Below, one piece after another: positions 1-64,000 of a stretch of DNA of 64,000 nucleotides. The notes beneath the pieces are model-generated. The model did no database searches, was not told the DNA's origin, and worked only from the letters and a program-made list of their open reading frames with translations. Position 1 is the stretch's first letter; each line of letters begins with the position of its first letter. A program made the position numbers and the translations under genes. This DNA is from Schaalia sp. ORNL0103 (GTDB lineage Bacteria > Actinomycetota > Actinomycetes > Actinomycetales > Actinomycetaceae), in contig NZ_JAHXSA010000001.1 of NCBI RefSeq assembly GCF_019429565.1, positions 1,302,001-1,366,000 of the forward strand. Reading direction: 5' to 3'.

Positions 1-66
1 GAACCAGGGGGACACGGCCATCACGAGGCCGATGCCGAACACGAGCCCGCACACGATCGCGATCAC
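1..66 (-). CDS. tadB: TadB-like pilus membrane protein, N-terminal fragment
   Basis: Only the first 22 codons are in the window. The GTG start overlaps the tadA stop as GTGA, which indicates translational coupling. The visible residues are hydrophobic (starts VIAIVCGLVFGIG), as in the first membrane helix of the TadB/GspF-like platform protein that normally follows tadA in Flp pilus operons. The identity rests on position and hydrophobicity, since the diagnostic part lies outside the window. Confidence 0.5.
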   Translation of the reverse strand, partial: MIAIVCGLVFGIGLVMAVSPWF

Positions 67-1277
67 GCCGGCCCCCAATCCAGAAGGGACGCGAGGTCGA
101 AGCCGGCGGCGGCAAAACGATCGTGCAGGTCGAGGCCGCCCGTGCCTCGTGCACACCGGCACCCATCGAAGCGGAAGAGGGTAGCTGTCTCGATCCGATT
201 TCCTTCGACGCGCCCCGGGACCGCCATGATCTCGGCGACGTGGCGCTGCCCGTCCACGCCGCGCTCGACGTGACACACGAGATCAATGGACGAGGCCAGG
301 GTCGGGGTGACGAACCCCGTCGTCACATTCTCCCCCGCCAGGAGCGGCAGGATCGAGAGCTTGTCGAGGGCCTCGCGGGCCGAGTTCGCGTGCACGGTCG
401 CCATGCCCGGCACGCCCGCGTTGAGGGCCACCAGCAGGTCGAGGGCTTCGGGGCCTCGGACCTCGCCGACGATCAGGTACTCGGGGCGCATACGCAAGGA
501 TTCGCGCACGAGGTCACGCAGCGTGATCTCACCCGTCCCCTCCGCGCCAGCCGGGCGCGTCTGCATCGCGACGTGGTCCCAGTTGGCCAGACCCAACTCG
601 AAAACTTCCTCGCAGGAGATGACGCGGCGCGACCTGGGCAGCTCCCCCGCGAGCGCGCGCAGCAGCGTCGTCTTCCCCGCCTGCGTGCCTCCCGAGACGA
701 GGACGGAGAGCCCCACAGAGACGGCGGCCGCCAAAAAATCACGCATCGGAGGGGCGAGCATGTCGACCGCGACCAGGTCGTCCAGGGTGCGGGCGCGCTG
801 GATGTGCTTGCGGATGTTGACACTCCACGACGATCCCGTGACGGGAGGGATAACGACATGGAGACGCTCCCCGCCCGCGAGCATCGCATCCACGAAGGGG
901 CTGGACAGATCGAGCCTGCGCCCGGAGTGGTGGAGCATGCGCTCGACGAGTGCACGCACGTCCTCGTCGGTGAGGATCAGACTGGTCAGCTCGGCGACAC
1001 CCGAGCGGGCCACGAACACGCGCGACGCTGCGTTAATCCAGATTTCCTCGACCGAGGGATCATCCATGAGCGCCTGAAGCGGGCCGAGGCCGCAGATGTC
1101 GTCCATGAGGTCCGCTTCGACCTGCTCGCGGGCCGCGGGCAGCAGATCGGGCGCGTACCTGTCGATGGCGCGGTGAATGAGCAGACGCACGGATCGAGGA
1201 TCTCGAGCCGCGTCGACTCCACCCGCGGCTAAATCCTCACGCACCCGTGCGGCGAGCGCGCGCGTCGTGGCTTCCAT
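63..1277 (-). CDS. tadA: TadA/CpaF-family secretion ATPase (Flp/Tad pilus)
   Basis: 404-aa ATPase of the VirB11/GspE superfamily that powers assembly of tight-adherence (Flp) pili at the cytoplasmic membrane. The Walker A motif SGGTQAGKTT is at about residues 195-204, the Walker B-like stretch YLIVGEVRGPEALDLL at about 267-282, and the family His-box region (MATVHANS) at about 292-299. An N-terminal helical domain precedes them. The ATG at 1277 has AAGGAGG about 9 nt upstream. Length fits the family. It is the head of the visible part of the operon and is coupled to tadB by a GTGA overlap. The 143-bp gap to the divergent gene at 1421 should hold its promoter. Confidence 0.93.
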   Translation of the reverse strand: MEATTRALAARVREDLAAGGVDAARDPRSVRLLIHRAIDRYAPDLLPAAREQVEADLMDDICGLGPLQALMDDPSVEEIWINAASRVFVARSGVAELTSLILTDEDVRALVERMLHHSGRRLDLSSPFVDAMLAGGERLHVVIPPVTGSSWSVNIRKHIQRARTLDDLVAVDMLAPPMRDFLAAAVSVGLSVLVSGGTQAGKTTLLRALAGELPRSRRVISCEEVFELGLANWDHVAMQTRPAGAEGTGEITLRDLVRESLRMRPEYLIVGEVRGPEALDLLVALNAGVPGMATVHANSAREALDKLSILPLLAGENVTTGFVTPTLASSIDLVCHVERGVDGQRHVAEIMAVPGRVEGNRIETATLFRFDGCRCARGTGGLDLHDRFAAAGFDLASLLDWGPA

Positions 1278-1420
1278 CGCTGCGCCTCCTTGCTACAGAC
1301 CAAGCCAATGTGTTGAAAGTAACAGAGTTTTTCGGCAAGGAGCAAACCCACATTCGTTCAATCCTCCTCGCGCCCGCGCGGGGAGGAGCGCCCGGGCCCA
1401 GGCCGCGATACGTTAAGGCA

Positions 1421-2593
1421 ATGACCTCCCGCAAGAGCCCCCTCGAACTGGCAGCCCTGGCCACCGCGGCCGTCCCCGGCATGCGCGTCACCGCCCTGCG
1501 CCCGCCCACCTACAGCGACGAGCTCTCCACCGTGACCGGCATCGAAGACGCCGCCGGACACCGCTGGATCGTCACCTGCCCCCACGAGGAGGTCTCCGGA
1601 CCCGCACTCGAGGCGACCTCCGGCATCCTGGACCGGCTCGGCCAGGCACACGACCACGACTACATTCCCTTCGACGTGCCGCGCCTGGCGGGTCAGGTAA
1701 AGATCAGCGACGGCAGTACCGTCTACGTCCACCGCGACCCGGGTGGCACCGCCCCCACGGACGAGGACCTCGACACCGATCCCCTGCTGCCCGCATCCCT
1801 CGGACGCGCCCTCGCGGCCCTGCACAACCTCCCCGAGACCGTCTTCTCCTCGATCGGCCTGCCCAGCTACACGGCCATCGAGTGCCGCGACCGGAACCTC
1901 GCCCTCCTCGACGAGGCCGCCCGAGAAGTCGCCATCCCCGCCGCCCTGTGGAGCCGCTGGGAGGCAGCCCTCGAGGACGTCTCCCTGTGGCGCTTCCCCT
2001 CCGCGCCCATCCACGGCGACATCCAGGAGCGATGCCTGTCCGTCAAACGCGGCTCGCTCCTCGCCATCGGCGGCTGGACCAGCGCACACGTCGGCGACCC
2101 CGCCCTCGACATCGCATGGGTCCAGGCCACTGCATCCGACGCATTCCTCGACCGTTTCCGCGAGACCTACGGCCACGAGCGCCGCGCCACGGACCTCCAC
2201 GTCTTCACGCGCGCCCAGCTCCTGTCCGAGATCGCGCTCGTGCGCTGGCTCGTGCACGGCCTGCATGCCGAAGACTCCTCCATCGTCGAAGAAGCCCGCT
2301 CAATGCTCGACGACCTGGCTAAGGACCTCGACGGCGAGCCCCTGCTGCCCTCGCACGCATCCGCGATGGGGGCGCGCATCTCCCTGACCCCCATCGAATC
2401 CCCCTCCGCCTCGCCGATCGAGGCCTCGGCACCAACCCCGAGCGCCTCGGAGGACGACGACTCCAACGAGCCCACCGTCCCCGTGTCACGCCCAGCCTCC
2501 GCGCTCAAGCGAAAGCTCGCCGAGGGCGAAGTCGACCCGGCCGCCCCCACCGAGCGCCTCAGCCTCGGCCCCGACGGCACGCTGCTGCGCTAA
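1421..2593 (+). CDS. APH-family phosphotransferase-like protein, probably catalytically degenerate
   Basis: 390-aa protein with the fold signature of aminoglycoside/macrolide phosphotransferases: a catalytic-loop motif HGD at about residues 198-200 and the later GDPALDIAW motif. The loop reads HGDIQERCLS where the family has HGD..xxN, so the metal-binding Asn is a Cys. The usual (I/V)DW before GDPA reads IGGW, so the second metal ligand Asp is missing. A Ser/Pro/Glu-rich tail of about 75 residues follows the domain. The start is chosen at 1421 because TACGTT lies exactly 6 nt before the ATG, giving a leaderless mRNA; an upstream in-frame start at 1247 would overlap tadA. It may be a regulatory pseudokinase. 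Substrate unknown. Confidence 0.75.
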   Translation: MTSRKSPLELAALATAAVPGMRVTALRPPTYSDELSTVTGIEDAAGHRWIVTCPHEEVSGPALEATSGILDRLGQAHDHDYIPFDVPRLAGQVKISDGSTVYVHRDPGGTAPTDEDLDTDPLLPASLGRALAALHNLPETVFSSIGLPSYTAIECRDRNLALLDEAAREVAIPAALWSRWEAALEDVSLWRFPSAPIHGDIQERCLSVKRGSLLAIGGWTSAHVGDPALDIAWVQATASDAFLDRFRETYGHERRATDLHVFTRAQLLSEIALVRWLVHGLHAEDSSIVEEARSMLDDLAKDLDGEPLLPSHASAMGARISLTPIESPSASPIEASAPTPSASEDDDSNEPTVPVSRPASALKRKLAEGEVDPAAPTERLSLGPDGTLLR

Positions 2594-2646
2594 CCGCGCC
2601 GCCCCGCACGCGGAACGACCACCCAGGGGCGCTCCCACGTCATCAA

Positions 2647-2690
2647 CCGGGGCCCGTCAGGTTTCCACCTGACGGGCCCCGGCCTCGTTT
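2647..2690. terminator. Bidirectional intrinsic terminator
   Basis: A perfect 16-bp stem (2647-2662 with 2667-2682) has a 4-nt TTCC loop and is followed on the + strand by CTCGTTTATT. It lies between convergent genes, and its right side includes one copy of the CCCCGGCCTCGT 12-mer (2677-2688). Confidence 0.9.
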
Positions 2691-2711
2691 ATTGTCTTGA
2701 AAGCGCGCGCC

Positions 2712-3104
2712 TCAGCGGGACTGACCATCCCCCTGACGAGACGCCTCGAGAGCATCGACGCGGCGCTGCAAATCCTCCATTTGGAGGCGCAGAATCGCGG
2801 CCTCCTCAGTCAGGCGACGGCGATCCTCATCCGAACGCGACAGGTCCACCGAGAAACGCAGCGACAGCAGCAGCAGGACCACGCCGGCCAGGAAGAAGCC
2901 CAGGTTCAGCGGAACGACAACGCCCAGCTGGATCGCACTCCACTTCAGGATCGGCGGGAAGATGGACAGCAGCGCCGTAAAGAAAGCGATGCAGTACCAC
3001 CACAGGCCGTAGCGTTCCTTCAGGCCCGAGTTACGCATCTTGACGAACACCATCACCAGGATGATGATCGCGAACACCAGTCCAAGCACGTACGTGGGGC
3101 TCAT
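2712..3104 (-). CDS. DUF2304 small membrane protein
   Basis: 130-aa protein with three hydrophobic segments (about residues 5-22, 36-53 and 60-82), then a charged, coiled-coil-like tail of about 45 residues. The layout matches DUF2304 proteins, which are habitually encoded next to polyprenyl-phosphate sugar synthases of GT2. Here it overlaps the preceding GT2 gene by ATGA (3101-3104), so the two are probably co-translated. In mycobacteria such a small partner is reported to stimulate the neighbouring polyprenyl-phosphate glycosyltransferase; the same role here is inference. A second GT2/DUF2304 pair lies at 21304-22451. Confidence 0.75.
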   Translation of the reverse strand: MSPTYVLGLVFAIIILVMVFVKMRNSGLKERYGLWWYCIAFFTALLSIFPPILKWSAIQLGVVVPLNLGFFLAGVVLLLLSLRFSVDLSRSDEDRRRLTEEAAILRLQMEDLQRRVDALEASRQGDGQSR

Positions 3105-3856
3105 GCGTTCTCCTCCGGCGCCGGGGCGACCTTCTCACCGGGGCGCGACAGGGAGACCGCGAGGGCCATCGTCGCGCGCACCAGGAAGAGCGCCGATTTG
3201 ATCGGGTTGTGGGAGGGCTCGCCGCCCGCGCGCGGGTGCATCTGCACGCCGACCTCGCGCACGACCAGGTGCGAGCGCGCCGCAATGACGAGCGCACCGA
3301 TCGTGTCACCCAAGTACTCGGCCGGGTAGTTGTGCGCGAAGAGCGAGAGCGCACGGGGACCGTAGAGCTTGAAACCGCTGGTCGTATCGCTCAAATGAGT
3401 CTCACACACGCGCGAGAGGATGAACGAGAAGAGGTTCATCGCCCACTTGCGCGGGCCTCTCGCGTGGTAGTTGCCCTTACCCGCGAAACGCGAGCCGATG
3501 ACGACGTCCGCGTGCTCGCTCGAGGCCGTCTCGATGAGCGTCTCGATCTCGCGCGGGTCGTGCTGACCGTCCGCGTCGAGCTGACACGCATACTCGTAGC
3601 CCATGCGCCGCGCGTACTGGAAGCCGGCGCGCATCGCGCCACCGACCCCCAGGTTGAGCGGCAGGTCGAGGACAGCCACGCCCGCGGCGCGCGCGATTTC
3701 GGCGGTCGCGTCCGTCGACCCGTCGGAGACGACGAGGATGTCCGCGAAGGAAGGCTTTTCAACCTTCACCATCTCGAGGACATCACCGAGCACCTCCTCC
3801 TCGTTCCACGCGGGGATCACGATGAGCAGGCGGGACTGAGCACTGGGACGGCTCAC
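3101..3856 (-). CDS. GT2 glycosyltransferase, dolichyl/polyprenyl-phosphate sugar synthase type
   Basis: 251-aa cytoplasmic GT-A enzyme. It starts with the family LLIVIPAWNEE strand (about residues 10-20), has VVSDGSTDAT at about 42-51 and the metal-binding DADGQHD at about 94-100. There is no C-terminal membrane domain; the partner DUF2304 protein supplies one. It probably transfers a sugar from a nucleotide donor to polyprenyl phosphate for envelope glycan assembly. The GTG start abuts the rmlA stop without a gap, so rmlA, this gene and the DUF2304 gene form one operon. Sugar specificity cannot be read from the sequence. Confidence 0.85.
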   Translation of the reverse strand: MSRPSAQSRLLIVIPAWNEEEVLGDVLEMVKVEKPSFADILVVSDGSTDATAEIARAAGVAVLDLPLNLGVGGAMRAGFQYARRMGYEYACQLDADGQHDPREIETLIETASSEHADVVIGSRFAGKGNYHARGPRKWAMNLFSFILSRVCETHLSDTTSGFKLYGPRALSLFAHNYPAEYLGDTIGALVIAARSHLVVREVGVQMHPRAGGEPSHNPIKSALFLVRATMALAVSLSRPGEKVAPAPEENA

Positions 3857-4729
3857 TCAGCGACCCTCTCGCTCAAGCAGCTCGAGCAGGTAGGCGCCGT
3901 AGCCGGACTTGACCAGGGGCTCGGCGCGCTGGCGCAGGCCCTCGTCGTCGATGAAGCCCATACGCCACGCGACCTCTTCGGGGGCGCCAATCTTCATGCC
4001 CTGGCGGGCCTCGACCGTACGCACGAAGGCGGTGGCGTCAGCGAGGGAGTCGAACGTTCCGGTGTCGAGCCACGCGGTGCCGCGCGGCAGGACCTCGACC
4101 TTGAGCTTGCCGGCCTCGAGGTAGGAGCGGTTCACGTCGGTGATCTCGTACTCACCACGCGCGCTCGGCTTGAGGTTGCGGGCAATCTCGACCACGTCGT
4201 TGTCGTAGAAGTACAGGCCGGGCACCGCGTAGTTCGACTTGGGGTGCTCGGGCTTTTCCTCGATGGACAGCGCGTTGAACTCCTCGTCGAATTCCACGAC
4301 GCCGTACTCACGCGGGTTGGACACGTGGTAGGCGAAGACGGCACCGCCGTCGGGGTCGACGTGGCGGCGCAGCTGGGCACCCATGCCAGGGCCGTAGAAG
4401 ATGTTGTCGCCCAGGACCAGGGCGGCGCTGTCGTTGCCCACGTGATCGGCGCCGAGCACGAAGGCCTGCGCGAGGCCGTTGGGCTCGTGCTGGACAGCGT
4501 AGGAGATGCTGACGCCGAGCTGGCTGCCGTCACCGAGCAGGCGGTGGAACGACGGAGCGTCGTGGGGGGTCGTGATGACGAGGACCTCAGAAATGCCCGC
4601 CAGCATGAGGGTCGACAGCGGGTAGTAGATCATCGGCTTGTCGTAGACGGGGACGAGCTGCTTCGATGTCCCCAGCGTAATCGGGTTGAGACGGGTGCCC
4701 GAGCCGCCCGCCAGGATGATGCCTTTCAT
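3857..4729 (-). CDS. rmlA: Glucose-1-phosphate thymidylyltransferase
   Basis: 290 aa. Catalyses dTTP + glucose-1-phosphate to dTDP-glucose, the first step of dTDP-L-rhamnose synthesis. The N-terminus [14 protein letters not shown] carries the nucleotidyltransferase loop and is followed by [18 protein letters not shown], both signature motifs; LGDNIFYG and the EKP motif ([11 protein letters not shown]) also match RmlA. The ATG at 4729 is chosen over 4780 because GGAGG lies 5 nt upstream and because family proteins begin at MKGI. First gene of the operon rmlA-GT2-DUF2304, divergent from rmlCD. No rmlB (4,6-dehydratase) is in the window. Confidence 0.97.
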
Positions 4730-4773
4730 GTTGCCTCCGCTTCCCGGCGCGTCCTCGTGTGGGTCGCGCGTCG

Positions 4774-4803
4774 TTGACAATTATCCCTATACAACAGTAT
4801 TTT
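4774..4803 (+). promoter_or_regulatory. Possible promoter for rmlCD
   Basis: TTGACA (4774-4779), an 18-nt spacer and TATTTT (4798-4803) lie in the AT-rich divergent region upstream of the fused rmlCD gene. The predicted leader would be about 115 nt. Support is sequence resemblance only. Confidence 0.4.
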
Positions 4804-4924
4804 TCCACAACTTTGCCCCTCCGCGCGCCCATGGGGCGGCGCACACCGCCGCGGGGGTGCAGATCGGATAGTATTTACATGGAATGTTGCGTCCGCACAA
4901 AAACCACGCACGTAAGGAAGAACC

Positions 4925-6352
4925 ATGGCGCCCACCGCTAAGCCCCTGGGGATTACGACCACGCCGATCCCCGGCTTTTTGCGCATTGATCTGACTGTTC
5001 ACGGCGATAACCGAGGCTGGTTCAAGGAGAATTGGCAGCGCGAGAAGATGGTCGCGCTGGGCCTGCCGGATTTCCAGCCCGTGCAGAACAACATCTCGTT
5101 CAACGACGAGGTCGGGGTGACGCGAGGCATTCACGCGGAGCCGTGGGATAAGTTCGTGTCGGTCGCGACCGGCCGCGTGTTTGGCGCGTGGGTGGACCTG
5201 CGCGAGGGCCCATCCTTCGGCACCGTCTACACGACGATCATCGATCCGGGCGTCGCGGTGTTCGTCCCCAAGGGCGTGGGCAACTCCTACCAGACCCTGG
5301 AGCCGAACACGGCCTACACGTACCTGGTCAACGACCACTGGTCGCCGGATGCGCGCTACACCTTCCTGAACCTGGCTGACGAGACGGCCGCCGTGGATTG
5401 GCCGATCCCGCTCGAGCGCGCCATCCTGTCCGACAAGGACAAGGCTCACCCGCGCATGGCGGATGTGACTCCCTTCCCTGCCCCGGCTCCCGTGGGTCGC
5501 CGCGCGCTCGTGACGGGCGCGAACGGCCAGCTGGGCCGCGAGCTCATGCGCGCACTGCCCGAGGCCGGCTTCACGGTGACGGGCGTGGACCTGCCCGAGG
5601 TGTCGATTTCCGACGCCGAGCAGGTGGCCGCTCTGCCGTGGGACGACATCGACGTGGTGATCAACGCGGCCGCGTGGACGAACGTGGACGGCGCTGAGAC
5701 GCCCGAGGGTCGCCGCGCGACCTGGCAGGCAAACTCGACAGGCCCGGCGATCCTGGCGCGCGAGGCGACGGCTCACGGCGCGACGATGGTTCACATCTCG
5801 ACGGAGTACGTCTTCGATGGCACGCAGGACGTGCACCTCGAGGACGAGGCCCCCTCTCCCCTGGGCGCGTACGGCCAGTCGAAGGCGGGCGGCGACGCCG
5901 CTGTTGCCTCGACGCCGAAGCACTACATCGTGCGCACCTCCTGGGTTGTGGGCGATGGCAAGAACTTCCTGAAGACCATGGCGTCCCTGGCGGATCAGGG
6001 CACCTCCCCCTCGGTCGTGTCCGACCAGGTGGGTCGCCTGACCTTCACCTCCGACCTGGCCAAGGGCATCATTCACCTGCTGACCAGCGACGCCCCGTTT
6101 GGCACCTACAACCTGTCGGGCGAGGGACCGATCATGAGCTGGGCGCAGATCGCCAAGCGCGTGTTCGAGCTGTGCGGCCGCGATCCGGAAGACGTCACCG
6201 AGGTGACGACGGAGGAGTACTTCGCGGGCCGCGAGGTGGCTCCGCGCCCCCTGTCCTCCGTCCTGGACCTGACGAAGATCAAGGCCACGGGCTTCACCCC
6301 CGAGGATTCCTCGCAGCGCATCGACTCCTACGTCGCTTCTCTGCGCGGCTGA
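4925..6352 (+). CDS. rmlCD: Bifunctional dTDP-4-dehydrorhamnose 3,5-epimerase / reductase (RmlC-RmlD fusion)
   Basis: 475-aa fusion. Residues 1-185 are a cupin RmlC epimerase with the catalytic His motif TRGIHAE and the following Lys (WDKFVSV). Residues about 195-475 are an RmlD short-chain reductase: Rossmann motif ALVTGANGQLGREL at about 195-208, the Thr of HISTEYVFDGTQD, and the active-site pair YGQSK. Together they complete dTDP-L-rhamnose from the 4-keto intermediate. The ATG at 4925 follows GGAAG about 5 nt upstream. The fusion recurs in Actinobacteria such as bifidobacteria (family knowledge). It is divergent from rmlA and followed by a strong terminator. Confidence 0.93.
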   Translation: MAPTAKPLGITTTPIPGFLRIDLTVHGDNRGWFKENWQREKMVALGLPDFQPVQNNISFNDEVGVTRGIHAEPWDKFVSVATGRVFGAWVDLREGPSFGTVYTTIIDPGVAVFVPKGVGNSYQTLEPNTAYTYLVNDHWSPDARYTFLNLADETAAVDWPIPLERAILSDKDKAHPRMADVTPFPAPAPVGRRALVTGANGQLGRELMRALPEAGFTVTGVDLPEVSISDAEQVAALPWDDIDVVINAAAWTNVDGAETPEGRRATWQANSTGPAILAREATAHGATMVHISTEYVFDGTQDVHLEDEAPSPLGAYGQSKAGGDAAVASTPKHYIVRTSWVVGDGKNFLKTMASLADQGTSPSVVSDQVGRLTFTSDLAKGIIHLLTSDAPFGTYNLSGEGPIMSWAQIAKRVFELCGRDPEDVTEVTTEEYFAGREVAPRPLSSVLDLTKIKATGFTPEDSSQRIDSYVASLRG

Positions 6353-6365
6353 CCTCTACACGTAC

Positions 6366-6405
6366 GAGGGCCCCGGACGCTTCTGAAAAGCGCCCGGGGC
6401 CTCGC
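6366..6405 (+). terminator. Intrinsic terminator after rmlCD
   Basis: GAGGgCCCCGG-aCGCTT pairs with AAGCGc-CCGGGGCCTC around a small TCTGA-like loop, followed by GCTTTAC. It begins about 14 nt after the rmlCD stop. Confidence 0.8.
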
Positions 6406-6500
6406 TTTACGCCTGGTCACTCATGGAAGGTGCGCTCATCGTCGCGCACGTTCGACTCCGCGCTGCTCTCGCGTGTCACTACCCTCCAGCGGAGGGCGGT

Positions 6501-6619
6501 TCTGGATAGGAAACACTGTTGTGGATAGGAAACGACGTTCTGGATAGGAAAATAAGCTATCCAGAACGCAATAACCTATCCAGATGCGCATAACCTATCC
6601 AGATGCGCACGCCCTATCC
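6501..6619. repeat. Seven-copy, 19-bp-phased inverted array of TCTGGATAGG
   Basis: The core GGATAGG occurs in direct orientation at 6504, 6523 and 6542, and its complement (CCTATCC, first copy GCTATCC) at 6556, 6575, 6594 and 6613. Every step within an orientation is exactly 19 bp. The central pair 6539-6566 can form a hairpin with a 10-bp stem. Spacers vary (AAACACTGTTG-like on the left, AGATGCGCATAA-like on the right). It is not a CRISPR, because the repeats are too short and switch strand. A multi-site operator, iteron-like array or remnant of a mobile element are all possible. Confidence 0.85.
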
Positions 6620-6731
6620 GGGCGCACATGACCGAGGGCAGCTGTGGGTGCTCAAGCACCGGAGCACAGCATCACTGGAGCCCCACACCACCGGGACACC
6701 CCAGAGCACCGCTACACATCCCCACCAATTC

Positions 6732-6834
6732 CGCACGTAATTTCCCGGCGGCTCTTTCAACTTTTGAAACCGCAACGTTGATATTCCAACGTTATCTTGA
6801 CACCGTAAAACAAACCTCATGGGAATTACGTGCG
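6732..6834. mobile_element. Small AT-rich element with terminal inverted repeats (MITE-like), copy 1
   Basis: CGCACGTAATT at the left end is matched by AATTACGTGCG at the right end, 103 bp in total. The right end CATGGGAATTACGTGCGA (6818-6835) is identical over 18 nt to the right end of the element at 15815-15921, which has the same size and ends but a different interior. The interior is far poorer in GC than the flanks. No coding capacity and no obvious target duplication. Confidence 0.5.
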
Positions 6835-6951
6835 AGATGAAAGGGGGAGGCAAGCCAGCGATGACGGCGCATTCCCACCCGAGAGGCCCCGGCCTCGTCG
6901 AAAGGGATGAAAAACCCTGAGATGCCTGGAGAAGCTAGCCCCTTGAGAGGC

Positions 6952-7443
6952 CTACACGAGCTGGCTGAGGATCTCCTGCGAACCGTCGATCTCCTTCACC
7001 TGCGCGACGAGCACGTCTGCGAGCTTCTTCGCCGCCACGTACTGCGTTGATTCGACGCCGTAGCGACTCGCGATGTCCGTCAGGCGCGCAGGGATGGTCG
7101 TGGCGCTGCCATCCTTCGATGTCAACATGTCCGCCAGGTTAAGCACCAGGAGCTCATCCGACTGGTAGTCGCTGTCGGGGTCGCCGTGATGGAAGATCTC
7201 CGCCCAGTAGGTGAACCCCAGGGAGCGCAGCAGATCGCCTCCGAGTTCCTCGTGCTCGGACTGTTCCTGAGCGAATTGATAGCCGACATCATGCAGGTAG
7301 CCCATCACGAACATCTCGCGGCACTTGGCGTCCGACCAGCCAAACAGGGTCCGCCCCAGCTCGGAGGCCTTCATCCCCACGCCGCGGCAGTGACGCAGCC
7401 GGTTCTCGTCCATGCCGATTGCCGGCGTCGAGTCATTCATCAT
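6952..7443 (-). CDS. HD-domain hydrolase
   Basis: 163-aa small HD-superfamily protein. The His/Asp ligands are in LRHCRGVG (about residues 16-23) and YLHDVGY (about 49-55), followed by EHEELGGDLL and FHHGD. Such proteins are metal-dependent phosphohydrolases, often acting on nucleotides; the substrate is unknown. The ATG at 7443 overlaps the stop of the cupin-NUDIX gene as ATGA, so it is the third gene of a coupled operon with the CorA-like gene (8330-9610). Upstream in-frame starts would run deep into the preceding gene and are rejected. Confidence 0.75.
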   Translation of the reverse strand: MMNDSTPAIGMDENRLRHCRGVGMKASELGRTLFGWSDAKCREMFVMGYLHDVGYQFAQEQSEHEELGGDLLRSLGFTYWAEIFHHGDPDSDYQSDELLVLNLADMLTSKDGSATTIPARLTDIASRYGVESTQYVAAKKLADVLVAQVKEIDGSQEILSQLV

Positions 7444-8333
7444 GCGATCCTTTGCGTGCCGTTGGCCAGATACCGCAGGAGATCTTCGAGCCTGCGACGC
7501 TGAGAGTCCGCGAGGCGCAGATCGAGGAGCTTCTCCTTCGGCACCCACTGAAAACCAGTGGATTCAGAGTCGAGGGACACCTCGTGGCCCTCAGACACCC
7601 CGTGAAAGACGACGGTGAACTCCTGGCGCACTTCCCCGTCGGAGTATGCGATGCGCACGTCCGGGTCCGTGTAGGTGCCGACGATCCCGGTTACCCGCAC
7701 GTCGAGGCCGGTCTCCTCCTTGAGCTCGCGGACCGCGCACTCGGCGAGGCTTTCGCCGAATTCGAGGGTGCCGCCCGGGAGCGTCCAATTCCCGCTATCT
7801 CGGCGCTGGAGCATGAGGATGTGGCCCTCGCGCTCGATGGCGACCGCTGCTGCGGGGACGATCGAGTTGGCGGCCGGCGCATCGGGAGCGTGGGAGTAGT
7901 CCACGCGCGTCGTCGTCAGGGCCGAGGCCAGCCAGGCCTCGACATCCGGGCCGGGGGTGACGACGTTCTTGTCGTTGGTGGAGGGAACTTTGATGAAGAG
8001 GATCTGCGTCCCCCGCTTCGAGCGCTGCGCGTATGTCGTCCCGGGTTCGATGACGTAGAAATCGCCCGCACGGAACTCATGCTCCTCGCCGGTGTCCGTG
8101 TCCAGGTACTGCGTCCACCCGGACAGCATGTACTGGTACTCGGTGGCCTGCGTATGAAAGTGCGGCTGCTCGCACGCATCGTCGGAATAGGACGTAATCC
8201 CGATTTCAAGATCGTTCGTGTCGTAGTGCGCGACCTCCTGTGGCCGAGAGAGGTTGCCCGCCAGGTACTGGCGCGACACGTGCTCCAGCGCCTGCCGAAT
8301 CTCGCCTGACGTGATGGTGGAGAACATCGTCAT
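7440..8333 (-). CDS. Cupin-NUDIX fusion hydrolase
   Basis: 297 aa. Residues about 35-135 form a cupin (metal-binding HFH in QPHFHTQATEYQYML, later FYVIEPGTTYAQ). Residues about 155-290 are a NUDIX hydrolase with the complete box GTLEFGESLAECAVREL-KEETG. NUDIX enzymes cleave nucleoside diphosphates linked to another group. The cupin may bind a sugar or act as a sensor (inference). The ATG at 8333 has AAGGAGG 5 nt upstream. It overlaps both neighbours by 4 nt (ATGA at 8330-8333 and 7440-7443), so the three genes are co-translated. Confidence 0.85.
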   Translation of the reverse strand: MTMFSTITSGEIRQALEHVSRQYLAGNLSRPQEVAHYDTNDLEIGITSYSDDACEQPHFHTQATEYQYMLSGWTQYLDTDTGEEHEFRAGDFYVIEPGTTYAQRSKRGTQILFIKVPSTNDKNVVTPGPDVEAWLASALTTTRVDYSHAPDAPAANSIVPAAAVAIEREGHILMLQRRDSGNWTLPGGTLEFGESLAECAVRELKEETGLDVRVTGIVGTYTDPDVRIAYSDGEVRQEFTVVFHGVSEGHEVSLDSESTGFQWVPKEKLLDLRLADSQRRRLEDLLRYLANGTQRIA

Positions 8334-9610
8334 CGCCTCCTTGGGGCCTTGTGTCGACTCTTCCTCAGCTGACGTCTCAAGACAACGAGAACGCCGATCG
8401 CGACGACCACGCTCGCCAGGCACAGGGCAAGCACGAACCAGAGCGAGGGAAGAGTTTCGCCCTGGTTGAGTCCAATGATGGACATCGAGAAGAAAGAGAT
8501 GATGAGCGTCGGGACGAAAAAGACTGCGGACGCGAAGGTAAGGAACGTGTTTGTTCGTTCTGCGGCCTCAGCGTTTTCCTGGTTCGCAACGGCCTGGACG
8601 GACTGAGCGGTGTTCGCAAGCAGGCCGGACGCCCGCTCGAGCAGCCGTCGGTATTCTTCGATCGTCGCCTTGAGTTCGGCGACCTTGCGCGTTGCGAGGC
8701 CCTGCAGGGCCTCGTTTCCGGTCACGAGTTCGTTGACCTTGGAACGGCGTTCGAGGTTCCTGGACACGAGGAACGCCGTGGTCACGAACTGCGAGAGCAC
8801 GCCGATTTCTCGCTGCGCCCGCCCGAGGCGCTGCGCGGCTTCCTCCGAGTCGTCGCTGATCATGATCTGGAAGGGTTCGTTCTCCCAGAATTCGAACTCA
8901 ATCCGCCAGTTCTCGAGGTTGTATTGCTCGTACTTGATGGGGATCGAGAACGCCTCAACGATGTTGCCCACGTCCGACGGCTCGGTGAAGTATGCCTGCC
9001 CGCGGTTCAGCCAGATGCCGTTGTGCGGCCAGCGAAGGTTGTCGAGCTGTTCTGGCGAGACCGGCTGATAGATCGAGACGGTGCCGTTGCCCATATCGAA
9101 AATCCGGCACCAGCGGTGGAGTGCACGAAGCGGCTCGGAAGTATCACCGGAACGGGCCGGCAGGTTCTGGGTCAGCAGATCGACGTACCTGATCCTCGTG
9201 TCGGCGTCGATCTGCAGGGGCACGTTCGTTTTGTTCGCAGACACCCGCTGGATCATCTCCGGCATGGAAGCCATCAGCGCGCGAGCGACGGTCGATGCCA
9301 TGAGCTTTTCAAGGAGCGAGGAGATCTCGCCGTCGTGTGCGCCGTCGAGCGACACCTCGAGCTCGTACCTGTCGATGTCGTTCCACGGATTCTCGCAATG
9401 GGTTTGCGCTCCGATGGGGCAGTACCGGTAGCTCTCGCCATCGTCCAGCGGGGGCAGAACGATCGGATTCTCGAATTCCATGGCCCGGCGATGCCAGCCA
9501 GACAGAATCACCGCCTGCGTCCCGTCTGTGTACTGGCACTTCAGCAGGAAGCTCGGGCCCGCGTCCCAGAGCTGAGGATCAGACGCGTACGTCTCGCTGT
9601 AGGAGCTCAT
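8330..9610 (-). CDS. CorA-like membrane protein with large cytosolic domain
   Basis: 426 aa. The N-terminal 250 residues match no family I recognise. A long helical, coiled-coil-like segment (about 265-350) leads into two C-terminal membrane helices (about 359-380 and 391-411) joined by IIGLNQGE. The stalk-TM1-GxN-TM2 plan is that of CorA/ZntB metal channels, with GMN replaced by GLN. The start at 9610 has GGAGG 10 nt upstream; an ATG at 9661 is the alternative. First gene of the operon with the cupin-NUDIX and HD hydrolases. A CorA-like pore next to two nucleotide-active enzymes suggests signalling or a stress/defence role, but this is inference. Confidence 0.6.
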   Translation of the reverse strand: MSSYSETYASDPQLWDAGPSFLLKCQYTDGTQAVILSGWHRRAMEFENPIVLPPLDDGESYRYCPIGAQTHCENPWNDIDRYELEVSLDGAHDGEISSLLEKLMASTVARALMASMPEMIQRVSANKTNVPLQIDADTRIRYVDLLTQNLPARSGDTSEPLRALHRWCRIFDMGNGTVSIYQPVSPEQLDNLRWPHNGIWLNRGQAYFTEPSDVGNIVEAFSIPIKYEQYNLENWRIEFEFWENEPFQIMISDDSEEAAQRLGRAQREIGVLSQFVTTAFLVSRNLERRSKVNELVTGNEALQGLATRKVAELKATIEEYRRLLERASGLLANTAQSVQAVANQENAEAAERTNTFLTFASAVFFVPTLIISFFSMSIIGLNQGETLPSLWFVLALCLASVVVAIGVLVVLRRQLRKSRHKAPRRR

Positions 9611-9757
9611 CGCCCGGGCACCTCCATTCACAGTCGTTGACACGTAGTAGTCCGCAGCCATGCGGCCCGAGGCCGTGGGGACACACCGCTCTTTGAGATT
9701 GTAGTCGGTCGCGCAGATGCCGCACCGGAGGGCACCATATGTGCGCGCCGCAGATAA

Positions 9758-9807
9758 ACGAGGCCGGGGCCAGCCACGCTGAATCGCGCAGCCGGCCCCG
9801 GCCTCGT
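9758..9807 (-). terminator. Intrinsic terminator after the autolysin gene
   Basis: ACGAGGCCGGGGCCAGC (9758-9774) pairs with GCCGGCCCCGGCCTCGT (9791-9807), with one mismatch over 17 bp and a 16-nt loop. Read on the minus strand it is followed by TTTATC. Both arms are copies of the window-wide 12-mer. Confidence 0.85.
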
Positions 9808-9820
9808 CACGGAAGAACTC

Positions 9821-11881
9821 TCAGAAGTACGCCTTCATCATGGACACCAGGTCATAGCCATAGTTCTTGGCAGCGGCCCAGCCGGTGCGGTTGGGGTTCT
9901 CCTGGATGCCCAGGTACTCGACCACCGGGGCCGCACCCTTACGCACGTAGGTAAAGCGCGGGTCGACGACCGTGTTTGCGAGCGACGCCGTGGTCACCGA
10001 GGAGTCCGCGTAGGCGCGCAGGTGCTGGACCTGCGCGCGGATGCCCGTGCGAACGTCCGAGAAGGAGGCGCCCTTCGCGCCGCCGCCGACCGCGCCAATG
10101 CCGGAGAAGTTGTACTGGCTGACGGTCACGTCGCCGCCGAATCGCAGCCAGCCCGTCTCCTTCATCGCCTGGACGAAGACCAGCTCGGGGGACACACCCT
10201 CGGCCACGGCCTCGTCGTAGACGATGGACGCGAAGTCGCGGATCGTCGGCGCACCGCCAGCGGCCAGGGCGCTCGGGTAGCTGTAGCCGGCCTGATCCCA
10301 GGCGTCTTCCATCGCGTCGATAATCTCCGCGCGCGAGGCGGTAGGCGCACTCATGATGAGGCGCTGACCGGACGCGTTCGTGACGGAGGCGCTGCGCGAG
10401 GCGCTGCGGGAGGCCGCCGGAGCCTCGCTGCCGTCCGCGTAGCCGAGCCACGCGCCGGAGGAAGCGAAGTTCGATGCGCGGCCCTCAACGGTGACCGTGC
10501 CCGTCGCCATGGCGCCCGAGTTCGGGTCCAGCCAGTACCAGGCGCCATCCAGGAGCCAGCCGGTGCTCATCGCGCCGGAGGAGTTCAGGTGGTACCAGGT
10601 GTCGCCCACCTTGGTCCAGCCGGTCATCATGGCGCCCTCACCATCCAGGTAGTACCACTTGCCGGCGTCGAGGAGCCAGCCGGTGACCATCTGGCCGCTG
10701 GATCGCATGTAGTACCAGCGGTTGTCATCCTCAGTCAGCTGCCAGCCGGTGAGCATGCGCGCGTCGTCCTCGAAGAGGTACCAGGCGCCATCAACGTTGG
10801 TCCAGCCAGTCGCGGCCGCACCGTTGGCGCGGAGCCAGTACCAATTGTTGCCATCCTTGAGCCAGCCGGTGACCATGACGCCGTCGGCGTTCATGTAGTA
10901 CCAGGAGCCGGCGACCTTCACCCAGCCGGTGGCCATGTCGCCGTCAGGACGCAGGTAGTACCACTTGCCGTCTTCCTTCTTCCAGCCCGTCACCATGGCG
11001 GTGGAGTCGTCGAAGAAGTAGCGGCGTCCGTTGATGGTGGACCATCCGCGGATCGTCTGCTTGTTGGAGCCAGCCCAGTACCAGCGGCCACCGGCGGAGA
11101 ACCAGCCGGTCTTGGCCGCGCCGTTGGAGATGAAGCTCCAGGAATCTCCGGTGGCGCGCCACGTGCCCTTGCTCAGGCCGTAGGCCTCGGCGATACCGGT
11201 CGCGTCAGCAACGCCAAGAGAGCGAACGAAATTCTCGTCGCGCAGGAGGGCTGCGTCGGATGCGGAGGTCACGAAGGCATGCTCGACGATGACGCCGGTC
11301 ATGTTCTCTTCGCGCGACTGGCGGATGATGGCGTAGTAGTCACCGGTCGAGCCATCCGGGTAGTCGTAGTAGGGGTTGTCGCGCGTCTTGATGCCGCGGT
11401 CAGCCAGACCAAGGCCGGTGAGCTGCTTTTGGATAGCGTTGGACAGGGTGCGCCCCTGCGTGTGGGTGCCGTAGTTGTACGAGGAGGAATTCGGGTACCA
11501 GACCTCGGCACCCTTCGCGATGGGCGCGCCCGAGTTGAAATGGATGGAGACGAGGGCGTCCGCATCCGCGGCTGCGGCCATCTCAACGCGGCTGGACAGG
11601 TCGGCGCTGGTGTTTTCCGAGGGACGGGTGTCCGTCGTGCGAGTCATGACGACGCGCACACCGTCGTAGCTTTCCAGTTCTTCCTTCAGGGCCAGGGAGA
11701 CCGCGAGGGTCAGGTCCTTCTCACGCAGGCCGTTTGCGACCGCGCCGGGGTCGGAGCCGCCGTGCCCGGGGTCGATGGCAATCGTGATACCTGCTGCGTG
11801 CGCGGGCGGCACGAGGGCCGCTGCGGCTGCGCCGAGGGCCAGGGTGAGCCCGGCGACGATGGTCCTCCACGAGGAGCGCAT
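9821..11881 (-). CDS. Secreted N-acetylmuramoyl-L-alanine amidase with CW repeats and glucosaminidase domain
   Basis: 686 aa. Signal peptide 1-29 (cleavage after AHA). Residues about 30-235 form an Amidase_3 catalytic domain: the zinc ligand region AIDPGHGGSDPG, a central SIHFNSG and a late VEHAFV. About 11 CW-type repeats of about 20 residues (pattern TGW....WYY....G.M) span roughly 250-480. The last 180 residues resemble a glucosaminidase domain (FVQAMKETGW, QYNFSGIGA). The protein would cut both peptide and glycan bonds of peptidoglycan while the repeats hold it in the wall. The start is the only ATG before the signal peptide. An AT-rich upstream region probably holds the promoter. Confidence 0.9.
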   Translation of the reverse strand: MRSSWRTIVAGLTLALGAAAAALVPPAHAAGITIAIDPGHGGSDPGAVANGLREKDLTLAVSLALKEELESYDGVRVVMTRTTDTRPSENTSADLSSRVEMAAAADADALVSIHFNSGAPIAKGAEVWYPNSSSYNYGTHTQGRTLSNAIQKQLTGLGLADRGIKTRDNPYYDYPDGSTGDYYAIIRQSREENMTGVIVEHAFVTSASDAALLRDENFVRSLGVADATGIAEAYGLSKGTWRATGDSWSFISNGAAKTGWFSAGGRWYWAGSNKQTIRGWSTINGRRYFFDDSTAMVTGWKKEDGKWYYLRPDGDMATGWVKVAGSWYYMNADGVMVTGWLKDGNNWYWLRANGAAATGWTNVDGAWYLFEDDARMLTGWQLTEDDNRWYYMRSSGQMVTGWLLDAGKWYYLDGEGAMMTGWTKVGDTWYHLNSSGAMSTGWLLDGAWYWLDPNSGAMATGTVTVEGRASNFASSGAWLGYADGSEAPAASRSASRSASVTNASGQRLIMSAPTASRAEIIDAMEDAWDQAGYSYPSALAAGGAPTIRDFASIVYDEAVAEGVSPELVFVQAMKETGWLRFGGDVTVSQYNFSGIGAVGGGAKGASFSDVRTGIRAQVQHLRAYADSSVTTASLANTVVDPRFTYVRKGAAPVVEYLGIQENPNRTGWAAAKNYGYDLVSMMKAYF

Positions 11882-12129
11882 AGTGATCCTTCATGTTGCT
11901 GATGTGACAGTCGTGATTGTAGATGCTTATGTTGTAACTGTAAACATGAGAATAGTTACACGCACAAATTGATACGAACTGAAGTCATAGCTTTTCGCAT
12001 GTGAGAAGAGGCCGGGGCCCCTCCACCAATGCTCAATCACATCGGGACGCACCGACGCGCCATCGAAAGCACTCATGGCCAGGAATAACGCCACTCAGCG
12101 CTTCAGCCCGAGGGAGAAAAACCGAAGGC

Positions 12130-13311
12130 CTACGCGAGCGCCGACCGAACCACCGCGGCCGCAGCGCGCGATGAGGCCTCGACTGACCGATGCGCGCTCA
12201 CCCAGGCGCGCGCACCCTCAGCGCCCACCCAGGCGGCAGTGCCCGACGCGAGGCCAACCATGGCCTCGGCGACCTCATCGACGTCGAGGTTGCACGCGAC
12301 CCCGAGCTCACCCTCCGCGACGTCGCTGGCTGCCTGGCCCGGACCCGCGTAAATGACGGGAGTGCCCTGCGCGAGGGAGGCGAGGATCTTCGTCGGGTAG
12401 GCGTAGTCGTATCCGCCCGGTCGCAGCGAGGCGAGGGTAGCGGTGGCTCGCGCCATCCACCGGTCCGCCTCATCGGCACTGACGGCAGGGATCATGTCGA
12501 CGCCGGCCACGCCTCGCGAGCGCTCGGCGAGGGCTTCCCATCCACTCCCCTGCCCCACGAACACGAGGCGCGCGTCCCCGAGCCGCGCTCGTACGCGCTC
12601 GAATGCGTCGACGAATACCTCGGGGGCCAGCCACTGGGCGACCGTGCCCGCGTAGACGAAGACCGGGCCGTCGCAGGTGGGGAATCCTTCCGGGGTGCCG
12701 GTGACCACGGCGTCGGGCACGCGCACGCCGTTGGGGACGACCGCAACATCGCGCGCACCCAGATCGCGCGCACGACGCGCGACGCCATCTGAGACAGCGA
12801 TGACGCGGCGGGCACCGCACAGCGCGAAAGACTCCAGCCCTGCGACCGTGCGCACGACGATGCTGGGCACGCCCGCGAGCGCGGCGGCGTCCGAGACAAT
12901 GTCGGCACAGTAGTAGACGTAGGGGACGCGGCGCACCGCGCATGCAATGCGGACGGCGGCTCCGGTCGTGGGCGGAGGCTCGGAGACAACCACGTCGGGG
13001 CGCGGACCGGTGAGCAGCCGGGCGACGAGGGGAACATCGAAGGACATGTAGGACACGTATCCGCGAACCGCTCCCGTACGGTCACGCAGGACGGGGGCAC
13101 GTCGCACCTCGACGAGGCCGCATCCCTCCCCCGGCTCGCTGCCGCCGTCTACGCCTTGACGGGCATCGCGAGCGACGGAGGGAGCCAGGCGCGAGGTGAG
13201 GACCCGGACCCTGTCTCCGCCTGCGGCGAGCGCGCGGGCGAGCGCCCCGAGGCGCAGCGCGGCGGCCGTAGGCTCGGGTGTAAAGGTGCGGGTCGCCAGA
13301 GTGACTAGCAT
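12130..13311 (-). CDS. GT4-family glycosyltransferase
   Basis: 393-aa GT-B glycosyltransferase. The N-terminal half has the acceptor-side motif RTFTPEPTAAALRLGALA; the C-terminal half has the donor-binding pattern (VFVYAGTVAQWL, VFVGQGSGWEAL, YDYAYPTKILASLAQGTPVI). It probably adds a sugar to a lipid-linked envelope glycan at the cytoplasmic face. The ATG at 13311 overlaps the upstream UDP-sugar dehydrogenase stop by 7 nt, so the two are coupled; a longer upstream start would overlap that gene by about 200 nt and is rejected. Donor unknown; the dehydrogenase product is a candidate. Confidence 0.85.
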   Translation of the reverse strand: MLVTLATRTFTPEPTAAALRLGALARALAAGGDRVRVLTSRLAPSVARDARQGVDGGSEPGEGCGLVEVRRAPVLRDRTGAVRGYVSYMSFDVPLVARLLTGPRPDVVVSEPPPTTGAAVRIACAVRRVPYVYYCADIVSDAAALAGVPSIVVRTVAGLESFALCGARRVIAVSDGVARRARDLGARDVAVVPNGVRVPDAVVTGTPEGFPTCDGPVFVYAGTVAQWLAPEVFVDAFERVRARLGDARLVFVGQGSGWEALAERSRGVAGVDMIPAVSADEADRWMARATATLASLRPGGYDYAYPTKILASLAQGTPVIYAGPGQAASDVAEGELGVACNLDVDEVAEAMVGLASGTAAWVGAEGARAWVSAHRSVEASSRAAAAVVRSALA

Positions 13312-14609
13312 GCGGGGGCGCTTCCCCCGCCGATCGTGATGCGCGGGGTGCCGGCCCAGGCCTCGGGCGAGGTGATGGCGCGGCCGTCGACGAGGAGGCG
13401 CACGCCGGACAGGTCGGCGGGGACCAGGTCCCGGTAGGCGGCGTGGTCGGCCTGGACGATGGCGACGTCCACCGGCTCGCCAAGGTGGTAGGCGTCCCAC
13501 CCGAAGGCTGCCAGCTCCTCATCGGAATACAACGGATCGTGCACGCTCACCTGCGCCCCGGCCTCGCGCAGCGCGTCGACGACGCCAAAGACTCCGGAGA
13601 ACGCGGTTTCCTTGACCCCACCGCGATAGGCGGCACCCAGGACCACGACGCGCAGCCCCTCAAGGGAACCGAGCAGAGCGGCGGCGCGGGAGACCGCGTA
13701 GGCGGGCATGCCAGCGTTCGCGGCGCGGGCCGCGGACACGACGGTCGCCTCCGGGTCGCCGGCCAGGTAGAGGCGCGGATAGACGGGGATGCAGTGGCCG
13801 CCGACCGCGATGCCGGGCTGGTGGATGTGGGAGTAGGGCTGGGAGTTGCAGGCCTCGATCACACGTGCGACATCGATGCCGACCGCGTCCGCGTAGCGCG
13901 CGAACTGGTTGGCCAGGCCGATGTTGACGTCCCGGTACGTAGTCTCGGCGAGCTTGGCCATTTCGGCGGCCTCGGCCCCGCCCATCGGCCACACGCCGTT
14001 GGGGCGCGGCAGGTCGTCGCGCTGATCAAAGGCGAGGACAGCCTCATAAAAGCGAACGCCGCGCGCCTCGCCGGATTCGCTGAGGCCCCCCACGAGCTTC
14101 GGGTAGCGCGCCAGGTCGGCGAAAACCCGGCCAGTGAGGACGCGCTCAGGCGAGAACACGACATCGAAGTCGCGGCCCTCGAACAGGCCGGAGACCTCCT
14201 CGATGAGGGGCTTGTAGCGGCCGCGCGTCGTACCCACGGGCAGGGTGGTCTCGTAGGAGACGAGGGTACCGGGCGTCAGGTGGGCGGCCATCGAGCGGGT
14301 CGCGGCGTCCATGACGCGGAAGTCGGGGCGGCTCTCATCATCGACGACGAGGGGCACGACCATGACGACCGCGTCGGCGCCGGAGATCGCCTCGGCGTAC
14401 TCGGTCGTGGCGCGAAGGGCGCCGGAGGAAGCAAGCGGGGCCAGGTACTCGGCCAGGTGCGCCTCGCCCGGGAAGGGTTCAACCCCCTCGTTAATTAGGG
14501 CGACCACGCGGGGGTTCACGTCCACGCCAACGACGGTGTGCCCGCCGCGCGCGTAGTGCACCGCCAGCGGCAAACCAATCTTGCCCATGCCGACGACCGC
14601 GATGCGCAT
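13305..14609 (-). CDS. UDP-N-acetylhexosamine 6-dehydrogenase (WbpA/WecC type)
   Basis: 434-aa NAD-dependent nucleotide-sugar dehydrogenase that oxidises C6 of a UDP-HexNAc to the uronic acid in two steps. Rossmann motif GMGKIGLPLA at about 7-16; SPERVLTG; a helical signature EMAKLAETTYRDVNIGLANQ; and the catalytic-Cys motif GGHCIPVYP, whose VYP and preceding CNSQP are typical of the GlcNAc/ManNAc branch rather than UDP-glucose dehydrogenase. The ATG at 14609 follows AAGGGGAG. With the Gfo/Idh, aminotransferase and acetyltransferase genes at 18444-21191 it supplies all four steps of a WbpA-B-E-D pathway. Confidence 0.88.
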   Translation of the reverse strand: MRIAVVGMGKIGLPLAVHYARGGHTVVGVDVNPRVVALINEGVEPFPGEAHLAEYLAPLASSGALRATTEYAEAISGADAVVMVVPLVVDDESRPDFRVMDAATRSMAAHLTPGTLVSYETTLPVGTTRGRYKPLIEEVSGLFEGRDFDVVFSPERVLTGRVFADLARYPKLVGGLSESGEARGVRFYEAVLAFDQRDDLPRPNGVWPMGGAEAAEMAKLAETTYRDVNIGLANQFARYADAVGIDVARVIEACNSQPYSHIHQPGIAVGGHCIPVYPRLYLAGDPEATVVSAARAANAGMPAYAVSRAAALLGSLEGLRVVVLGAAYRGGVKETAFSGVFGVVDALREAGAQVSVHDPLYSDEELAAFGWDAYHLGEPVDVAIVQADHAAYRDLVPADLSGVRLLVDGRAITSPEAWAGTPRITIGGGSAPAC

Positions 14610-14670
14610 GCGGCTCCCCTTTCCGTCTCCGGCCTCGTTGTTCCCCTCCAGTGTAGTGCCCCGCCCCACC

Positions 14671-14683
14671 TACAATGGGAGCG
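14671..14683 (+). promoter_or_regulatory. -10 element of a leaderless promoter
   Basis: TACAAT (14671-14676) is followed after 6 nt by the GTG start at 14683, so transcription should begin at the start codon itself. Confidence 0.6.
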
Positions 14684-15801
14684 TGGATCGCGCGCTCAAT
14701 CTCCTGCTCTACCCGTCGAACCTGGCCTCGCCCGGTCGGCTGGTGAAGATCGCGCGCTCGTTGTCCCCGCTTTTCTCCCGCACGCACGTCGTCGGGATTG
14801 ATCAGGGCGAGCTCCCCACGGACGAGGCCGTGGCCCCCACCGTGCACCTCACGAGGATTCAGGGCGCGTCCCTGGGTGCGCCCTTGGGCGGGGTGAGGGT
14901 CGTCGGGGCGTGGGGGGCACGCGTGTACCGGCGGTTCGCGAGGCAGCGCGTCGCGGCTGTCTCGGCGCAGAACCTATTCCTGCTGCCCCTCGCGCACGCG
15001 TTGGCGCGGCGCACGGGCGCGGTGTTCGCCTACAACGCGCACGAGCTGGAGACGGAGACGGTGGGGTCGGCGGGGCTACGTCAGCGCCTCCAGCGCGTCA
15101 TCGAGCGCCGCTATATCCGCCGCGCGGACGTGGTGTCCGTGGTCAACGAGTCGATCGCGCAGTGGTACCGCGAGGCATATCCGGGCGTCGATCCGGTCGT
15201 CGTAACAAACGCGCCGACTGGCGCGGAGGGCGTCATCGACCTGCGTGCGCAACTGGGGATCCCCGAGGACGCTCTCCTGTACCTGCATTCGGGCTACCTG
15301 GCGCCGGGGCGCAACATTCCGTTGATTTTGCGCGCTTTTGAGAAGGCACAGAACGCGCACGTCGCCTTCGTCGGCGCGGGTGCCCTACTGCCCGAGGTCG
15401 AGCGTGCGGCTGCGAGCCACCCGAACATCCACCGCCTGCCTCCCGTGGACCCGGACCAGGTTCTGGCCATGACACGTGGGGCTGACGTGGCGCTGTGCCT
15501 CATCGAGTCCGGGTGCCTGTCGCACCGCATGTCCACGCCCAACAAGATGATGGAGGCCTTCGCGGCCGGGGTGCCCGCACTGTGTTCCCCCCTGTCCGAG
15601 GCCCGCCGATACCTGGGAGATCAGGCCGACACGTGGGTGCTGGAAGATCCGGAGCGCGAGCTCGTCGGTGCCCTGGAGCGCATCACGCGAGAGGACATCG
15701 CGGCTTTCACGGCTCCCGCGATCCCCACCTGGGAGGAGGGGGCCGCCCGCCTGCGTGAGGCCTACGAGCGAGCCCTCGCCACGCGAGCAACACATCAATA
15801 G
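14683..15801 (+). CDS. GT4-family glycosyltransferase
   Basis: 372-aa GT-B protein. It has FAYNAHELETET in the N-terminal domain (about residues 110-121), ADVVSVVNESIAQWY, and a C-terminal donor domain with YLHSGYLAPGRNIPLILRAF and the conserved MSTPNKMMEAFAAGVPAL loop. A cytoplasmic sugar transferase of the envelope-glycan cluster; sugar unknown. The GTG start is preferred because it is 6 nt downstream of TACAAT and family proteins begin near NLLLYPSNL. It is divergent from the UDP-sugar dehydrogenase and convergent with the flippase. Confidence 0.85.
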   Translation: MDRALNLLLYPSNLASPGRLVKIARSLSPLFSRTHVVGIDQGELPTDEAVAPTVHLTRIQGASLGAPLGGVRVVGAWGARVYRRFARQRVAAVSAQNLFLLPLAHALARRTGAVFAYNAHELETETVGSAGLRQRLQRVIERRYIRRADVVSVVNESIAQWYREAYPGVDPVVVTNAPTGAEGVIDLRAQLGIPEDALLYLHSGYLAPGRNIPLILRAFEKAQNAHVAFVGAGALLPEVERAAASHPNIHRLPPVDPDQVLAMTRGADVALCLIESGCLSHRMSTPNKMMEAFAAGVPALCSPLSEARRYLGDQADTWVLEDPERELVGALERITREDIAAFTAPAIPTWEEGAARLREAYERALATRATHQ

Positions 15802-15814
15802 TTCCCCCAAAATC

Positions 15815-15921
15815 TCGCACGTAATTTGGGTTCACTCACTTTTCTTAGTGCCGCTAAAAACTGCGAAATATCAAGACTTTTGACCTTGCGCATAAACGGA
15901 CCACATGGGAATTACGTGCGA
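15815..15921. mobile_element. Small AT-rich inverted-repeat element (MITE-like), copy 2
   Basis: TCGCACGTAATT (15815-15826) matches AATTACGTGCGA (15910-15921). The flanks extend the symmetry: CCCCCAAAATC on the left and ACTTTTGGGG on the right, so the inverted repeat reaches about 21 bp. The ends and the 107-bp size match the element at 6732-6834; the interior differs. It fills the gap between two convergent genes, so it could also serve there as a terminator-like structure. Confidence 0.5.
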
Positions 15922-15956
15922 CTTTTGGGGAGGGACCATCACGCGGTCGCCCACGT

Positions 15957-17240
15957 CTACGCCGCCGTCGGGCGCGCGCCGTCACCCCGGTCGTAGGCAC
16001 GGGCCGTCAGGACAGCCATCGCCAACATACCCACCAGCAGCGCAGCCATGAGGACGCCCAGCACCGCGACCGTGATCTCCACTCCGTAGGGGCTGCACGC
16101 GAGCCACGCCAGCGGCGCCGCGCAGTACACGCACGCGAAGGCCAGCATGCGCCGCTGGTGGTAGGTCGCGACGAAGACGTTCGACAGCGGAGAGGTCGCG
16201 ACCGTGAGAGCCAGCCAGGGCGCCAGGGATCGAGCGAAGTGCCCAGCTGCCTCCCAGCGCGCCCCGAACACGAGGGGGAAGAGCGCCGGGCTCACCCACG
16301 CGAGCAGGGCGAAAACGGGGATCGAGCAGGCCAGGGCGATGCCGCCCACGCGCACAACGACGCGGGTCATCTCACCGGGAGGGGTGTCCGACAGGCGCGG
16401 CAGGTACACCTGCGACAGCGCCCCAGCGATGAGGGCGACCGGGGCCTGCAGGGCCAGCCACGCCAAGTTGAATTGGCCGAGCGAGGCCACGGAATACGTC
16501 GCGATGAGCATCGGGATCGCGCTCGTGCGCAGCGCGTCGACGACGACGTTGGGCACGCCCACGAGGGCCATCTTGCGGTAGCGCATGGCCACCTCGCGCA
16601 GGGTCGGATCAGTGTCCTGACGTTCGCGGGCGTCGCGGGCGCGCCACGACAGGTAGGCGACGGCGAGCCCCTGGCCCGCGATTGTCGCCCCAATCGCCGC
16701 ACCCAAGCCGCCACCAGCCAGGAAACCGCACACCAGCTGCAGCGCCGCGATCCCGAGGGCACGCACCACGGAGGAGCTCGCGATCGCCTGGAATCGCCGG
16801 TGGCGGGTCAGCCAGTAGGAGCACACCTGCCCCTGCGCCAGGAAGAGGACGGACACGCCGACGGCAAGCATCCAGCCCGCGAGCGGGCTTCCGTAGCGCG
16901 CACTCACCCACGGCCATGCGGCGGCCGCAATCAGGGTGGCCAGAGCGGAGGCAACCAGCACGCAGCGCGAGGCGAGGCGGGCCAGGGAGCGGGCCGAGGC
17001 CTCGTCCCCCGGAGCGGGCAGGACGATGCTGAGGTCGAAGCGAGCACCAGCGACGGCGGCGCCGAGCGCGGCCGCGGAGGTAAAGATTCCCAGGTAGCCC
17101 AGGTCCGTGTCCGTGTAGAGGCGGGCGATGCCGATCTGGGCGACGAAGGCGATGACCTGGGCGAGGAGGGTGCCGCCAAGGAGGGTGAACACCTGCGCGA
17201 GGACGCCCGAGCGGGCGGGGCGGGCAGGTGCGTTCGTCAT
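15957..17240 (-). CDS. Polysaccharide flippase (Wzx-like, MOP superfamily)
   Basis: 427-aa integral membrane protein with about 12 predicted helices in the polysaccharide-biosynthesis/MOP pattern. It starts with a helix rich in G/A (LGGTLLAQVIAFVAQIGIARLYT) and has the conserved DLGYLGIFTS segment after helix 1. Wzx-type proteins flip lipid-linked repeat units across the membrane. It lies among glycosyltransferases and UDP-sugar genes, which fits this role. TTAAAT is 6 nt before the ATG, so a leaderless start is possible, although that hexamer is weak. Confidence 0.85.
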   Translation of the reverse strand: MTNAPARPARSGVLAQVFTLLGGTLLAQVIAFVAQIGIARLYTDTDLGYLGIFTSAAALGAAVAGARFDLSIVLPAPGDEASARSLARLASRCVLVASALATLIAAAAWPWVSARYGSPLAGWMLAVGVSVLFLAQGQVCSYWLTRHRRFQAIASSSVVRALGIAALQLVCGFLAGGGLGAAIGATIAGQGLAVAYLSWRARDARERQDTDPTLREVAMRYRKMALVGVPNVVVDALRTSAIPMLIATYSVASLGQFNLAWLALQAPVALIAGALSQVYLPRLSDTPPGEMTRVVVRVGGIALACSIPVFALLAWVSPALFPLVFGARWEAAGHFARSLAPWLALTVATSPLSNVFVATYHQRRMLAFACVYCAAPLAWLACSPYGVEITVAVLGVLMAALLVGMLAMAVLTARAYDRGDGARPTAA

Positions 17241-17289
17241 GACCTCATTTAATCACCTGGGGCGCGCGGCTTGCCCCTAGGATGGTGGC

Positions 17290-17334
17290 ATGCCCGCTCA
17301 CCGATCCACACCCACCCTCGGGTGGAACTCATGA
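17290..17334 (+). CDS. 14-residue leader ORF coupled to the downstream glycosyltransferase
   Basis: ATG at 17290 encodes MPAHRSTPTLGWNS, and its TGA (17332-17334) overlaps the ATG of the GT4 gene (17331-17333) as ATGA. TAGGAT (17278-17283) ends 6 nt before the leader ATG, the same spacing as at a dozen gene starts here. The leader would therefore be the leaderless entry point, and the GT gene, which lacks a good ribosome site, would be read by re-initiation. Supported only by spacing and overlap. Confidence 0.45.
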   Translation: MPAHRSTPTLGWNS

Positions 17335-18434
17335 GGGTCGCCCTGACGAAGGGAACCCTGCTGGTTCCCCCGACCTACTTCGCGCTCTCGCACGCCCTCG
17401 CGATGCCGGAGCTCGATTGGCAGGCTTTCACGCTCGCGGCGCGCATCACCGATCCGTCCATCACGATCCCCATCGACGAGGTCGCTCCGCGCGCGCTCGG
17501 CAGTCCCCTCCCGCTTCGCGTGGCCGCGCAGGCACGAGGCCTCGGACGGATGCGCCGCGCGATCGCCGCCTGGAATCCGGACGTCATTCACCAGCATCAG
17601 GCGACCTGGTCCCTGCCGGCCGTGGGGGCCGCACGCGACACGGGCGCGCCCCTCGTGGTGACGCTGCACGGCGGGGATGCCTACCCGAGGCTCGGGCGCG
17701 GCGCGGGCGCCGCGTGGAACGCACGCAACCACACGTCTGCCTTTGAGGGGGCGACCCGGCTGCTGGCCGTCTCCCGTTACCTGGCGGATGTCGCGTTAGG
17801 CGCGGGAGCAGATCCGGAGCGCCTGAGCGTCCACTACCAGGGCGTGGACACGCACTGGTGGACGCCCGCCCCGAACGCAGAAGAATCGCGCGAAGAACCC
17901 GTCGTCCTGTTCGTGGGCGCACTCAGCTCTCTCAAGGGTGTGGACGACCTGGCCCGGGCGTCCGCCACCCTCATGGGGCGCCGCCCGCATCGCCTCGTCC
18001 TCGTGGGCGACGGGCCGCTGGCACCCGCACTGCGCGCACACGCTCCCGACCACGTGACGTTCGCGGGCCGACTGGAGCGTGAGGGGGTGCGCGCCTGGAT
18101 GCGTCGCGCCCACGTCCTCGTCCTGCCCACGAAGCCAACGCAGGGGCGCCAGGAGGCCGCCGGACTCGTGCTGCTCGAGGCGCAGGCGTGCGGCGTTCCC
18201 GTCATCGCATATCGCACGGGCGGCACGTCGGAGATGATCGCGCCCGGGGCCTCGATGCTCTCGTCCGAACGCTCGCCGGACGCTCTCGCTCACTCCCTCG
18301 ACGAGGCATTGGCCTGGTCCGAGGACGAGCGCGCGGATCGCGGGGCGGCGTGCCGGGCGTGGGTGACGCGCGAGCGCTCGCTGCGCGGATCTGTGGATCA
18401 GCTACGCGCGATCTACGCCGATGTGATGCGGTAG
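17331..18434 (+). CDS. GT4-family glycosyltransferase
   Basis: 367-aa GT-B enzyme. The N-terminal domain has IHQHQATWSLPAVGAA and a TLHGGDAYPRL loop; the C-terminal donor domain has VVLFVGALSSLKGVDDLARA, LVLVGDGPLAPAL, and the family E-x7-E region around GLVLLEAQACGVPVIAYRTGG. Likely transfers a hexose or uronic acid in envelope glycan synthesis. The ATG at 17331 is chosen because homologues start near MRVALTKGTL; only GGGTGG lies upstream, so translation probably depends on the overlapping leader ORF. The stop is 9 nt from the convergent Gfo/Idh gene. Confidence 0.85.
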   Translation: MRVALTKGTLLVPPTYFALSHALAMPELDWQAFTLAARITDPSITIPIDEVAPRALGSPLPLRVAAQARGLGRMRRAIAAWNPDVIHQHQATWSLPAVGAARDTGAPLVVTLHGGDAYPRLGRGAGAAWNARNHTSAFEGATRLLAVSRYLADVALGAGADPERLSVHYQGVDTHWWTPAPNAEESREEPVVLFVGALSSLKGVDDLARASATLMGRRPHRLVLVGDGPLAPALRAHAPDHVTFAGRLEREGVRAWMRRAHVLVLPTKPTQGRQEAAGLVLLEAQACGVPVIAYRTGGTSEMIAPGASMLSSERSPDALAHSLDEALAWSEDERADRGAACRAWVTRERSLRGSVDQLRAIYADVMR

Positions 18435-18443
18435 CGCCGCGCT

Positions 18444-19427
18444 CTACAGGTCGACCGAACGACCGGTGGCGGCCGAGGCGAGGATGGCCTCGACGACGCG
18501 CAGGTTGTCCAGGGCCTCGTCCATGGTGACGTGTTCGTTTCCCACGCCGAGGATCGCGTCGCGGAAACGCTCGTGTTCGAGGGCGAGGGGCTCGCGCTTG
18601 GTGAGCGCGTAGCGCACGACCTGTCCCTCACTCACCCCGCGGAAGGCGGCGATGGCGTCCCACTGCAGGGGCGCGTGGCCGTTCTCGTAGAACGTCAGGT
18701 CCCCCATCGCGGTATCTGCGACGAGAGCGCCCCGCTCCCCCGTCACGATCGTCGTGCGGTCCTTGTAGGGGGTCAGCCAGTTGACGAGGTGGTTGACGAG
18801 GACGCCGCCTGCAAGTACGCCCGAGGCGACCATCATGTCCTCGTGCACTCGACCCGAGCGCGCGGACGTGCGCGCGTAGATGCTCTCATAGGGGGCACCG
18901 GCCACCCACGCGGCCAGGTCCACGTCGTGCGTGGCCAAGTCTTTGACGACGCCGACGTCGCTGATGCGGGCGGGGAAGGGAGACTGGCGGCGCGTCGCGA
19001 TCTGCTCGATCTCGCCGAGCTGGCCCTGGGCGATCCGCCTGCGCATGTCGATGAGCGCCGGGTTGCAGCGCTCGACGTAGCCGACGGCACCGACGAGGCC
19101 CGCGGATGCGAAGGCGTCGCGGATGCGGCGGCCCGCCTCCACGCTCGTGGCGAGGGGCTTTTCGACGAGGGCGTGCACCCCGGCCTCGGCGAGCGCCAGG
19201 GCCGCGGCCTCGTGATGGGCGGTGGGCGCGGCGATGATCGCGGCGTCGATGCCGGCCTCGATGAGTTCCTCGACTCCACCCAGGACGGGCAGATCGCCGG
19301 CGACGCCGAAGCGGTCACCGCCCGGATCCGCGAGCGCGACGAGGTCCACGCCGGCGGTGGCGCGGGCGTTGCGCACGTGGTGTCGGCCCATCGAGCCGAT
19401 GCCGAGGATTCCGAGGCGAATACTCAT
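18444..19427 (-). CDS. Gfo/Idh/MocA oxidoreductase, WbpB/WlbA-like
   Basis: 327-aa NAD(P)-dependent sugar oxidoreductase. The N-terminal Rossmann fold has LGILGIGSMGRHHVRN (about 5-20); the catalytic EKPLATS motif is at about 98-104; the C-terminal alpha/beta domain carries DVGVVKDLATHDVDLAAW with the active-site His. It is third in the gene order acetyltransferase, aminotransferase, oxidoreductase with gaps of -4 and +1 nt, so it most likely oxidises C3 of a UDP-N-acetyl-hexosaminuronate for the aminotransferase (WbpB step). The exact sugar is inferred from context. Confidence 0.85.
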   Translation of the reverse strand: MSIRLGILGIGSMGRHHVRNARATAGVDLVALADPGGDRFGVAGDLPVLGGVEELIEAGIDAAIIAAPTAHHEAAALALAEAGVHALVEKPLATSVEAGRRIRDAFASAGLVGAVGYVERCNPALIDMRRRIAQGQLGEIEQIATRRQSPFPARISDVGVVKDLATHDVDLAAWVAGAPYESIYARTSARSGRVHEDMMVASGVLAGGVLVNHLVNWLTPYKDRTTIVTGERGALVADTAMGDLTFYENGHAPLQWDAIAAFRGVSEGQVVRYALTKREPLALEHERFRDAILGVGNEHVTMDEALDNLRVVEAILASAATGRSVDL

Positions 19428-19428
19428 G

Positions 19429-20529
19429 TCAGGCCCCCGCTTCCGCGAGCGCGTTCACGGCCTCGGCGATGCGCTCCAGCTCGCCGGAAGTGAGAGATGG
19501 GTAGATCGGCAGGGAGAGGACCTGGTCGGCGGCCTCGCGCGTGGCCGGCAGCTCCAGGCCGGGGGCGAAGCGGGCGAGGGATGGCAGCTCGTGGTTCGGG
19601 ATCGGGTAGTAGACGCCCGAGCCGACGCCGTATTCCTCGCGCAGGGCGGCGGCAAAGCCGTCGCGGTCCTCGGCCACGCGGATCGTGTACTGGTGGTAGA
19701 CGTGCACGGCACCGGGCGCGACGTGCGGGACGGTGACGCCGCGCAGGTGGGCGTCCAGGAAGGCGGCATTATCCTGACGTGCGCGGGTCCACGCGCCGAC
19801 CTTGCTGAGCTGCACGCGACCGATGGCGGCGTGGATGTCGGTCATGCGGTTGTTGAGGCCCACGATCTCGTTGGCGTAGCGCGTCTCCATGCCCTGGTTG
19901 CGCGCAAGTTTCACGCCGCGGATGATCGCGGGGTCGCTCGAGGTGACCATGCCGCCCTCACCGCTGGTCATGTTTTTCGTCGGGTAGAAGGAGAAGGCCG
20001 CGAAAGCGCCGAAAGAGCCGACCGCGCGCCCGTGCAGGCTCGCGCCGTGGGCCTGAGCGGCGTCCTCGAAGACCATGAGGCCATGCGCGTCAGCGATCTC
20101 CTGCAGCGCGTCCATGGGGGCGGGGTGGCCGTAGAGGTGGACGGGCATGATGGCCCGCGTGCGCGGCGTGATGGCGGCTTCAACGGCGGCCGGGGACAGC
20201 GTGAAGGTGAGCGGGTCGATGTCGGCGAACACGGGAGTCGCGCCCGTGATGGCAACCGAGTTGGCGGTGGCCGCGAAGGTGAAGGAGGGGACGATGACCT
20301 CGTCACCCGGACCGATCCCGGCGGCGAGCAGGCCCAGATGAAGGGCCGAGGTCCCCGAGTTGACCGCGACCGCCTGTGCCCCGGGCACCAGGGCGGCGCA
20401 GAACTCCTCCTCGAAGGCGGCGACCTGGGGTCCCTGGGCGATCATGCCGGTGCGCATGACGGCTGCGACCGCGTCGATCTCCTCTTCGCCGATGAGCGGG
20501 CGTGCGGGCGGGATGAACGGCTGCGTCAC
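19429..20529 (-). CDS. DegT/DnrJ/EryC1 sugar aminotransferase, WbpE-like
   Basis: 366-aa PLP enzyme of the nucleotide-sugar aminotransferase family. Motifs: NSGTSALHLGLLAAGIGPGDEVIVPS near residues 58-83, VFEDAAQAHGA, the PLP-lysine segment SFYPTKNMTSGEGG, and NNRMTDIHAAIG. Expected role: transfer of an amino group from glutamate to C3 of the UDP-3-keto-uronate made by the Gfo/Idh enzyme, giving the substrate for the acetyltransferase. The GTG start overlaps the acetyltransferase stop as GTGA, and the stop is 1 nt before the oxidoreductase start: a compact operon. Confidence 0.9.
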   Translation of the reverse strand: MTQPFIPPARPLIGEEEIDAVAAVMRTGMIAQGPQVAAFEEEFCAALVPGAQAVAVNSGTSALHLGLLAAGIGPGDEVIVPSFTFAATANSVAITGATPVFADIDPLTFTLSPAAVEAAITPRTRAIMPVHLYGHPAPMDALQEIADAHGLMVFEDAAQAHGASLHGRAVGSFGAFAAFSFYPTKNMTSGEGGMVTSSDPAIIRGVKLARNQGMETRYANEIVGLNNRMTDIHAAIGRVQLSKVGAWTRARQDNAAFLDAHLRGVTVPHVAPGAVHVYHQYTIRVAEDRDGFAAALREEYGVGSGVYYPIPNHELPSLARFAPGLELPATREAADQVLSLPIYPSLTSGELERIAEAVNALAEAGA

Positions 20530-21191
20530 TGCTGGTCCTCGCGGGTTTGATTGGATGTCACGGTGTTCTTCGGGGACGAGGCCTGGGCCTCCTCGGGAGA
20601 CAGGGCACCGTCTCGCTCGACGTAGCGGCGGCCCGAGGCCGGACACACCCACAGGCGCTCCCCGGCCTCGTTCGAGGCTTCGTCGGCGGCCAGGAGCGGC
20701 ACCCCGGCCTCGCCAACCCACCCGACGCGGCGCGCGGGGACGCCGACGACGAGGGCGTAGGGGGCCACGTCGCGGGTGACGACCGCACCCGCACCGACCG
20801 ACGCCCACTCCCCAATGCGCACGGGAGCCACGCACACGGCGCGCGCTCCGATGGCTGCTCCGTGTTCCACGGTGACGCCGACCCGGTCCCAGTCGCTCGC
20901 GCTCTTCAGGCTGCCGTCGGCGTTGATTGCGCGAGGAGCGTGGTCGTTCGTGAAGACTGCAGCGGGGCCGACAAACACTCCGTCAGCCAGGAAGGCGGGC
21001 TCGTAGACGAGCGCGTAGTTCTGGATCTTGCAGCGCGCACCGACCCTCACGCCTTCGCCGATGTAGGCGCCACGTCCAACGATCGTCTCCTCCCCGATGC
21101 GCGCATCCTCGCGCACCTGGGCGAGGTGCCAGACGCGCGCGCTGGGGGCGACGTTCGCGCTGGGGGCGACGTCGGCGCTAGGCTCGATCAC
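20526..21191 (-). CDS. Left-handed beta-helix N-acetyltransferase, WbpD-like
   Basis: 221 aa. Hexapeptide-repeat acyltransferase: I-G-x4 repeats (ARIGEETIVGRGAYIGEG, ARCKIQNYALV) with the catalytic-loop signature GPAAVFTNDHAPRA typical of WbpD/WlbB-type acetyltransferases acting on UDP-3-amino sugars. An extension of about 65 residues after the helix (ending KNTVTSNQTREDQQ) has no family match. GTG start with AGGGAGA about 5 nt upstream. First gene of the operon acetyltransferase-aminotransferase-oxidoreductase; with the dehydrogenase at 13305 it completes a UDP-2,3-diacetamido-uronate route. Confidence 0.85.
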   Translation of the reverse strand: MIEPSADVAPSANVAPSARVWHLAQVREDARIGEETIVGRGAYIGEGVRVGARCKIQNYALVYEPAFLADGVFVGPAAVFTNDHAPRAINADGSLKSASDWDRVGVTVEHGAAIGARAVCVAPVRIGEWASVGAGAVVTRDVAPYALVVGVPARRVGWVGEAGVPLLAADEASNEAGERLWVCPASGRRYVERDGALSPEEAQASSPKNTVTSNQTREDQQ

Positions 21192-21303
21192 GGGGTCTCC
21201 CTGTCGTTGTCTGCGTGCGCTTGTGCGCGCATTGGGGGCGCGCGGCGCCTCGGATACCCAACACTATAGGCGCGCGGCCATCTCGATGTGCGACACTAGT
21301 CAA

Positions 21304-21984
21304 ATGCAGATCGGCTCCGACACGTGGGTGGTGATCCCCGCGTTCAACGAGGCGTCCGTCATCGGGGGCGTCGTCGCGGGAGTCCGCACCTTTTTTCCGC
21401 GTGTCCTCGTCGTCGACGATGCCTCGAGTGACAACACCGCTGCCATCGCCCGCGCCGCGGGGGCCTACACCGCGAGACACCCGCTCAATCTGGGGCAGGG
21501 CGCTGCCCTCCAAACCGGCTTCGATGCGGCCCTCGCCCGCGGGGCGCGATACGTGGTTACTTTCGATGCCGACGGTCAGCACGACCCCGCCGAGGCGGCA
21601 GCCATGGTCGAGCGGGCACACCGGGAGGACCTCGCGTTCGTCCTCGGATCTCGTTTCCTATCGGGGTCCCCGTCGTCAGCCGGTAGGGTCAAACGCGCCA
21701 TGCTGCGCCTCGGAGCTTTGGTGGCCCGGCTGCGCACGGGCCTGGATCTCACGGACACGCACAACGGGCTGCGCGTGATCCGCGCCGACGCCCTTGCCCA
21801 CGTACACCTCACCCACGCGCGCATGGCCCACGCCTCGCAGATCGTCTCCCAGCTGGCCGCCTGTGGCCTGCCCGGCGCCGAGCATCCAGTGACGATTTCG
21901 TACACCGACTATTCGCGGGCGAAGGGCCAGCCTCTGCTCAACTCCGTCAACATCATGGTCGATCTCGCGTTGGGTGGACGATGA
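21304..21984 (+). CDS. GT2 glycosyltransferase, polyprenyl-phosphate type
   Basis: 226-aa GT-A enzyme: VVIPAFNEASVIGG near the N-terminus, VLVVDDASSDNT, and the metal site DADGQHDP at about 86-93. Like the GT2 at 3101-3856 it lacks its own membrane domain and is followed with an ATGA overlap by a DUF2304 protein. It probably loads a sugar onto polyprenyl phosphate for transfer outside the membrane. Two starts are close: ATG 21304 (used here) and ATG 21286, in frame; neither has a clear ribosome site. A CACTATAGG stretch at about 21262-21270 may be the promoter. It heads a run through two LCP genes. Confidence 0.82.
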   Translation: MQIGSDTWVVIPAFNEASVIGGVVAGVRTFFPRVLVVDDASSDNTAAIARAAGAYTARHPLNLGQGAALQTGFDAALARGARYVVTFDADGQHDPAEAAAMVERAHREDLAFVLGSRFLSGSPSSAGRVKRAMLRLGALVARLRTGLDLTDTHNGLRVIRADALAHVHLTHARMAHASQIVSQLAACGLPGAEHPVTISYTDYSRAKGQPLLNSVNIMVDLALGGR

Positions 21985-22451
21985 GCGCATACCTCGCCAT
22001 CCGCGCCCTCCTGCTCCTCGCCCTCGCGCTCACCGCGTGGTGGCTTCTGCGCCCGGTGTCCTCGGCCTCGTCGCTCGCGATGCGCCGCATCGGCATCGGA
22101 GCGGTCGTCGCCGCTGCTATCGTGGCCATCCTCGTGCCCTCGCTGGCCAACACGGCCGCCCGTGCAATCGGCGTTGAGCGAGGGGTCAACCTGATCGTCT
22201 ACGGCCTCGTTATTGCGTTGATCGCGCAGATGGTGACCGGCTATCGGCGCGAGGCCCGCACCGAGCAGCGCATGGCGGCGCTGGCCCGGTCCCTTGCCCT
22301 CGCGCACGTCCTTCCGCCCGACGATCCGGGGGACGCGAACACCGAGACGAGCAGCTCACACGCTGATACGAGCGGAGTGGAACGCGCCGCTAACGGCCCT
22401 GCTTCACCGACAAACACGTCAGATAACGATATGGTTACGAATGATGAGTAA
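21981..22451 (+). CDS. DUF2304 small membrane protein
   Basis: 156 aa with three hydrophobic helices (about 6-23, 33-52 and 63-80) followed by a charged segment and a Ser/Asn/Thr-rich tail. It overlaps the GT2 stop as ATGA (21981-21984). Same arrangement and topology as the protein at 2712-3104, but with little sequence identity visible, so the two pairs are probably independent functional units with different sugars. The next gene starts inside its 3' end. Confidence 0.65.
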   Translation: MSAYLAIRALLLLALALTAWWLLRPVSSASSLAMRRIGIGAVVAAAIVAILVPSLANTAARAIGVERGVNLIVYGLVIALIAQMVTGYRREARTEQRMAALARSLALAHVLPPDDPGDANTETSSSHADTSGVERAANGPASPTNTSDNDMVTNDE

Positions 22452-23763
22452 CGTGAATCTGCGACCGATCCAGCACTCGGCCGTCAACTTTGGACGCTTC
22501 GGCCTCCTGCGCGGCGCGCTCGCCGTGCTCCTGGCCGGCGTGCTCTTCGTGGTGTCATCGGCGGGTTTCGTGTACGCCAGTTTGAGCAGCCAGTTCGCCA
22601 ACCGCGTCGTCAAGATCGACGACTACGCGAGCGACGAACAGAACAAGGCCACCCCGGACTCCTTCGAAGGCCGCGCCGTCAATATCCTCGTGGTCGGCAC
22701 CGACTCGCGTAACGGTGCCAGCGGCGAGCTGGGCGCGGGCGATGCTGACGATGTTCCCGGCCTGCGCAACGACTCGACGATGGTGATTCACGTCAGCGCG
22801 GACCGCTCCCGTGTGCAGATCGTTTCCATCCCCCGCGACACCCTCGTGGACATTCCGGCGTGTAAGCACCGCGATGGCACCACCAGCGAGCCGACCACGG
22901 ACGACATGTTCAACAACGCGATGGTCTACGGCGCGAACGGTGGCGATGAACCGGAAGACATCGGCCCCGGCATCGCGTGCGTGCGTTCGACCGTCGAAAA
23001 GCTCTCCGGCATGTCGATCGACGCCTTCATGGTCGTTGATTTTGCGGGCTTTGTTAACATGATCGACGCCCTGGGCGGCGTCTGGTTCAACATCCCCGAG
23101 CGCATCGACGATGACTCGGCCCAGCTCTACATCGACGAAGGCTGCTGGAAGTTGTCGGGCACGCATGCGCTGGCCTACATGCGCTCGCGTAAGGGCCAGG
23201 GCGACGGCTCCGACATTTCCCGTATCGGTCGCCAGCAGCAGCTGATTTCCGCGATGCTGCGCGAGCTGCAGGACAAGAACTACGTGACGGATCCCGGCTC
23301 GCTCATCAGCTTCCTACAGGCCGCGATTTCCTCCGTGAACGTGTCCCCCAACCTGGGCAACGCCAGCGCGGACGCATCCCTGCTCATCAACGTCCTGCAG
23401 AACATCGACCGTTCCAACATTCAGTTCGTGACGATGCCGGTCGAGGAGCCCTCCTGGGATCCGAACCGCCGTATCCCCTCTGAGCCGATGGCCCGCAACG
23501 TGTGGAACGCCCTGAAGAATGACCAGGCTCTGCCCGTGGGCACGACCTACACGGACGGCAACGGCGCGCAGCTCGTGGTCCCCGATCCGACCGCGACGAC
23601 GGCTCCTTCGACGCCCGCTCCGACGCAGGCGCCGACCACCGACCCCAGCTCGGAGGGCGCCACCACGGATAACACCGCGCAGTCCGCCTCCGTCGCGAAT
23701 AACGCGGCGAACGAGGAAGCCGCCAAGCAGACCGCCGCCACCTGCCCGCCGAAGAACCAATGA
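22441..23763 (+). CDS. LytR-CpsA-Psr family glycopolymer ligase
   Basis: 440 aa. One N-terminal membrane helix (about 21-44), then an extracellular LCP domain with the conserved Asp in NDSTMVIHV, the Arg of SIPRDTLVDI and the late RSRKGQGDGSDISRIGRQ cluster that binds the polyprenyl pyrophosphate. A Pro/Thr/Ser tail (about 380-440) follows. LCP proteins attach wall polysaccharides to peptidoglycan. The ATG at 22441 overlaps the DUF2304 gene by 11 nt (22444 is an alternative), and the stop overlaps the next LCP gene by ATGA, so GT2, DUF2304 and both LCPs form one operon. Confidence 0.92.
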   Translation: MMSNVNLRPIQHSAVNFGRFGLLRGALAVLLAGVLFVVSSAGFVYASLSSQFANRVVKIDDYASDEQNKATPDSFEGRAVNILVVGTDSRNGASGELGAGDADDVPGLRNDSTMVIHVSADRSRVQIVSIPRDTLVDIPACKHRDGTTSEPTTDDMFNNAMVYGANGGDEPEDIGPGIACVRSTVEKLSGMSIDAFMVVDFAGFVNMIDALGGVWFNIPERIDDDSAQLYIDEGCWKLSGTHALAYMRSRKGQGDGSDISRIGRQQQLISAMLRELQDKNYVTDPGSLISFLQAAISSVNVSPNLGNASADASLLINVLQNIDRSNIQFVTMPVEEPSWDPNRRIPSEPMARNVWNALKNDQALPVGTTYTDGNGAQLVVPDPTATTAPSTPAPTQAPTTDPSSEGATTDNTAQSASVANNAANEEAAKQTAATCPPKNQ

Positions 23764-25151
23764 GCAATCCTCCTTCATTTACGCCTGACCCGAAGCGACG
23801 CCGCCCCGGATCCGACGATGCTCACGTCGTCGGTGAGGAGGTGCGCGGTGGCGCGCCCACTCCCCCGCCGGAGGCTCTGGCCCCGCAGATGTGGAGGATC
23901 TCGGACGACGAGGCCGCGGCTGCTCGCCCGCTGATGCCCCGCACGCTGGATCAGCCGCAGAGGGACTCTCAGTCGATTTTCCCTCGCCGCACCCCGGCCC
24001 AGCAGCCGCCGTCGTTCCAGCCGGCCTCGGCGGCCAACCCGCCGTCCTACGCGCCGGGTTCCGGCCGTTCGTCCGGCTCGGGCACGTACGCGCCGTCGGG
24101 CAACGGGCCCCGACAGGTGACGATCAATCGCTCCCAGAGTGCACCCGCGCAGGCCCCCGCGCCGGCCGCGCCGGTCGCTCCCACGGCGCCTGCTGCGAAG
24201 CCGAGGCGACGCAAGCGCCGCCATCCGATTCTCAAGACCCTGTGCCTGTTCTTGGTCCTCGTCCTCGCGTGGGGCGGATTCCTCATGTGGGACGCCAACA
24301 CGAACATGGGACGCGTGAGCGCCCTCTCGGGGGCCGCCGACACTCCGGGCACGACCTACCTGCTGGCGGGTTCCGACTCGCGCGCCGACGGCGCCGTCCA
24401 GGACGGCTTCAACGAATCCGAGCGCGCCGACTCGATCATGCTCGTCAACGTCGCCCCGAACGGGCAGAAGGTCGCCCTGTCGATTCCGCGTGACACCTAC
24501 GCGGAGATCCCGGGCGTCGGCTGGGACAAGATCAACGCCTCCTACGCATACGGCGGCCCGCAGCTGCTCGTGGAGACCGTGGAGAAGCTGACGGGTCTCA
24601 CCGTCGATCACTTCGTGCAGATCGGCATGGGTGCAGTGCCCGACATGGTGGACGCGGTCGGCGGCGTCGAGCTGTGCTACGACAACGACGCGGACGACCA
24701 GTACTCCGGCCTGAAGTGGAGCGCCGGCTGCCACACGGTGGACGGCACGACCGCACTGCAGTTCTCACGCATGCGCTACCAGGACCCTGAGGGCGACATC
24801 GGCCGCACGAAGCGTCAGCGCCAGGTGATTTCGAAGGTTATTTCCTCAGCAGCCTCGCCCTCGACCCTCGTTAATCCCGCGAAGACCCTGCGCGTGGAGC
24901 GAGCCGGTTCGAAGTCCTTCACGATTGACGAGGATTCCTCTGTCGTGACGGTTGCGTCGCTCGTGTGGGCGCTGCGCGGCGCCTCGTCGAATCAGATGAT
25001 GGGCGTCCCCCCGATCGAGTCGCTGAACTTCACAACGAACGCCGGCGCCTCCGCGGTCCTCCTGCGCGATACGACCGCGGACGACTTCTTCGCCAAGCTC
25101 CGCGCGGGCACCCTCACGACAGCCGACCTCAACCAGGTCGACGGAGGCTAG
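23760..25151 (+). CDS. LytR-CpsA-Psr family glycopolymer ligase
   Basis: 463 aa. A cytosolic Pro/Ser/Ala-rich region of about 155 residues precedes a basic patch (KPRRRKRRHP) and one membrane helix (about 160-180). The extracellular LCP domain has ERADSIMLVNV, SIPRDTYAEIPG and MRYQDPEGDIGRTKRQRQVI. The long cytosolic N-terminus is absent from the LCP at 22441 and could be a regulatory (for example phosphorylated) region. Start coupled to the previous LCP by ATGA. Followed by a strong terminator. Confidence 0.92.
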   Translation: MSNPPSFTPDPKRRRPGSDDAHVVGEEVRGGAPTPPPEALAPQMWRISDDEAAAARPLMPRTLDQPQRDSQSIFPRRTPAQQPPSFQPASAANPPSYAPGSGRSSGSGTYAPSGNGPRQVTINRSQSAPAQAPAPAAPVAPTAPAAKPRRRKRRHPILKTLCLFLVLVLAWGGFLMWDANTNMGRVSALSGAADTPGTTYLLAGSDSRADGAVQDGFNESERADSIMLVNVAPNGQKVALSIPRDTYAEIPGVGWDKINASYAYGGPQLLVETVEKLTGLTVDHFVQIGMGAVPDMVDAVGGVELCYDNDADDQYSGLKWSAGCHTVDGTTALQFSRMRYQDPEGDIGRTKRQRQVISKVISSAASPSTLVNPAKTLRVERAGSKSFTIDEDSSVVTVASLVWALRGASSNQMMGVPPIESLNFTTNAGASAVLLRDTTADDFFAKLRAGTLTTADLNQVDGG

Positions 25152-25193
25152 TCCTCACCCCGCAACCTCGCGCGACCGACCATACGAAGAGCT

Positions 25194-25233
25194 CCGGCCT
25201 CGTTTCCTTCTGAAGGAACGAGGCCGGGGTTCT
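25194..25233. terminator. Bidirectional intrinsic terminator
   Basis: CCGGCCTCGTTTCCTTC (25194-25210) pairs with GAAGGAACGAGGCCGG (25212-25227), followed by GGTTCTTT. It lies between the convergent LCP and galE genes, and its right arm is an exact copy of the 12-mer. Confidence 0.9.
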
Positions 25234-25252
25234 TTGCGTTCTACGAGGGCGC

Positions 25253-26248
25253 TCAGGAGCCGGGGACGGTGATCGGGCGCGGACCCGCCTGCCAGCCCTC
25301 CCAGGCGGAGGTGAGGATCTCGTCGAGGCCGTTGTTGGCCTTCCAGCCCAGGTCCACGCCGATGGACAGCGGGTCGCCGATCAGCTTGGGCGGGTCACCC
25401 GCGCGGCGGTCCAGCTCCTCGACCGGGAAGTCCCAGCCAATGACGCGGCGCAGGCCGTCGATGATCTCGCGCACGGAGGTACCCAGGCCGGTGCCCACGT
25501 TGTAGGTGTGGTGGTCGGGCTGGCGGCCCTCGGCGAGCACATCAAGGGCGGCGATGTGGGCCTCGGCCAGGTCCAGGACGTGAATGTAGTCGCGCACGCA
25601 GGTGCCGTCCGGGGTGTCGTAGTCGGTGCCGAAGATCTTGGCGCTCTCGCCGCGCTCGATGCGGTCGAGGACCATGGGGATCAGGTTCATGATCGCCGGG
25701 TCGGCCAGGTCGGGCCAGCCGGCGCCCGCGACGTTGAAGTAGCGCAGGCCGATCCACTTCAGGTCCCAGGCGCGCTCGCAGTCGGCCATCATCCACTCGC
25801 CGATCAGCTTGGTTTCGCCGTAGGGGTTGATGGGGTGTCCGGCCATGTCCTCGGTGACGACTTCGGCGGTGGGGATGCCATAGACGGCGGCCGAGGAGGA
25901 GAAGATCATCTGATCGACGCCCGCGTCCTCCATGGCGGCCAGCACGTTGGCCATGCCACCGATGTTCTGCTGGTAGTACCAGGCGGGGCGTGCGACGGAC
26001 TCCCCGACCTGCTTGCGTGCGGAGAAGTGGATGACGGCCGTGACATCCTCGTCCACCATGAGGTTGGAGAGAACGGAACGGGCTTCATCGGTAGCGACAT
26101 CGAGGCGAACCAGGGGCGTGTCCCCGATCCTGGCCGCGTTGGAGGTGGACAGGTCGTCGACGACGACGACGCGATCCCCGCGCTGACGCAGAAGGCGGAC
26201 AACGTGTGCGCCGATGTAGCCGGCGCCGCCACAAACGAGAATGCTCAT
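25253..26248 (-). CDS. galE: UDP-glucose 4-epimerase
   Basis: 331-aa extended SDR. NAD site ILVCGGAGYIGAHVVRLL at the N-terminus; SSSAAVYG with the catalytic Ser; YGETK with the catalytic Tyr/Lys; RYFNVAGAG; YDTPDGTCVRDYIHVLDLA and TYNVGTG are GalE signatures. Interconverts UDP-glucose and UDP-galactose, supplying galactose for the surrounding glycan genes and the Leloir pathway. TATCCT is 6 nt before the ATG at 26248, so it probably has its own leaderless promoter in the 63-bp gap after purE. Confidence 0.96.
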   Translation of the reverse strand: MSILVCGGAGYIGAHVVRLLRQRGDRVVVVDDLSTSNAARIGDTPLVRLDVATDEARSVLSNLMVDEDVTAVIHFSARKQVGESVARPAWYYQQNIGGMANVLAAMEDAGVDQMIFSSSAAVYGIPTAEVVTEDMAGHPINPYGETKLIGEWMMADCERAWDLKWIGLRYFNVAGAGWPDLADPAIMNLIPMVLDRIERGESAKIFGTDYDTPDGTCVRDYIHVLDLAEAHIAALDVLAEGRQPDHHTYNVGTGLGTSVREIIDGLRRVIGWDFPVEELDRRAGDPPKLIGDPLSIGVDLGWKANNGLDEILTSAWEGWQAGPRPITVPGS

Positions 26249-26311
26249 GGGTTCAGGATACGACGCGTCGCCCCCTCGCTGCTACCCGCGCGGGGCTTGT
26301 GTTGTGCGGCC

Positions 26312-26866
26312 TCAGCGAGCCTGCGAGACGCGCTGGGCGAGGGCTGCTCCCTTTGCGCTGGCCACGTCACGTAGGTCCTTCTGGAAGTCGCGCATTGAGG
26401 CGCGCAGGGATTCGGCACGTTCCCCTTCACCAGCTCCGAGGATTCGGGCGGCGAGCAGACCCGCGTTGCGCGCGCCTGCGATGGACACGGTCGCAACGGG
26501 CACACCCGCGGGCATCTGGACGATGGAGTGCAGGGAGTCGACACCGTCGAGGTGCTTGAGGGGGACGGGCACGCCGATGACGGGCAGTTCGGTGAGCGCG
26601 GCGAGCATGCCGGGCAGGTGGGCTGCTCCCCCGGCGCCGGCGATGATGACGCGCAGGCCGCGCTCCGAGGCGGATCGGCCGTAGGCCACCATGTCCTCGG
26701 GCATACGGTGGGCGGAGACGACGCCAACCTCGCAGGCGATGCCGAATTCGGCGAGGGCGCCGACGGCCGCTTCCATCGTGGGCCAATCGGAGTCGGAGCC
26801 CATGACGACGCCGACGAGCGGGTTGTCGCCGGTGGCGGTCAGCTGGATGTCGAGCTCGGTGGTCAT
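26312..26866 (-). CDS. purE: N5-carboxyaminoimidazole ribonucleotide mutase
   Basis: 184 aa. Class I Pur[15 protein letters not shown] near the N-terminus, VVSAHRMPE with the catalytic His, and the [13 protein letters not shown] loop. Converts N5-CAIR to CAIR in purine synthesis, following PurK. The ATG at 26866 has AAAGGA 7 nt upstream; an in-frame start at 26902 is less likely. It lies 67 bp downstream of purK, and the gap contains a lone 12-mer copy (26888-26899). Confidence 0.96.
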
Positions 26867-26933
26867 GGGCGGTCCTTTCAAGAGAGGACGAGGCCGGGGC
26901 ACCTGATCCCTCGGCCGCGGACGGGTGGGAGGG

Positions 26934-28088
26934 TTAGTTGGCGGGGGTCTCGCCCTTCAGGGCGTTGACGGCTGCCCGTGCTCGTTCAAGAGCGAGGGCG
27001 GGATCTGCGTCGACGACGGTGACGTGGCCGAGCTTGCGTCCGGGACGCACCTCCTTGCCGTAGAGGTGTACCTTCGCTCCCGCTCCCCCGGCTGCGAAGG
27101 CTGCCGCGAGGGCGCGCGCGGGCTGGGTGTGGGAGGAGCCCAGCAGGTTGACCATGACAGCGTGCGTCCCCGGGGCGCGCAGGTCGGTGGACCCCAGCGG
27201 CAGGTCGAGGACGGCACGCAGGTGCTGCTCGAATTGGCTCGTGACGGCCCCGTCGATGGTCCAGTGTCCCGTGTTGTGGGGGCGCATGGCGAGCTCATTG
27301 ACGAGGACGCGTTCGTCCGCGCCCTCTCCGACGACGAACATTTCCACGGCGAGGACGCCGGTGACCCCCAGCTCGGCGGCGATGCGTTCGCCGATGCGGC
27401 GGGCCTCGGCGGCCGTCTCGGGCCGGATACCAACCGCGGGGGCCACGACCTCGGCGCATACGCCGTCCACCTGCACGGTGGAGGCGACGGGCCACGAGGC
27501 GATCTCACCCGAGGGGGTGCGCGCGAGGAGGGCCGCCACCTCGCCCGTGAAGGGAACCAGGGCCTCGGCCAGCAGAGGGCCGTTGCCCCACCAGGAGGAC
27601 ACGTCCGCGGGGCTGTGGGCGACTGCCACGCCATGCCCGTCGTATCCGCCGCGCGGGGTCTTGACGATGAGGGGCCATCCGATCGTGGCGCCGAATTCTG
27701 CCAGCTGGGCCTCGTCCTCGACGCGGGCCCACGCGGGGCAGGGGATGCCCATCTCGGTGAGGCGCTCGCGCATGGCCAGCTTGTCCTGCGCGTACAGGAG
27801 GGCGCTGGCCGGGGGCTGAACGGAGACGAGGCGGGCAGCCTCCTCCATCGTGGGGGCCGGGATGTGCTCGTGCTCGAACGTGAGGACGTCCGCGCCGTCG
27901 ATCAGCGCACGGACCGCGTCCAGGTCGGCGGGCTCACCCACCGCTTTGTCGACGGTCACCTGACCGGTTGAGCCGTCCGAGGCCTCGACGAGGGCCCGAA
28001 GATTGATACCGAGCGCGACCGCGCTCTCCTGCATCATGCGTGCGAGCTGTCCGCCGCCGATGACGGCAACGGTGGGAGGGGTCAGCAT
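26934..28088 (-). CDS. purK: N5-carboxyaminoimidazole ribonucleotide synthase
   Basis: 384-aa ATP-grasp enzyme. The N-terminal PreATP-grasp motif [13 protein letters not shown] is followed by the ATP-grasp strand [19 protein letters not shown] and the metal-binding region [17 protein letters not shown]. Carboxylates AIR with bicarbonate and ATP to N5-CAIR for PurE. The start at ATG 28088 is preferred to an in-frame TTG at 28109 because the protein then begins at the usual MLTPPTVAV; a GAAAGG lies upstream. Probably co-transcribed with purE. Confidence 0.95.
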
Positions 28089-28121
28089 CTCGTATTCCAC
28101 GCCTTTCAATCTACTCCGCTC

Positions 28122-29450
28122 TTAGAAGCGCCGCGAGCGGCGTCCCATGGACATGAGGGGGCCTTCGGGCATCACGCGATCAGGGTCGAGGGACGCGGGA
28201 ATCGCGGCAACCGAGACGGTAAACACCGGTGGTTTGTTCGTCTTCAGCTCGAGGCGCCCGCCCATCGCCTGGGCGAGGTCGTGGGCCAGGGCCAGGCCAA
28301 TGCCCGTGGAACCATGCCCGGAGACGCCCTTTTGGAAGATGTCGGGGGCCAGGGACTCGTCGATGCCCTCGCCTTCATCGCTGACCTCAATGACGACGCC
28401 GCGCTTGGAGGTGCCCGCGTGCGCCCACACGCGCGTGGTCCCGTCGCCGTAGCGCAGAGAGTTTTCGATGAGGGTCGCCAGGACCTGCCCGAGCTTTCCA
28501 GCGTCGGCCAGGATCGGACGCTCGGCCTCGTCGAGGAAAACGAGGGGGCGTCCGGCCGCCTCAAACTGGTCCTCCCACTCCTCGCGGGCCGTGTTGAAGA
28601 CCTCGAGAATGTGAATGGCCTCGGTCTGGCTGGTCTGGCGCTTAGAAACGTCGAGAAGCTCCGTGACCACGTTGGTCATGCGCTCCACCTGTTCGAGGCA
28701 GGTACGGGCTTCGGCGCGCACCTCATCCTCTGTGGAGATGAGTTCGATTTCCTCCAGGCGCATGGACAGGGCAGTCAGCGGCGTGCGCAGCTGGTGGGAG
28801 GCGTCAGCGGCAGCCTGTCGCTCGGCTGCGAGTCGGCCCGCCATGCGTTCGCCGGTGCGCGCAAGTTCTTCTGAGACCAGGTCGATCTCTTCGATGCCGG
28901 ACTTCTCCACGCGGGCGCGCACGCCGCCCGAGCCGATCTGCTCAGCCTGGGCGGCCAGGTAGATGAGCGGGGCCGACAGCTCACGCGACAGGGAACGCGC
29001 GAGCGCCCAGCCGATCACCATGGAAGCAACCATGCCCCCGCCGAACAGCGCGCACGTCCACGCGATGCGGTTCAGAGCATTCGATGCCGACGCTGTGAGC
29101 TGCACGGAAACGCCGCTCGGAGACGAGGCCAGGGCGGTCATGGTCCGCCCTGGGAACGCCTTGCTGTTGGTGACGAGGTTAGCCTCGGGAACCTTAATAC
29201 GGTAGCCGAGTTCGTCCCCGCGGCTGTTCGCCTGATCCGCCACGAGCGAGGCCAGGGTTGCGGGGTCATTCCCCTCCCCCACGGCACGCCTACGCTCGAT
29301 GTTTTGGAGGATCAGCTGCGCCTGAACATCAAGGTTGCGCTGTTCGGACGACCAGATGGACACCGATGCGAAAAACGCGCCTGGGAGCCCCATCAGCACG
29401 CACACGACGGCGACGATGGAGACGATCATCCTCACCGCGCGGGCGCGCAT
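28122..29450 (-). CDS. Two-component sensor histidine kinase
   Basis: 442 aa. Membrane helix 1 (about 8-30), an extracellular sensor loop of about 100 residues, helix 2 (about 131-150), a HAMP-like linker, the H box ADASHQLRTPLTAL with His at about 219, the N box TLIENSLRYGDG, and the G boxes DEGEGIDESL and GSTGIGLALAHDL. Senses an unknown envelope signal and phosphorylates the OmpR-type regulator encoded 24 bp upstream. The pairing is clear from context; no target genes can be named. Confidence 0.93.
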   Translation of the reverse strand: MRARAVRMIVSIVAVVCVLMGLPGAFFASVSIWSSEQRNLDVQAQLILQNIERRRAVGEGNDPATLASLVADQANSRGDELGYRIKVPEANLVTNSKAFPGRTMTALASSPSGVSVQLTASASNALNRIAWTCALFGGGMVASMVIGWALARSLSRELSAPLIYLAAQAEQIGSGGVRARVEKSGIEEIDLVSEELARTGERMAGRLAAERQAAADASHQLRTPLTALSMRLEEIELISTEDEVRAEARTCLEQVERMTNVVTELLDVSKRQTSQTEAIHILEVFNTAREEWEDQFEAAGRPLVFLDEAERPILADAGKLGQVLATLIENSLRYGDGTTRVWAHAGTSKRGVVIEVSDEGEGIDESLAPDIFQKGVSGHGSTGIGLALAHDLAQAMGGRLELKTNKPPVFTVSVAAIPASLDPDRVMPEGPLMSMGRRSRRF

Positions 29451-29474
29451 GGCGGGCCTGTCTCAGCGACGCGC

Positions 29475-30152
29475 TCAGCGCGCGTTCTCGAAGCGGAAGC
29501 CCATGCCTCGCACTGTCGTGATGTAGTGCGGGTCGGTCGCGTCGTCGCCGAGCTTGCGGCGCAGCCACGACACGTGCATGTCGAGGGTCTTCGTGGAGCC
29601 GGTCGGGTCCGAGCCCCACACCTCGCGCATGAGGGTATCGCGCGCGACGACGGAACCGGCCTCGCGCAGGAGCACGCGCAGCAGGTCGAATTCCTTGGCA
29701 GTCAGGCTCAGCTCGACGTCACCGACGAACGCGCGGTGCGCAGCAACATCCATGCGGATGTCCTGGGCGCGCAGCTCGCCCTCAGCAGGCTCTGCGGCCT
29801 GGCGGCGCAGGAGCGCCCGCACGCGAGCGAGAAGCTCCGCGAGGCGGAAAGGCTTCGTCACGTAGTCGTCAGCGCCCGCATCCAGGCCGACGACCATGTC
29901 GACCTCGTCCGTGCGCGCAGTAAGAATCAGAATCGGAACTCGGTTACCGGAGGAACGGATCTCGCGGGCGACATCCAGGCCGTCCATGTCGGGCAGGCCG
30001 AGGTCCAGGACGACCAGATCAACGCCGCGAACATCCGCGAGGGCTTCAGCGCCTGTCGCGTGTGCGCGCACGTCGTAGCCCTCCCTGCCCAGCGCACGGG
30101 CGAGGGGCTCAGAGATGGCCGGATCGTCTTCAACGAGGAGAACTGTAGTCAC
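29475..30152 (-). CDS. OmpR/PhoB-family response regulator
   Basis: 225 aa. Receiver domain with the acidic pair VEDDP (8-11), phospho-acceptor Asp at about 50 (VVLDLGLPDMDG), a conserved Thr (LILTART) and Lys (YVTKPF). C-terminal winged helix (about 130-225) with LREAGSVVARDTLMREVWG and VSWLRRKLGDD. The start is GTG at 30152, and TAAGAT lies exactly 6 nt before it, so the operon with the kinase probably begins with a leaderless mRNA. Confidence 0.95.
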   Translation of the reverse strand: MTTVLLVEDDPAISEPLARALGREGYDVRAHATGAEALADVRGVDLVVLDLGLPDMDGLDVAREIRSSGNRVPILILTARTDEVDMVVGLDAGADDYVTKPFRLAELLARVRALLRRQAAEPAEGELRAQDIRMDVAAHRAFVGDVELSLTAKEFDLLRVLLREAGSVVARDTLMREVWGSDPTGSTKTLDMHVSWLRRKLGDDATDPHYITTVRGMGFRFENAR

Positions 30153-30245
30153 GCTTGCATCTTAGCAATTCTGAACCAAAACTTGCACCTTTCTTGACCC
30201 GTTATGCGGGCTGGTCAGGCGCTCGTTCACACTGCGAGATGAACG

Positions 30246-31280
30246 TTATTTAACAACGCTTGAGAGCAGGTACGGCGAGACAGGACCGAAACCGCGCAAG
30301 TCCGCGGTCGGGAACTCTTCAAGCTCGTACCCGTCACCAACCTCACCGGCAGCGATGGCGGCAGCCGTGGTTGGATCGGTGAGGATTTTACCAACCGGCG
30401 CGATGTCCACGAGGCGAGACGCGAGGTTCACCGTGGGCCCGAAGACATCACCCGACCGCGAGAACACATCACCGCGCACGAAAGACGCACGCACGGGCAG
30501 CATTTCATCGTCGGCGTTCAGTCGCTCGATGAGGGCCGTGGCCACGCGCAGACCGGTCGGCAGATCATCGGCGATGTAGAGGACGGCGTCACCGATCATC
30601 TTGACAACGCGACCGCCCTCCTCGATGACGGCGTTACGACTCTCCTCCTCGAAGCGCTCGATAAGACCGACGAGGGCATCACCGAGGATCGTCGAAGACG
30701 ACGTGTAGGACACCATGTCAACGAAGCCGAGGCAGCGGTTGAGCGGGAAGCGGTTATGCCGCTCCTCGTGCCCACGCTGGGATACCTCGCGATCAAAACG
30801 GGACAGGGCTGCCTCGAGCTGACGCCGCCAGGCGTATGTGAACATCTCCTGGAAGACGTCAATGTACTCGCGCATATGGTCCAGCACGTACATGCGGGCC
30901 GTCGTGTCATCCAGCATCAGACGACGCATTGAATCCTCGACCAGCGCCTCGAACTGCCACAGGGCAAGGCGATCAGCCAGGTGAGCGTTGGCGCGCAGGA
31001 GAGAGCGTGAGGTTGCCGTGTCAATGCCACCAGATTCAACGAGGTCGTGCCAGCGACTGAAAACTTCCAGGTCGCGCTGAGAGAAAACCTTGTCGTCTGC
31101 GGTGGGAGCCTGGAAGCCGAGGGCAATCCAGAAACGGAAGACGCGTTCGATAGGTGTTTTCGTCATCTCCGCGATATCGCGGGCCGAATACGTCAGATGA
31201 CCACCGAGAAGCTGAGGAACGTAGCTTGTTGCGGTCAGGTCATCAGGAGTTGCAGGGGACGAAGCCGCGTGCTCATCCAT
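30246..31280 (-). CDS. Class III adenylate cyclase with N-terminal regulatory domain
   Basis: 344 aa. The C-terminal cyclase domain has the metal-binding GFVDMVSYTSSST (first Asp), VVKMIGDAVLYIA (second Asp and the adenine-contacting Lys region), and GDVFGPTVNLASRL with the Asn and Arg used in catalysis, so it looks active. The N-terminal 180 residues start with a MerR-like helix-turn-helix stretch (TYSARDIAEMTKTPIERVFRFWIALG) and a helical region, as in mycobacterial pH-responsive cyclases of the Rv1264 type. Makes cAMP in the cytosol. ATG at 31280 with GAGGAGGG upstream. Monocistronic. Confidence 0.85.
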   Translation of the reverse strand: MDEHAASSPATPDDLTATSYVPQLLGGHLTYSARDIAEMTKTPIERVFRFWIALGFQAPTADDKVFSQRDLEVFSRWHDLVESGGIDTATSRSLLRANAHLADRLALWQFEALVEDSMRRLMLDDTTARMYVLDHMREYIDVFQEMFTYAWRRQLEAALSRFDREVSQRGHEERHNRFPLNRCLGFVDMVSYTSSSTILGDALVGLIERFEEESRNAVIEEGGRVVKMIGDAVLYIADDLPTGLRVATALIERLNADDEMLPVRASFVRGDVFSRSGDVFGPTVNLASRLVDIAPVGKILTDPTTAAAIAAGEVGDGYELEEFPTADLRGFGPVSPYLLSSVVK

Positions 31281-31506
31281 CGCAAATCCCTCCTCTTTGG
31301 GCTGACTCAACACCACATCAGCGGGTAACGGTATATCAGATCACTTTTCAAAGTCACATCGAGATTGTGACCTCGTACGTAGACAATTGTAGTAGTCTGA
31401 TGAGTTTTTCACCAGGGTTTTGCACGTTTACCTGCGAAAACCCGCCATCTTGCAATAAATTGCAGTTTGTCTCCACGCTTCTCGCGCGATGGTCCACAAT
31501 GTCCCT

Positions 31507-32214
31507 ATGCGCCTTGTTCTCGCCTCTGCATCCCCGGCCCGCCGCGCAACACTCATTGCGGCGGGCATCACACCGATCGTCCAGGTGTCCACCGTTGATG
31601 AGGACGCCGTCCTCGCTGCGCTGCCCGGCGGGCGCGCATTCTCAGGCGGAACGACCACCCCGGCGGACGAAGTCGCGGCGCTCGCCGCAGCCAAGTGCGC
31701 CGACGTCTGCAAAGCCCTGAGTACACCCAACACCAACACCGAACTGCCCGAGGGCGAGGCCGTCCTCGTGGTTGGCTGCGACTCCATGCTCGAGATCGAC
31801 GGCCAGATGCTCGGCAAGCCCCACACCCCCGACGTAGCCCGCGAGCGCATCCGCGCCATGCGCCGCACGAGCGCCACCCTGTGGACGGGCCACTCGGCCG
31901 CGATCCTCACCCCGGCCTCGTCGGATGACGACCAGAGGCACGAACGCACGATTACCGCGACCGTCACCCGCTCTGCCTCGACCCAGGTCCACTTCGGGGA
32001 CATCTCGGATGCCGAGATCGACGCGTACGTCGCTACCGGAGAGCCTCTGCACGTCGCGGGGTCCTTCACGGTAGACGGACTGGGCGGCCCCTTCATCGAG
32101 GGTGTGACTGGCGATTATCACTCGGTCGTCGGCATCTCTTTGCCGCTGCTGCGCTCCATGGCCATCGAGCTCGGGGTGTTCTGGCCGGACCTGTGGGATG
32201 CGCCGCGCCCCTGA
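31507..32214 (+). CDS. maf: Maf-family nucleotide pyrophosphatase
   Basis: 235 aa. N-terminal [19 protein letters not shown] matches the Maf signature, and [20 protein letters not shown] carries the catalytic Asp. Maf enzymes hydrolyse dTTP, UTP or modified nucleotides. The start at 31507 is the family start and lies 6 nt after CACAAT, a leaderless arrangement; an upstream in-frame ATG at 31489 would lie before that -10. The gene contains one 12-mer copy at 31910-31921, read as TPASS. Confidence 0.92.
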
Positions 32215-32258
32215 GTTTCAGCGCCAATCACCCGCCCGTCGCCCCTTACTGTAGAGGC

Positions 32259-33215
32259 ATGGACAACAGCACCGCATGGGGCATCGGCCTCGCAACCATC
32301 ACTCTGGACGGAACAACGCTCGACACGTGGTACCCGGCCCCGCACCTGGGCGAGCCCGGGACCGACGAGGAGCTGGCGACCTCACTGTCCGTGCTGGAGC
32401 GCGTCGACGACGCGCGCCGCGTGCGCACCGTCGTCGTGACCACCACGATTGACCTGCAGGAAGCCCCCGCTTCGACGGAGGACGCCTACCTGCGTCTGCA
32501 CCTGCTCTCCCACCGCCTGGTTCAGCCCAACACGATCAACCTGGACGGCATCTTCGCCGTGCTGCCCAACGTCGTGTGGACAGATGCCGGCCCGTGCGCC
32601 GTTGCCGACTTCGAGGCCACCCGCCTGCGCCTGCGCGCTCGCGACGGCCACCCCGTCACCGTGCAGGGCGTCGACAAGTTCCCGCCGATGGTCAACTACG
32701 TGCTGCCCTCCGGCGTTCGTATCGCCGACGGCACGCGCGTGCGCCTGGGCGCCTACCTCTCCGAGGGTACGACCGTCATGCACGCCGGCTTCGTCAACTT
32801 CAACGCGGGTACGCTGGGCCGCTCGATGGTCGAGGGCCGCGTCTCTCAGGGCGTCGTCATCGGCGACGGTTCGGACGTGGGCGGCGGCGCCTCCACGATG
32901 GGCACCCTCTCGGGCGGTGGCAAGCAGCGCGTGCGCCTGGGCGAGCGGTGCCTGCTGGGCGCAAACTCGGGCCTGGGAATCGCGCTCGGCGACGACTGCG
33001 TGGTCGAGGCGGGCCTGTACGTGACCGCCGGCGCGAAGGTAACGCTCATCGATTCTTCCGGCGAAGCCGAGCCGCGCACGATTGCCGCGCGCGAGCTGTC
33101 GGGCGCGTCGAACATCCTGTTCCGCCGCAACTCCCAGACGGGCCGTATCGAGGCCATCGCCCGCGCGGGAGTCGTGGGCATCGAGCTCAACGACGCGCTG
33201 CACGCGTCGAACTGA
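32259..33215 (+). CDS. dapD: Tetrahydrodipicolinate N-succinyltransferase (actinobacterial type)
   Basis: 318 aa. Left-handed beta-helix enzyme that succinylates tetrahydrodipicolinate in lysine/meso-diaminopimelate synthesis. The helix region includes [39 protein letters not shown] and [20 protein letters not shown], matching the actinobacterial DapD. TACTGT ends 6 nt before the ATG at 32259, so it is probably leaderless. The next enzyme of the route, DapC, is encoded convergently beyond a terminator. Confidence 0.95.
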
Positions 33216-33227
33216 GTTTTCTCTACG

Positions 33228-33280
33228 AACGAGGCCGGGGCCGCCCACGCGCAGTGCGCGTAGGTGGCCCCGGCCTCGTT
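33228..33280. terminator. Bidirectional intrinsic terminator between dapD and dapC
   Basis: AACGAGGCCGGGGCC (33228-33242) pairs perfectly with GGCCCCGGCCTCGTT (33266-33280); an inner GCGCA/TGCGC pairing shortens the loop. Both arms are exact 12-mer copies. Confidence 0.9.
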
Positions 33281-33294
33281 GATTGGCGGATGCC

Positions 33295-34440
33295 TCAGCG
33301 GTCCGTCCAGGCCTCGCGGATTCGGCTCGCGGCGGCCTGAATACGCTCGTCGGTGGCGGTCAGAGCCACGCGGACGCGCCCGTGGGCTGCCGTGCCGTAG
33401 AAGTCGCCGGGGGCCACGAGGATGCCGAGGTCGGCCAGGCGGTTCACGAGGGCCCACGAGTCGCTCGGGTTCGCGGGGTCCGAGACCCACAGGTACAGGC
33501 CGGCCGCCGTGTCGGGGTCGATGTCGAGGCCGGCGTCAGTCAGCGCCTCGAGGAGGAGTGCACGACGCACGGCGTAGACGCTGCGCTGGCGCTCCACGTG
33601 CTCGGTGTCGTGCAGAGCGACCGCCATCGCGTGCTGGACGGGGGCGGGTACCATGAGTCCAGAGTGCTTGCGCACGCTGACGATAGGGGCGACCAGCGCA
33701 GGATCGCCGTAGATGAGGGCGCCGCGGTAGCCCGCGAGATTCGACTGCTTGGACAGCGAGTACAGGACGAGGAGTCCGCTCGCATCGCCGTCACACACGT
33801 CCGTATCGAGCAGGGAGGGCACTCCCTCGCTGACGTAGGGCTCCGACCAGGGCAGGGCCGCGTAGCACTCGTCGGAGACAACGACGGCGCCGTGGGCGCG
33901 CGCCCAGGCGACGACGGCGCGCAGCTCGTCCTTGCTCATGACGTGCCCGTCGGGGTTGCCCGGCGAGTTCAGGTAGACGAGGGTGGCCTCGGGCCAGGCG
34001 TCGGGCTTCGTCGGGTCCACGGCGACGGGGGTGGCACCGGCCAGCCGGGCACCGATGTCGTAGGTCGGGTAGGCGACCTCGGGCACGAGGACCGTGTCGC
34101 CGGGGCGCACGCCCAGCAGGGCGGGGATCCAGGCGACGGCCTCCTTCGAGCCGATCGTGGGGATCACGCCGCCGTGTCCGACGTTGACCATGCCCCGGCG
34201 CGCACCCCAGGCCAGGATCGCATCGCGCACCTCAGCGGTGCCGATCACCGTCGGGTAGCCGTGCGCGTTGGATGCCTCGGCGAGAGCCTCGCGGATGAAC
34301 GCGGGGGTGTCATCGACCGGGGTTCCGACGCTCAAATCGCACATTCCCCCGGGATGTTCAGTGGCGCGCGCCTTGGCGGGCGCCAGCTGATCCCAGGGGA
34401 ATTCAGGCAGATCAAGAGGGCGGGGAAGGATCGTTGTCAT
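33295..34440 (-). CDS. dapC: Succinyldiaminopimelate transaminase
   Basis: 381-aa class I/II PLP aminotransferase of the lysine/DAP pathway. Features: IPTIGSKEAVAW, VAYPTYDIGARLAG, YLNSPGNPDG, VVSDECYAAL with the PLP-facing Asp, and the Schiff-base lysine in YSLSKQSNLAGYR. The C-terminus has RVRVALTATDERI. TAGGGT ends 6 nt before the ATG inside the 19-nt gap after the ferredoxin gene, so it can be transcribed on its own as a leaderless mRNA as well as from the fdxA promoter. The fdxA-dapC neighbourhood is typical of Actinobacteria. Confidence 0.94.
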   Translation of the reverse strand: MTTILPRPLDLPEFPWDQLAPAKARATEHPGGMCDLSVGTPVDDTPAFIREALAEASNAHGYPTVIGTAEVRDAILAWGARRGMVNVGHGGVIPTIGSKEAVAWIPALLGVRPGDTVLVPEVAYPTYDIGARLAGATPVAVDPTKPDAWPEATLVYLNSPGNPDGHVMSKDELRAVVAWARAHGAVVVSDECYAALPWSEPYVSEGVPSLLDTDVCDGDASGLLVLYSLSKQSNLAGYRGALIYGDPALVAPIVSVRKHSGLMVPAPVQHAMAVALHDTEHVERQRSVYAVRRALLLEALTDAGLDIDPDTAAGLYLWVSDPANPSDSWALVNRLADLGILVAPGDFYGTAAHGRVRVALTATDERIQAAASRIREAWTDR

Positions 34441-34459
34441 ACCCCTACCCTATCGACTG

Positions 34460-34801
34460 TCAGAGGTTTTCGGCCTTCCATTCCTCATTCTGAGGCGGCA
34501 GCGCGGCGATCATCGGATCGTCGAAGTCCTGGACGCCGGTCTTCTGGGCGCCGCCGGGGCTGCCCAGGTCGTTGAAGAAGTCGACGTTGGCGCGCAGGTA
34601 GTCGGACCACTCGGAGGGCAGGTCGTCCTCGTAGAAGATGGCCTCGGTCGGGCACACGGGCTCACACGCACCGCAGTCCACACACTCCTCGGGGTGGATG
34701 TAGAGCGAGCGGGCGCCTTCGTAGATGCAGTCGACGGGGCACTCGTCCACGCATGCGCGATCCTTGACGTCCACGCAGGGCTGCGCGATGACGTAGGTCA
34801 T
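34460..34801 (-). CDS. fdxA: 7Fe ferredoxin
   Basis: 113 aa. Two cluster motifs at the N-terminus: C-x7-C (CVDVKDRAC) with CPVDCIYEG, then CVDCGACEPVCPTEAI, the pattern of FdxA-type 3Fe-4S/4Fe-4S ferredoxins. The rest (DFFNDLGSPGGA) fits the actinobacterial family. Cytoplasmic electron carrier. ATG with GGAGG about 8 nt upstream. Confidence 0.95.
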   Translation of the reverse strand: MTYVIAQPCVDVKDRACVDECPVDCIYEGARSLYIHPEECVDCGACEPVCPTEAIFYEDDLPSEWSDYLRANVDFFNDLGSPGGAQKTGVQDFDDPMIAALPPQNEEWKAENL

Positions 34802-34853
34802 GAGACGTTCCTCCTGGTCAGTTCTAAAGACTCGTTGATTCTATTATTCACGT

Positions 34854-35180
34854 ATGAGTAGCCCCGAGTCACCCCGCGTCCCCGACAGCGCTGCGAGCGG
34901 CGAGAATACGCCGATTCAGCACACCGAGACCGAAGGGGCGCGCGAGGAAATTTCCACACGCGCGCCTGGCGCAATTCCCCAGCTGCCGTGGATGAGCTTC
35001 GCGGTCGGCGAGAGGATCGTCATCCGCTACCGTCTGGCAGACGGACTGCACGACGCCCTGGGAGAGGCGCTCGAGGTGGCCCCCACGCACGTCACGGTTG
35101 CGACGAGGCGTGGGCCGGTTCGCGTGGATGCCCGCACGATGGTGACGGGCAAGCGTGTACCTCCCCCGCCCGTCATCTAG
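34854..35180 (+). CDS. Small SH3-like protein related to the N-terminal domain of Rv0428c-type acetyltransferases
   Basis: 108 aa. A disordered acidic N-terminus of about 45 residues is followed by a compact beta-rich segment: ERIVIRYRLADG, DALGEALEVAPTHVTVATRRGPVRVD and KRVPPPP. This pattern is that of the SH3 domain preceding the GNAT domain in mycobacterial Rv0428c-like proteins, which are often encoded beside fdxA. Here the GNAT domain is absent, so the protein is the SH3 part alone. TATTAT ends 6 nt before the ATG (leaderless). Function unknown; annotation by resemblance. Confidence 0.6.
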   Translation: MSSPESPRVPDSAASGENTPIQHTETEGAREEISTRAPGAIPQLPWMSFAVGERIVIRYRLADGLHDALGEALEVAPTHVTVATRRGPVRVDARTMVTGKRVPPPPVI

Positions 35181-35203
35181 CGAGCGGGGGAAGCAGGCGC
35201 TGT

Positions 35204-37123
35204 TCAGCGGTTGGCGCGGCGCTCGCGAGCGGCGATCTTGAAGCGCTCCTGGGCGTCCAGGACGACCTTGCGCACGCGCACGGCCTCGGGCGTCACCTCG
35301 ACGCACTCGTCGTTAGCCGCGAACTCGAGAGACTCCTCGAGGGTCAGCTTGCGCGAGGGAGTCAGCGACTCGTACACGTCGGCGGTCGCGCTACGCGTGT
35401 TCGTCTGCTTCTTCTCGCGGCAGATGTTCACATCCATGTCCTCACCGCGCGGGTTTTCACCCACGACCTGGCCCTCGTAGACCTCGGAAGACGGCTCGAC
35501 GATGAAGGAGCCGCGCTCCTGCAGGTTCGTCATCGCGTACGGGGTGGCCTGGCCAGCACGGTCAGCGACGAGGGAGCCGGTGAGGCGCTGCTCGATAGAG
35601 CCCTGCCAGGGGGCGTAGCCCTCGGAGATGGACGAGGCGATGCCGGTACCGCGCGTTTCGGTGAGGAAGCGCGTGCGGAAGCCGATGAGGCCTCGGGCGG
35701 GGACCACGAACTCGAGGCGGATCCAGCCCGAACCGTGGTTCGCCATCGTCTCCATGCGGCCCTTGCGGGCGGCCATGAGCTGCGTGACGGCACCCAGGTA
35801 CTCCTCGGGGATGTCGATCGTCATGCGTTCCATGGGCTCACTGAGGACGCCGTCGATCTCCTTGGTGACGACCTGCGGCTTGCCGACGGTGAGCTCGAAG
35901 CCCTCACGGCGCATCTGTTCCACCAGGATCGCCAGAGCGAGCTCGCCACGGCCCTGGACCTCCCAAGCGTCGGGGCGCTCGGTGGGCAGAACCTTCAGGG
36001 ACACGTTGCCAATGAGCTCGCGGTCGAGGCGGTCCTTAACCTGGCGGGCCGTGACCTTGGCACCCTTGACGCGGCCGGCCATGGGCGAGGTGTTGATACC
36101 GATGGTCATGGAGATGGCCGGGTCGTCCACGGTGATGAGCGGGAGGGGACGCGGGTCCTCGAGGTCGACGAGGGACTCGCCGATCATGATGTCTTCGATG
36201 CCGGCGACGGCGACGATATCGCCGGGGGCGGCCGAGTCGGTGGACACGCGCTCGAGGCCCTCCGTGGCCAGCAGCTCGGAAATGTGGACGCGCTGGATGG
36301 TGCCGTCGTGGCGCGCCAGGCCCACGTCAGCGCCCTTCTTCAGGGTGCCGTTGTGGATGCGCAGCAGGGCGAGACGGCCCAGGAAGGGCGAGGCATCCAG
36401 GTTGGTAACGTGGGCCTGCAGCGGCATGTCCTCGTCGTAGGTGGGGCCCGGGATACGGTTCAGGATGGTCTCGAACAGGGGCTCGAGGTTCTCGGTGGGC
36501 AGCTGGCCGTCACCGGGGTTTTCCAGCGAGCACTTGCCGGCCTTAGCGGAGGCGTAGACGACGGGGACGTCCATGAGGGAGTCCACATCGATGTCGATGC
36601 CTTCGTTCATGAGGTCCTCGCCCAGCGACAGGAGCAGGTCGGTCGTCTCGGAGACGACCTCCTCGATACGCGAGTCGGGGCGGTCGACCTTGTTGACGAC
36701 GACGATAACGGGCAGGTGGGCCTGGAGGGCCTTGCGCAGCACGAAGCGGGTCTGCGGGAGCGGGCCCTCGGAGGCGTCGACCATGAGGACGACACCGTCG
36801 ACCATCGACAGGCCTCGCTCAACCTCGCCGCCGAAGTCCGCGTGGCCGGGGGTGTCGATAACGTTGATGATGACGCCATCCTCGAGGCCCAGGGCCTGAG
36901 CGGCGGGGCCGGTGTAGTGGACGGCGGTGTTCTTGGCGAGAATGGTGATGCCCTTCTCGCGCTCGAGATCGCCGGAGTCCATGACGCGCTCGCCGGTCTT
37001 TTCGACCGTGTCGCGCTCGGAGAACGCTCCGGACTGCCAGAGCATTGCGTCAACCAGCGTGGTCTTGCCATGATCGACGTGCGCGACGATGGCGACATTT
37101 CGCAGGTCGGGACGCGTGGACAT
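35204..37123 (-). CDS. typA: Translational GTPase TypA/BipA
   Basis: 639 aa, normal family length. G1 AHVDHGKTTLVDAMLWQSG near the N-terminus, DTPGHADFGGEVERGL (G3), VVVNKVDRPDSR (G4), elongation-factor domains 2, 3 and 5 and the TypA C-terminal domain. Ribosome-binding GTPase involved in 50S assembly and stress or cold growth. ATG at 37123 with GAGGAG 7 nt upstream; a longer upstream reading into the intergenic region is rejected because domain G starts at MSTRPDLRNVAIV. Confidence 0.97.
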   Translation of the reverse strand: MSTRPDLRNVAIVAHVDHGKTTLVDAMLWQSGAFSERDTVEKTGERVMDSGDLEREKGITILAKNTAVHYTGPAAQALGLEDGVIINVIDTPGHADFGGEVERGLSMVDGVVLMVDASEGPLPQTRFVLRKALQAHLPVIVVVNKVDRPDSRIEEVVSETTDLLLSLGEDLMNEGIDIDVDSLMDVPVVYASAKAGKCSLENPGDGQLPTENLEPLFETILNRIPGPTYDEDMPLQAHVTNLDASPFLGRLALLRIHNGTLKKGADVGLARHDGTIQRVHISELLATEGLERVSTDSAAPGDIVAVAGIEDIMIGESLVDLEDPRPLPLITVDDPAISMTIGINTSPMAGRVKGAKVTARQVKDRLDRELIGNVSLKVLPTERPDAWEVQGRGELALAILVEQMRREGFELTVGKPQVVTKEIDGVLSEPMERMTIDIPEEYLGAVTQLMAARKGRMETMANHGSGWIRLEFVVPARGLIGFRTRFLTETRGTGIASSISEGYAPWQGSIEQRLTGSLVADRAGQATPYAMTNLQERGSFIVEPSSEVYEGQVVGENPRGEDMDVNICREKKQTNTRSATADVYESLTPSRKLTLEESLEFAANDECVEVTPEAVRVRKVVLDAQERFKIAARERRANR

Positions 37124-37190
37124 ATGTGGACTCCTCAAATGTGGATACAGATTTATGCGTGTGAGGGGGCGAAGACGCCGCAGACACGAC

Positions 37191-37202
37191 CGGTTCGAAC
37201 CG
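37191..37202. promoter_or_regulatory. Perfect 12-bp palindrome upstream of typA
   Basis: CGGTTCGAACCG is self-complementary and sits 68-79 nt upstream of the typA ATG in the 237-bp gap shared with the divergent mutarotase gene. It resembles a tRNA T-loop sequence, but no tRNA can be folded around it. A dimeric regulator site is possible; no other copy was seen. Confidence 0.3.
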
Positions 37203-37360
37203 ATTTCACGCACATACGTCTCCAAGAATATCGGCTGAACAAGGGCCAACGCGATCCCCATGTTGCGAATTCCACCACGTCGCGGACACCTGGCGGAGAT
37301 CTGAGGGCCCATCGGCCGGTCTATTTGCTCGTTCACAAGCAATGGCGTTAACTGGCTTGT

Positions 37361-38215
37361 ATGACTGACATCGCCACACTCAGCGCGGAAGTTTCCACGG
37401 CCTCGGCCCTTGTCACCCCCTTCGGCGCTCACCTGCTGTCGTGGCGTCCCACGGGCCACCCGGACGTCCTGTGGTTGTCCTCCCGCGCGGTGCTCGACGG
37501 TACGAAGGCGATCCGCGGGGGCATCCCCCTTTGCCTGCCCTGGTTCGGCAGCCCCACCGATTCCCCGACGAGGCCCGGCCAGGGAGCGGGCGCCCACGGT
37601 TTCGCCCGCACGAGCCCCTGGACGCTGCTGGGAAGCACCCAGCCCGCGAACGACGCGCCGGCCTCGTTCTCCTTCGAACTGCATCACACGGGCGAGACCT
37701 CTGCCCTCTATCCGCATTCCTTCTGCGCGCGTCTGGACATCACCGCCGGGGCTGAGCTGAACCTGACCCTGACCCTCACCAACGAGGACGACCACCCCTT
37801 CGCTATCGAGGCCGCACTGCACACCTACCTGCACGTCGGCGACGTCAAGGACGTGACGGTAGAAGGCCTGGACGGGGAGCGCTACTACGACAAGGTCCGC
37901 GAGCGCTACGCCACCCAGACCGGCGACGTGACTTTTATCGGCCCAACGGACCGCGTCTACACGTCCACCCAGCAGGTCCAGGTCGTCGACCCGAAGCTGG
38001 GCCGACGCATCATCGTGGACAAGAACGGTTCAGGCTCGACGATCGTCTGGAACCCCTGGTCGCAGGGCGCGGCCACGATGAGCGACATCGGTGAGGGCGA
38101 GTGGCAGAAATTCGTGTGCGTGGAAACCGCGGCGGTGCGCGAGCGGGCGCTAACGCTGTGGCCGGGGCACCCCCACATCATGACGCAGACCCTTGCCGTG
38201 GAAACGCTGGACTGA
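37361..38215 (+). CDS. Glucose-6-phosphate 1-epimerase (D-hexose-6-phosphate mutarotase)
   Basis: 284-aa galactose-mutarotase-fold protein. RGGIPLCLPWFGSP, GAHGFARTSPW with the catalytic His, EAALHTYLHVGDV and VIWNPW-like TIVWNPWSQ near the C-terminus are signatures of YeaD-type hexose-6-phosphate mutarotases. Equilibrates the anomers of glucose-6-phosphate in the cytosol. TAACTG lies 6 nt before the ATG, a weak match to the leaderless pattern seen elsewhere in this window. Confidence 0.88.
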   Translation: MTDIATLSAEVSTASALVTPFGAHLLSWRPTGHPDVLWLSSRAVLDGTKAIRGGIPLCLPWFGSPTDSPTRPGQGAGAHGFARTSPWTLLGSTQPANDAPASFSFELHHTGETSALYPHSFCARLDITAGAELNLTLTLTNEDDHPFAIEAALHTYLHVGDVKDVTVEGLDGERYYDKVRERYATQTGDVTFIGPTDRVYTSTQQVQVVDPKLGRRIIVDKNGSGSTIVWNPWSQGAATMSDIGEGEWQKFVCVETAAVRERALTLWPGHPHIMTQTLAVETLD

Positions 38216-38262
38216 CCAACCCGCGAGTAGGATTGGCTCCAGCTACGACCAGAAAGGCCCTC

Positions 38263-38841
38263 ATGGCTCTCACTTCCGCGATCGCGTCCGCGTACCTGTC
38301 CGTTTCCCGCTGGAAGCTGTCCACGCAGCCCCTGCCGGACAAGGTCATCGTCATCGGCGCCCCGCACACCTCGAATTGGGACGGCATCTTCATGGCGATT
38401 TCCATGTGGAAGTCCGGGCGCACCTTCTCGTTCCTCGTGAAGGATTCTGTCGTCAAGGCCCCGGTGCTCGGCTGGTTCGTGAAAAAGATTGGTGCGGTCG
38501 CCGTCGAGCGCAGCGCCGCGCATGGCCTGGTCGAGCAGGTTGCCCAGCGCATCCGCGAGGCAGACACCTTCACGCTGTGCATCACGCCGAAGGGCACGCG
38601 ATCGCCGCGCGATTTCTGGAAGTCCGGCTTCTACCGCATCGCGATGGAGGCAGGCGTGCCGATCCAGCTGGGCTTCATCGACCGCAACACCCGCACGTTC
38701 GGCTGGGGCCCGACGTACCAGCTGACGGGCGACGTGCGCGCCGACATGGAGGTCATCCGCGCGTTTTACGCCGACAAGGTGGGTATTCGCCCCGAGAAGA
38801 CGTCTGTGCCGCGGCTGCGTGCTGAGGACGAGGCCGAATGA
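38263..38841 (+). CDS. PlsC-like 1-acylglycerol-3-phosphate acyltransferase family protein
   Basis: 192 aa. Motif I is HTSNWDG (the HX4D catalytic pair) at about residues 32-38, and motif III is PKGTRSP at about 105-111. Short, with no obvious membrane helix beyond an amphipathic N-terminus. Likely acylates a lysophospholipid or other lipid alcohol at the membrane. The ATG at 38263 follows AAAGG about 7 nt upstream, with TAGGAT at about 38227 as a -10 candidate. Its stop overlaps the next gene by ATGA. Confidence 0.82.
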   Translation: MALTSAIASAYLSVSRWKLSTQPLPDKVIVIGAPHTSNWDGIFMAISMWKSGRTFSFLVKDSVVKAPVLGWFVKKIGAVAVERSAAHGLVEQVAQRIREADTFTLCITPKGTRSPRDFWKSGFYRIAMEAGVPIQLGFIDRNTRTFGWGPTYQLTGDVRADMEVIRAFYADKVGIRPEKTSVPRLRAEDEAE

Positions 38842-39728
38842 GGCTCGCGCGAGCACTGCTCGGTACCGCTGGGGCTCTCGCCCTGACGGCGGGTGGTGCT
38901 GCGGCGTATGCGGACGAGCCGACGCAGATTCGCCTCGCCGAGGTGTACGAGATGACGCCGGGAGTGAGCGCGACCCATGAGGTGACCCTGTCGACGGATC
39001 ACGCTTTGATCGGTGAGCAGTGCCAGTCGATGGGCACGGCCGCGCAGGCGACTTCCTCGCTGCTGGTCGATGTCAATGGGGTCATGGGATGCCGTTTCAC
39101 TTGGGATCTCGAGGACGCGGGCGCCGAGGTCGTCTCGGTTGACGACGGCGGGGTCTTCCACTTCGAGTCGACGTCGGCCCGACTGCTGGAGGGCTTTTCC
39201 TCGCCCGAGGCATCGGCCTCGATCGAGTCGGTGACCCTCATTGCTCACGATTCAGTCGTCGTTGAGGCCTCTGACGGCGGGGAGATTTCGGTTCCTTCGT
39301 CGTCCACGAAGAACGACGCGAGCACGGTCGTGTGGCACGGCGTGACGGACAACGTGAGTGCGTCGGGCTCGGTTGCGCCGGGGGCCTCCGCGCCAACGCC
39401 ATCAACGTCCCCGGCTTCGAGCGCTACCTCGGCGCCTTCCTCTGAGCAGCGAGGCGGGAGCTCGGTCGGGCGTTCTCTGCTGCCCGTCCTCGCAGTGACT
39501 GGGTCGGTGTTGGCTCTGGTGGTCATCGGAGCGCTCGTGCGTGGCCGCGCCGCGTCGCAGCGGCGAGCAGCAGACGCTCAGTTCGATCGCGATGCCTCGC
39601 TGAAGAATGCGCGCCGCGCTCAGGCAGGTGCGCGGAAGACCTCCGCACTCCCCTACGCGCGCAGCACAGCCGCCTCGAAGGGTTCCGAGACCCCCTCGGA
39701 CGAGGAGCGTTTCGCTCCTCCCGAGTGA
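38838..39728 (+). CDS. Secreted/membrane LppM-like protein
   Basis: 296 aa. Signal peptide 1-25 (ends AYA), an extracellular beta-rich domain (about 26-170) with a Cys pair (EQCQSM and GVMGCRF), a Ser/Pro/Thr linker, one membrane helix (about 214-234) and a basic cytosolic tail of about 60 residues. It shows the same plan and similar Cys spacing as the first 260 residues of the protein at 44202-47108, so the two look paralogous; both resemble LppM-type domains of Actinobacteria. ATGA overlap with the acyltransferase. Role unknown. Confidence 0.55.
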   Translation: MRLARALLGTAGALALTAGGAAAYADEPTQIRLAEVYEMTPGVSATHEVTLSTDHALIGEQCQSMGTAAQATSSLLVDVNGVMGCRFTWDLEDAGAEVVSVDDGGVFHFESTSARLLEGFSSPEASASIESVTLIAHDSVVVEASDGGEISVPSSSTKNDASTVVWHGVTDNVSASGSVAPGASAPTPSTSPASSATSAPSSEQRGGSSVGRSLLPVLAVTGSVLALVVIGALVRGRAASQRRAADAQFDRDASLKNARRAQAGARKTSALPYARSTAASKGSETPSDEERFAPPE

Positions 39729-39749
39729 CCTCATTCGTCTGTAACAACG

Positions 39750-39784
39750 ACGTGCCCCGGCCTCTTCACGAGGCCGGGGCACGT
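39750..39784. terminator. Bidirectional intrinsic terminator
   Basis: ACGTGCCCCGGCCT (39750-39763) pairs perfectly with AGGCCGGGGCACGT (39771-39784) around a 7-nt loop, between convergent genes. The right arm with its flank is an exact 12-mer copy. Confidence 0.88.
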
Positions 39785-39788
39785 ATCG

Positions 39789-41282
39789 TCAGCCGATGTG
39801 GAAGTAGCGTTCGACGAGGTCTTCCACCGAAATACGCGAGTCGGCCAGGTCGTCGCGCAGGTGCACGTCCCCGAGCGCAACCAGGTGAGACGCCCACGAA
39901 TCAATGAGGCCCGCGGGGAACACGCCCTTCGCCTCGTAGTCCTCGCGCTGGGTGAGGAGCCTACCGGCGGCCTCGAAGCAGGATCCGGGCAGCTGATCGA
40001 GGTCGGGGGTCTGCGAGGCGTCGCCGTCGACCTTGCGCTCGCGCGCGTAGTCGGCCATGCCCGGTTCGGTCAGGCCGATACGTGCCGCAACAGCGATACC
40101 GGCCAGCAGCAGGTGGACGGCCGCGGAACCGTCGGGGCTGCGTAGCTCGACCGTTTGGGAGTCGTTCGGCAGCTCGTCGATGGGAGGCTCGGCGGGGTTC
40201 GCGTCACGGAACATCGAGTCATCGATGTTCTGCCATCCCAGGGGCACGCGCACGAGGACGGAGCGGTTACGGTCGCCCCAGCAAATCGCCGTGGGGGCCT
40301 CCTGGTGCGGCACGAGGCGCAGGAAGGAGGTGGGGACCGTATTGCCGAAGGCGGTCAGGGAAGCGGCATGCGACAGGTAACCGCCGATGACCTTCAGGGC
40401 CGTCTCCGTCAGGCCCGATCCGGTCGAGAACTGGTTGACACCATCCTTGACGAGGCGGGTGTGGAAGTGCATTCCCGAACCGGCCTGACCAACCGCGATC
40501 TTCGGCGAGAAAGAGACGTGAATGCCGTACGAGTGGGCAACCTCGCGCAGCACCCACTTCGCGAGCACCATCTGGTCGGCGGCATCCAGGGCGTCCACGG
40601 GCAGGAATTCGATCTCCTGCTGGACCATCTGACGACCGTCGGACACGAAGTTACCGACCTCCGAGTGGGCGTACTTGACCGAGCATCCCATGGACACCAG
40701 GTGCAAGAGGGTCTCCGTGCGCACGCTCTCCCACTTCGAGAAGGGCCCCGATTCGTGGTAGCCGCGCTGCGGTTCGACGGGGAACAGGTCCTCCTCGTCT
40801 GAGAAGAGGTAGTACTCGAGTTCGCCGAGGGCCTGCAGTTCGCAACCCGTCTCTTCCTTCAGGGCGCGCTGGGCCTTGCGCAGAATCTCCTGCGGTGCCG
40901 AGGCCAGGGGCTTACCGTCGACGTCGTAGAAGCCGCACAGGATATCCAGGGTCGGAATGTGCGAGAAGGGGTTGAGGAAGGACGTGGCCAGGCGGGGCAC
41001 GACGTACAGGTCGGAGGAGGTCGCCTCGACGAAAGTGAAGAGCGACGAGCCATCAACGCGTTCCCCCAGCGTCAGCACACGATCCAAATGCGCCTTGGAC
41101 TGGATCGCGAAGTTCAGTGTCTTCAGGCGACCGTCGCCTCCGATGTAGCGCAGGTTGAGCATCCTGATGCCGTTGTCCTCGATATAGCCGATGATGTCAG
41201 CTTTCGTAAAATCCTTCGCCGGCTTTCCGAGGTCAGCAACGAGGGGATTTGGACTGAGGGAAACGGTGTCGGTCGACAGCAT
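39789..41282 (-). CDS. Glutamine synthetase family protein
   Basis: 497 aa. Beta-grasp N-terminal domain with LRYIGGDGRLKTLNF and the ATP-binding catalytic domain: metal-site GELEYYLF, NFVSDGRQMVQQEIEF, GSGMHFHTRL and the Arg region CWGDRNRSVLVRVP. Expected to ligate ammonia to glutamate, or act on a related amine. The C-terminus has no recognisable adenylylation-tyrosine motif of the classical bacterial GlnA, so GlnE control looks absent and a GlnA-like side role is possible. ATG at 41282 with AAGGAGG 8 nt upstream. Confidence 0.85.
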   Translation of the reverse strand: MLSTDTVSLSPNPLVADLGKPAKDFTKADIIGYIEDNGIRMLNLRYIGGDGRLKTLNFAIQSKAHLDRVLTLGERVDGSSLFTFVEATSSDLYVVPRLATSFLNPFSHIPTLDILCGFYDVDGKPLASAPQEILRKAQRALKEETGCELQALGELEYYLFSDEEDLFPVEPQRGYHESGPFSKWESVRTETLLHLVSMGCSVKYAHSEVGNFVSDGRQMVQQEIEFLPVDALDAADQMVLAKWVLREVAHSYGIHVSFSPKIAVGQAGSGMHFHTRLVKDGVNQFSTGSGLTETALKVIGGYLSHAASLTAFGNTVPTSFLRLVPHQEAPTAICWGDRNRSVLVRVPLGWQNIDDSMFRDANPAEPPIDELPNDSQTVELRSPDGSAAVHLLLAGIAVAARIGLTEPGMADYARERKVDGDASQTPDLDQLPGSCFEAAGRLLTQREDYEAKGVFPAGLIDSWASHLVALGDVHLRDDLADSRISVEDLVERYFHIG

Positions 41283-41466
41283 GAAGCACTCCTCCTTGAG
41301 TATGACTGGGTTCACATCAGCACGACCATTGTAGACCCGTTCAACAAACCTGACAGTCGAGAGATAATCGCAACCTTCCACCAATTCCGCAGATTGACGA
41401 ACGAAAACGCTCCACACCATTAGTGATGCTTGTTACACTTTTTGTAGCCAAGCCCAAGGAGCCGCC

Positions 41467-42630
41467 ATGGCGACCACTCACCCCCGCCTTCCCCACGACA
41501 CAACCAGACCACCCGCTTGCTCATGGCGCGGTCTCCTCGTCGATTCGGCGCGCACATTCTGGCCGGTCCCCACCATGGAATTACTCCTGACCGTCATGGC
41601 CCGCTACCACTTCAACGTCTTGCACTGGCACCTCACCGACAACACCGGGTGGCGTATGCGTGTGCCCGGATACCCCATGCTGACCGCGATCGGCGGAAAC
41701 ATCCCGCGTCAACCCAGCGACTGGTACGACCCCGAGTGCGCTCCCGGCCGAAAAGGCTCATGGCGGCTCACTCCCGCACACTCGACCCAAGGTTTCTACT
41801 CGGACGCCAACATACGCCACCTCGTCAACTTTGCAGCGGCGCGCGACATCCGTATCGTTCCGGAAATTTCCATCCCCTCCCGCGCCGGAGCCGCGATCCG
41901 CGCCTATCCTCACCTAGGAAACCCCGCCCTCGTCAACGAGGCACCCCACGGGGTCAACCAAACGCTCTGGCCCAGCGCCGCCTCTCTCAACTTCGTCGAA
42001 GCTGCGTTTCATCACGCCTGCTCCCTCTTCCCCTCACCAACCATCCACATCGGGGGAGCAACGACCGACTGGACACCATGGGAATCCGATTCCTCCCTCA
42101 TACGCGCAGGACTCACCTCCGGCGCAGCGATCGAGCGGCTCTTTATCGACCGAGCGCTGCGCACTCTCCACTTTCACGGCAGACGCGCGGCCGCCTGGGA
42201 CGGCCTCACGAAGGCCTATCCAACACCCCCACCGGGAACCACTCTCCTTGCCAACCGTCCCGGGAACGCTGGACGTCGGGCCGCCGAATCTTCTGGAGCT
42301 CCGTGGGTACTGGCGGACGCCGACATTCTCACCCTCAGCCACCCTGGGCGAACCAACAGCCCCCTCGAGCCCGCCCACACTCTCTTCAACAACCTCACCC
42401 ACGCGTTGCGCGGGGAGCGGCTGAAAGGAGTTGAGGCCGTGGCGTGGTCCTCAACCGTCACCACCCCGGACATCCTCTTCTATCATCTCCTCCCCAGGCT
42501 CCTCGTCGTCGCGGAAGCGGCATGGCACGGGGAGGACTCCCTGCCTTGGGACAAGCTGGCGCCGCTCGTCGAGCAGGAGATGGCACACCTGCGGCGCTCA
42601 GTCCCCTACTGGAATCCACAACGGCCATGA
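41467..42630 (+). CDS. GH20 beta-N-acetylhexosaminidase homologue lacking the catalytic Asp-Glu pair
   Basis: 387 aa. Clear GH20 barrel: RGLLVDSARTFWPV near residue 21, NVLHWHLTDNTGWRMRVPGYP near 55-75, QGFYSDANIRHLV. The family catalytic motif HIGGDE is replaced by HIGGATTDW near residues 195-203, and the preceding PEIDMPGH-type loop reads PEISIPSRAG. No GH20b domain or signal peptide is present. It is therefore probably inactive as a hexosaminidase, perhaps a sugar-binding relic. AAGGAG precedes the ATG by 5 nt, with TACACT farther upstream as a -10 candidate. Confidence 0.75.
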   Translation: MATTHPRLPHDTTRPPACSWRGLLVDSARTFWPVPTMELLLTVMARYHFNVLHWHLTDNTGWRMRVPGYPMLTAIGGNIPRQPSDWYDPECAPGRKGSWRLTPAHSTQGFYSDANIRHLVNFAAARDIRIVPEISIPSRAGAAIRAYPHLGNPALVNEAPHGVNQTLWPSAASLNFVEAAFHHACSLFPSPTIHIGGATTDWTPWESDSSLIRAGLTSGAAIERLFIDRALRTLHFHGRRAAAWDGLTKAYPTPPPGTTLLANRPGNAGRRAAESSGAPWVLADADILTLSHPGRTNSPLEPAHTLFNNLTHALRGERLKGVEAVAWSSTVTTPDILFYHLLPRLLVVAEAAWHGEDSLPWDKLAPLVEQEMAHLRRSVPYWNPQRP

Positions 42631-42634
42631 TGAA

Positions 42635-42665
42635 GGGCCGCGCACCCGAGTCGAATGCGCGGCCC
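42635..42665 (+). terminator. Hairpin after the GH20-like gene
   Basis: GGGCCGCGCA (42635-42644) pairs perfectly with TGCGCGGCCC (42656-42665), 4 nt after the stop. There is no T-run, so termination strength is uncertain. It differs from the CCGGCCTCGT hairpins used elsewhere. Confidence 0.55.
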
Positions 42666-42730
42666 CGTGCCCCCTAGCGGGGCAGGATTCGGAGCAGGCA
42701 TGAACCCGCCCCACTAGGACTATGAAGGTG

Positions 42731-43186
42731 CTACGACCAGGCTTTCAGACGCTCAGCGAGAGCGCGTGCTGCAGCATCCAAACGCTCGGCTTCCTGGGCG
42801 TCCCCACCCCTGACCGCACGCCAGTAGGAAACTTTCGTCCGCAAGAACTCACGACGCAGCTCAAGAATCTGCGCCTCTTCCCGCAAGCGCTCATCCTGCT
42901 GCTCCAGCAAGGTGATGAACTCGGAAATATCACGCTCGCCACCAAGGCCCGAGCGAACGTACTCACGCATATCAGCAATCGACATGCCGGACGCCGACAG
43001 GCACGACACCCACGTCAACAGCTCAAGGTCGTCTTCCTGATAGATGCGGTGACCGCTCGAAGGGTCACGCGCGATGGCAGGAATGACGCTCACATCCTCG
43101 TAGTAACGCAGGGTGGACGCGGGCAGCCCAACAAGCGCCGCTACCTCCTTGATGGAGTACGTGCGCCCGGAGCCTGTCCCTACCAT
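42731..43186 (-). CDS. MerR-family transcriptional regulator
   Basis: 151 aa. N-terminal winged helix: YSIKEVAALVGLPASTLRYYED (about 10-31), then the wing GHRIYQEDDLELL; a coiled-coil dimerisation helix (about 95-150) and no effector domain with Cys ligands, so not a metal sensor of the classical kind. The start at 43186 is 6 nt after TAGGGT (leaderless). Its promoter has the 19-bp spacer with a central dyad that MerR proteins bind, so autoregulation is likely. Divergence or target genes are not evident; the GNAT gene upstream is in the same direction. Confidence 0.9.
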   Translation of the reverse strand: MVGTGSGRTYSIKEVAALVGLPASTLRYYEDVSVIPAIARDPSSGHRIYQEDDLELLTWVSCLSASGMSIADMREYVRSGLGGERDISEFITLLEQQDERLREEAQILELRREFLRTKVSYWRAVRGGDAQEAERLDAAARALAERLKAWS

Positions 43187-43223
43187 AGCTTCACCCTAAA
43201 AGACCTCAAGTCCTTGAAGTCAA
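43187..43223 (-). promoter_or_regulatory. MerR-type promoter with 19-bp spacer and dyad
   Basis: On the minus strand: TTGACT (43223-43218), a 19-nt spacer and TAGGGT (43198-43193), then 6 nt to the ATG. ACTTCAA and TTGAGGT form an imperfect dyad centred in the spacer. Nineteen-bp spacing with a dyad is the hallmark of promoters that MerR regulators activate by DNA distortion. Confidence 0.7.
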
Positions 43224-43333
43224 GCGGAAGTGCGGGACGTGCATCACGCGCTGCGACCTGCACAAAGACACAAGCACCCTTCTATCGCCGCACAGGGTTG
43301 AGAATCGGCACAAAACGCCTCAGCGCACCTGCG

Positions 43334-43960
43334 CTAGAGAAGCTCTGCACGCCTCTGGAAAGCCCAGATAGGACAGGTCTCCTCACGCATATGAACGTCG
43401 ACGCGGTCGAGAAGTTCACAACCGCCATTGAGATAGAAACGCGCATTCTTTTCCGTCGAGGTCACGAATCCGTATGCACGCCCACCACGCTTAGCCACAT
43501 AATCCGGCAGGACCTTGGAGACCAGCCAGCGCCCCACACCACGGCCTCGCATGCTCGCATCAACGGAGAGAACCTCGAGATACCAGTCGAAATCGCCATT
43601 ATCGATGGCGATCTGATCAGATCGCTCGGTCGCGTCAAGGAAATCAGCCACGAGGCGCGGGGAAGCATAGCGGAAGAGCTCATAGCCTCCGCTGACGAAG
43701 CTACGCACCACACCAACCTTGCGATCGTGCATGAGCGCCGTTGCGACAACACGCCCCTCACACTCCACGACAAGCGCGTGACGCACCCATTGATAGGAGG
43801 ACGCGAGCATACGATTGATCGCGGCCAGGCATTGCGGGTAACGGTCCGGCCGGTAGAGGTAGGGCTTGAGCATGATGTGCAGCGGATAGTCGAGGAATCC
43901 CTCGGTGATAATGCGCGTCATTTCAGGAATATCATCGCGCGTAGCAGGTCGACACTTCAC
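43334..43960 (-). CDS. GNAT-family N-acetyltransferase
   Basis: 208 aa. GNAT core: VVECEGRVVATALM (strands 2-4), YLEVLSVDASMRGRGVGRWLVSKVL with the acetyl-CoA loop R/G-x-x-G-x-G/A at about 130-140, and AYGFVTSTEKNARFYLNGGCELLD. Acetylates an unknown amine. GTG start with AAGGGG 6 nt upstream. Upstream of merR in the same direction with a 147-bp gap, so possibly, but not certainly, part of its regulon. The 240 bp upstream (43961-44201) have no gene. Confidence 0.85.
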   Translation of the reverse strand: MKCRPATRDDIPEMTRIITEGFLDYPLHIMLKPYLYRPDRYPQCLAAINRMLASSYQWVRHALVVECEGRVVATALMHDRKVGVVRSFVSGGYELFRYASPRLVADFLDATERSDQIAIDNGDFDWYLEVLSVDASMRGRGVGRWLVSKVLPDYVAKRGGRAYGFVTSTEKNARFYLNGGCELLDRVDVHMREETCPIWAFQRRAELL

Positions 43961-44201
43961 GAGCTACCCCTTCATCGACATGGACATATGAGCAATTTAC
44001 TATCGAAAACCTAACTGCAGGTAGACACCTGTCATCCTACGGGATAGACGCCGATCTGGCCTTGTCAACGAGGTGTATTTTTCTTTGTCACTCAGCGGTC
44101 TTTCACTTGACGATCGGTCAGGTATTCTCACGCACACTCCCCCTCGTTGCTTTGTATCCACGAACGGACGATAATCGAGTGGTTCATATCAGGAGGACTG
44201 C

Positions 44202-47108
44202 ATGCGACTCTTTCGCGCCCTGTGCGCCACGCTCGGGGCACTGCTCATCGTGTCGACGCTACCGTCGGGGGCCTATGCCGCCGACGGGCCGACGCTGTCA
44301 GAGACATTCGTTCTGACCAAGGACGGCCAGCTCGTCGACACGCTGACGATCATCGACCCGTCGCGGACGATGAGCGAGTCGGCGTGCCAGCCATACGCCG
44401 GCAAGTCGTCGGACCAGCACGTTGAGTTCGTGACGCGCGACGACGCGACCGTGTGCCACATGCAACTCATGTACACGAACGCTCAGAATGAATCTGAGTT
44501 CTCTATCGAGGACTCAGGCGAGTTCGTCATGACCGCTCACGCCGAGCGCACACTCACCGAGTCTCGAAAGTTGTTCCACCCGGACCTGACGCTGAAGTCT
44601 CTGTCCCTGAGCGTCGAGGGAGAGGTGCAGTCCTCCACCGCGGGCGCTTCGACATCTGCGGCGACATACGAGGGCCGCACGTTCTCCGTCACCTCGTGGA
44701 CCGACACCGTGCCCCAAATGATCACCGTGAAGGGCTCTCTCACCCCTGGCGGAGACCCCAGTGCCGCGGCGACGACGAATGCACTGAAGGATCCGTGGGG
44801 CGTGACCCCGATGCCTGCCTCGGCCTCGGCGAGCCCGAGCGCAGCGCCGACGGCGGGCGCTGCCGCCGCACCCGAGTCCTCCGATCCTCCGATCGCTCTT
44901 CTCATCGGTCTCATCGTTGGCCTCGTCCTTCTTGTCATCGGCATCGTGGTTGTCGTCTACGTTGTGCGCGCCAAGCGCGGCAAGAAAGCCACATCCGGAA
45001 CGCAGGCTACAGCCCCGGCTTCTCATGTACGCGGTCCCTCTCCTGATCGTGGGAGCAAGGGCGTGGAGCACTACGCTCCTGCGACACCGATTGCGCCCAC
45101 CCCTACGTCCGCTCCTGCTCCGGCTCCCACCGAGCATCCTTCGGCCTCGATGAATCCTCCGCAGCCGACACCGCGTGACACCGGTTTCACGTGGGAGCAC
45201 AAGTCGCGCCCGAAGCCCGCCGCTGCTCCTGCAGCTGCGACCCCGGAGGCTCCCAAGAGGCGACGCTCGCGCAAGGACCACAGGCCCGCAGTCTTCCCTG
45301 AGCGCCCTGCCCAGCCGATGACCGGTCAGCCGATGCCTACCGCCGACATGGCCAGCGGCCCCCTCCAGGCCCCGATGACTGACGTTTCTCAGCGCAGCGT
45401 GGCCCCGGTCGCACCCCCTGCTTCCCCGCAGGCTCCTACCGTCGCACCGGCCCCGACCACCACTCCGACACCCACGCAAGCGTCCCAGCCGCCCGTCGTG
45501 CCGGCGCCGCAGGCCGCAGCAACGGCACCACGGCAAGAGACTCACACGGAGTCCACCTCTGAATCCTCGCTTCGTCGTCGTTCGCGCCAGGCCGCGGAGG
45601 CTCAGCCAGCGGCCGACGTTCAGCCGGCGTTCCCGAGCAGACGTTCACAGCGTCAGGCGGTCCGCGACGCGCATGTTCCTCAGCCCATTCCGGCCCCCGA
45701 AGAAGCACCTGCGGCACAGCAGGTGCCGATTCCCGTGCCCATGCCTCCCGTTCCGCCCGTGCCGCCGCCTCCCACGAGCGCCATCGACGCTTCCGAGACG
45801 ATGCTGATCCCGAAGGTGCGCCAGGCTGCTATTCCAATGCCCGAACCGGTCGTCGAGCCCGAGGCGATTGCCAAACCCGAGGCGGTCGCTGTGGTCGAGC
45901 CCGAGCCGGTCGCGGAACCCGAACCGGTCGTCGAACCCGAGCCGGTCGCTGTGGTCGAGCCCGAGCCGATCGTCGAACCGGAACCCGTCGCAGTAGTCGA
46001 GCCCGAGCCGATCGTCGAACCGGAACCCGTCGTCGAGCCCGAAGCAATCGCCGAACCCGAGCCGGTCGCGGAACCCGAACCCGAACCGATCGCCGAACCC
46101 GAGCCGATCCTGGAACCCGAGCCGGTCGCTGTGGTCGAGCCCGAGCCGGTCGCGGAACCCGAACCGGTCGTCGAGCCCGAGCCGGTCGCTGTGGTCGAGC
46201 CCGAGCCGGTCGTCGAACCGGAACCCGTCGCAGTAGTCGAGCCCGAGCCGATCGTTGAACCGGAACCCGTCGTCGAGCCCGAGCCGATCGCTGTGGTCGA
46301 GCCCGAGCCGGTCGCTGTGGTCGAGCCCGAGCCGGTCGCTGTGGTCGAGCCCGAGCCGGTCGCGGAACCCGTCGCAGTAGTCAAGCCCGAACCGGTCGTC
46401 GAACCGGAACCCGTCGTCGAGCCCGAAGCGATTGCCGAACCCGAGCCGGTCGCTGTGGTCGAGCCCGAGCCGATCCTGGAACCCAAGCCGGTCGCTGTGG
46501 TCGAGCCCGAGCCGATCATCGAACCGGAACCCGTCGCAGTAGTCGAGCCCGAACCGATCGCCGAGCCCGAGCCCGTCGTGGAACCCGCCCCGGCCTCGTC
46601 CACGTCGTTTATTGATGACGCGGAGATGCCGACCGCACAGATTCGTCGTGTCCGTCGAGTAAGGCCCGCGGACTGGGGGACGCCCGAACCGGCCACGCCG
46701 GCACAACAGCCCGAGCCCGCCCCTCAGGTGTCCGCGCCCCCGATGACGCCGGCTCCGTTCGAGCAGAGTGCGCCCGCCATGCCTTCGGTCGTCGAGCAGC
46801 CGCAGGCACCCGCGTCCCCGCAGATGCCCGCCCCCCTCCAGACGCCGACAGCTCCGGCCCCCTTCCAAGAGGACTGGAACGCGGAGATCTCGCAGAAGAA
46901 GGAAGCCCCGCGCGAGCAGGAAGGCGACAAGAAGCGCCGCAGGCTCTGGGGCTGGGGCAAGCGCCGCAAGAAGCGCAACGAGGCCGCCGTCTCGCCCGAA
47001 CCCGAGATCGACGAGCCGATTGAGTCCTCGCACGCGCCGATGATTTCGGTCGACGCGCAGGACGAGGATGACTGGAACGACTGGCAGAACTGGAACTCGC
47101 GCAGCTAA
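44202..47108 (+). CDS. Large LppM-like membrane protein with Pro-Glu-Pro repeat cytosolic region
   Basis: 968 aa. Signal peptide 1-27, an extracellular LppM-like domain with a Cys pair (SACQPY, TVCHMQ), a Ser/Ala/Pro linker, and one strong membrane helix (about 230-255). The remaining 700 residues would be cytosolic: a Pro/Ala-rich stretch, a tract of EPEPV-type repeats (about 547-796), another Pro/Ala stretch, a basic patch ([16 protein letters not shown]) and an acidic, Trp-containing end. N-terminal plan shared with 38838-39728. ATG with AGGAGG 6 nt upstream. A structural or scaffolding role at the envelope is possible; no function is established. Confidence 0.7.
45841..46590 (+). repeat. 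Coding minisatellite ([13 protein letters not shown] repeats)
   Basis: About 750 bp of degenerate tandem units such as GTCGAGCCCGAGCCG and GAACCGGAACCCGTC, encoding EPEP(V/I) blocks separated by V, A, AVV or VV. Long near-identical stretches at DNA level (for example around 45900-46010 and 46140-46260) suggest recent expansion, and length variation between strains is expected. All reading frames stay open, so long antisense frames here are spurious. Confidence 0.9.
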
Positions 47109-47126
47109 GCGAGCGCCGGGGTGCGC

Positions 47127-48215
47127 CTACAGGCGACTCTCGGCCTCAGCAAGCTCGACGTAGCGCGCGAGCTCCTCGTCGAGATCGTCCAGATCATCCG
47201 TCCCGTCGGACGGAGCCTCAGCCTCCGCGTCTGATTCCTCCTGCCCGTAGCGCTCCAACAGGAGGCGCTCTCGGTAGAGATTGTCCGCCGTCATGCCGAT
47301 GTTCCGCATGAGGGACGCGTTGAGGACCATACCCACGACAATGCCGATAATCGGCAGGATCTGCGCCATCTTCATGCCGACGAGGCGCGCTCCGAGGGCC
47401 GCGAACAAGGAGTTCACGGATGCGGTCAGCGCGTTGTTTCCGACGCTCCCCATCGATCCGCGCTTGGTCATCTTGCGCACCACCTTGTTAAACATGCGCA
47501 TCGAGGTCTCCTTCTCGACGGCATGGTCATCAACCGTGCTACGCGGGGCGATCGCCTGGGATAAAACCATCGCGGAGAACAGCTTTTCCGCTGGATCCTT
47601 CGTGTCATACCCGTAGTACGCAGCCGTGTGCGACACGAGGCGCGCAGAGGAGGCCAAGAACGTCGCGATATCGAGGCCGATTGCCCCCATGATCACGCCG
47701 ATACCGGGTGCCGAAGCGATGCCCAGGCCAAGGAGAGCCGCAACCGCCCCTCCCGTCGCGAATATGCTGCTCACCGCTCCTTCCGTCGCGGTAACGACGG
47801 CATATCCCACCTTCAGGTGGGGCCTGACCAATTGGATCTCTGTCAGGTTCAGGTTTCGGATGTCCTCGAGACACTCCACGTCGTTGCCGGCCCTGCGATA
47901 CGCCTTCACAATTCGTTCGCGTCGGACCGATGATTCGGCGGCTGATGTCGCCTTCTCGACAAGCCCCAAAACAGCCGATGAGATCCAGCCCGCAATCGCA
48001 GCCACACCGGGGATTTTGCGCGCGAGGCCAACCACTTTTTTCAAAGGGGTGAGCACGTACGAACGGATGCGCTGAGTGATGACTCGAGGACTATGAGGGT
48101 TGACCTGAGCGGCCTTCCATTCCTGGATCGCATCCCACTGAGCACGATCGCCGTCGGTCATGCGCTGCCGAATATCGTCGCGGGTGCTGTTCTCTTCCTC
48201 CGGCTGATCTGTCAT
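47127..48215 (-). CDS. EcsC-family protein
   Basis: 362 aa. An N-terminal charged region (MTDGDRAQWDAIQEWK) is followed by hydrophobic, Gly/Ala-rich segments: GGAVAALLGLGIASAPGIGV, the EcsC-like HTAAYYGYD, and near the C-terminus LPIIGIVVGMVLNASLMRNIG then LYRERLL. An acidic tail follows. EcsC proteins are membrane-associated and linked in Bacillus to an ABC exporter; their function is poorly known. A close paralogue lies 65 bp upstream at 48281-49339. TAGGCT ends 6 nt before the ATG, so it has a separate leaderless promoter. Confidence 0.75.
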   Translation of the reverse strand: MTDQPEEENSTRDDIRQRMTDGDRAQWDAIQEWKAAQVNPHSPRVITQRIRSYVLTPLKKVVGLARKIPGVAAIAGWISSAVLGLVEKATSAAESSVRRERIVKAYRRAGNDVECLEDIRNLNLTEIQLVRPHLKVGYAVVTATEGAVSSIFATGGAVAALLGLGIASAPGIGVIMGAIGLDIATFLASSARLVSHTAAYYGYDTKDPAEKLFSAMVLSQAIAPRSTVDDHAVEKETSMRMFNKVVRKMTKRGSMGSVGNNALTASVNSLFAALGARLVGMKMAQILPIIGIVVGMVLNASLMRNIGMTADNLYRERLLLERYGQEESDAEAEAPSDGTDDLDDLDEELARYVELAEAESRL

Positions 48216-48280
48216 ACCCCAAGCCTACCCGACCAAGACAAAGCGGCCCACGCCACAGAGCGAGCGGGATTGCGGCTCTC

Positions 48281-49339
48281 CTACGGGCGACTCTCGGCCT
48301 CGGCGATCTCCACGTAGCGCGCGATGTCTGCGCTCAGCTCCTGGCTATCGGCAGGCCTCGCCAGGTCCGTCGAGGCACCATCGGAGGTCTCCACGCGGCC
48401 ATAGCGTTCGGCGAGGAAGCGCTCGCGATACAGATGATCGGCGGTCTCACCGATGGTGCGCATGAGGGCGGCATTGAGCCCGGCGCTCACGACGACTCCC
48501 GCGACAGGGACGATCTGCGCGAGCTTGCGAGACGCCAGACGCACACCCATTGCGCTGAAGAGAGAGTTCATCGCGCTCACGACCACGTTGCCGCCGAGGC
48601 CGTCGAGCGAACCGCGCCGGGCAAGGTCACGCATCACCTTGTTGAAGGCCAGCATCGTCGTCTGCTTTTCGACGACGAAATCGTGGCCGCTGCCCGTCGG
48701 GTCGATCGCCTGCGAGAGCACCATCGTGGAGAAGAGTCGCTCCGTGGGGTCCTCCGAGTCGTAGCCGTAGTAAGCGGCCGTGTGTGCAACGAGGCGCGTC
48801 GCAGCGGCCAGGAAGGTCGTGATATCGACGGCGATAGCCGAGGCCGTGACCCCCACTCCCGGGGCGGAGGCCACGCCCATGCCGAGCACGGCAGCAACGG
48901 AGCCACCCGAGGCGAACACGCCGCTCACCGCTCCCTCGGCGGCCGCGGTCGTCGCATAGGCCAGGCCCAGGCGGGGCTTGACGGCGAGGACGTCGTCGAG
49001 CGACAGCGAGCGGATGTCCTGCAGGGACCGCACGTCAAAGCCCGCGGAACGGTAGGCCTTGAGGATGCGCTTGCGGCGCACCGAGGCCTCGGATGCGGAG
49101 GCTGCCAGCTCGACGAGGCCGAGGGCAGCGGAGGACACGGTTCGGGTGAGTGCCTCACCGCCGGGCACCTTGCGCGCGATAGACACCGCCTTACCCAGGG
49201 GTGCGAGGGCCGCCGAGCGGACGCGCTGCGAGATGACGCGGGGGCGCATCGGGCGCATCTGAGTGTCCTTCCACCGCTGGATTTCATCCCACTGGGCGGC
49301 GTCGGACTCGCTCATGCGTGCGCGCAGATCGTCAGACAT
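48281..49339 (-). CDS. EcsC-family protein, paralogue of the preceding gene
   Basis: 352 aa, collinear with 47127-48215: RMSESDAAQWDEIQRWK, RVISQRVRS, ASGGSVAAVLGMGVASAPGVGV, HTAAYYGYD, VPVAGVVVSAGLNAALMRTIG, LYRERFLAERYG and an end (IARYVEIAEAESR) almost identical to that of its neighbour (LARYVELAEAESR). This is a tandem duplication. ATG with GGGGAGAG 2-3 nt upstream of the usual window. Probably associated with the membrane through the hydrophobic segments. Function unknown. Confidence 0.75.
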   Translation of the reverse strand: MSDDLRARMSESDAAQWDEIQRWKDTQMRPMRPRVISQRVRSAALAPLGKAVSIARKVPGGEALTRTVSSAALGLVELAASASEASVRRKRILKAYRSAGFDVRSLQDIRSLSLDDVLAVKPRLGLAYATTAAAEGAVSGVFASGGSVAAVLGMGVASAPGVGVTASAIAVDITTFLAAATRLVAHTAAYYGYDSEDPTERLFSTMVLSQAIDPTGSGHDFVVEKQTTMLAFNKVMRDLARRGSLDGLGGNVVVSAMNSLFSAMGVRLASRKLAQIVPVAGVVVSAGLNAALMRTIGETADHLYRERFLAERYGRVETSDGASTDLARPADSQELSADIARYVEIAEAESRP

Positions 49340-49478
49340 GCTCTCCCCGTTTCTCTCGCTGGAGCTAACTCACCAACACTACACAGTGAGGGCCGAGATC
49401 GGCGCTATGGCACGTCCGCGTCCCCTGTTATGCTTGTGACCTGGTAGTCAGATTCGGCCTCGATACGAAGGAGCTTCC

Positions 49479-50297
49479 GTGGAATCTCGTGAGTCGCTCA
49501 TCAACCAGATTGCTCTTCTCCATGAGGAGAAGGAACACCAGAAGATCATCGCGCTCATCGAGGGACAGCCCCCGGCCGCGATGGACTACGAGCTGACCAG
49601 CCTTCTGGCACGCGCCTACATCAACTACGCCCAGCCCTACATGGATTCCTTCCAGGAACACATCAAGCACGCGGTGGAGCTGCTGCGCAGCGTTGAGGCC
49701 GAGGGCATGGCGGACCCGCAGTGGTACTACCGCATCGGCACTGCCCTCTACTGGCAGGACGAGGAAGAAAGCGCCATGACGTACCTGGAGCAGTGCCTCG
49801 CGATGGATCCGACCCACGAGGACGCTCCGCAGGTCATCGAGGAGTGCAAGCGCGCCCTCGAGCGTCGCACAGTCGTGCGTCCCCTCGACATGCGTGCGCT
49901 TGTCGACTTCTTCGAGCGCAACGACTACAGGTACGAGGTCGAGGACAATCGCCTGCGCACAGGCTTCACGAACGGCTACTACGTGTTCTCCGTGATCGAC
50001 GACGGCGCGGACCTGAGCATGTGGGGCGGCATCCGCGAGGATGTGTCGATGGAGCTGCGCCCGCGTCTCATCCAGGCGTGCAACGACTGGAACGCGGCCA
50101 CCAAGTGGCCCAAGGTCTACGTGGCGACGCTGGACGACGGCACGCAGCGCGTGTGCGCCGAGCAGTTCGTCTCGTCTCGCTACGGCATGACTGACGCGCA
50201 GGTGTCGATCAACATCGACCGTTTCATTTCCGCGTCCGAGTCCTTCTTCAAGGAGCAGATCGAGCGCATCCCCGCACTGGGTGGCGCGAGCGAGTAA
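49479..50297 (+). CDS. TPR-YbjN domain protein
   Basis: 272 aa. The N-terminal half is helical with TPR-like repeats (YELTSLLARAYINYAQPY, PQWYYRIGTALYWQDEEESAMTYLEQCLAMDP). From about residue 132 a YbjN domain follows: DFFERNDYRYEVEDNRLRTGF, NGYYVFSVID, NDWNAATKWPKVYVA, SINIDRFISASESFF. YbjN domains resemble type III secretion chaperone folds and are usually protein-binding adaptors. GTG start with AAGGAG 5 nt upstream and TATGCT at about 49431 as a -10. Transcribed away from the EcsC pair. Confidence 0.85.
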   Translation: MESRESLINQIALLHEEKEHQKIIALIEGQPPAAMDYELTSLLARAYINYAQPYMDSFQEHIKHAVELLRSVEAEGMADPQWYYRIGTALYWQDEEESAMTYLEQCLAMDPTHEDAPQVIEECKRALERRTVVRPLDMRALVDFFERNDYRYEVEDNRLRTGFTNGYYVFSVIDDGADLSMWGGIREDVSMELRPRLIQACNDWNAATKWPKVYVATLDDGTQRVCAEQFVSSRYGMTDAQVSINIDRFISASESFFKEQIERIPALGGASE

Positions 50298-50315
50298 CGC
50301 TCGCACAGAAACGTT

Positions 50316-50347
50316 CCCCGGCCTCGTCTTTTCGGACGAGGCCGGGG
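50316..50347. terminator. Bidirectional intrinsic terminator
   Basis: CCCCGGCCTCGTC (50316-50328) pairs perfectly with GACGAGGCCGGGG (50335-50347) around TTTTCG, followed by TTCGTTA. Both arms are exact 12-mer copies; it lies between convergent genes. Confidence 0.9.
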
Positions 50348-50387
50348 TTCGTTATGCGATCACTGCCCGACGCGCTGCGCCAATGCT

Positions 50388-51881
50388 CTACGCATTGCTG
50401 CGCGGCACGTAGACGCTGAGGCCGCCGTCGCTGACAACGCCCGTAAGTGTCCCGTCATCCGCGACGCGCACAGACGGGTGGCCTCCGATGACGCACTCCC
50501 ACTCCTGGCCCGCCTGACGATGGCCCACGTAGAGGGTCTTCTCTGCGGCCATCCGGTCGGAGAGGATGACGGCGCAGCCGGAGCCGGGCACCTCGTCCTT
50601 GCCTTCGCGGGCAAAGCCCACGACGTCAGGGTTGTCGAAAGCGTTGTGCTGCGGGCCGACGGCCGCGCGGGCGCGAATCGACATGAGGATCGGCAGCTCA
50701 CGCACGGCGGGCAGGTCGTCGGAATCAGGGGAACCGAGGAGGTCACCCCAGAACACGCAGGGAACCCCGGCCTCGTTGAAGAGGATGAGGGCGTAGGCGG
50801 CCGCCTTGAACCAGGGGGCGACCGTGGAGGCCAGAGACTGGCCGGGCTGCGTGTCGTGATTTTCGACGAAGGTGACGGACTTGTCGGGGCGGGATGCCGT
50901 CAGCGTGTTCTCCCACAGGCGCGCGAGGTCCACGTTGCCGTCCGACACCGACGCATCGTGCAGGTGATAGTGCAGGGGAACGTCGAAGAGCATGACGTTG
51001 GGGACCCGCTCAAGGTAGCCCTCGAGCTCGCGCACGTCGCCGCTCCAGTACTCGCCGACGGCGGGCAGGGGGCGGCCCGTCGAGGCGCGCAGGTCGTTCA
51101 GCCAGCGGGCGTAGAAGTCCGATCCCACGTGCTTGACGGCATCCAGGCGCAGACCATCCACGCCGGTCGTCTCGACGTACCACTGACCCCAGCGGTCCAG
51201 CTCCTCACTGACCCGGGGCTCGGTGACGTGCACATCGCAGCCCATCAGGTAGTCGAAGTTGCCGAACTCGGTGTCGACGGAGTCATTCCACTGCTTGCCT
51301 TCAAAGAGCCACAGGCCGTTGCGTTTCGTCGCTTCATCCCAGTCGATGCCGTGGAAGCACGTCCAGTCCCACTTGAAGTCCGAGTACGCGCCCGCGCGCC
51401 CCGGGAACGTGAAGCGTGTCCACGCCTCGATCGTCTCGGGCTCCCCGATCGCCTCATGGCGATTCTGGGGGTTGATCGGGGTGGCTCGCACGGTCTCGGA
51501 CGCGTCGGCGCCCATGCGGTGGTTGAGGACGATGTCGGCACACACGGCGATGCCCGCCGCGTGCAGAGCCTCGATGGCGGCCAGGTACTCGTCCTTCGTC
51601 CCGTACTTCGTGGGCACGGAGCCCCTCTGGTCAAACTCGCCCAGGTCGTACAGGTCGTAGACGCCGTAGCCGACGTCGTTAATGCCCTCGTGGCCCTTGT
51701 AGGCGGGCGGCAGCCAGATGATGGTGACACCCAGGTCCGCGATCTCTTGGGCATGCTCGGCGAGGTAGCGCCAGTGGCTGGCGTCCGGGACCATGTCCCA
51801 GGCGAAGGCCTGCAGGATCAGGGGGCCCGCCTCCGTCAGGGACGAGGCCAGGGCCGCTTCAGTCGTCTCATTCACCCGCAT
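50388..51881 (-). CDS. Cytoplasmic alpha-amylase, GH13 (subfamily 5-like)
   Basis: 497 aa, no signal peptide. GH13 motifs: ADIVLNHRMGAD (region I), GLRLDAVKHVG (region II, nucleophile Asp), VGEYWSGD (region III, acid/base Glu) and FVENHDTQPGQSL (region IV). The start of the barrel reads LQAFAWDMVPDASHW, the GH13_5 pattern of intracellular amylases. Hydrolyses internal alpha-1,4 bonds of glycogen or maltodextrin. The ATG at 51881 is a choice among several; no strong ribosome site is close (GGAGG is about 17 nt upstream). Contains one 12-mer copy (50765-50776, NEAG). Confidence 0.92.
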   Translation of the reverse strand: MRVNETTEAALASSLTEAGPLILQAFAWDMVPDASHWRYLAEHAQEIADLGVTIIWLPPAYKGHEGINDVGYGVYDLYDLGEFDQRGSVPTKYGTKDEYLAAIEALHAAGIAVCADIVLNHRMGADASETVRATPINPQNRHEAIGEPETIEAWTRFTFPGRAGAYSDFKWDWTCFHGIDWDEATKRNGLWLFEGKQWNDSVDTEFGNFDYLMGCDVHVTEPRVSEELDRWGQWYVETTGVDGLRLDAVKHVGSDFYARWLNDLRASTGRPLPAVGEYWSGDVRELEGYLERVPNVMLFDVPLHYHLHDASVSDGNVDLARLWENTLTASRPDKSVTFVENHDTQPGQSLASTVAPWFKAAAYALILFNEAGVPCVFWGDLLGSPDSDDLPAVRELPILMSIRARAAVGPQHNAFDNPDVVGFAREGKDEVPGSGCAVILSDRMAAEKTLYVGHRQAGQEWECVIGGHPSVRVADDGTLTGVVSDGGLSVYVPRSNA

Positions 51882-51947
51882 ATCGTGGCAGGTTTCCCCT
51901 CCCCCGGGCACGTGAGGAAGGCAAACAGTGGCGGGGTATACACGGTA

Positions 51948-52000
51948 ACGAGGCCGGGGCTGGGTACCGCTGATGCGCGCGATCCCGGCCCGGGCCTCGT
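51948..52000 (-). terminator. Terminator-like hairpin after the EcsC-like gene
   Basis: ACGAGGCCGGGGCTGGG (51948-51964) pairs imperfectly with CCCGGCCCGGGCCTCGT (51984-52000). The left arm is an exact 12-mer copy and the right arm is degenerate. It is 12 nt beyond the stop of 52012-53004. Confidence 0.75.
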
Positions 52001-52011
52001 CGGTGATGTCG

Positions 52012-53004
52012 TTACTTGCGGCGCCCGAGGCGCCCCTTCAGGCCCCCGGAGAGGCTGGAGGCGCCGTCGGCGATGCCCGAGGCCGCACTCTTGGCGCCGA
52101 CCATCACGACCTTCGCTTTGCCGCGCAGGCCCTTCTTGATAGTCGTCGCGGTCTCGGGTGTCTGCCCCTTTGTGGACGCACCCAGACGATGCTGGTCCCA
52201 CTCCTCAACGCTGACGCCCGGAGGCGGGATCTCGCGCAGGTGCTCCTTGAGGAGCGCGGATTGGGACTGGAGCGCCATGAAAGTCAGGCCGCTCGACACG
52301 AATCCTCCGATGACGGGGACAATCTTCGAGAATCCCTTGGCGGCGGTGCTCTTCGTGATGTTGATGCCGATGAGGCGCAGGCTGTGCTTGACGACCGGAT
52401 ACCAGGTGATGCTCATCAGGGCGCGTTTTGTCGCGTGGTTCTGGTAGGCGGTCTTGGCGGCCACGCGTGCGAAAGCCGTCAGGGACTGGGCGGCGCCCCC
52501 GACCCCCAGCATGGCGCCGAAAAACACGGCGAGTACTCCGAGTGTGTCGTCGTCGGTCTCTCGGCCGTCCGGGAGGAGCTCGCCCCAGCCGTACAGGTAG
52601 GCGAGCTTTTGCATGATCCTCAGCGCGTGCGCGTAATACTGCATCAGATCCGCGGGGATCGTGCCGAGCATCGCGAAGCCGCCGGGGATACCCGCGACGA
52701 AGGAGATGGCCGCCGACTTGTTCGTCTCATAGGAGATTGCCTCCTCTGCGAGCCTGTCGATCGCGGTCAGGGGCACGCCCGCCATCATGGGGCTTGAGCC
52801 GAGGGCTCGCGCGATTGCGTCGTCGCTCAGGTGGAGCTTGCGCAGCTCCTGACGCAGGAACTCCTCGCGGTTGATGCGCACGCCGGGCACGCGCACGACC
52901 TTCGCTAGGAAGTCGAGTGCTCGCTGTTCCACCTCGGGTTGCTGCCCCGCGGCGACTCTTGTCGGCTGGCTGCTGTGGGCGCCGGCGTTCGTCGTGTCGG
53001 GCAT
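52012..53004 (-). CDS. EcsC-like membrane-associated protein
   Basis: 330 aa. The N-terminal helix-rich part (FLRQELRKLHLSDDAIARAL) is followed by IPGGFAMLGTIPADLMQYYAHA and LRIMQKLAYLYGW, an amphipathic glycine-rich segment GVLAVFFGAMLGVGGAAQS, and KIVPVIGGFVSSGLTF. The order, an 'IPADL..AYLYGW' block and a late 'PVIGG' block, parallels EcsC proteins, though more distantly than 47127-49339. A basic C-terminal tail (GGLKGRLGRRK) ends it. Tandem paralogue of 53149-54237. ATG with GAGGAGG 7 nt upstream. Function unknown. Confidence 0.6.
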   Translation of the reverse strand: MPDTTNAGAHSSQPTRVAAGQQPEVEQRALDFLAKVVRVPGVRINREEFLRQELRKLHLSDDAIARALGSSPMMAGVPLTAIDRLAEEAISYETNKSAAISFVAGIPGGFAMLGTIPADLMQYYAHALRIMQKLAYLYGWGELLPDGRETDDDTLGVLAVFFGAMLGVGGAAQSLTAFARVAAKTAYQNHATKRALMSITWYPVVKHSLRLIGINITKSTAAKGFSKIVPVIGGFVSSGLTFMALQSQSALLKEHLREIPPPGVSVEEWDQHRLGASTKGQTPETATTIKKGLRGKAKVVMVGAKSAASGIADGASSLSGGLKGRLGRRK

Positions 53005-53087
53005 CGAGTTCCTCCTCGTCTCGCGACGCGCGGACAGCGCGCATCCGGTCCCACTCTAGCGGGCGACGCTCACTCAGCGCAGGCGTC

Positions 53088-53137
53088 ACGAGGCCGGGGC
53101 TAGGCCGCGCTGTCATACGTCCCCGCCCCGGCCTCGT
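53088..53137 (-). terminator. Terminator-like hairpin between the two EcsC-like genes
   Basis: ACGAGGCCGGGGC (53088-53100) pairs perfectly with GCCCCGGCCTCGT (53125-53137) with a 24-nt loop, 12 nt beyond the stop of 53149-54237. Both arms are exact 12-mer copies. Confidence 0.8.
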
Positions 53138-53148
53138 CGGTGATGCCG

Positions 53149-54237
53149 TTACTTGCGCCGGCCGAAGAGTCCCTTGACGCCTTCCGCAATGCCGGAGGCC
53201 GCGGTCATCGCGCCATCGGCGATGCCAGAGGCCGCAGTCTTTGCGCCACTCGTGACGGCCTTGGTCGTGCTCTCGAGCACTTGCTGGGCGTTGTCCAGCA
53301 CGCCCGGCTCCTGATCGTCGGGGGTCGCGTCACTAACGGCCTGCTTCCAGACTTCGGCGTCCACTCCTGGAGCCGGCAGCTCACGCAGGTGATTCTTGAG
53401 GCGGTGGGACTGGGACTGAAGCGACACGAAGGTCATGCCACCCGACAGGAAGCCCCCGACAACGGGGATGGCTTTGGACGCACCCGAAGCAAGCCCATCC
53501 TTGGTCACCTGGACACCAATGTACTTCAGGCTATGTTTCATGACCGGGTACCACGAAGTCTTCGTGAGAGCCTGCTTCGCGAATTGCTTTTGGAATGCAG
53601 GCATCGCGACCGAGCGCGCAAACGTCGTCAGCGACTGGGCCGCGCCGCCCACACCAAGCATGACGCCAAAGAATACAGCAAGGATACCGATAGTCTCGTC
53701 GTCGACCTCGTCCATGTCATTCAGCAAATCACGCCAGCCGTACAGGTAGGCGAGCTTCTGCATGATTCTCAGCGCATGCGCGTAGTACTGCATCAAATCG
53801 GCTGGAATCGCCCCCGCCATCAATAGGCCACCGGGAAGCCCCGCCACAAAGGACATCGATGCCGACTTATTCGTTTCGAAGGAGATGATACCGTCGGCGA
53901 GCTTGTCGAGGTCAGTCAAGGACACGCCTGCGAGCACCGGGTTCGAGTCGACCGCGCTCGCGATTGCGTCGTCGCTCATGTGGAGTTTGCGGAGCTCCTG
54001 ACGCAGAAACTTGTCACGGGTGATCCGCACGCCGCGGATACGCACGACCTTCTTGAGGAATTCGATCGCGTACTTTTCGGCCTCCACATTCTGTTCTGCA
54101 ATCTTTTCTTTCAGGTCTTCGATGCCTTCTGTCGTTTCGTGTGTCGGCTCAGATTCACCACTCGTGTCGGAGACGAATTCTCGACCGTCTTCTTCGAGTT
54201 CCCCGTTGACGCCGAGCTCGTCGAGGTTGTCGCTCAT
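53149..54237 (-). CDS. EcsC-like membrane-associated protein, paralogue of 52012-53004
   Basis: 362 aa. Shares with its neighbour the blocks FLRQELRKLHMSDDAIASAV, AGLPGGLLMAGAIPADLMQY, LRIMQKLAYLYGW, FFGVMLGVGGAAQSLTTFAR and AIPVVGGFLSGGMTF, at well above half identity. It differs by an acidic 55-residue N-terminus and by two repeats of SGIADGAMTAASGIAEGVKG near the end, a motif that the shorter paralogue has once. The terminators after both genes are also duplicated, so the unit that was copied included gene and terminator. ATG with AAAGGA 5 nt upstream. Confidence 0.6.
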   Translation of the reverse strand: MSDNLDELGVNGELEEDGREFVSDTSGESEPTHETTEGIEDLKEKIAEQNVEAEKYAIEFLKKVVRIRGVRITRDKFLRQELRKLHMSDDAIASAVDSNPVLAGVSLTDLDKLADGIISFETNKSASMSFVAGLPGGLLMAGAIPADLMQYYAHALRIMQKLAYLYGWRDLLNDMDEVDDETIGILAVFFGVMLGVGGAAQSLTTFARSVAMPAFQKQFAKQALTKTSWYPVMKHSLKYIGVQVTKDGLASGASKAIPVVGGFLSGGMTFVSLQSQSHRLKNHLRELPAPGVDAEVWKQAVSDATPDDQEPGVLDNAQQVLESTTKAVTSGAKTAASGIADGAMTAASGIAEGVKGLFGRRK

Positions 54238-54383
54238 CTCGTTCCTTTACACTCCATTGTCGCCTCAGCACGAGGTCTGAATACGCGACAACTATAACCT
54301 AGTTTTCCTCCATGCTGGCGCTCGTGACACACCATCATTGTGCTCAGGTGTGAGAACGTCAGGAACGAACATATTCTGGTCTC

Positions 54384-55256
54384 ATGTGGATCCTCGCTGC
54401 CTGCTTGTCAGCCCTGTTCGCGGGGCTGACTGCCGTCCTGGCGAAGGCGGGCGTCGCGTCGACGAGTTCGACGGTCGCGACGGCGCTGCGCACGGTTGTC
54501 GTGGCCGCGGGGGCGTGGGGTATGGCGGCGCTGACGGGAACGGCCTCCGGCGTTACCTCTATCGACGGGGCATCTGCGCTGTTCCTAGTGTTGTCCGGGT
54601 TGGCGACGGGGGCCTCGTGGCTGTGCTATTTCGCGGCGCTGTCTCGGGGGGACGTGTCCCGCGTGGCGCCGATCGACAAGCTGTCGACGGTCCTGGCGAT
54701 CATCCTCGCACTCATTCTGCTGGGCGAGCCGGTGAGTGTGTGGGGCGCGGCCGGGATTATCGCGATCACGGCGGGGACGCTTCTGATGGTGGAACCCGCT
54801 GAGCTATCGGGCCTTCCTCGCGCGCTGCGCGGGGGCGGGAGCTGGCTGACGTTCGCGCTCGCGTCCGCTCTGTTTGCCGCGTTGACGTCGATCCTTGGGA
54901 AGGTCGGCATTTCTGGGGTTGATCCGACGCTGGGGACGGCGGTGCGCACGCTGGTGGTGCTGGCGATGGCGTGGGTGATCGTGGGCGCGCAGGGCCGCAT
55001 GGGCGAGGTGCGGTCGATTCCGGGTCGCGAGCTGGCGTTTATCGTCGCGTCGGGTGCTGCGACGTGCGCGTCGTGGCTGGCGTACTATCACGCGTTGAAG
55101 GATGGGCCTGCCTCGGTCGTGGTGCCCATCGATAAGCTGTCGATCCTCGTGACCGTCGCCGTGTCAGCCGTGGCGTTTCACGAGCGTTTCACGCTGCGCT
55201 ACCTGCTCGGCCTCGCCCTCATGTGCGTGGGGACGGCGGCCATGGTGGTGGCGTAG
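54384..55256 (+). CDS. EamA/DMT-family transporter
   Basis: 290 aa with ten predicted helices in two homologous halves. The internal duplication is visible as RVAPIDKLSTVLAIILALILLGEPVS (first half) and SVVVPIDKLSILVTVAVSAVAFHERFT (second half), and as SALFAGLTAVLAKAGV against SALFAALTSILGKVGI. Drug/metabolite exporters of this type move small polar solutes; the substrate is unknown. TATTCT ends 6 nt before the ATG, so leaderless. Confidence 0.88.
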   Translation: MWILAACLSALFAGLTAVLAKAGVASTSSTVATALRTVVVAAGAWGMAALTGTASGVTSIDGASALFLVLSGLATGASWLCYFAALSRGDVSRVAPIDKLSTVLAIILALILLGEPVSVWGAAGIIAITAGTLLMVEPAELSGLPRALRGGGSWLTFALASALFAALTSILGKVGISGVDPTLGTAVRTLVVLAMAWVIVGAQGRMGEVRSIPGRELAFIVASGAATCASWLAYYHALKDGPASVVVPIDKLSILVTVAVSAVAFHERFTLRYLLGLALMCVGTAAMVVA

Positions 55257-55276
55257 ATTCGCGCCTGCTCGGCGTG

Positions 55277-56200
55277 TTAGTGGCCTTGTTTTTCTTCTGA
55301 GGTGTCGGTGTTGTTGACGATGAGTTGACCGAGGGGGAATGGGCCGGTTGTTTCGGTGGTGGTGACCAGGCCGTTGATGGTCTGGGTGTCGCCGGTGAAG
55401 GGGTTGGTGGCCGTGCCCGCCCAGGTTGTGGTGAGTGTGATGGTGCGGGTGGCACTGGGGTATGGGCCGTCGAGGAAGGACTTCCACCCGTTGGGAGCCT
55501 TGTAATAGTGGCGGATCAGGGCGGGGTCGGTGTTGGGGTCCATGCCTTCTTGCCAGGGCATTCCCGGCGAGGTCGTGGTGAGGTCCGGGGTTCCATCCCC
55601 CCAGCTCCACGTGTAGGACGTGGCCGTCAGAGTGATGGTGATGTCGTGGCCCAACAGCGTGACGGTGTGGGCCTGCGTGGGATGCGTGGCGGCAACAAGC
55701 GTGGGAATGTACTTGTTCGTGTACGACACTCCCTCAGGCCGCTTATACAGGCCCGCGCCATCGGCATGGATCGTCGTGGCCGCGTAGTACAGGATCTCCC
55801 GCGTGGTTGGAGCCTGCCCCGCGTTATTACCGTCCCCCTTCCGTGTAATGTGCGTGCACACAAATGGGGCAGATTCAGTCCCATCCGGCAACGTCACTGT
55901 GTGCATTGTGTGACCATCGCACTTATCGTCCTCCGCGTAGGCGTGCGCCTCTGCGCTTGCATCAGCAGAATTCGACAGACGGATCGAGTCATCATTTGAT
56001 GATTCTGTACTGGGCTGCGCACCGTTGTTGTATTGGTTTCTCCCTTGTTGAAGAAGTGCATCGATAGAATCGCCGTGCGCATCTGTATCAAAATTCGGAG
56101 GAGGATCAGATCCTTCCGCGCGCACTGATTGAGGAAGAACCACAACTGCCAGAATTGCCAGAATTATTGCTGACCAGACTCCGAGAATTTTCTTAGTCAT
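55277..56200 (-). CDS. Secreted PKD-like protein, module copy A
   Basis: 307 aa. Signal peptide 1-28 (ends VRA), a low-complexity Ser/Asn/Asp/Gln stretch to about 105, a Cys pair (DKCDGH, FVCTH), then a C-terminal domain (about 135-307) containing TSYTWSWGDGTPD, the core of a PKD-like beta sandwich, and a long Thr-rich end. The C-terminal 170 residues are almost identical to those of 58346-59302; the first 130 are unrelated. The start overlaps the membrane-protein gene by 8 nt, so both are co-translated and may act together outside the cell. Confidence 0.65.
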   Translation of the reverse strand: MTKKILGVWSAIILAILAVVVLPQSVRAEGSDPPPNFDTDAHGDSIDALLQQGRNQYNNGAQPSTESSNDDSIRLSNSADASAEAHAYAEDDKCDGHTMHTVTLPDGTESAPFVCTHITRKGDGNNAGQAPTTREILYYAATTIHADGAGLYKRPEGVSYTNKYIPTLVAATHPTQAHTVTLLGHDITITLTATSYTWSWGDGTPDLTTTSPGMPWQEGMDPNTDPALIRHYYKAPNGWKSFLDGPYPSATRTITLTTTWAGTATNPFTGDTQTINGLVTTTETTGPFPLGQLIVNNTDTSEEKQGH

Positions 56201-57129
56201 CAGTTTTTTCCATTCCAGCTCGAGTCACGACCCAGTGCCCATCGTCCCATGTCAGCACTAATGCGAAGATGGAATGGTACTGCTGCTCGTGCACATATAT
56301 ATTCTTCTTCTGACAAATCGTCCCGTCCACTGAGTTAATAGCTAAGACCACAGCAACCGCATTGTCGGCTCCATCTCCGTCCGACGCTTCAGCAGGTTCG
56401 AGCTTGAGAACATGTTCCACGATCGACGAATCGTTGTATAGCCATCCCTCGTCATAGAGGGATCTAATCCTCTGTGTCACTTCGCGAGCGAACTGCGAAT
56501 CACTAGCGGACATCTCTTCGAATAGCCCTGTGTCTCCGGTGTTCCATGCATAGACCATGAGGGCGAGATAATGCTCCGCAGCGGCCTCGGCACCTCGTTC
56601 ACTGTTTTCCTTGGCTTCTTCTGGTAGTTCCGGTTTGGTGTAGGTGTCTGCCGCGAACTCGGCGGGGCGCACGAGGACTCCGTCGGGGCCGATTACGTAG
56701 CCGCCTGACATCGGAGGTTCACTCGATGCTGACGGCATGGGGGCGGGGTGCACGGTGGGTGTTGCCGCAGTGCTGGGGCGATCGTTCCACGAGCTGATGC
56801 TCGCGCCCAGCGTGTAGGCACCAACAGCTGCCACAGCCACCAGCACGGTGAGACCGATGCCGATTGCCCACGGGCGCAGCGCTGCGCGCGTGGCTGCTAG
56901 GGAGCGCTTCTTGCGGCGCGCTGGCTGGGTGAGGAAGTCTTGCTCGCATTCCTCGGTGTCGGGTCGCTCGGATAGGGGTGGGACCTTCATGGTGTGTGTG
57001 CCTCCACGGTGAGGTGTCCTCCGACGTCCCCATCGTTGGGGGCGCGTCCTTTCTCATCAGGGTACGCGCAGAACCGACACGAAATACTAAGAATGCTGCG
57101 CAACCATCACGCAAATCCTCCCACCCACA
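55279..57129. repeat. Duplicated two-gene module, copy A
   Basis: The two outer arms (55279-55740 and 56631-57129) recur in the same orientation at 58348-58809 and 59724-60222. The 890-bp middle (55741-56630), which spans the junction of the two genes, has no obvious DNA match in copy B. The arms are direct repeats, so recombination between copies could remove the abi gene that lies between them. Confidence 0.85.
56193..56990 (-). CDS. Membrane-anchored DUF6318-like protein, module copy A
   Basis: 265 aa. Cytosolic N-terminus (MKVPPLSERP), a basic patch, one membrane helix (about 42-62), a Pro/Ser/Thr linker, then KPELPEEAKENSERGAEAAA and YAWNTGDTGLFEEMSA, the DUF6318 signature, and an NTF2-like extracellular domain to the end. 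Residues 1-135 are almost identical to 59286-60083; the last 115 differ strongly. ATG with GGAGG 10 nt upstream. First gene of the pair with 55277-56200. Function unknown. Confidence 0.7.
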   Translation of the reverse strand: MKVPPLSERPDTEECEQDFLTQPARRKKRSLAATRAALRPWAIGIGLTVLVAVAAVGAYTLGASISSWNDRPSTAATPTVHPAPMPSASSEPPMSGGYVIGPDGVLVRPAEFAADTYTKPELPEEAKENSERGAEAAAEHYLALMVYAWNTGDTGLFEEMSASDSQFAREVTQRIRSLYDEGWLYNDSSIVEHVLKLEPAEASDGDGADNAVAVVLAINSVDGTICQKKNIYVHEQQYHSIFALVLTWDDGHWVVTRAGMEKTDD

Positions 57130-57313
57130 CCACCACAACCGCACAAACGTGCACACTCAGCCCCGGCCTCGTCCATTCAGTGTGTGAGTTCGCGCGTAAC
57201 AGGCAGGGAGACTTGAGTCCGAAGCGGACGGCGTTGTAGACTTCAGGTAACCGTTCAGCCCGCCGCTCCCTCGGAGCGGACGGGCTGGATTTCTATCTGG
57301 AAGGTCAGATGGT
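56991..57313. other. 323-bp intergenic region with shared promoter segment
   Basis: The first 139 bp (to 57129) are the conserved upstream region of module copy A and probably hold its promoter. A lone 12-mer copy lies at 57161-57172. Upstream of the abi gene are TAGACT at about 57236 (possible -10) and an imperfect hairpin at 57257-57286 (AGCCCGCCGCTCC with GGAGCGGACGGGCT), which would sit in the abi leader and could attenuate or stabilise it. Confidence 0.5.
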
Positions 57314-58279
57314 ATGGACGAGCAGGTCAAAGATCCGACTACTGTCGACGAACAGATCCGCATCTTGTCTGAGCGAGGCATGCACGTGGATATCGATCTC
57401 GCGCGCCAGTGGCTTCGTAGTGTTTCCTACTACCGATTGTCCGGCTACTGGTACCCCTATCGCGAGCAACTTCAGTCGGACACCAGAATGCCTGTCCGCG
57501 CCGACACCTTCGTTCCGGGGTCAACCTTCAGTGAGGTAACCGGCTTGTACGAGTTCGACCGCAAGCTACGAACCCTCGTCCATGATGGTATCGAACGCAT
57601 TGAAATCGCATTGCGCACGCGTGTCGGCGAGTGGATCGTCACCCACGGACCACTGGCATATGAAGAAAAGAACCTGTTCCACGCAGACTTCGACCACAAG
57701 ACGTGGCTGAAAACTGCTCGCAGGCGCATCCAGCGCGCTGAGGGAAATAATGCCGCAATCAGGCACTATGCAGACAAGTACGAGGGGTACCCATTTTGGG
57801 TACTCGCCGAAACACTCGACTTCGCCGATATTTCGAAGCTCTACGCTGGACTCCCCACCAACGCACAACACGAGATATCACGTAGCTTCGGATTTGCCGT
57901 CGAGCCTATGGCATTGAAAGGAAAGCACCGAAAAAACTACTACACGCGTGATCCTTTAGCTCGATGGTGCGAGCAGCTGACACTCATACGTAATGTTTGT
58001 GCTCACCACGGACGCCTGTTCAACAGGAACCTTCTGCCGGCATCGACCGTCGCATTTCGCACAATCGACAGCTTGAAGTCACTTCCCGAGGGCCAGAGCG
58101 ACAAAGTCTTTGGCTCGCTTCTCGTCATGGGTTTCATGCTGCATAACATCTCACCCGGCACTAGCTGGGCAGCCAAACTGAGCGACTTGGTGCACGACGA
58201 TTACGAACGACTCGCTCTACGGTCAGTCACCGAGATGGGTTTTCCGTCCAATTGGGCCAGCAGCTTCATTCACCTATAA
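57314..58279 (+). CDS. Abi_2-family (AbiD/AbiF-like) abortive-infection protein with HEPN motif
   Basis: 321 aa. N-terminal Abi_2 signature: TVDEQIRILSERGMHVD, SYYRLSGYWYPYR, GLYEFDRKLRTLVHDGIERIEIALR. The C-terminal part has RNVCAHH at residues 226-232, an R-x4-H arrangement typical of HEPN ribonucleases, followed by GRLFNRNL. Such proteins give phage-induced growth arrest, probably by RNA cleavage. GGAAGG precedes the ATG by 9 nt. It sits alone between the two direct copies of the membrane/secreted module, and near mcrBC and vapC. Lower GC than the housekeeping genes, consistent with transfer. Confidence 0.88.
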   Translation: MDEQVKDPTTVDEQIRILSERGMHVDIDLARQWLRSVSYYRLSGYWYPYREQLQSDTRMPVRADTFVPGSTFSEVTGLYEFDRKLRTLVHDGIERIEIALRTRVGEWIVTHGPLAYEEKNLFHADFDHKTWLKTARRRIQRAEGNNAAIRHYADKYEGYPFWVLAETLDFADISKLYAGLPTNAQHEISRSFGFAVEPMALKGKHRKNYYTRDPLARWCEQLTLIRNVCAHHGRLFNRNLLPASTVAFRTIDSLKSLPEGQSDKVFGSLLVMGFMLHNISPGTSWAAKLSDLVHDDYERLALRSVTEMGFPSNWASSFIHL

Positions 58280-58345
58280 AGCAAACGACACGACCATCGC
58301 GTCGCTACAGATCTAGTCCGCTTCGGCGATTAACCATACAACCGT

Positions 58346-59302
58346 CTAGTGGCCTTGTTTTTCTTCTGAGGTGTCGGTGTTGTTGACGATGAGTTGACCG
58401 AGGGGGAACGGGCCGGTTGTTTCGGTGGTGGTGACCAGGCCGTTGATCGTCTGGGTGTCGCCGGTGAAGGGGTTGGTGGCCGTGCCCGCCCAGGTTGTGG
58501 TGAGTGTGATGGTGCGGGTGGCACTGGGGTATGGGCCGTCAAGGAAGGACTTCCACCCGTCGGGCGCCTTGTAATAGTGGCGAATCAGAGCGGGATCCGT
58601 GTTGGGGTCCATGCCCTCTTGCCAGGGCATCCCCGGCGAGGTCGTGGTGAGGTCCGGGGTTCCGTCTCCCCAGCTCCACGTGTAGGACGTGGCCGTCAGA
58701 GTGATGGTGATGTCGCGACCCAACAGTGTGACGGTGTGGGCCTGCGTGGGATGCGTGGCAGCGACGAGCGTGGGAATGTACTTGTTCGTGTACGAGACCC
58801 CCTCAGGCTGTTTGAGGAGACCCGCGCCGTCGGCATGGATAATTGTTGCCGCCGCTAGGAGAAGGTCGCGAGTTGTGGGCAGTTGTGCGGGGTCTCGCGT
58901 AACAGTCCCTGTGACGGGGTCAAATGGCAGTGAGCAGTCCTCGTCTGAGACGTGACCATCATTCGGAGCGGTTCCAATGGATACCGACGCACACCTTGCC
59001 CAGTTCCAGTAGCGCTCAGCTTCTGGCGCTGCCGCACCTTCAGCTGTCTGCTGGTTCCTCTGAGTATCCACGGTTGAGGTGCCGCCACCTTGCTGAGAAG
59101 AAGCCTGGTCATGGTCATGACGCCAGACTCCGGCCTGTATTCCTCCAGGTGCAGAAGATGCACAAAAGCCAGATGGAGCACCCGATTCAATATCACACGA
59201 TGTCGGTACGCTATCGGCGAATGAAGCAGATGCTTGTCCAAGCATTAGCAGGGACCCCAATGTCATACCAATCAAGCGCAGTGTTCTACTTATCGTTGCC
59301 AT
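58346..59302 (-). CDS. Secreted PKD-like protein, module copy B
   Basis: 318 aa from the ATG at 59302 (59317 is an alternative). Signal peptide about 1-29, a variable region rich in Gln/Ala/Ser with five Cys residues, then from about residue 145 the same C-terminal PKD-like domain as copy A (TSYTWSWGDGTPD), with only a handful of differences. The start overlaps the partner gene by 17 nt. Compared with copy A the N-terminal domain is replaced rather than gradually changed. Confidence 0.65.
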   Translation of the reverse strand: MATISRTLRLIGMTLGSLLMLGQASASFADSVPTSCDIESGAPSGFCASSAPGGIQAGVWRHDHDQASSQQGGGTSTVDTQRNQQTAEGAAAPEAERYWNWARCASVSIGTAPNDGHVSDEDCSLPFDPVTGTVTRDPAQLPTTRDLLLAAATIIHADGAGLLKQPEGVSYTNKYIPTLVAATHPTQAHTVTLLGRDITITLTATSYTWSWGDGTPDLTTTSPGMPWQEGMDPNTDPALIRHYYKAPDGWKSFLDGPYPSATRTITLTTTWAGTATNPFTGDTQTINGLVTTTETTGPFPLGQLIVNNTDTSEEKQGH

Positions 59303-60222
59303 GAGGAATGTTCCCATCGGTTACAAGCCACCGGTCGCCCTGCCATGTCATGAAAAGCGCAAAGCTCACGGTGTATTCGTTATCGCTTACGACGATTCGC
59401 TGTCCTTGACAAGATGTTCCATTGGTAGTCGTTACATGGAATAGAACGCCGATAGTGTTGGGTGGTGCACCCATTTCTGCCGTAACGGGTTCGACTTCCA
59501 CGATGCTCGTAATGGCTGCACTGTTCCCGTATGCCCAACCGTTCGAGTAAAGCGAATTGATGGCATTAATGTACCCATCGGCGAACGGGACATTCTCCGC
59601 GGACAAGCTCGCCAAAGTTTGTGTGTCACCCGTGTTCCACGCGTAGCTGAGACTAGCCACGTAGTGTTCAGCAGCGAGTTCTGCACCTCGTTCTGTGTTT
59701 TCTTTGGCTGTTTCGGGTAGTTCGGGCTTGGTGTAGGTGTCTGCCGCGAACTCGGCGGGGCGCACGAGGACTCCGTCGGGGCCGATCGCGTATCCGCCCG
59801 ACATGGCGGCCTCGCTCGATGCTGACGGCATGGGTGCGGGGTGCACGGTGGGTGTTGCCGCGGTGCTGGGGCGATCGTTCCACGAGCCGATGCTTGCGCC
59901 CAGCGTGTAGGCACCAACAGCTGCCACAGCAACCAGCACGGTGAGCCCGATACCCATTGCCCACGGGCGTAGTGCTGCTCTCTTGGCAGCCAGAGCGCGT
60001 TTCTTGCGGCTTGATGTCGGGGTGAGGAAGTCTTGCTCTTCTTCCTCGGTGACGGGTCGCTCGGATAGGGGTGGGACCTTCATGGTGTGTGTGCCTCCAC
60101 TGTGAGGTGTCCTCCGACGCGCCCCACCGTTGGGGGCGGTCTTTTCTCATCAGGGTACGCGCAGAACCGACACGAAACACTAAGAATGCTGCGCAACCAT
60201 CACGCAAATCCTCCCACCCACA
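58348..60222. repeat. Duplicated two-gene module, copy B
   Basis: Arms 58348-58809 and 59724-60222 match copy A with constant offsets of 3069 and 3093 bp. The 914-bp middle (58810-59723) has diverged from copy A beyond DNA alignment, although the proteins keep the same family in the membrane partner. Confidence 0.85.
59286..60083 (-). CDS. Membrane-anchored DUF6318-like protein, module copy B
   Basis: 265 aa, same length as copy A. Cytosolic start MKVPPLSERP, basic patch, membrane helix (about 42-62), linker and KPELPETAKENTERGAELAA are near identical to 56193-56990; the extracellular end (from YAWNTGDTQTLASLSA) differs, with a different Cys position (GTSCQGQ). Same upstream region as copy A. 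Co-translated with 58346-59302. Function unknown. Confidence 0.7.
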   Translation of the reverse strand: MKVPPLSERPVTEEEEQDFLTPTSSRKKRALAAKRAALRPWAMGIGLTVLVAVAAVGAYTLGASIGSWNDRPSTAATPTVHPAPMPSASSEAAMSGGYAIGPDGVLVRPAEFAADTYTKPELPETAKENTERGAELAAEHYVASLSYAWNTGDTQTLASLSAENVPFADGYINAINSLYSNGWAYGNSAAITSIVEVEPVTAEMGAPPNTIGVLFHVTTTNGTSCQGQRIVVSDNEYTVSFALFMTWQGDRWLVTDGNIPHGNDK

Positions 60223-60285
60223 TTCCCAGAACCGCACGGATGTGCACCCGGCCCCGGCCTCGTCCGTTGAACGGCCGGGAACGGG

Positions 60286-61329
60286 TCACTTCCCCGGGAA
60301 ATACTCCTCGACGATCCCATCCAGCTGCGCGCGAATCTCTTCGAAGGGGCGGTCCAGGTCGAGCGTCGTCGCGCTGATGCGGTTGCCGCTCATGCGGTAG
60401 GTGGCGTCGGGTTGGATGTCCTCGTCGGTGGCGGCGTAGAGGAGCATGCCCGAAACCTCGATGCTCTCCCCCGCGCGCTCGAAGGCGATCTGCTTGTTCT
60501 TCACGTAAGCGAAGATCTGGTACAGGTTCCCTGAATGCACGGTCCTCTTGTCGAAGTTGCTCTGCATCGTGGACGCGTAGTACTTCGCGTCGATGATGAG
60601 CACGCGGCCGCGAGCGCTCAGCGTGATGTCGCTGCGCATGGCGGGTAGGCCGTCAGCGACGCCGTCATCCAGAGCCCAGTCGATGAAGGACGCACTGGCG
60701 TTCAAACGGGGATGTTCCCTGCGGTAATACTCGAGGATGAACTTCTCATACAGGCGGCTCATGCGCTGCTCATCGAAGAAATCCATCATGCGCACGCTGC
60801 CGTCGCTCTGGGTTTGAAGCAGCCCTTTGACGACGAGCCAACACACCGCCATCAGCATGCGGTAGGTGCGGTTGTTGCGGTCGTATCGCATGTTCCAGTC
60901 CACGGTGTGCAGGTCGATGTCGCGCACGTCCGCGAAGAAGACCATGAGCTTCTTCAGGCTCTTCTTGCGCGCCCGTGAGATGTCCGAGCGCACGAGCAGC
61001 GCGACCGTCGCCTTGATGACCCGGTTCATCGTCGTGTCGACACTGAACTCGTCGTAGGAGCACACCAGCTGGCGGCGCAGAATCGCCTGCGATTTCACGG
61101 ACTCGGTGACCTCGATTTTGCCGCGCAGGGAGGAGCGGGCTTCGGTCCGGTTCACGTACTCCTGCCCGAGGCCTCGTTTGAGTTGGAGGGACACGCCACG
61201 CTCAAGGATGGCGGCGCACAGCTCGGCGGCGTTATCGAAGTCCTCCGTGGCCACGGCGCGGTAGCCCTGCTCGCGCAGCGCCGAGAAGGCGTAGGCGAGC
61301 ATGTGGAAGACGTTGTGGACGCGAATCAC
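60286..61329 (-). CDS. mcrC: McrC-like nuclease subunit of a type IV restriction system
   Basis: 347 aa. N-terminal McrC region (HNVFHMLAYAFSALRE, YVNRTEARSSLRGKIEVTESV) and a C-terminal PD-(D/E)XK nuclease core at about 231-247: MRSDITL then VLIIDAKYY, with LYQIFAYV after it. Pairs with the McrB GTPase to cleave modified DNA. The ATG overlaps the mcrB stop as ATGA (61326-61329). A lone 12-mer copy lies downstream at 60252-60263. Confidence 0.92.
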   Translation of the reverse strand: MIRVHNVFHMLAYAFSALREQGYRAVATEDFDNAAELCAAILERGVSLQLKRGLGQEYVNRTEARSSLRGKIEVTESVKSQAILRRQLVCSYDEFSVDTTMNRVIKATVALLVRSDISRARKKSLKKLMVFFADVRDIDLHTVDWNMRYDRNNRTYRMLMAVCWLVVKGLLQTQSDGSVRMMDFFDEQRMSRLYEKFILEYYRREHPRLNASASFIDWALDDGVADGLPAMRSDITLSARGRVLIIDAKYYASTMQSNFDKRTVHSGNLYQIFAYVKNKQIAFERAGESIEVSGMLLYAATDEDIQPDATYRMSGNRISATTLDLDRPFEEIRAQLDGIVEEYFPGK

Positions 61330-63497
61330 CGCAGCGACCTGCGCAGCCTGTCACTCCATTCGCGGACCTTGCCGGGTTCGTCGAACCAGTATTCCTTGAG
61401 CATCGGGATGAGCTCGTAGTCCACGATCGAGGCAAGGGCCTCGTCGGTGCAGGAGTCGGCTTCCATGTTGCAGAAGTAGCTGTGTCCGATGCAGAAGCCC
61501 TCGCCGAGAGACTCATCCTCGGCGATCGCACGGTTGAGGGATTCCACCTCGCGCACGAGTGCCTCGAACCTCGGATTGCCGAGGCCGGCGCAGTAATCGC
61601 GAAAACCCTCGGAGTCGAAAGCGGGGCTCAGCTCCACGAAGGCGAAGCGGCGACGCAGCGCGTAGTCAAGCATGGCGAGGCTGCGGTCAGCCGTGTTCAT
61701 CATGCCGATAATGTGGACGTTGCGGGGCACGTAGAAGAGCTCGCGTGAGTAGAGGAGCTGAAGTTTGTTCTTCGGTCCCCGTTTGTCGCTCTCGATGAGC
61801 ATAAACAGCTCGCCGAAAATCTTGGAGAGGTTGCCGCGGTTGATCTCGTCGATGATGAAAAAGTATGCGTTCTCCTCGTCGTCGGCGGCCTTCTTGCAGA
61901 AGGAGTAGAAGGCACCCTTGACAAGCTCAAATCCCGTGCCAGAAGGACGGTACCCCTCGATGAAGTCTTCGTAGGAGTAGCTCTGATGAAACTGGATCAG
62001 CATGACGCGTGAGGCGTCCTTAACCCCCATCATCGAGTAGGCGAGACGCTTGGCGGCGTAGGTCTTTCCTACACCAGGTGCGCCCTGCATGATGATGTTC
62101 TTCTTCGTGCGCAGCAGCCCCACGATCGCCTCGTAGCGTTCCTCGGGCATGTAGACCTCGTCGAGGAATTGCCGGGCGGAGTACTCCGGGAAGATTACTA
62201 GCGGCTCCTCGCTCTCAACGTCGTCATCACTGTCCTCGAAGAACGTCTCAATGCGAGAAAGGAGTTCAGGGTAGTCGGTGATCTCGGTGAGGGTCTTCAT
62301 GGCCAGTCGTTCGTCGATTGGCCAGTTTCCTGCGGACGTCCAGCGGACCTCCCGACAATTCGGGTAGTGGCCGCCCTCCGGATCGTAGACGTAGTCACCC
62401 GCAACAATTCCGCGCCCGAGAATCTCTGAACGTCCCTTTTTCACAAAAACGACATCGCCCGGCTTCATCTCGTTAGCAAACTGCCATAGGGCGTGAATGT
62501 CGTTCTTCTGGGTACCGTTTTCGGGATAGGTCTGGAGCATCTGCGCCTTCAGATCTTCCTTATGCGCATAGGCAGTCAGGTCCCCAATCTCACCCCATGC
62601 CAGTCCCATGATTCCGCGCGAGTAGAACTCGTCCCACATGCAGGCGCCCCGGCCGGGGGCGTAGAGCCAATAGCGCACGGTCTCCACGTCGGCGTCCCCC
62701 AGGGCAGCCGCCTGGGCGACTTCTTCCTTGTCCTTGTCAGCCTCTTTGTTCTCACGGTTGACCTGTTCGGAAACGCGCCACGCGTATGCCGAAAGCTCGG
62801 GGAAGGAGAAGTACTCGTAGGTTCTGGATTTCAACACCGACAGAATACTGTCGCGAATCCCCAGATATTCAGTGGATTCGGGAACTTTCTTCAACAACGC
62901 CAGCACAGAACGAACCGATGAAGGCATCCGGTCGGGCAGCGCGAGGAACCATCGGTCTCGCGAACTCAGGTTGACGTAGGCATATGGGCGAATCCAGAAG
63001 AGTCCGATCGTGATGTTCCAACTGGCATGGCGCTGTTGAAGGACTGAATCGTAGGCGTGACGGAACACAGCTTCTGTCTGTTCAGTCGGCTGATCCGCGT
63101 AGGCCAGCGCAACCGCAAACAAGTCCCACAGCCTGTCGATATCCCCATCGTCCCGACGCACCTGGTCGTAGAAGGTCGCGTTGATGTTGAGCAGGACGGG
63201 GACACCGACAAAATCATCATGTAGAGGGGTCTGCACGCCGAGAGCGCCACCAATTCCGAGGGCAACCGCCCGGCGCTTATTGTCTGTGAGGCCTCGATTG
63301 AAGAGGCCGTAGACCGTAAAAGGATCAATATCCGTCGGAATACCACCGGAGTCAAGCGTCGGCAGGTCCATACCGAGTTCGGCGTAGACATGCTGCAACG
63401 TCGCAATAAGAGCTTGCCGATCATCCTTGAAGGCAAGCAGTTTGTCCGCTAGTTCCATGAAAAAGCGCGGCCATGAGTACTGGCTATCCGTCATCAT
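61326..63497 (-). CDS. mcrB: McrB-like AAA+ GTPase with EVE-like reader domain
   Basis: 723 aa. An N-terminal domain of about 240 residues (SWPRFFMELADKLLAFKDDR, LFNRGLTDNKRR) common in this McrB subgroup is followed by an EVE/PUA-like domain (about 255-400: WLYAPGRGACMWDEFYSRGI, GDVVFVKKGRSEILGRGIV) that probably reads a modified base. The McrB AAA+ core follows: GAPGVGKT at about 472, FFIIDEINRGN (Walker B) at about 548, and MMNTADRSLAMLDYALRRRF. TAGGGT ends 6 nt before the ATG at 63497, so a leaderless start is preferred to an upstream GTG. Confidence 0.92.
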   Translation of the reverse strand: MMTDSQYSWPRFFMELADKLLAFKDDRQALIATLQHVYAELGMDLPTLDSGGIPTDIDPFTVYGLFNRGLTDNKRRAVALGIGGALGVQTPLHDDFVGVPVLLNINATFYDQVRRDDGDIDRLWDLFAVALAYADQPTEQTEAVFRHAYDSVLQQRHASWNITIGLFWIRPYAYVNLSSRDRWFLALPDRMPSSVRSVLALLKKVPESTEYLGIRDSILSVLKSRTYEYFSFPELSAYAWRVSEQVNRENKEADKDKEEVAQAAALGDADVETVRYWLYAPGRGACMWDEFYSRGIMGLAWGEIGDLTAYAHKEDLKAQMLQTYPENGTQKNDIHALWQFANEMKPGDVVFVKKGRSEILGRGIVAGDYVYDPEGGHYPNCREVRWTSAGNWPIDERLAMKTLTEITDYPELLSRIETFFEDSDDDVESEEPLVIFPEYSARQFLDEVYMPEERYEAIVGLLRTKKNIIMQGAPGVGKTYAAKRLAYSMMGVKDASRVMLIQFHQSYSYEDFIEGYRPSGTGFELVKGAFYSFCKKAADDEENAYFFIIDEINRGNLSKIFGELFMLIESDKRGPKNKLQLLYSRELFYVPRNVHIIGMMNTADRSLAMLDYALRRRFAFVELSPAFDSEGFRDYCAGLGNPRFEALVREVESLNRAIAEDESLGEGFCIGHSYFCNMEADSCTDEALASIVDYELIPMLKEYWFDEPGKVREWSDRLRRSLR

Positions 63498-63615
63498 GGC
63501 CACACCCTACCACCCAGGTGATCGGCGACACGATTCGCACTCGTACTCGTCCAACAGCAAAGCCGGACCACACCCTCGCGCGACCCGGCCACTACCTCGA
63601 GGAAAACGCGGACCC

Positions 63616-63987
63616 TCAGTCCAGGTCCGCCAACACGCCCAGGTCGCGTGCAGCCTGGCGCAGGCGCTTATCACGAGTCCACAGAGCCACACCGGGGGTT
63701 ACGACAGCACTCGCCAGAAGTGCCACATCGACAGCACTGAGGCCCCTCCCCCATAGCCGACGCTCCTCGACGAGATGCCGCACGCCCTGATCATCAACAC
63801 TGCGCACGATCATCAAGCGTTCAAGCGCTTTCAGGAAGATCGATCGATTCTTGAGATTCCCCAACGCGAGTTCAGTGATGACACTCTGATGCACGCACAC
63901 CTGGTCACGCTCGAGCAGATCAACCAGAAGCGGTTCAGTTTTCCGCAGGTGATCGATCCAGATGTTCGTGTCAACGAGGACTCTCAT
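63616..63987 (-). CDS. vapC: PIN-domain toxin (VapC family)
   Basis: 123 aa. PIN fold with the acidic metal-binding residues in LVDTNIWID (Asp5), VITELALGN (Glu), LSAVDVALLASA (Asp) and WTRDKRLRQAA (Asp). Type II toxin that cleaves RNA, usually tRNA. The ATG overlaps the stop of an upstream gene as ATGA, the usual vapB-vapC coupling; that gene is cut off by the window edge. Part of the defence island with mcrBC and the abi gene. Confidence 0.9.
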   Translation of the reverse strand: MRVLVDTNIWIDHLRKTEPLLVDLLERDQVCVHQSVITELALGNLKNRSIFLKALERLMIVRSVDDQGVRHLVEERRLWGRGLSAVDVALLASAVVTPGVALWTRDKRLRQAARDLGVLADLD

Positions 63988-64000
63988 GCGCGCTCTCGAC
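63984..64000 (-). CDS. vapB: 3' end of a probable VapB-type antitoxin gene
   Basis: Only the last codons are visible, ending RERA-stop in the frame whose TGA overlaps the vapC ATG. The identity is inferred from the toxin alone. Confidence 0.3.

What the first reader, a model, noticed from the sequence alone, without database searches (positions are those of the whole stretch)
2677..60263. Window-wide 12-mer CCCCGGCCTCGT with an uptake-sequence-like distribution
I counted about 20 exact copies of CCCCGGCCTCGT or its complement. Intergenic: 2677, 6887, 9758, 9796, 25218, 26888, 33229, 33268, 39768, 50316, 50336, 51948, 53088, 53126, 57161, 60252. In genes: 20660, 31910, 46588, 50765. For this base composition a rough estimate expects well under one. 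Many copies form the two arms of transcription terminators, but single intergenic copies and copies inside genes also occur. Neisseria and Pasteurellaceae uptake sequences behave exactly this way; I know of no accepted uptake sequence in Actinobacteria. A conserved terminator stem or a codon effect (GAC GAG GCC) could explain part of it.
Basis: partly seen in the sequence, partly recalled or inferred. Interest (0 to 1): 0.78.

Follow-up and report, generated by a model that had tools for sequence, protein, structure and literature searches.

The report
Likely DNA-uptake tag in an actinobacterium
A 12-letter DNA word is repeated hundreds of times across this actinobacterial genome in the way that some other bacteria mark their own DNA for uptake, and related species carry their own dialects of it; whether it really guides DNA uptake has still to be tested at the bench.

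Summary
All 20 copies are where stated (chance 0.04). The genome (2.35 Mb) holds 375, 180/195 by strand, reversed control 0. In a 355-kb sample, 40 of 77 copies are intergenic (10% of the DNA) and 37 in genes, where synonymous shuffling gives 2.0, maximum 7. Only 18 of 77 form exact inverted pairs, so neither terminators nor codon use explains it. No strand switch appears along 1.21 Mb, and the longest gap there holds a prophage.

Same-genus genomes use dialects differing mainly at one base: CCCCG[G]CCTCGT in a ten-genome clade, CCCCG[C]CCTCGT 1001 times in another species, TCGTCCTCGT 664 times in a third. None of 390 other genomes of the order exceeds 43 copies. A strong dialect occurs in 21 of 35 genus genomes, all with a cluster resembling the Micrococcus luteus tad-1 competence pilus; none of 5 genomes lacking the cluster has one; 8 with it have none.

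Best reading: a DNA uptake sequence read by Tad-pilus competence machinery, convergent with Neisseria DUS and Pasteurellaceae USS. Uptake and receptor are untested. New variant of a known kind.

The parts
2677..2688 (+). exact 12-mer, convergent intergenic, next to a GC-rich stem
6887..6898 (+). exact 12-mer, intergenic single
9758..9769 (-). exact 12-mer, arm of an inverted pair
9796..9807 (+). exact 12-mer, arm of an inverted pair
20660..20671 (+). exact 12-mer inside a called gene (20526-21191, - strand)
25218..25229 (-). exact 12-mer, convergent intergenic, near-inverted partner (by eye)
26888..26899 (-). exact 12-mer, intergenic
31910..31921 (+). exact 12-mer inside a called gene (31489-32214, + strand)
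33229..33240 (-). exact 12-mer, arm of an inverted pair, convergent intergenic
33268..33279 (+). exact 12-mer, arm of an inverted pair, convergent intergenic
39768..39779 (-). exact 12-mer, convergent intergenic, near-inverted partner (by eye)
46588..46599 (+). exact 12-mer inside a called gene (44202-47108, + strand)
50316..50327 (+). exact 12-mer, arm of an inverted pair, convergent intergenic
50336..50347 (-). exact 12-mer, arm of an inverted pair, convergent intergenic
50765..50776 (+). exact 12-mer inside a called gene (50388-51881, - strand)
51948..51959 (-). exact 12-mer, intergenic, near-inverted partner (by eye)
53088..53099 (-). exact 12-mer, arm of an inverted pair
53126..53137 (+). 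exact 12-mer, arm of an inverted pair
57161..57172 (+). exact 12-mer, divergent intergenic
60252..60263 (+). exact 12-mer, intergenic
63..1277 (-). tadA-like ATPase (Pfam T2SSE), first gene of the tad-1-like pilus cluster; two T2SSF (tadB, tadC) genes, a small Flp-like protein and three TadE/F/G-like pilins follow to the left of the window (contig C1:1298932-1302066)
   Evidence: of the four small proteins only one has a Pfam hit (TadE, 22.4 bits, just under its cut-off of 22.9), the others are named by position and resemblance

Best explanation
CCCCGGCCTCGT is a DNA uptake sequence, a self-DNA tag for natural transformation. Shown here: the motif, its counts, its dialects, its coding excess, its lack of strand bias, its co-occurrence with a tad-1-like pilus cluster and its absence from a prophage. 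Inferred: a minor pilin of the Tad (Flp) competence pilus, or another receptor, binds the duplex motif with a strict GGCCTCGT core; the pilus pulls the DNA through the cell wall; ComEA and ComEC bring a single strand inside; DprA and RecA recombine it. Fragments with the motif are taken up and recombined more often, so the motif builds up in permissive places (between genes, above all between convergent genes, where two copies can also serve as a terminator hairpin) and at tolerable coding sites. When the receptor's preference changes in a lineage, the whole genome drifts to a new dialect.
For: 375 copies, control 0. Coding 37 vs 2.0 by synonymous shuffle; 1.13 per kb noncoding vs 0.116 coding; convergent gaps 14 copies in 5.9 kb, tandem 23 in 19.9 kb, divergent 3 in 7.2 kb. 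Strict core, loose ends, no conserved flanks. C1:1-1.21 Mb: 83 + and 100 - copies, 21 inverted pairs, 141 singles, no strand switch. Dialects sharing CCTCGT: C form 1001 in G015 (control 1), its 10-mer with coding 23 vs 0.8 and noncoding 20 vs 0.03 in 100 kb; T form 664 in G005 (control 6), coding 34 vs 3.3, noncoding 3 vs 0.03. The G form is one clade of ten genomes on a TadA tree. At most 43 copies of CCCCGSCCTCGT in 390 order genomes outside the genus. ComEA-ComEC-HolA operon, DprA, tad-1-like and tad-2-like clusters in the order reported for M. [quoted passage not shown]). Strong dialect in 21 of 29 genus genomes with the tad-1-like cluster and 0 of 5 without; ComEC and DprA are kept in those 5. 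The longest gap between exact copies in C1:1-1.21 Mb holds a prophage of the same G+C. Five of five copies are intact in a 15.8-kb alignment with G022, where noncoding identity is 0.94.
Against: No uptake, binding or transformation data. No receptor identified. Eight genomes have the tad-1-like cluster without a strong dialect (G001, G002, G003, G006, G027, G029, G030, G033), and my thresholds there were set after seeing the counts. The five genomes without the cluster may descend from one loss, so the co-occurrence is weak as statistics. The second longest gap holds ordinary chromosomal genes, not foreign DNA, and the 8-base core is not depleted in the prophage genes (13 seen, 6.7 by synonymous shuffle), so only the 10- and 12-mer are missing there. 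Short forms (TCGTCCTCGT, YCGNCCTCGT) exceed the reversed control in unrelated genomes too, and CCCCGSCCTCGT does so mildly (for example G141, 43 against 8), so weak dialects (G004, G008, G009, G020) may be partly codon use. Copy number is below that of Neisseria (about 1900 in N. meningitidis; PMC3630211, section 6).
Confidence: 0.74

Rival explanations
1. The motif is a conserved stem of intrinsic or bidirectional transcription terminators and nothing more.
For: Inverted pairs are frequent (21 pairs in 183 copies; 18 of 40 noncoding copies in the sample), convergent gaps are richest, and some stems in window 1-20000, the part scanned, are followed by T.
Against: 37 of 77 copies lie in genes, in excess over synonymous shuffles; 141 of 183 are not in inverted pairs within 100 bp; pairs occur in both polarities with loops of 8-39; a terminator needs complementarity, not one fixed 12-mer, and a genome-wide one-base dialect switch that includes coding copies is not expected.
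Confidence: 0.05
2. Codon or amino-acid usage (GAC GAG GCC and the like) generates the repeats.
For: Coding copies favour one frame on each strand (17 antisense and 11 sense of 37); the short T form exceeds its control in unrelated genomes too.
Against: Synonymous shuffles give 2.0, max 7 of 200, against 37; codon permutation 0.47. Density is ten times higher outside genes.
Confidence: 0.02
3. Sites of a chromosomal DNA-binding protein (nucleoid, segregation or global regulatory protein) that co-evolves with its sites.
For: Hundreds of dispersed copies with a strict core; dialects could follow changes in such a protein; nothing here measures binding.
Against: No replichore strand switch; poorest in divergent (promoter) gaps, 3 copies in 7.2 kb; frequent inverted pairs of variable loop; no strong dialect in the five relatives without the tad-1-like cluster; such a site has no clear reason to be in excess in coding DNA in both orientations (18 sense, 19 antisense).
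Confidence: 0.13
4. A Chi-like recombination hotspot read by an AddAB/AdnAB/RecBCD-type nuclease.
For: Chi sequences are over-represented and differ between species (recalled).
Against: Single copies are 62 + and 79 - along 1.21 Mb with no switch, whereas Chi is strand-biased (recalled); tenfold noncoding preference and inverted pairs do not fit; 12 bp is long for Chi (recalled).
Confidence: 0.04
5. A dispersed repeat element (REP, MITE) or its remnant.
For: Inverted pairs resemble REP stems.
Against: Flanks carry at most 0.78 bit outside the 12-mer; 74 and 69 distinct flanks for 77 copies; 37 of 77 copies in genes.
Confidence: 0.02

Closest known systems
DNA uptake sequences (DUS) and dialects of Neisseriaceae, receptor ComP
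   Same: Short motif in hundreds to thousands of copies, in genes and between genes, frequent inverted pairs associated with terminators, dialects with a conserved core that follow phylogeny, a genome with two dialects (PMC3630211: abstract, section 6 and passages read).
   Different: Different sequence; actinobacterium, so no Gram-negative outer membrane (recalled); Tad/Flp pilus genes instead of a classical type IV pilus; no ComP identified (not searched for); fewer copies; uptake not shown.
Uptake signal sequences (USS) of Pasteurellaceae
   Same: Same kind of distribution; 23% of USS10 in strain 86-028NP lie within 100 bp of another (PMC7811141, passage), and here 42 of 183 copies are in inverted pairs within 100 bp.
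   Different: Different phylum and sequence (USS sequence recalled); USS-dependent uptake is shown by experiment.
Tad/Flp competence pilus of Micrococcus luteus (tad-1, tad-2, ComEA, ComEC, DprA)
   [quoted passage not shown]); TadE and TadF N-termini look like those printed in PMC6370729 (passage; compared by eye).
   Different: The term 'uptake sequence' does not occur in PMC4322843; the functions of our clusters are inferred from similarity only; I did not look for a tadV peptidase gene.

Membership tests
DNA uptake sequence (DUS/USS kind) | Strong genome-wide over-representation of one short motif | tested here: met
   375 vs reversed control 0; 77 vs 0.64 in 355 kb
DNA uptake sequence (DUS/USS kind) | Both strands alike, dispersed over the chromosome | tested here: met
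   180/195; no strand switch over 1.21 Mb; 501/500 in G015
DNA uptake sequence (DUS/USS kind) | Copies in coding DNA beyond codon use | tested here: met
   37 vs 2.0
DNA uptake sequence (DUS/USS kind) | Intergenic inverted pairs at gene ends | tested here: met
DNA uptake sequence (DUS/USS kind) | Species dialects with a conserved core following phylogeny | tested here: met
   single-gene tree, 9 of 27 inner branches starred
DNA uptake sequence (DUS/USS kind) | Competence genes in the genome | tested here: met
   ComEA/ComEC, DprA, tad clusters
DNA uptake sequence (DUS/USS kind) | Scarce in foreign DNA | tested here: inconclusive
   One prophage lacks the 12-mer but not the 8-base core; one stretch of chromosomal genes lacks it too
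DNA uptake sequence (DUS/USS kind) | Bias towards genome-maintenance genes | not tested
   -
DNA uptake sequence (DUS/USS kind) | Motif-dependent DNA uptake or transformation | not testable with these tools
   needs an experiment
DNA uptake sequence (DUS/USS kind) | A surface receptor that binds the motif | not testable with these tools
   candidates are the tad pilins; no binding data
Neisseriaceae DUS proper | Sequence related to GCCGTCTGAA with a CTG core | tested here: not met
   no CTG on either strand of the G, C or T form; DUS and its core as printed in PMC6370729 and PMC3630211
Chi-like site | Strand bias along the replichore | tested here: not met
   (origin not located; no switch anywhere in 1.21 Mb and 62/79 single copies)
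Intrinsic terminator stem | Every copy part of a stem-loop | tested here: not met
   of 77, 18 with an exact inverted partner, 18 with 1-3 mismatches at a background chance of 0.19, 41 with none
REP/MITE | Conserved element beyond the motif | tested here: not met

The most novel reading that the evidence does not exclude
A Gram-positive lineage has independently evolved self-specific DNA uptake: a Tad/Flp competence pilus that reads a 12-base tag, with species dialects that act as barriers to gene exchange, a convergent counterpart of DUS and USS built on a different pilus.
Probability: 0.66. Interest if true: 0.88.

Novelty: new variant of a known kind. Interest (0 to 1): 0.82.

Why it matters
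Accepted uptake sequences lie in two Gram-negative families (recalled; the DUS and USS papers seen here treat those two). One in Actinobacteria would show that self-DNA tagging evolved again, on a Tad pilus, and that an outer membrane is not needed for it. The within-genus series (G, C and T forms, a mixed genome, genomes without any) would let the origin, switching and loss of a tag be followed, and the co-occurrence with one pilus cluster points to a short list of receptor candidates. It would also bear on what limits gene exchange among these bacteria.

Tried and rejected
The unbiased k-mer search within the window alone was swamped by other words; the larger sample with a flank-diversity filter solved it. 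Terminators only, codon usage, Chi-like site and REP/MITE were tested and disfavoured as above. The degenerate pattern YCGNCCTCGT proved useless as a whole-genome measure, because its reversed control is exceeded in unrelated genomes; I rely on 12-mers and synonymous shuffles. Hairpin patterns in IMG/VR found one contig each; beyond counting copies in the stored stretches they were not followed. CCTCGT words in pooled Actinomyces loci showed nothing outstanding (98 kb, raw counts without an expectation). The first extraction of ComEC frames was wrong and was redone. In one search the flank figures for the first two copies are spoilt by the end of the alignment and are not used. The genome-contig scan kept 79 loci, mostly of other genera, so organism names rest on three contig-length matches. 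Paper searches for a known uptake sequence in this group listed nothing that by title and abstract reports one; only open-licence papers are searched, and apart from PMC3630211, PMC4322843, PMC6370729 and PMC7811141 (sections or passages) all papers were seen as listings. I did not fold candidate receptors, did not test for a bias to genome-maintenance genes, and did not locate the replication origin.
Full report
WHAT WAS CHECKED. The window lies in a genome of 2,351,375 bases in 4 contigs (C1:1302001-1366000). That genome holds 180 forward and 195 reverse copies, 375 in all; the same pattern read backwards has none.

WHERE THE COPIES ARE. It holds 77 exact copies against 0.64 expected from an order-4 Markov model, with 74 and 69 distinct flanks on the two sides. 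Forty are outside genes (1.13 per kb) and 37 inside (0.116 per kb). Between genes, convergent gaps hold 14 copies in 5.9 kb, tandem gaps 23 in 19.9 kb, divergent gaps 3 in 7.2 kb. Synonymous shuffling of the 289 genes gives 2.02 coding copies, maximum 7 in 200 shuffles, against 37 observed; permuting codons gives 0.47. So codon use does not explain the coding copies.

WHAT IS CONSERVED. One-mismatch variants show a nearly invariant GGCCTCGT core and looser bases mainly at positions 2-4 and 12. Among the flanking positions shown (12 before, 14 after) none exceeds 0.78 bit. It is a short word, not a longer repeat element.

HAIRPINS AND STRANDS. Combining the listed forward and reverse positions, C1:1-1,209,823 has 83 forward and 100 reverse copies. 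Twenty-one inverted pairs within 100 bp (both polarities, loops of 8-39 bases) use 42 copies; 141 copies are single, 62 forward and 79 reverse, with no switch of strand along the contig (cumulative range 8.3, permutation mean 13.9). In the 355-kb sample, 18 of 40 noncoding copies have an exact inverted partner, 11 one with 1-3 mismatches, 11 none; of the 37 coding copies, 30 have none and 7 a near one, which is the background rate of 0.19. Terminator stems are therefore one use of the motif, not its explanation, and the lack of a strand switch does not fit a Chi-like or segregation motif.

FOREIGN DNA. The longest stretch without an exact copy in C1:1-1.21 Mb is 48,519-97,321. Its interior carries a prophage: single-strand binding protein, ParB-like protein, terminase, portal, major head, tape measure, tail and endolysin families by PHROGs (9 proteins scanned) and, by my reading of the sequence only, an integrase-like gene at about C1:90.8-91.6 kb. 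G+C is 0.646-0.651 there, as elsewhere (0.659 in the sample); the two 20-kb stretches hold one copy, at the chromosomal edge, where the sample average is 8.7 per 40 kb. Against a simple rule, the 8-mer core is not depleted in the prophage genes (13 seen, 6.7 expected by synonymous shuffle), and the second longest gap (748,692-792,848) holds what read as ordinary chromosomal genes.

RELATIVES AND DIALECTS. In 58 genomes (own, 34 of the same genus, 1 of the same family, 22 of the same order), the 12-mer is abundant (119-426) in the own genome and nine close relatives, intermediate in G013 (185) and G015 (167), and 0-45 in the other 23 genus members. Samples of 100 kb from 16 of the 34 genus relatives showed why: several use another form. 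G015 has 1001 copies of CCCCGCCCTCGT (501/500, control 1), against 10 in the own genome; G013 has 190, G016 157, G014 135, G018 108 and G007 93. In the 100-kb sample of G015 the 10-mer CCGCCCTCGT occurs 23 times in genes (0.8 by synonymous shuffle) and 20 times between genes (0.03 expected). G005 has 664 copies of TCGTCCTCGT (control 6), with 34 coding copies per 100 kb against 3.3 by shuffle and 3 noncoding against 0.03. All forms share CCTCGT and differ mainly at the base before it. The weaker T forms (G004, G008, G009, G020) are less sure, since this 10-mer also exceeds its control in unrelated genomes (for example G052, 335 against 101). Of the 16 sampled relatives G003, G017, G024, G026 and G030 showed no dialect of this kind. 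On a TadA tree the G form is one clade of ten genomes, G015 and G016 (C form) are sisters, and G030, with no excess, branches next to them. Among 390 genomes of the order outside the genus, CCCCGSCCTCGT reaches at most 43 copies (G141, reversed control 8), a mild excess over the control at most. The strong feature belongs to this genus as far as sampled.

WHICH ORGANISM. Three named contigs have the contig lengths of genus members: L096 (G022, titled Xylanimonas cellulosilytica 352_XCEL, probably a misnomer), L098 (G008, Actinomyces sp. B33) and L102 (G024, titled Trueperella pyogenes 331_TPYO); Schaalia vaccimaxillae is among the nearest ComEC hits. I infer the Actinomyces/Schaalia group (GTDB Pauljensenia, recalled).

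COMPETENCE GENES. The own genome has a ComEA-ComEC-HolA-like operon (Pfam Competence in 55 of 58 genomes; ComEA and HolA named from the sequence by recall) and DprA (PF02481 in 57 of 58). It has two Tad clusters. One starts in the window itself: the tadA-like ATPase at 63-1277 (T2SSE), followed to the left by two T2SSF genes (tadB, tadC), a 56-residue Flp-like protein and three TadE/F/G-like pilins. Of these four small proteins only one has a Pfam hit, TadE at 22.4 bits against a cut-off of 22.9; the others are named by position and resemblance. The other cluster (contig C2) has a T2SSE ATPase, a 359-residue protein in the place of a tadB/C fusion, a DUF4244 protein of Flp size and two more small proteins. 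[quoted passage not shown]).

CO-OCCURRENCE. TadA of the window's cluster has an ortholog (61% identity or more) in 28 of 35 genus genomes, own included; G018 has the neighbouring tadC at a contig edge, so 29 carry the cluster. It was not found in G017, G019, G024, G026 and G032, and is undetermined in G021 (70% complete). With thresholds chosen after seeing the counts, 21 of the 29 have a strong dialect and 0 of the 5; 8 with the cluster have none. The five keep ComEC and DprA. If M. luteus is a guide, loss of this cluster should end transformation (inference). The five may represent one loss.

CONSERVATION. In a 15.8-kb alignment with G022 (94.7% identity) all five own copies are intact, and G022 has two more in its locus.

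MECHANISM. The best reading is a DNA uptake sequence, by analogy with Neisseriaceae (dialects, inverted pairs, intragenic copies; PMC3630211, abstract, section 6 and passages) and Pasteurellaceae (PMC7811141, passages). Shown: distribution, dialects, gene context. Inferred: that a pilus receptor reads the duplex motif and that biased uptake and recombination spread it. The main remaining rival is an unknown chromosomal DNA-binding protein; the coding excess in both orientations, the scarcity in divergent gaps and the link to the tad-1-like cluster speak against it, but no binding or uptake was measured.

NOVELTY. Searches of the open-licence library listed no report of an uptake sequence in Actinobacteria. 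It would be a new variant of a known kind: same principle, new phylum, new pilus, independent sequence.

Noticed in passing
window 6553-6640 (also L061:14301-14380, L062:18091-18120, L074:3559-3640 and 10796-10825): Arrays of units around GGATAGGTTA spaced by about 19 bp, in both orientations, recurring between genes in the own genome; a related word occurs in G025 and G031. Unexplained repeat or operator array.
   Followed up: partly
G000 contig C1, about 54-92 kb (L317, L318, L321): Prophage with terminase, portal, head, tape measure and endolysin genes and no copy of the 12-mer in its interior.
   Followed up: yes
genome G013: Three forms side by side (G 185, C 190, T 326), reminiscent of the two-dialect genome of Simonsiella muelleri described in PMC3630211.
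   Followed up: partly
genomes G006 and G021 (samples L195-L199, L210-L214): A different word, CATTGGGGCAGG, occurs 5 and 8 times in 100 kb each; possibly an unrelated dialect or a small repeat.
   Followed up: no
genome G003 (L076-L080): Palindrome TAACGCGCGTTA at 3 places in 100 kb (listed as 6 because both strands were counted).
   Followed up: no
L315 positions 22-52 and L316 positions 873-903: One IMG/VR contig each carries a hairpin of the G or C form and no other exact copy in the stored stretch; L315's lies at the edge of the stretch and may be host flank.
   Followed up: partly
window 9821-11881: Gene for an amidase with choline-binding repeats and a glucosaminidase domain, with an inverted pair of the motif just after its end.
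   Followed up: no
window 57314-58279: Abi-like (Abi_2) gene, a possible phage-defence gene.
   Followed up: no
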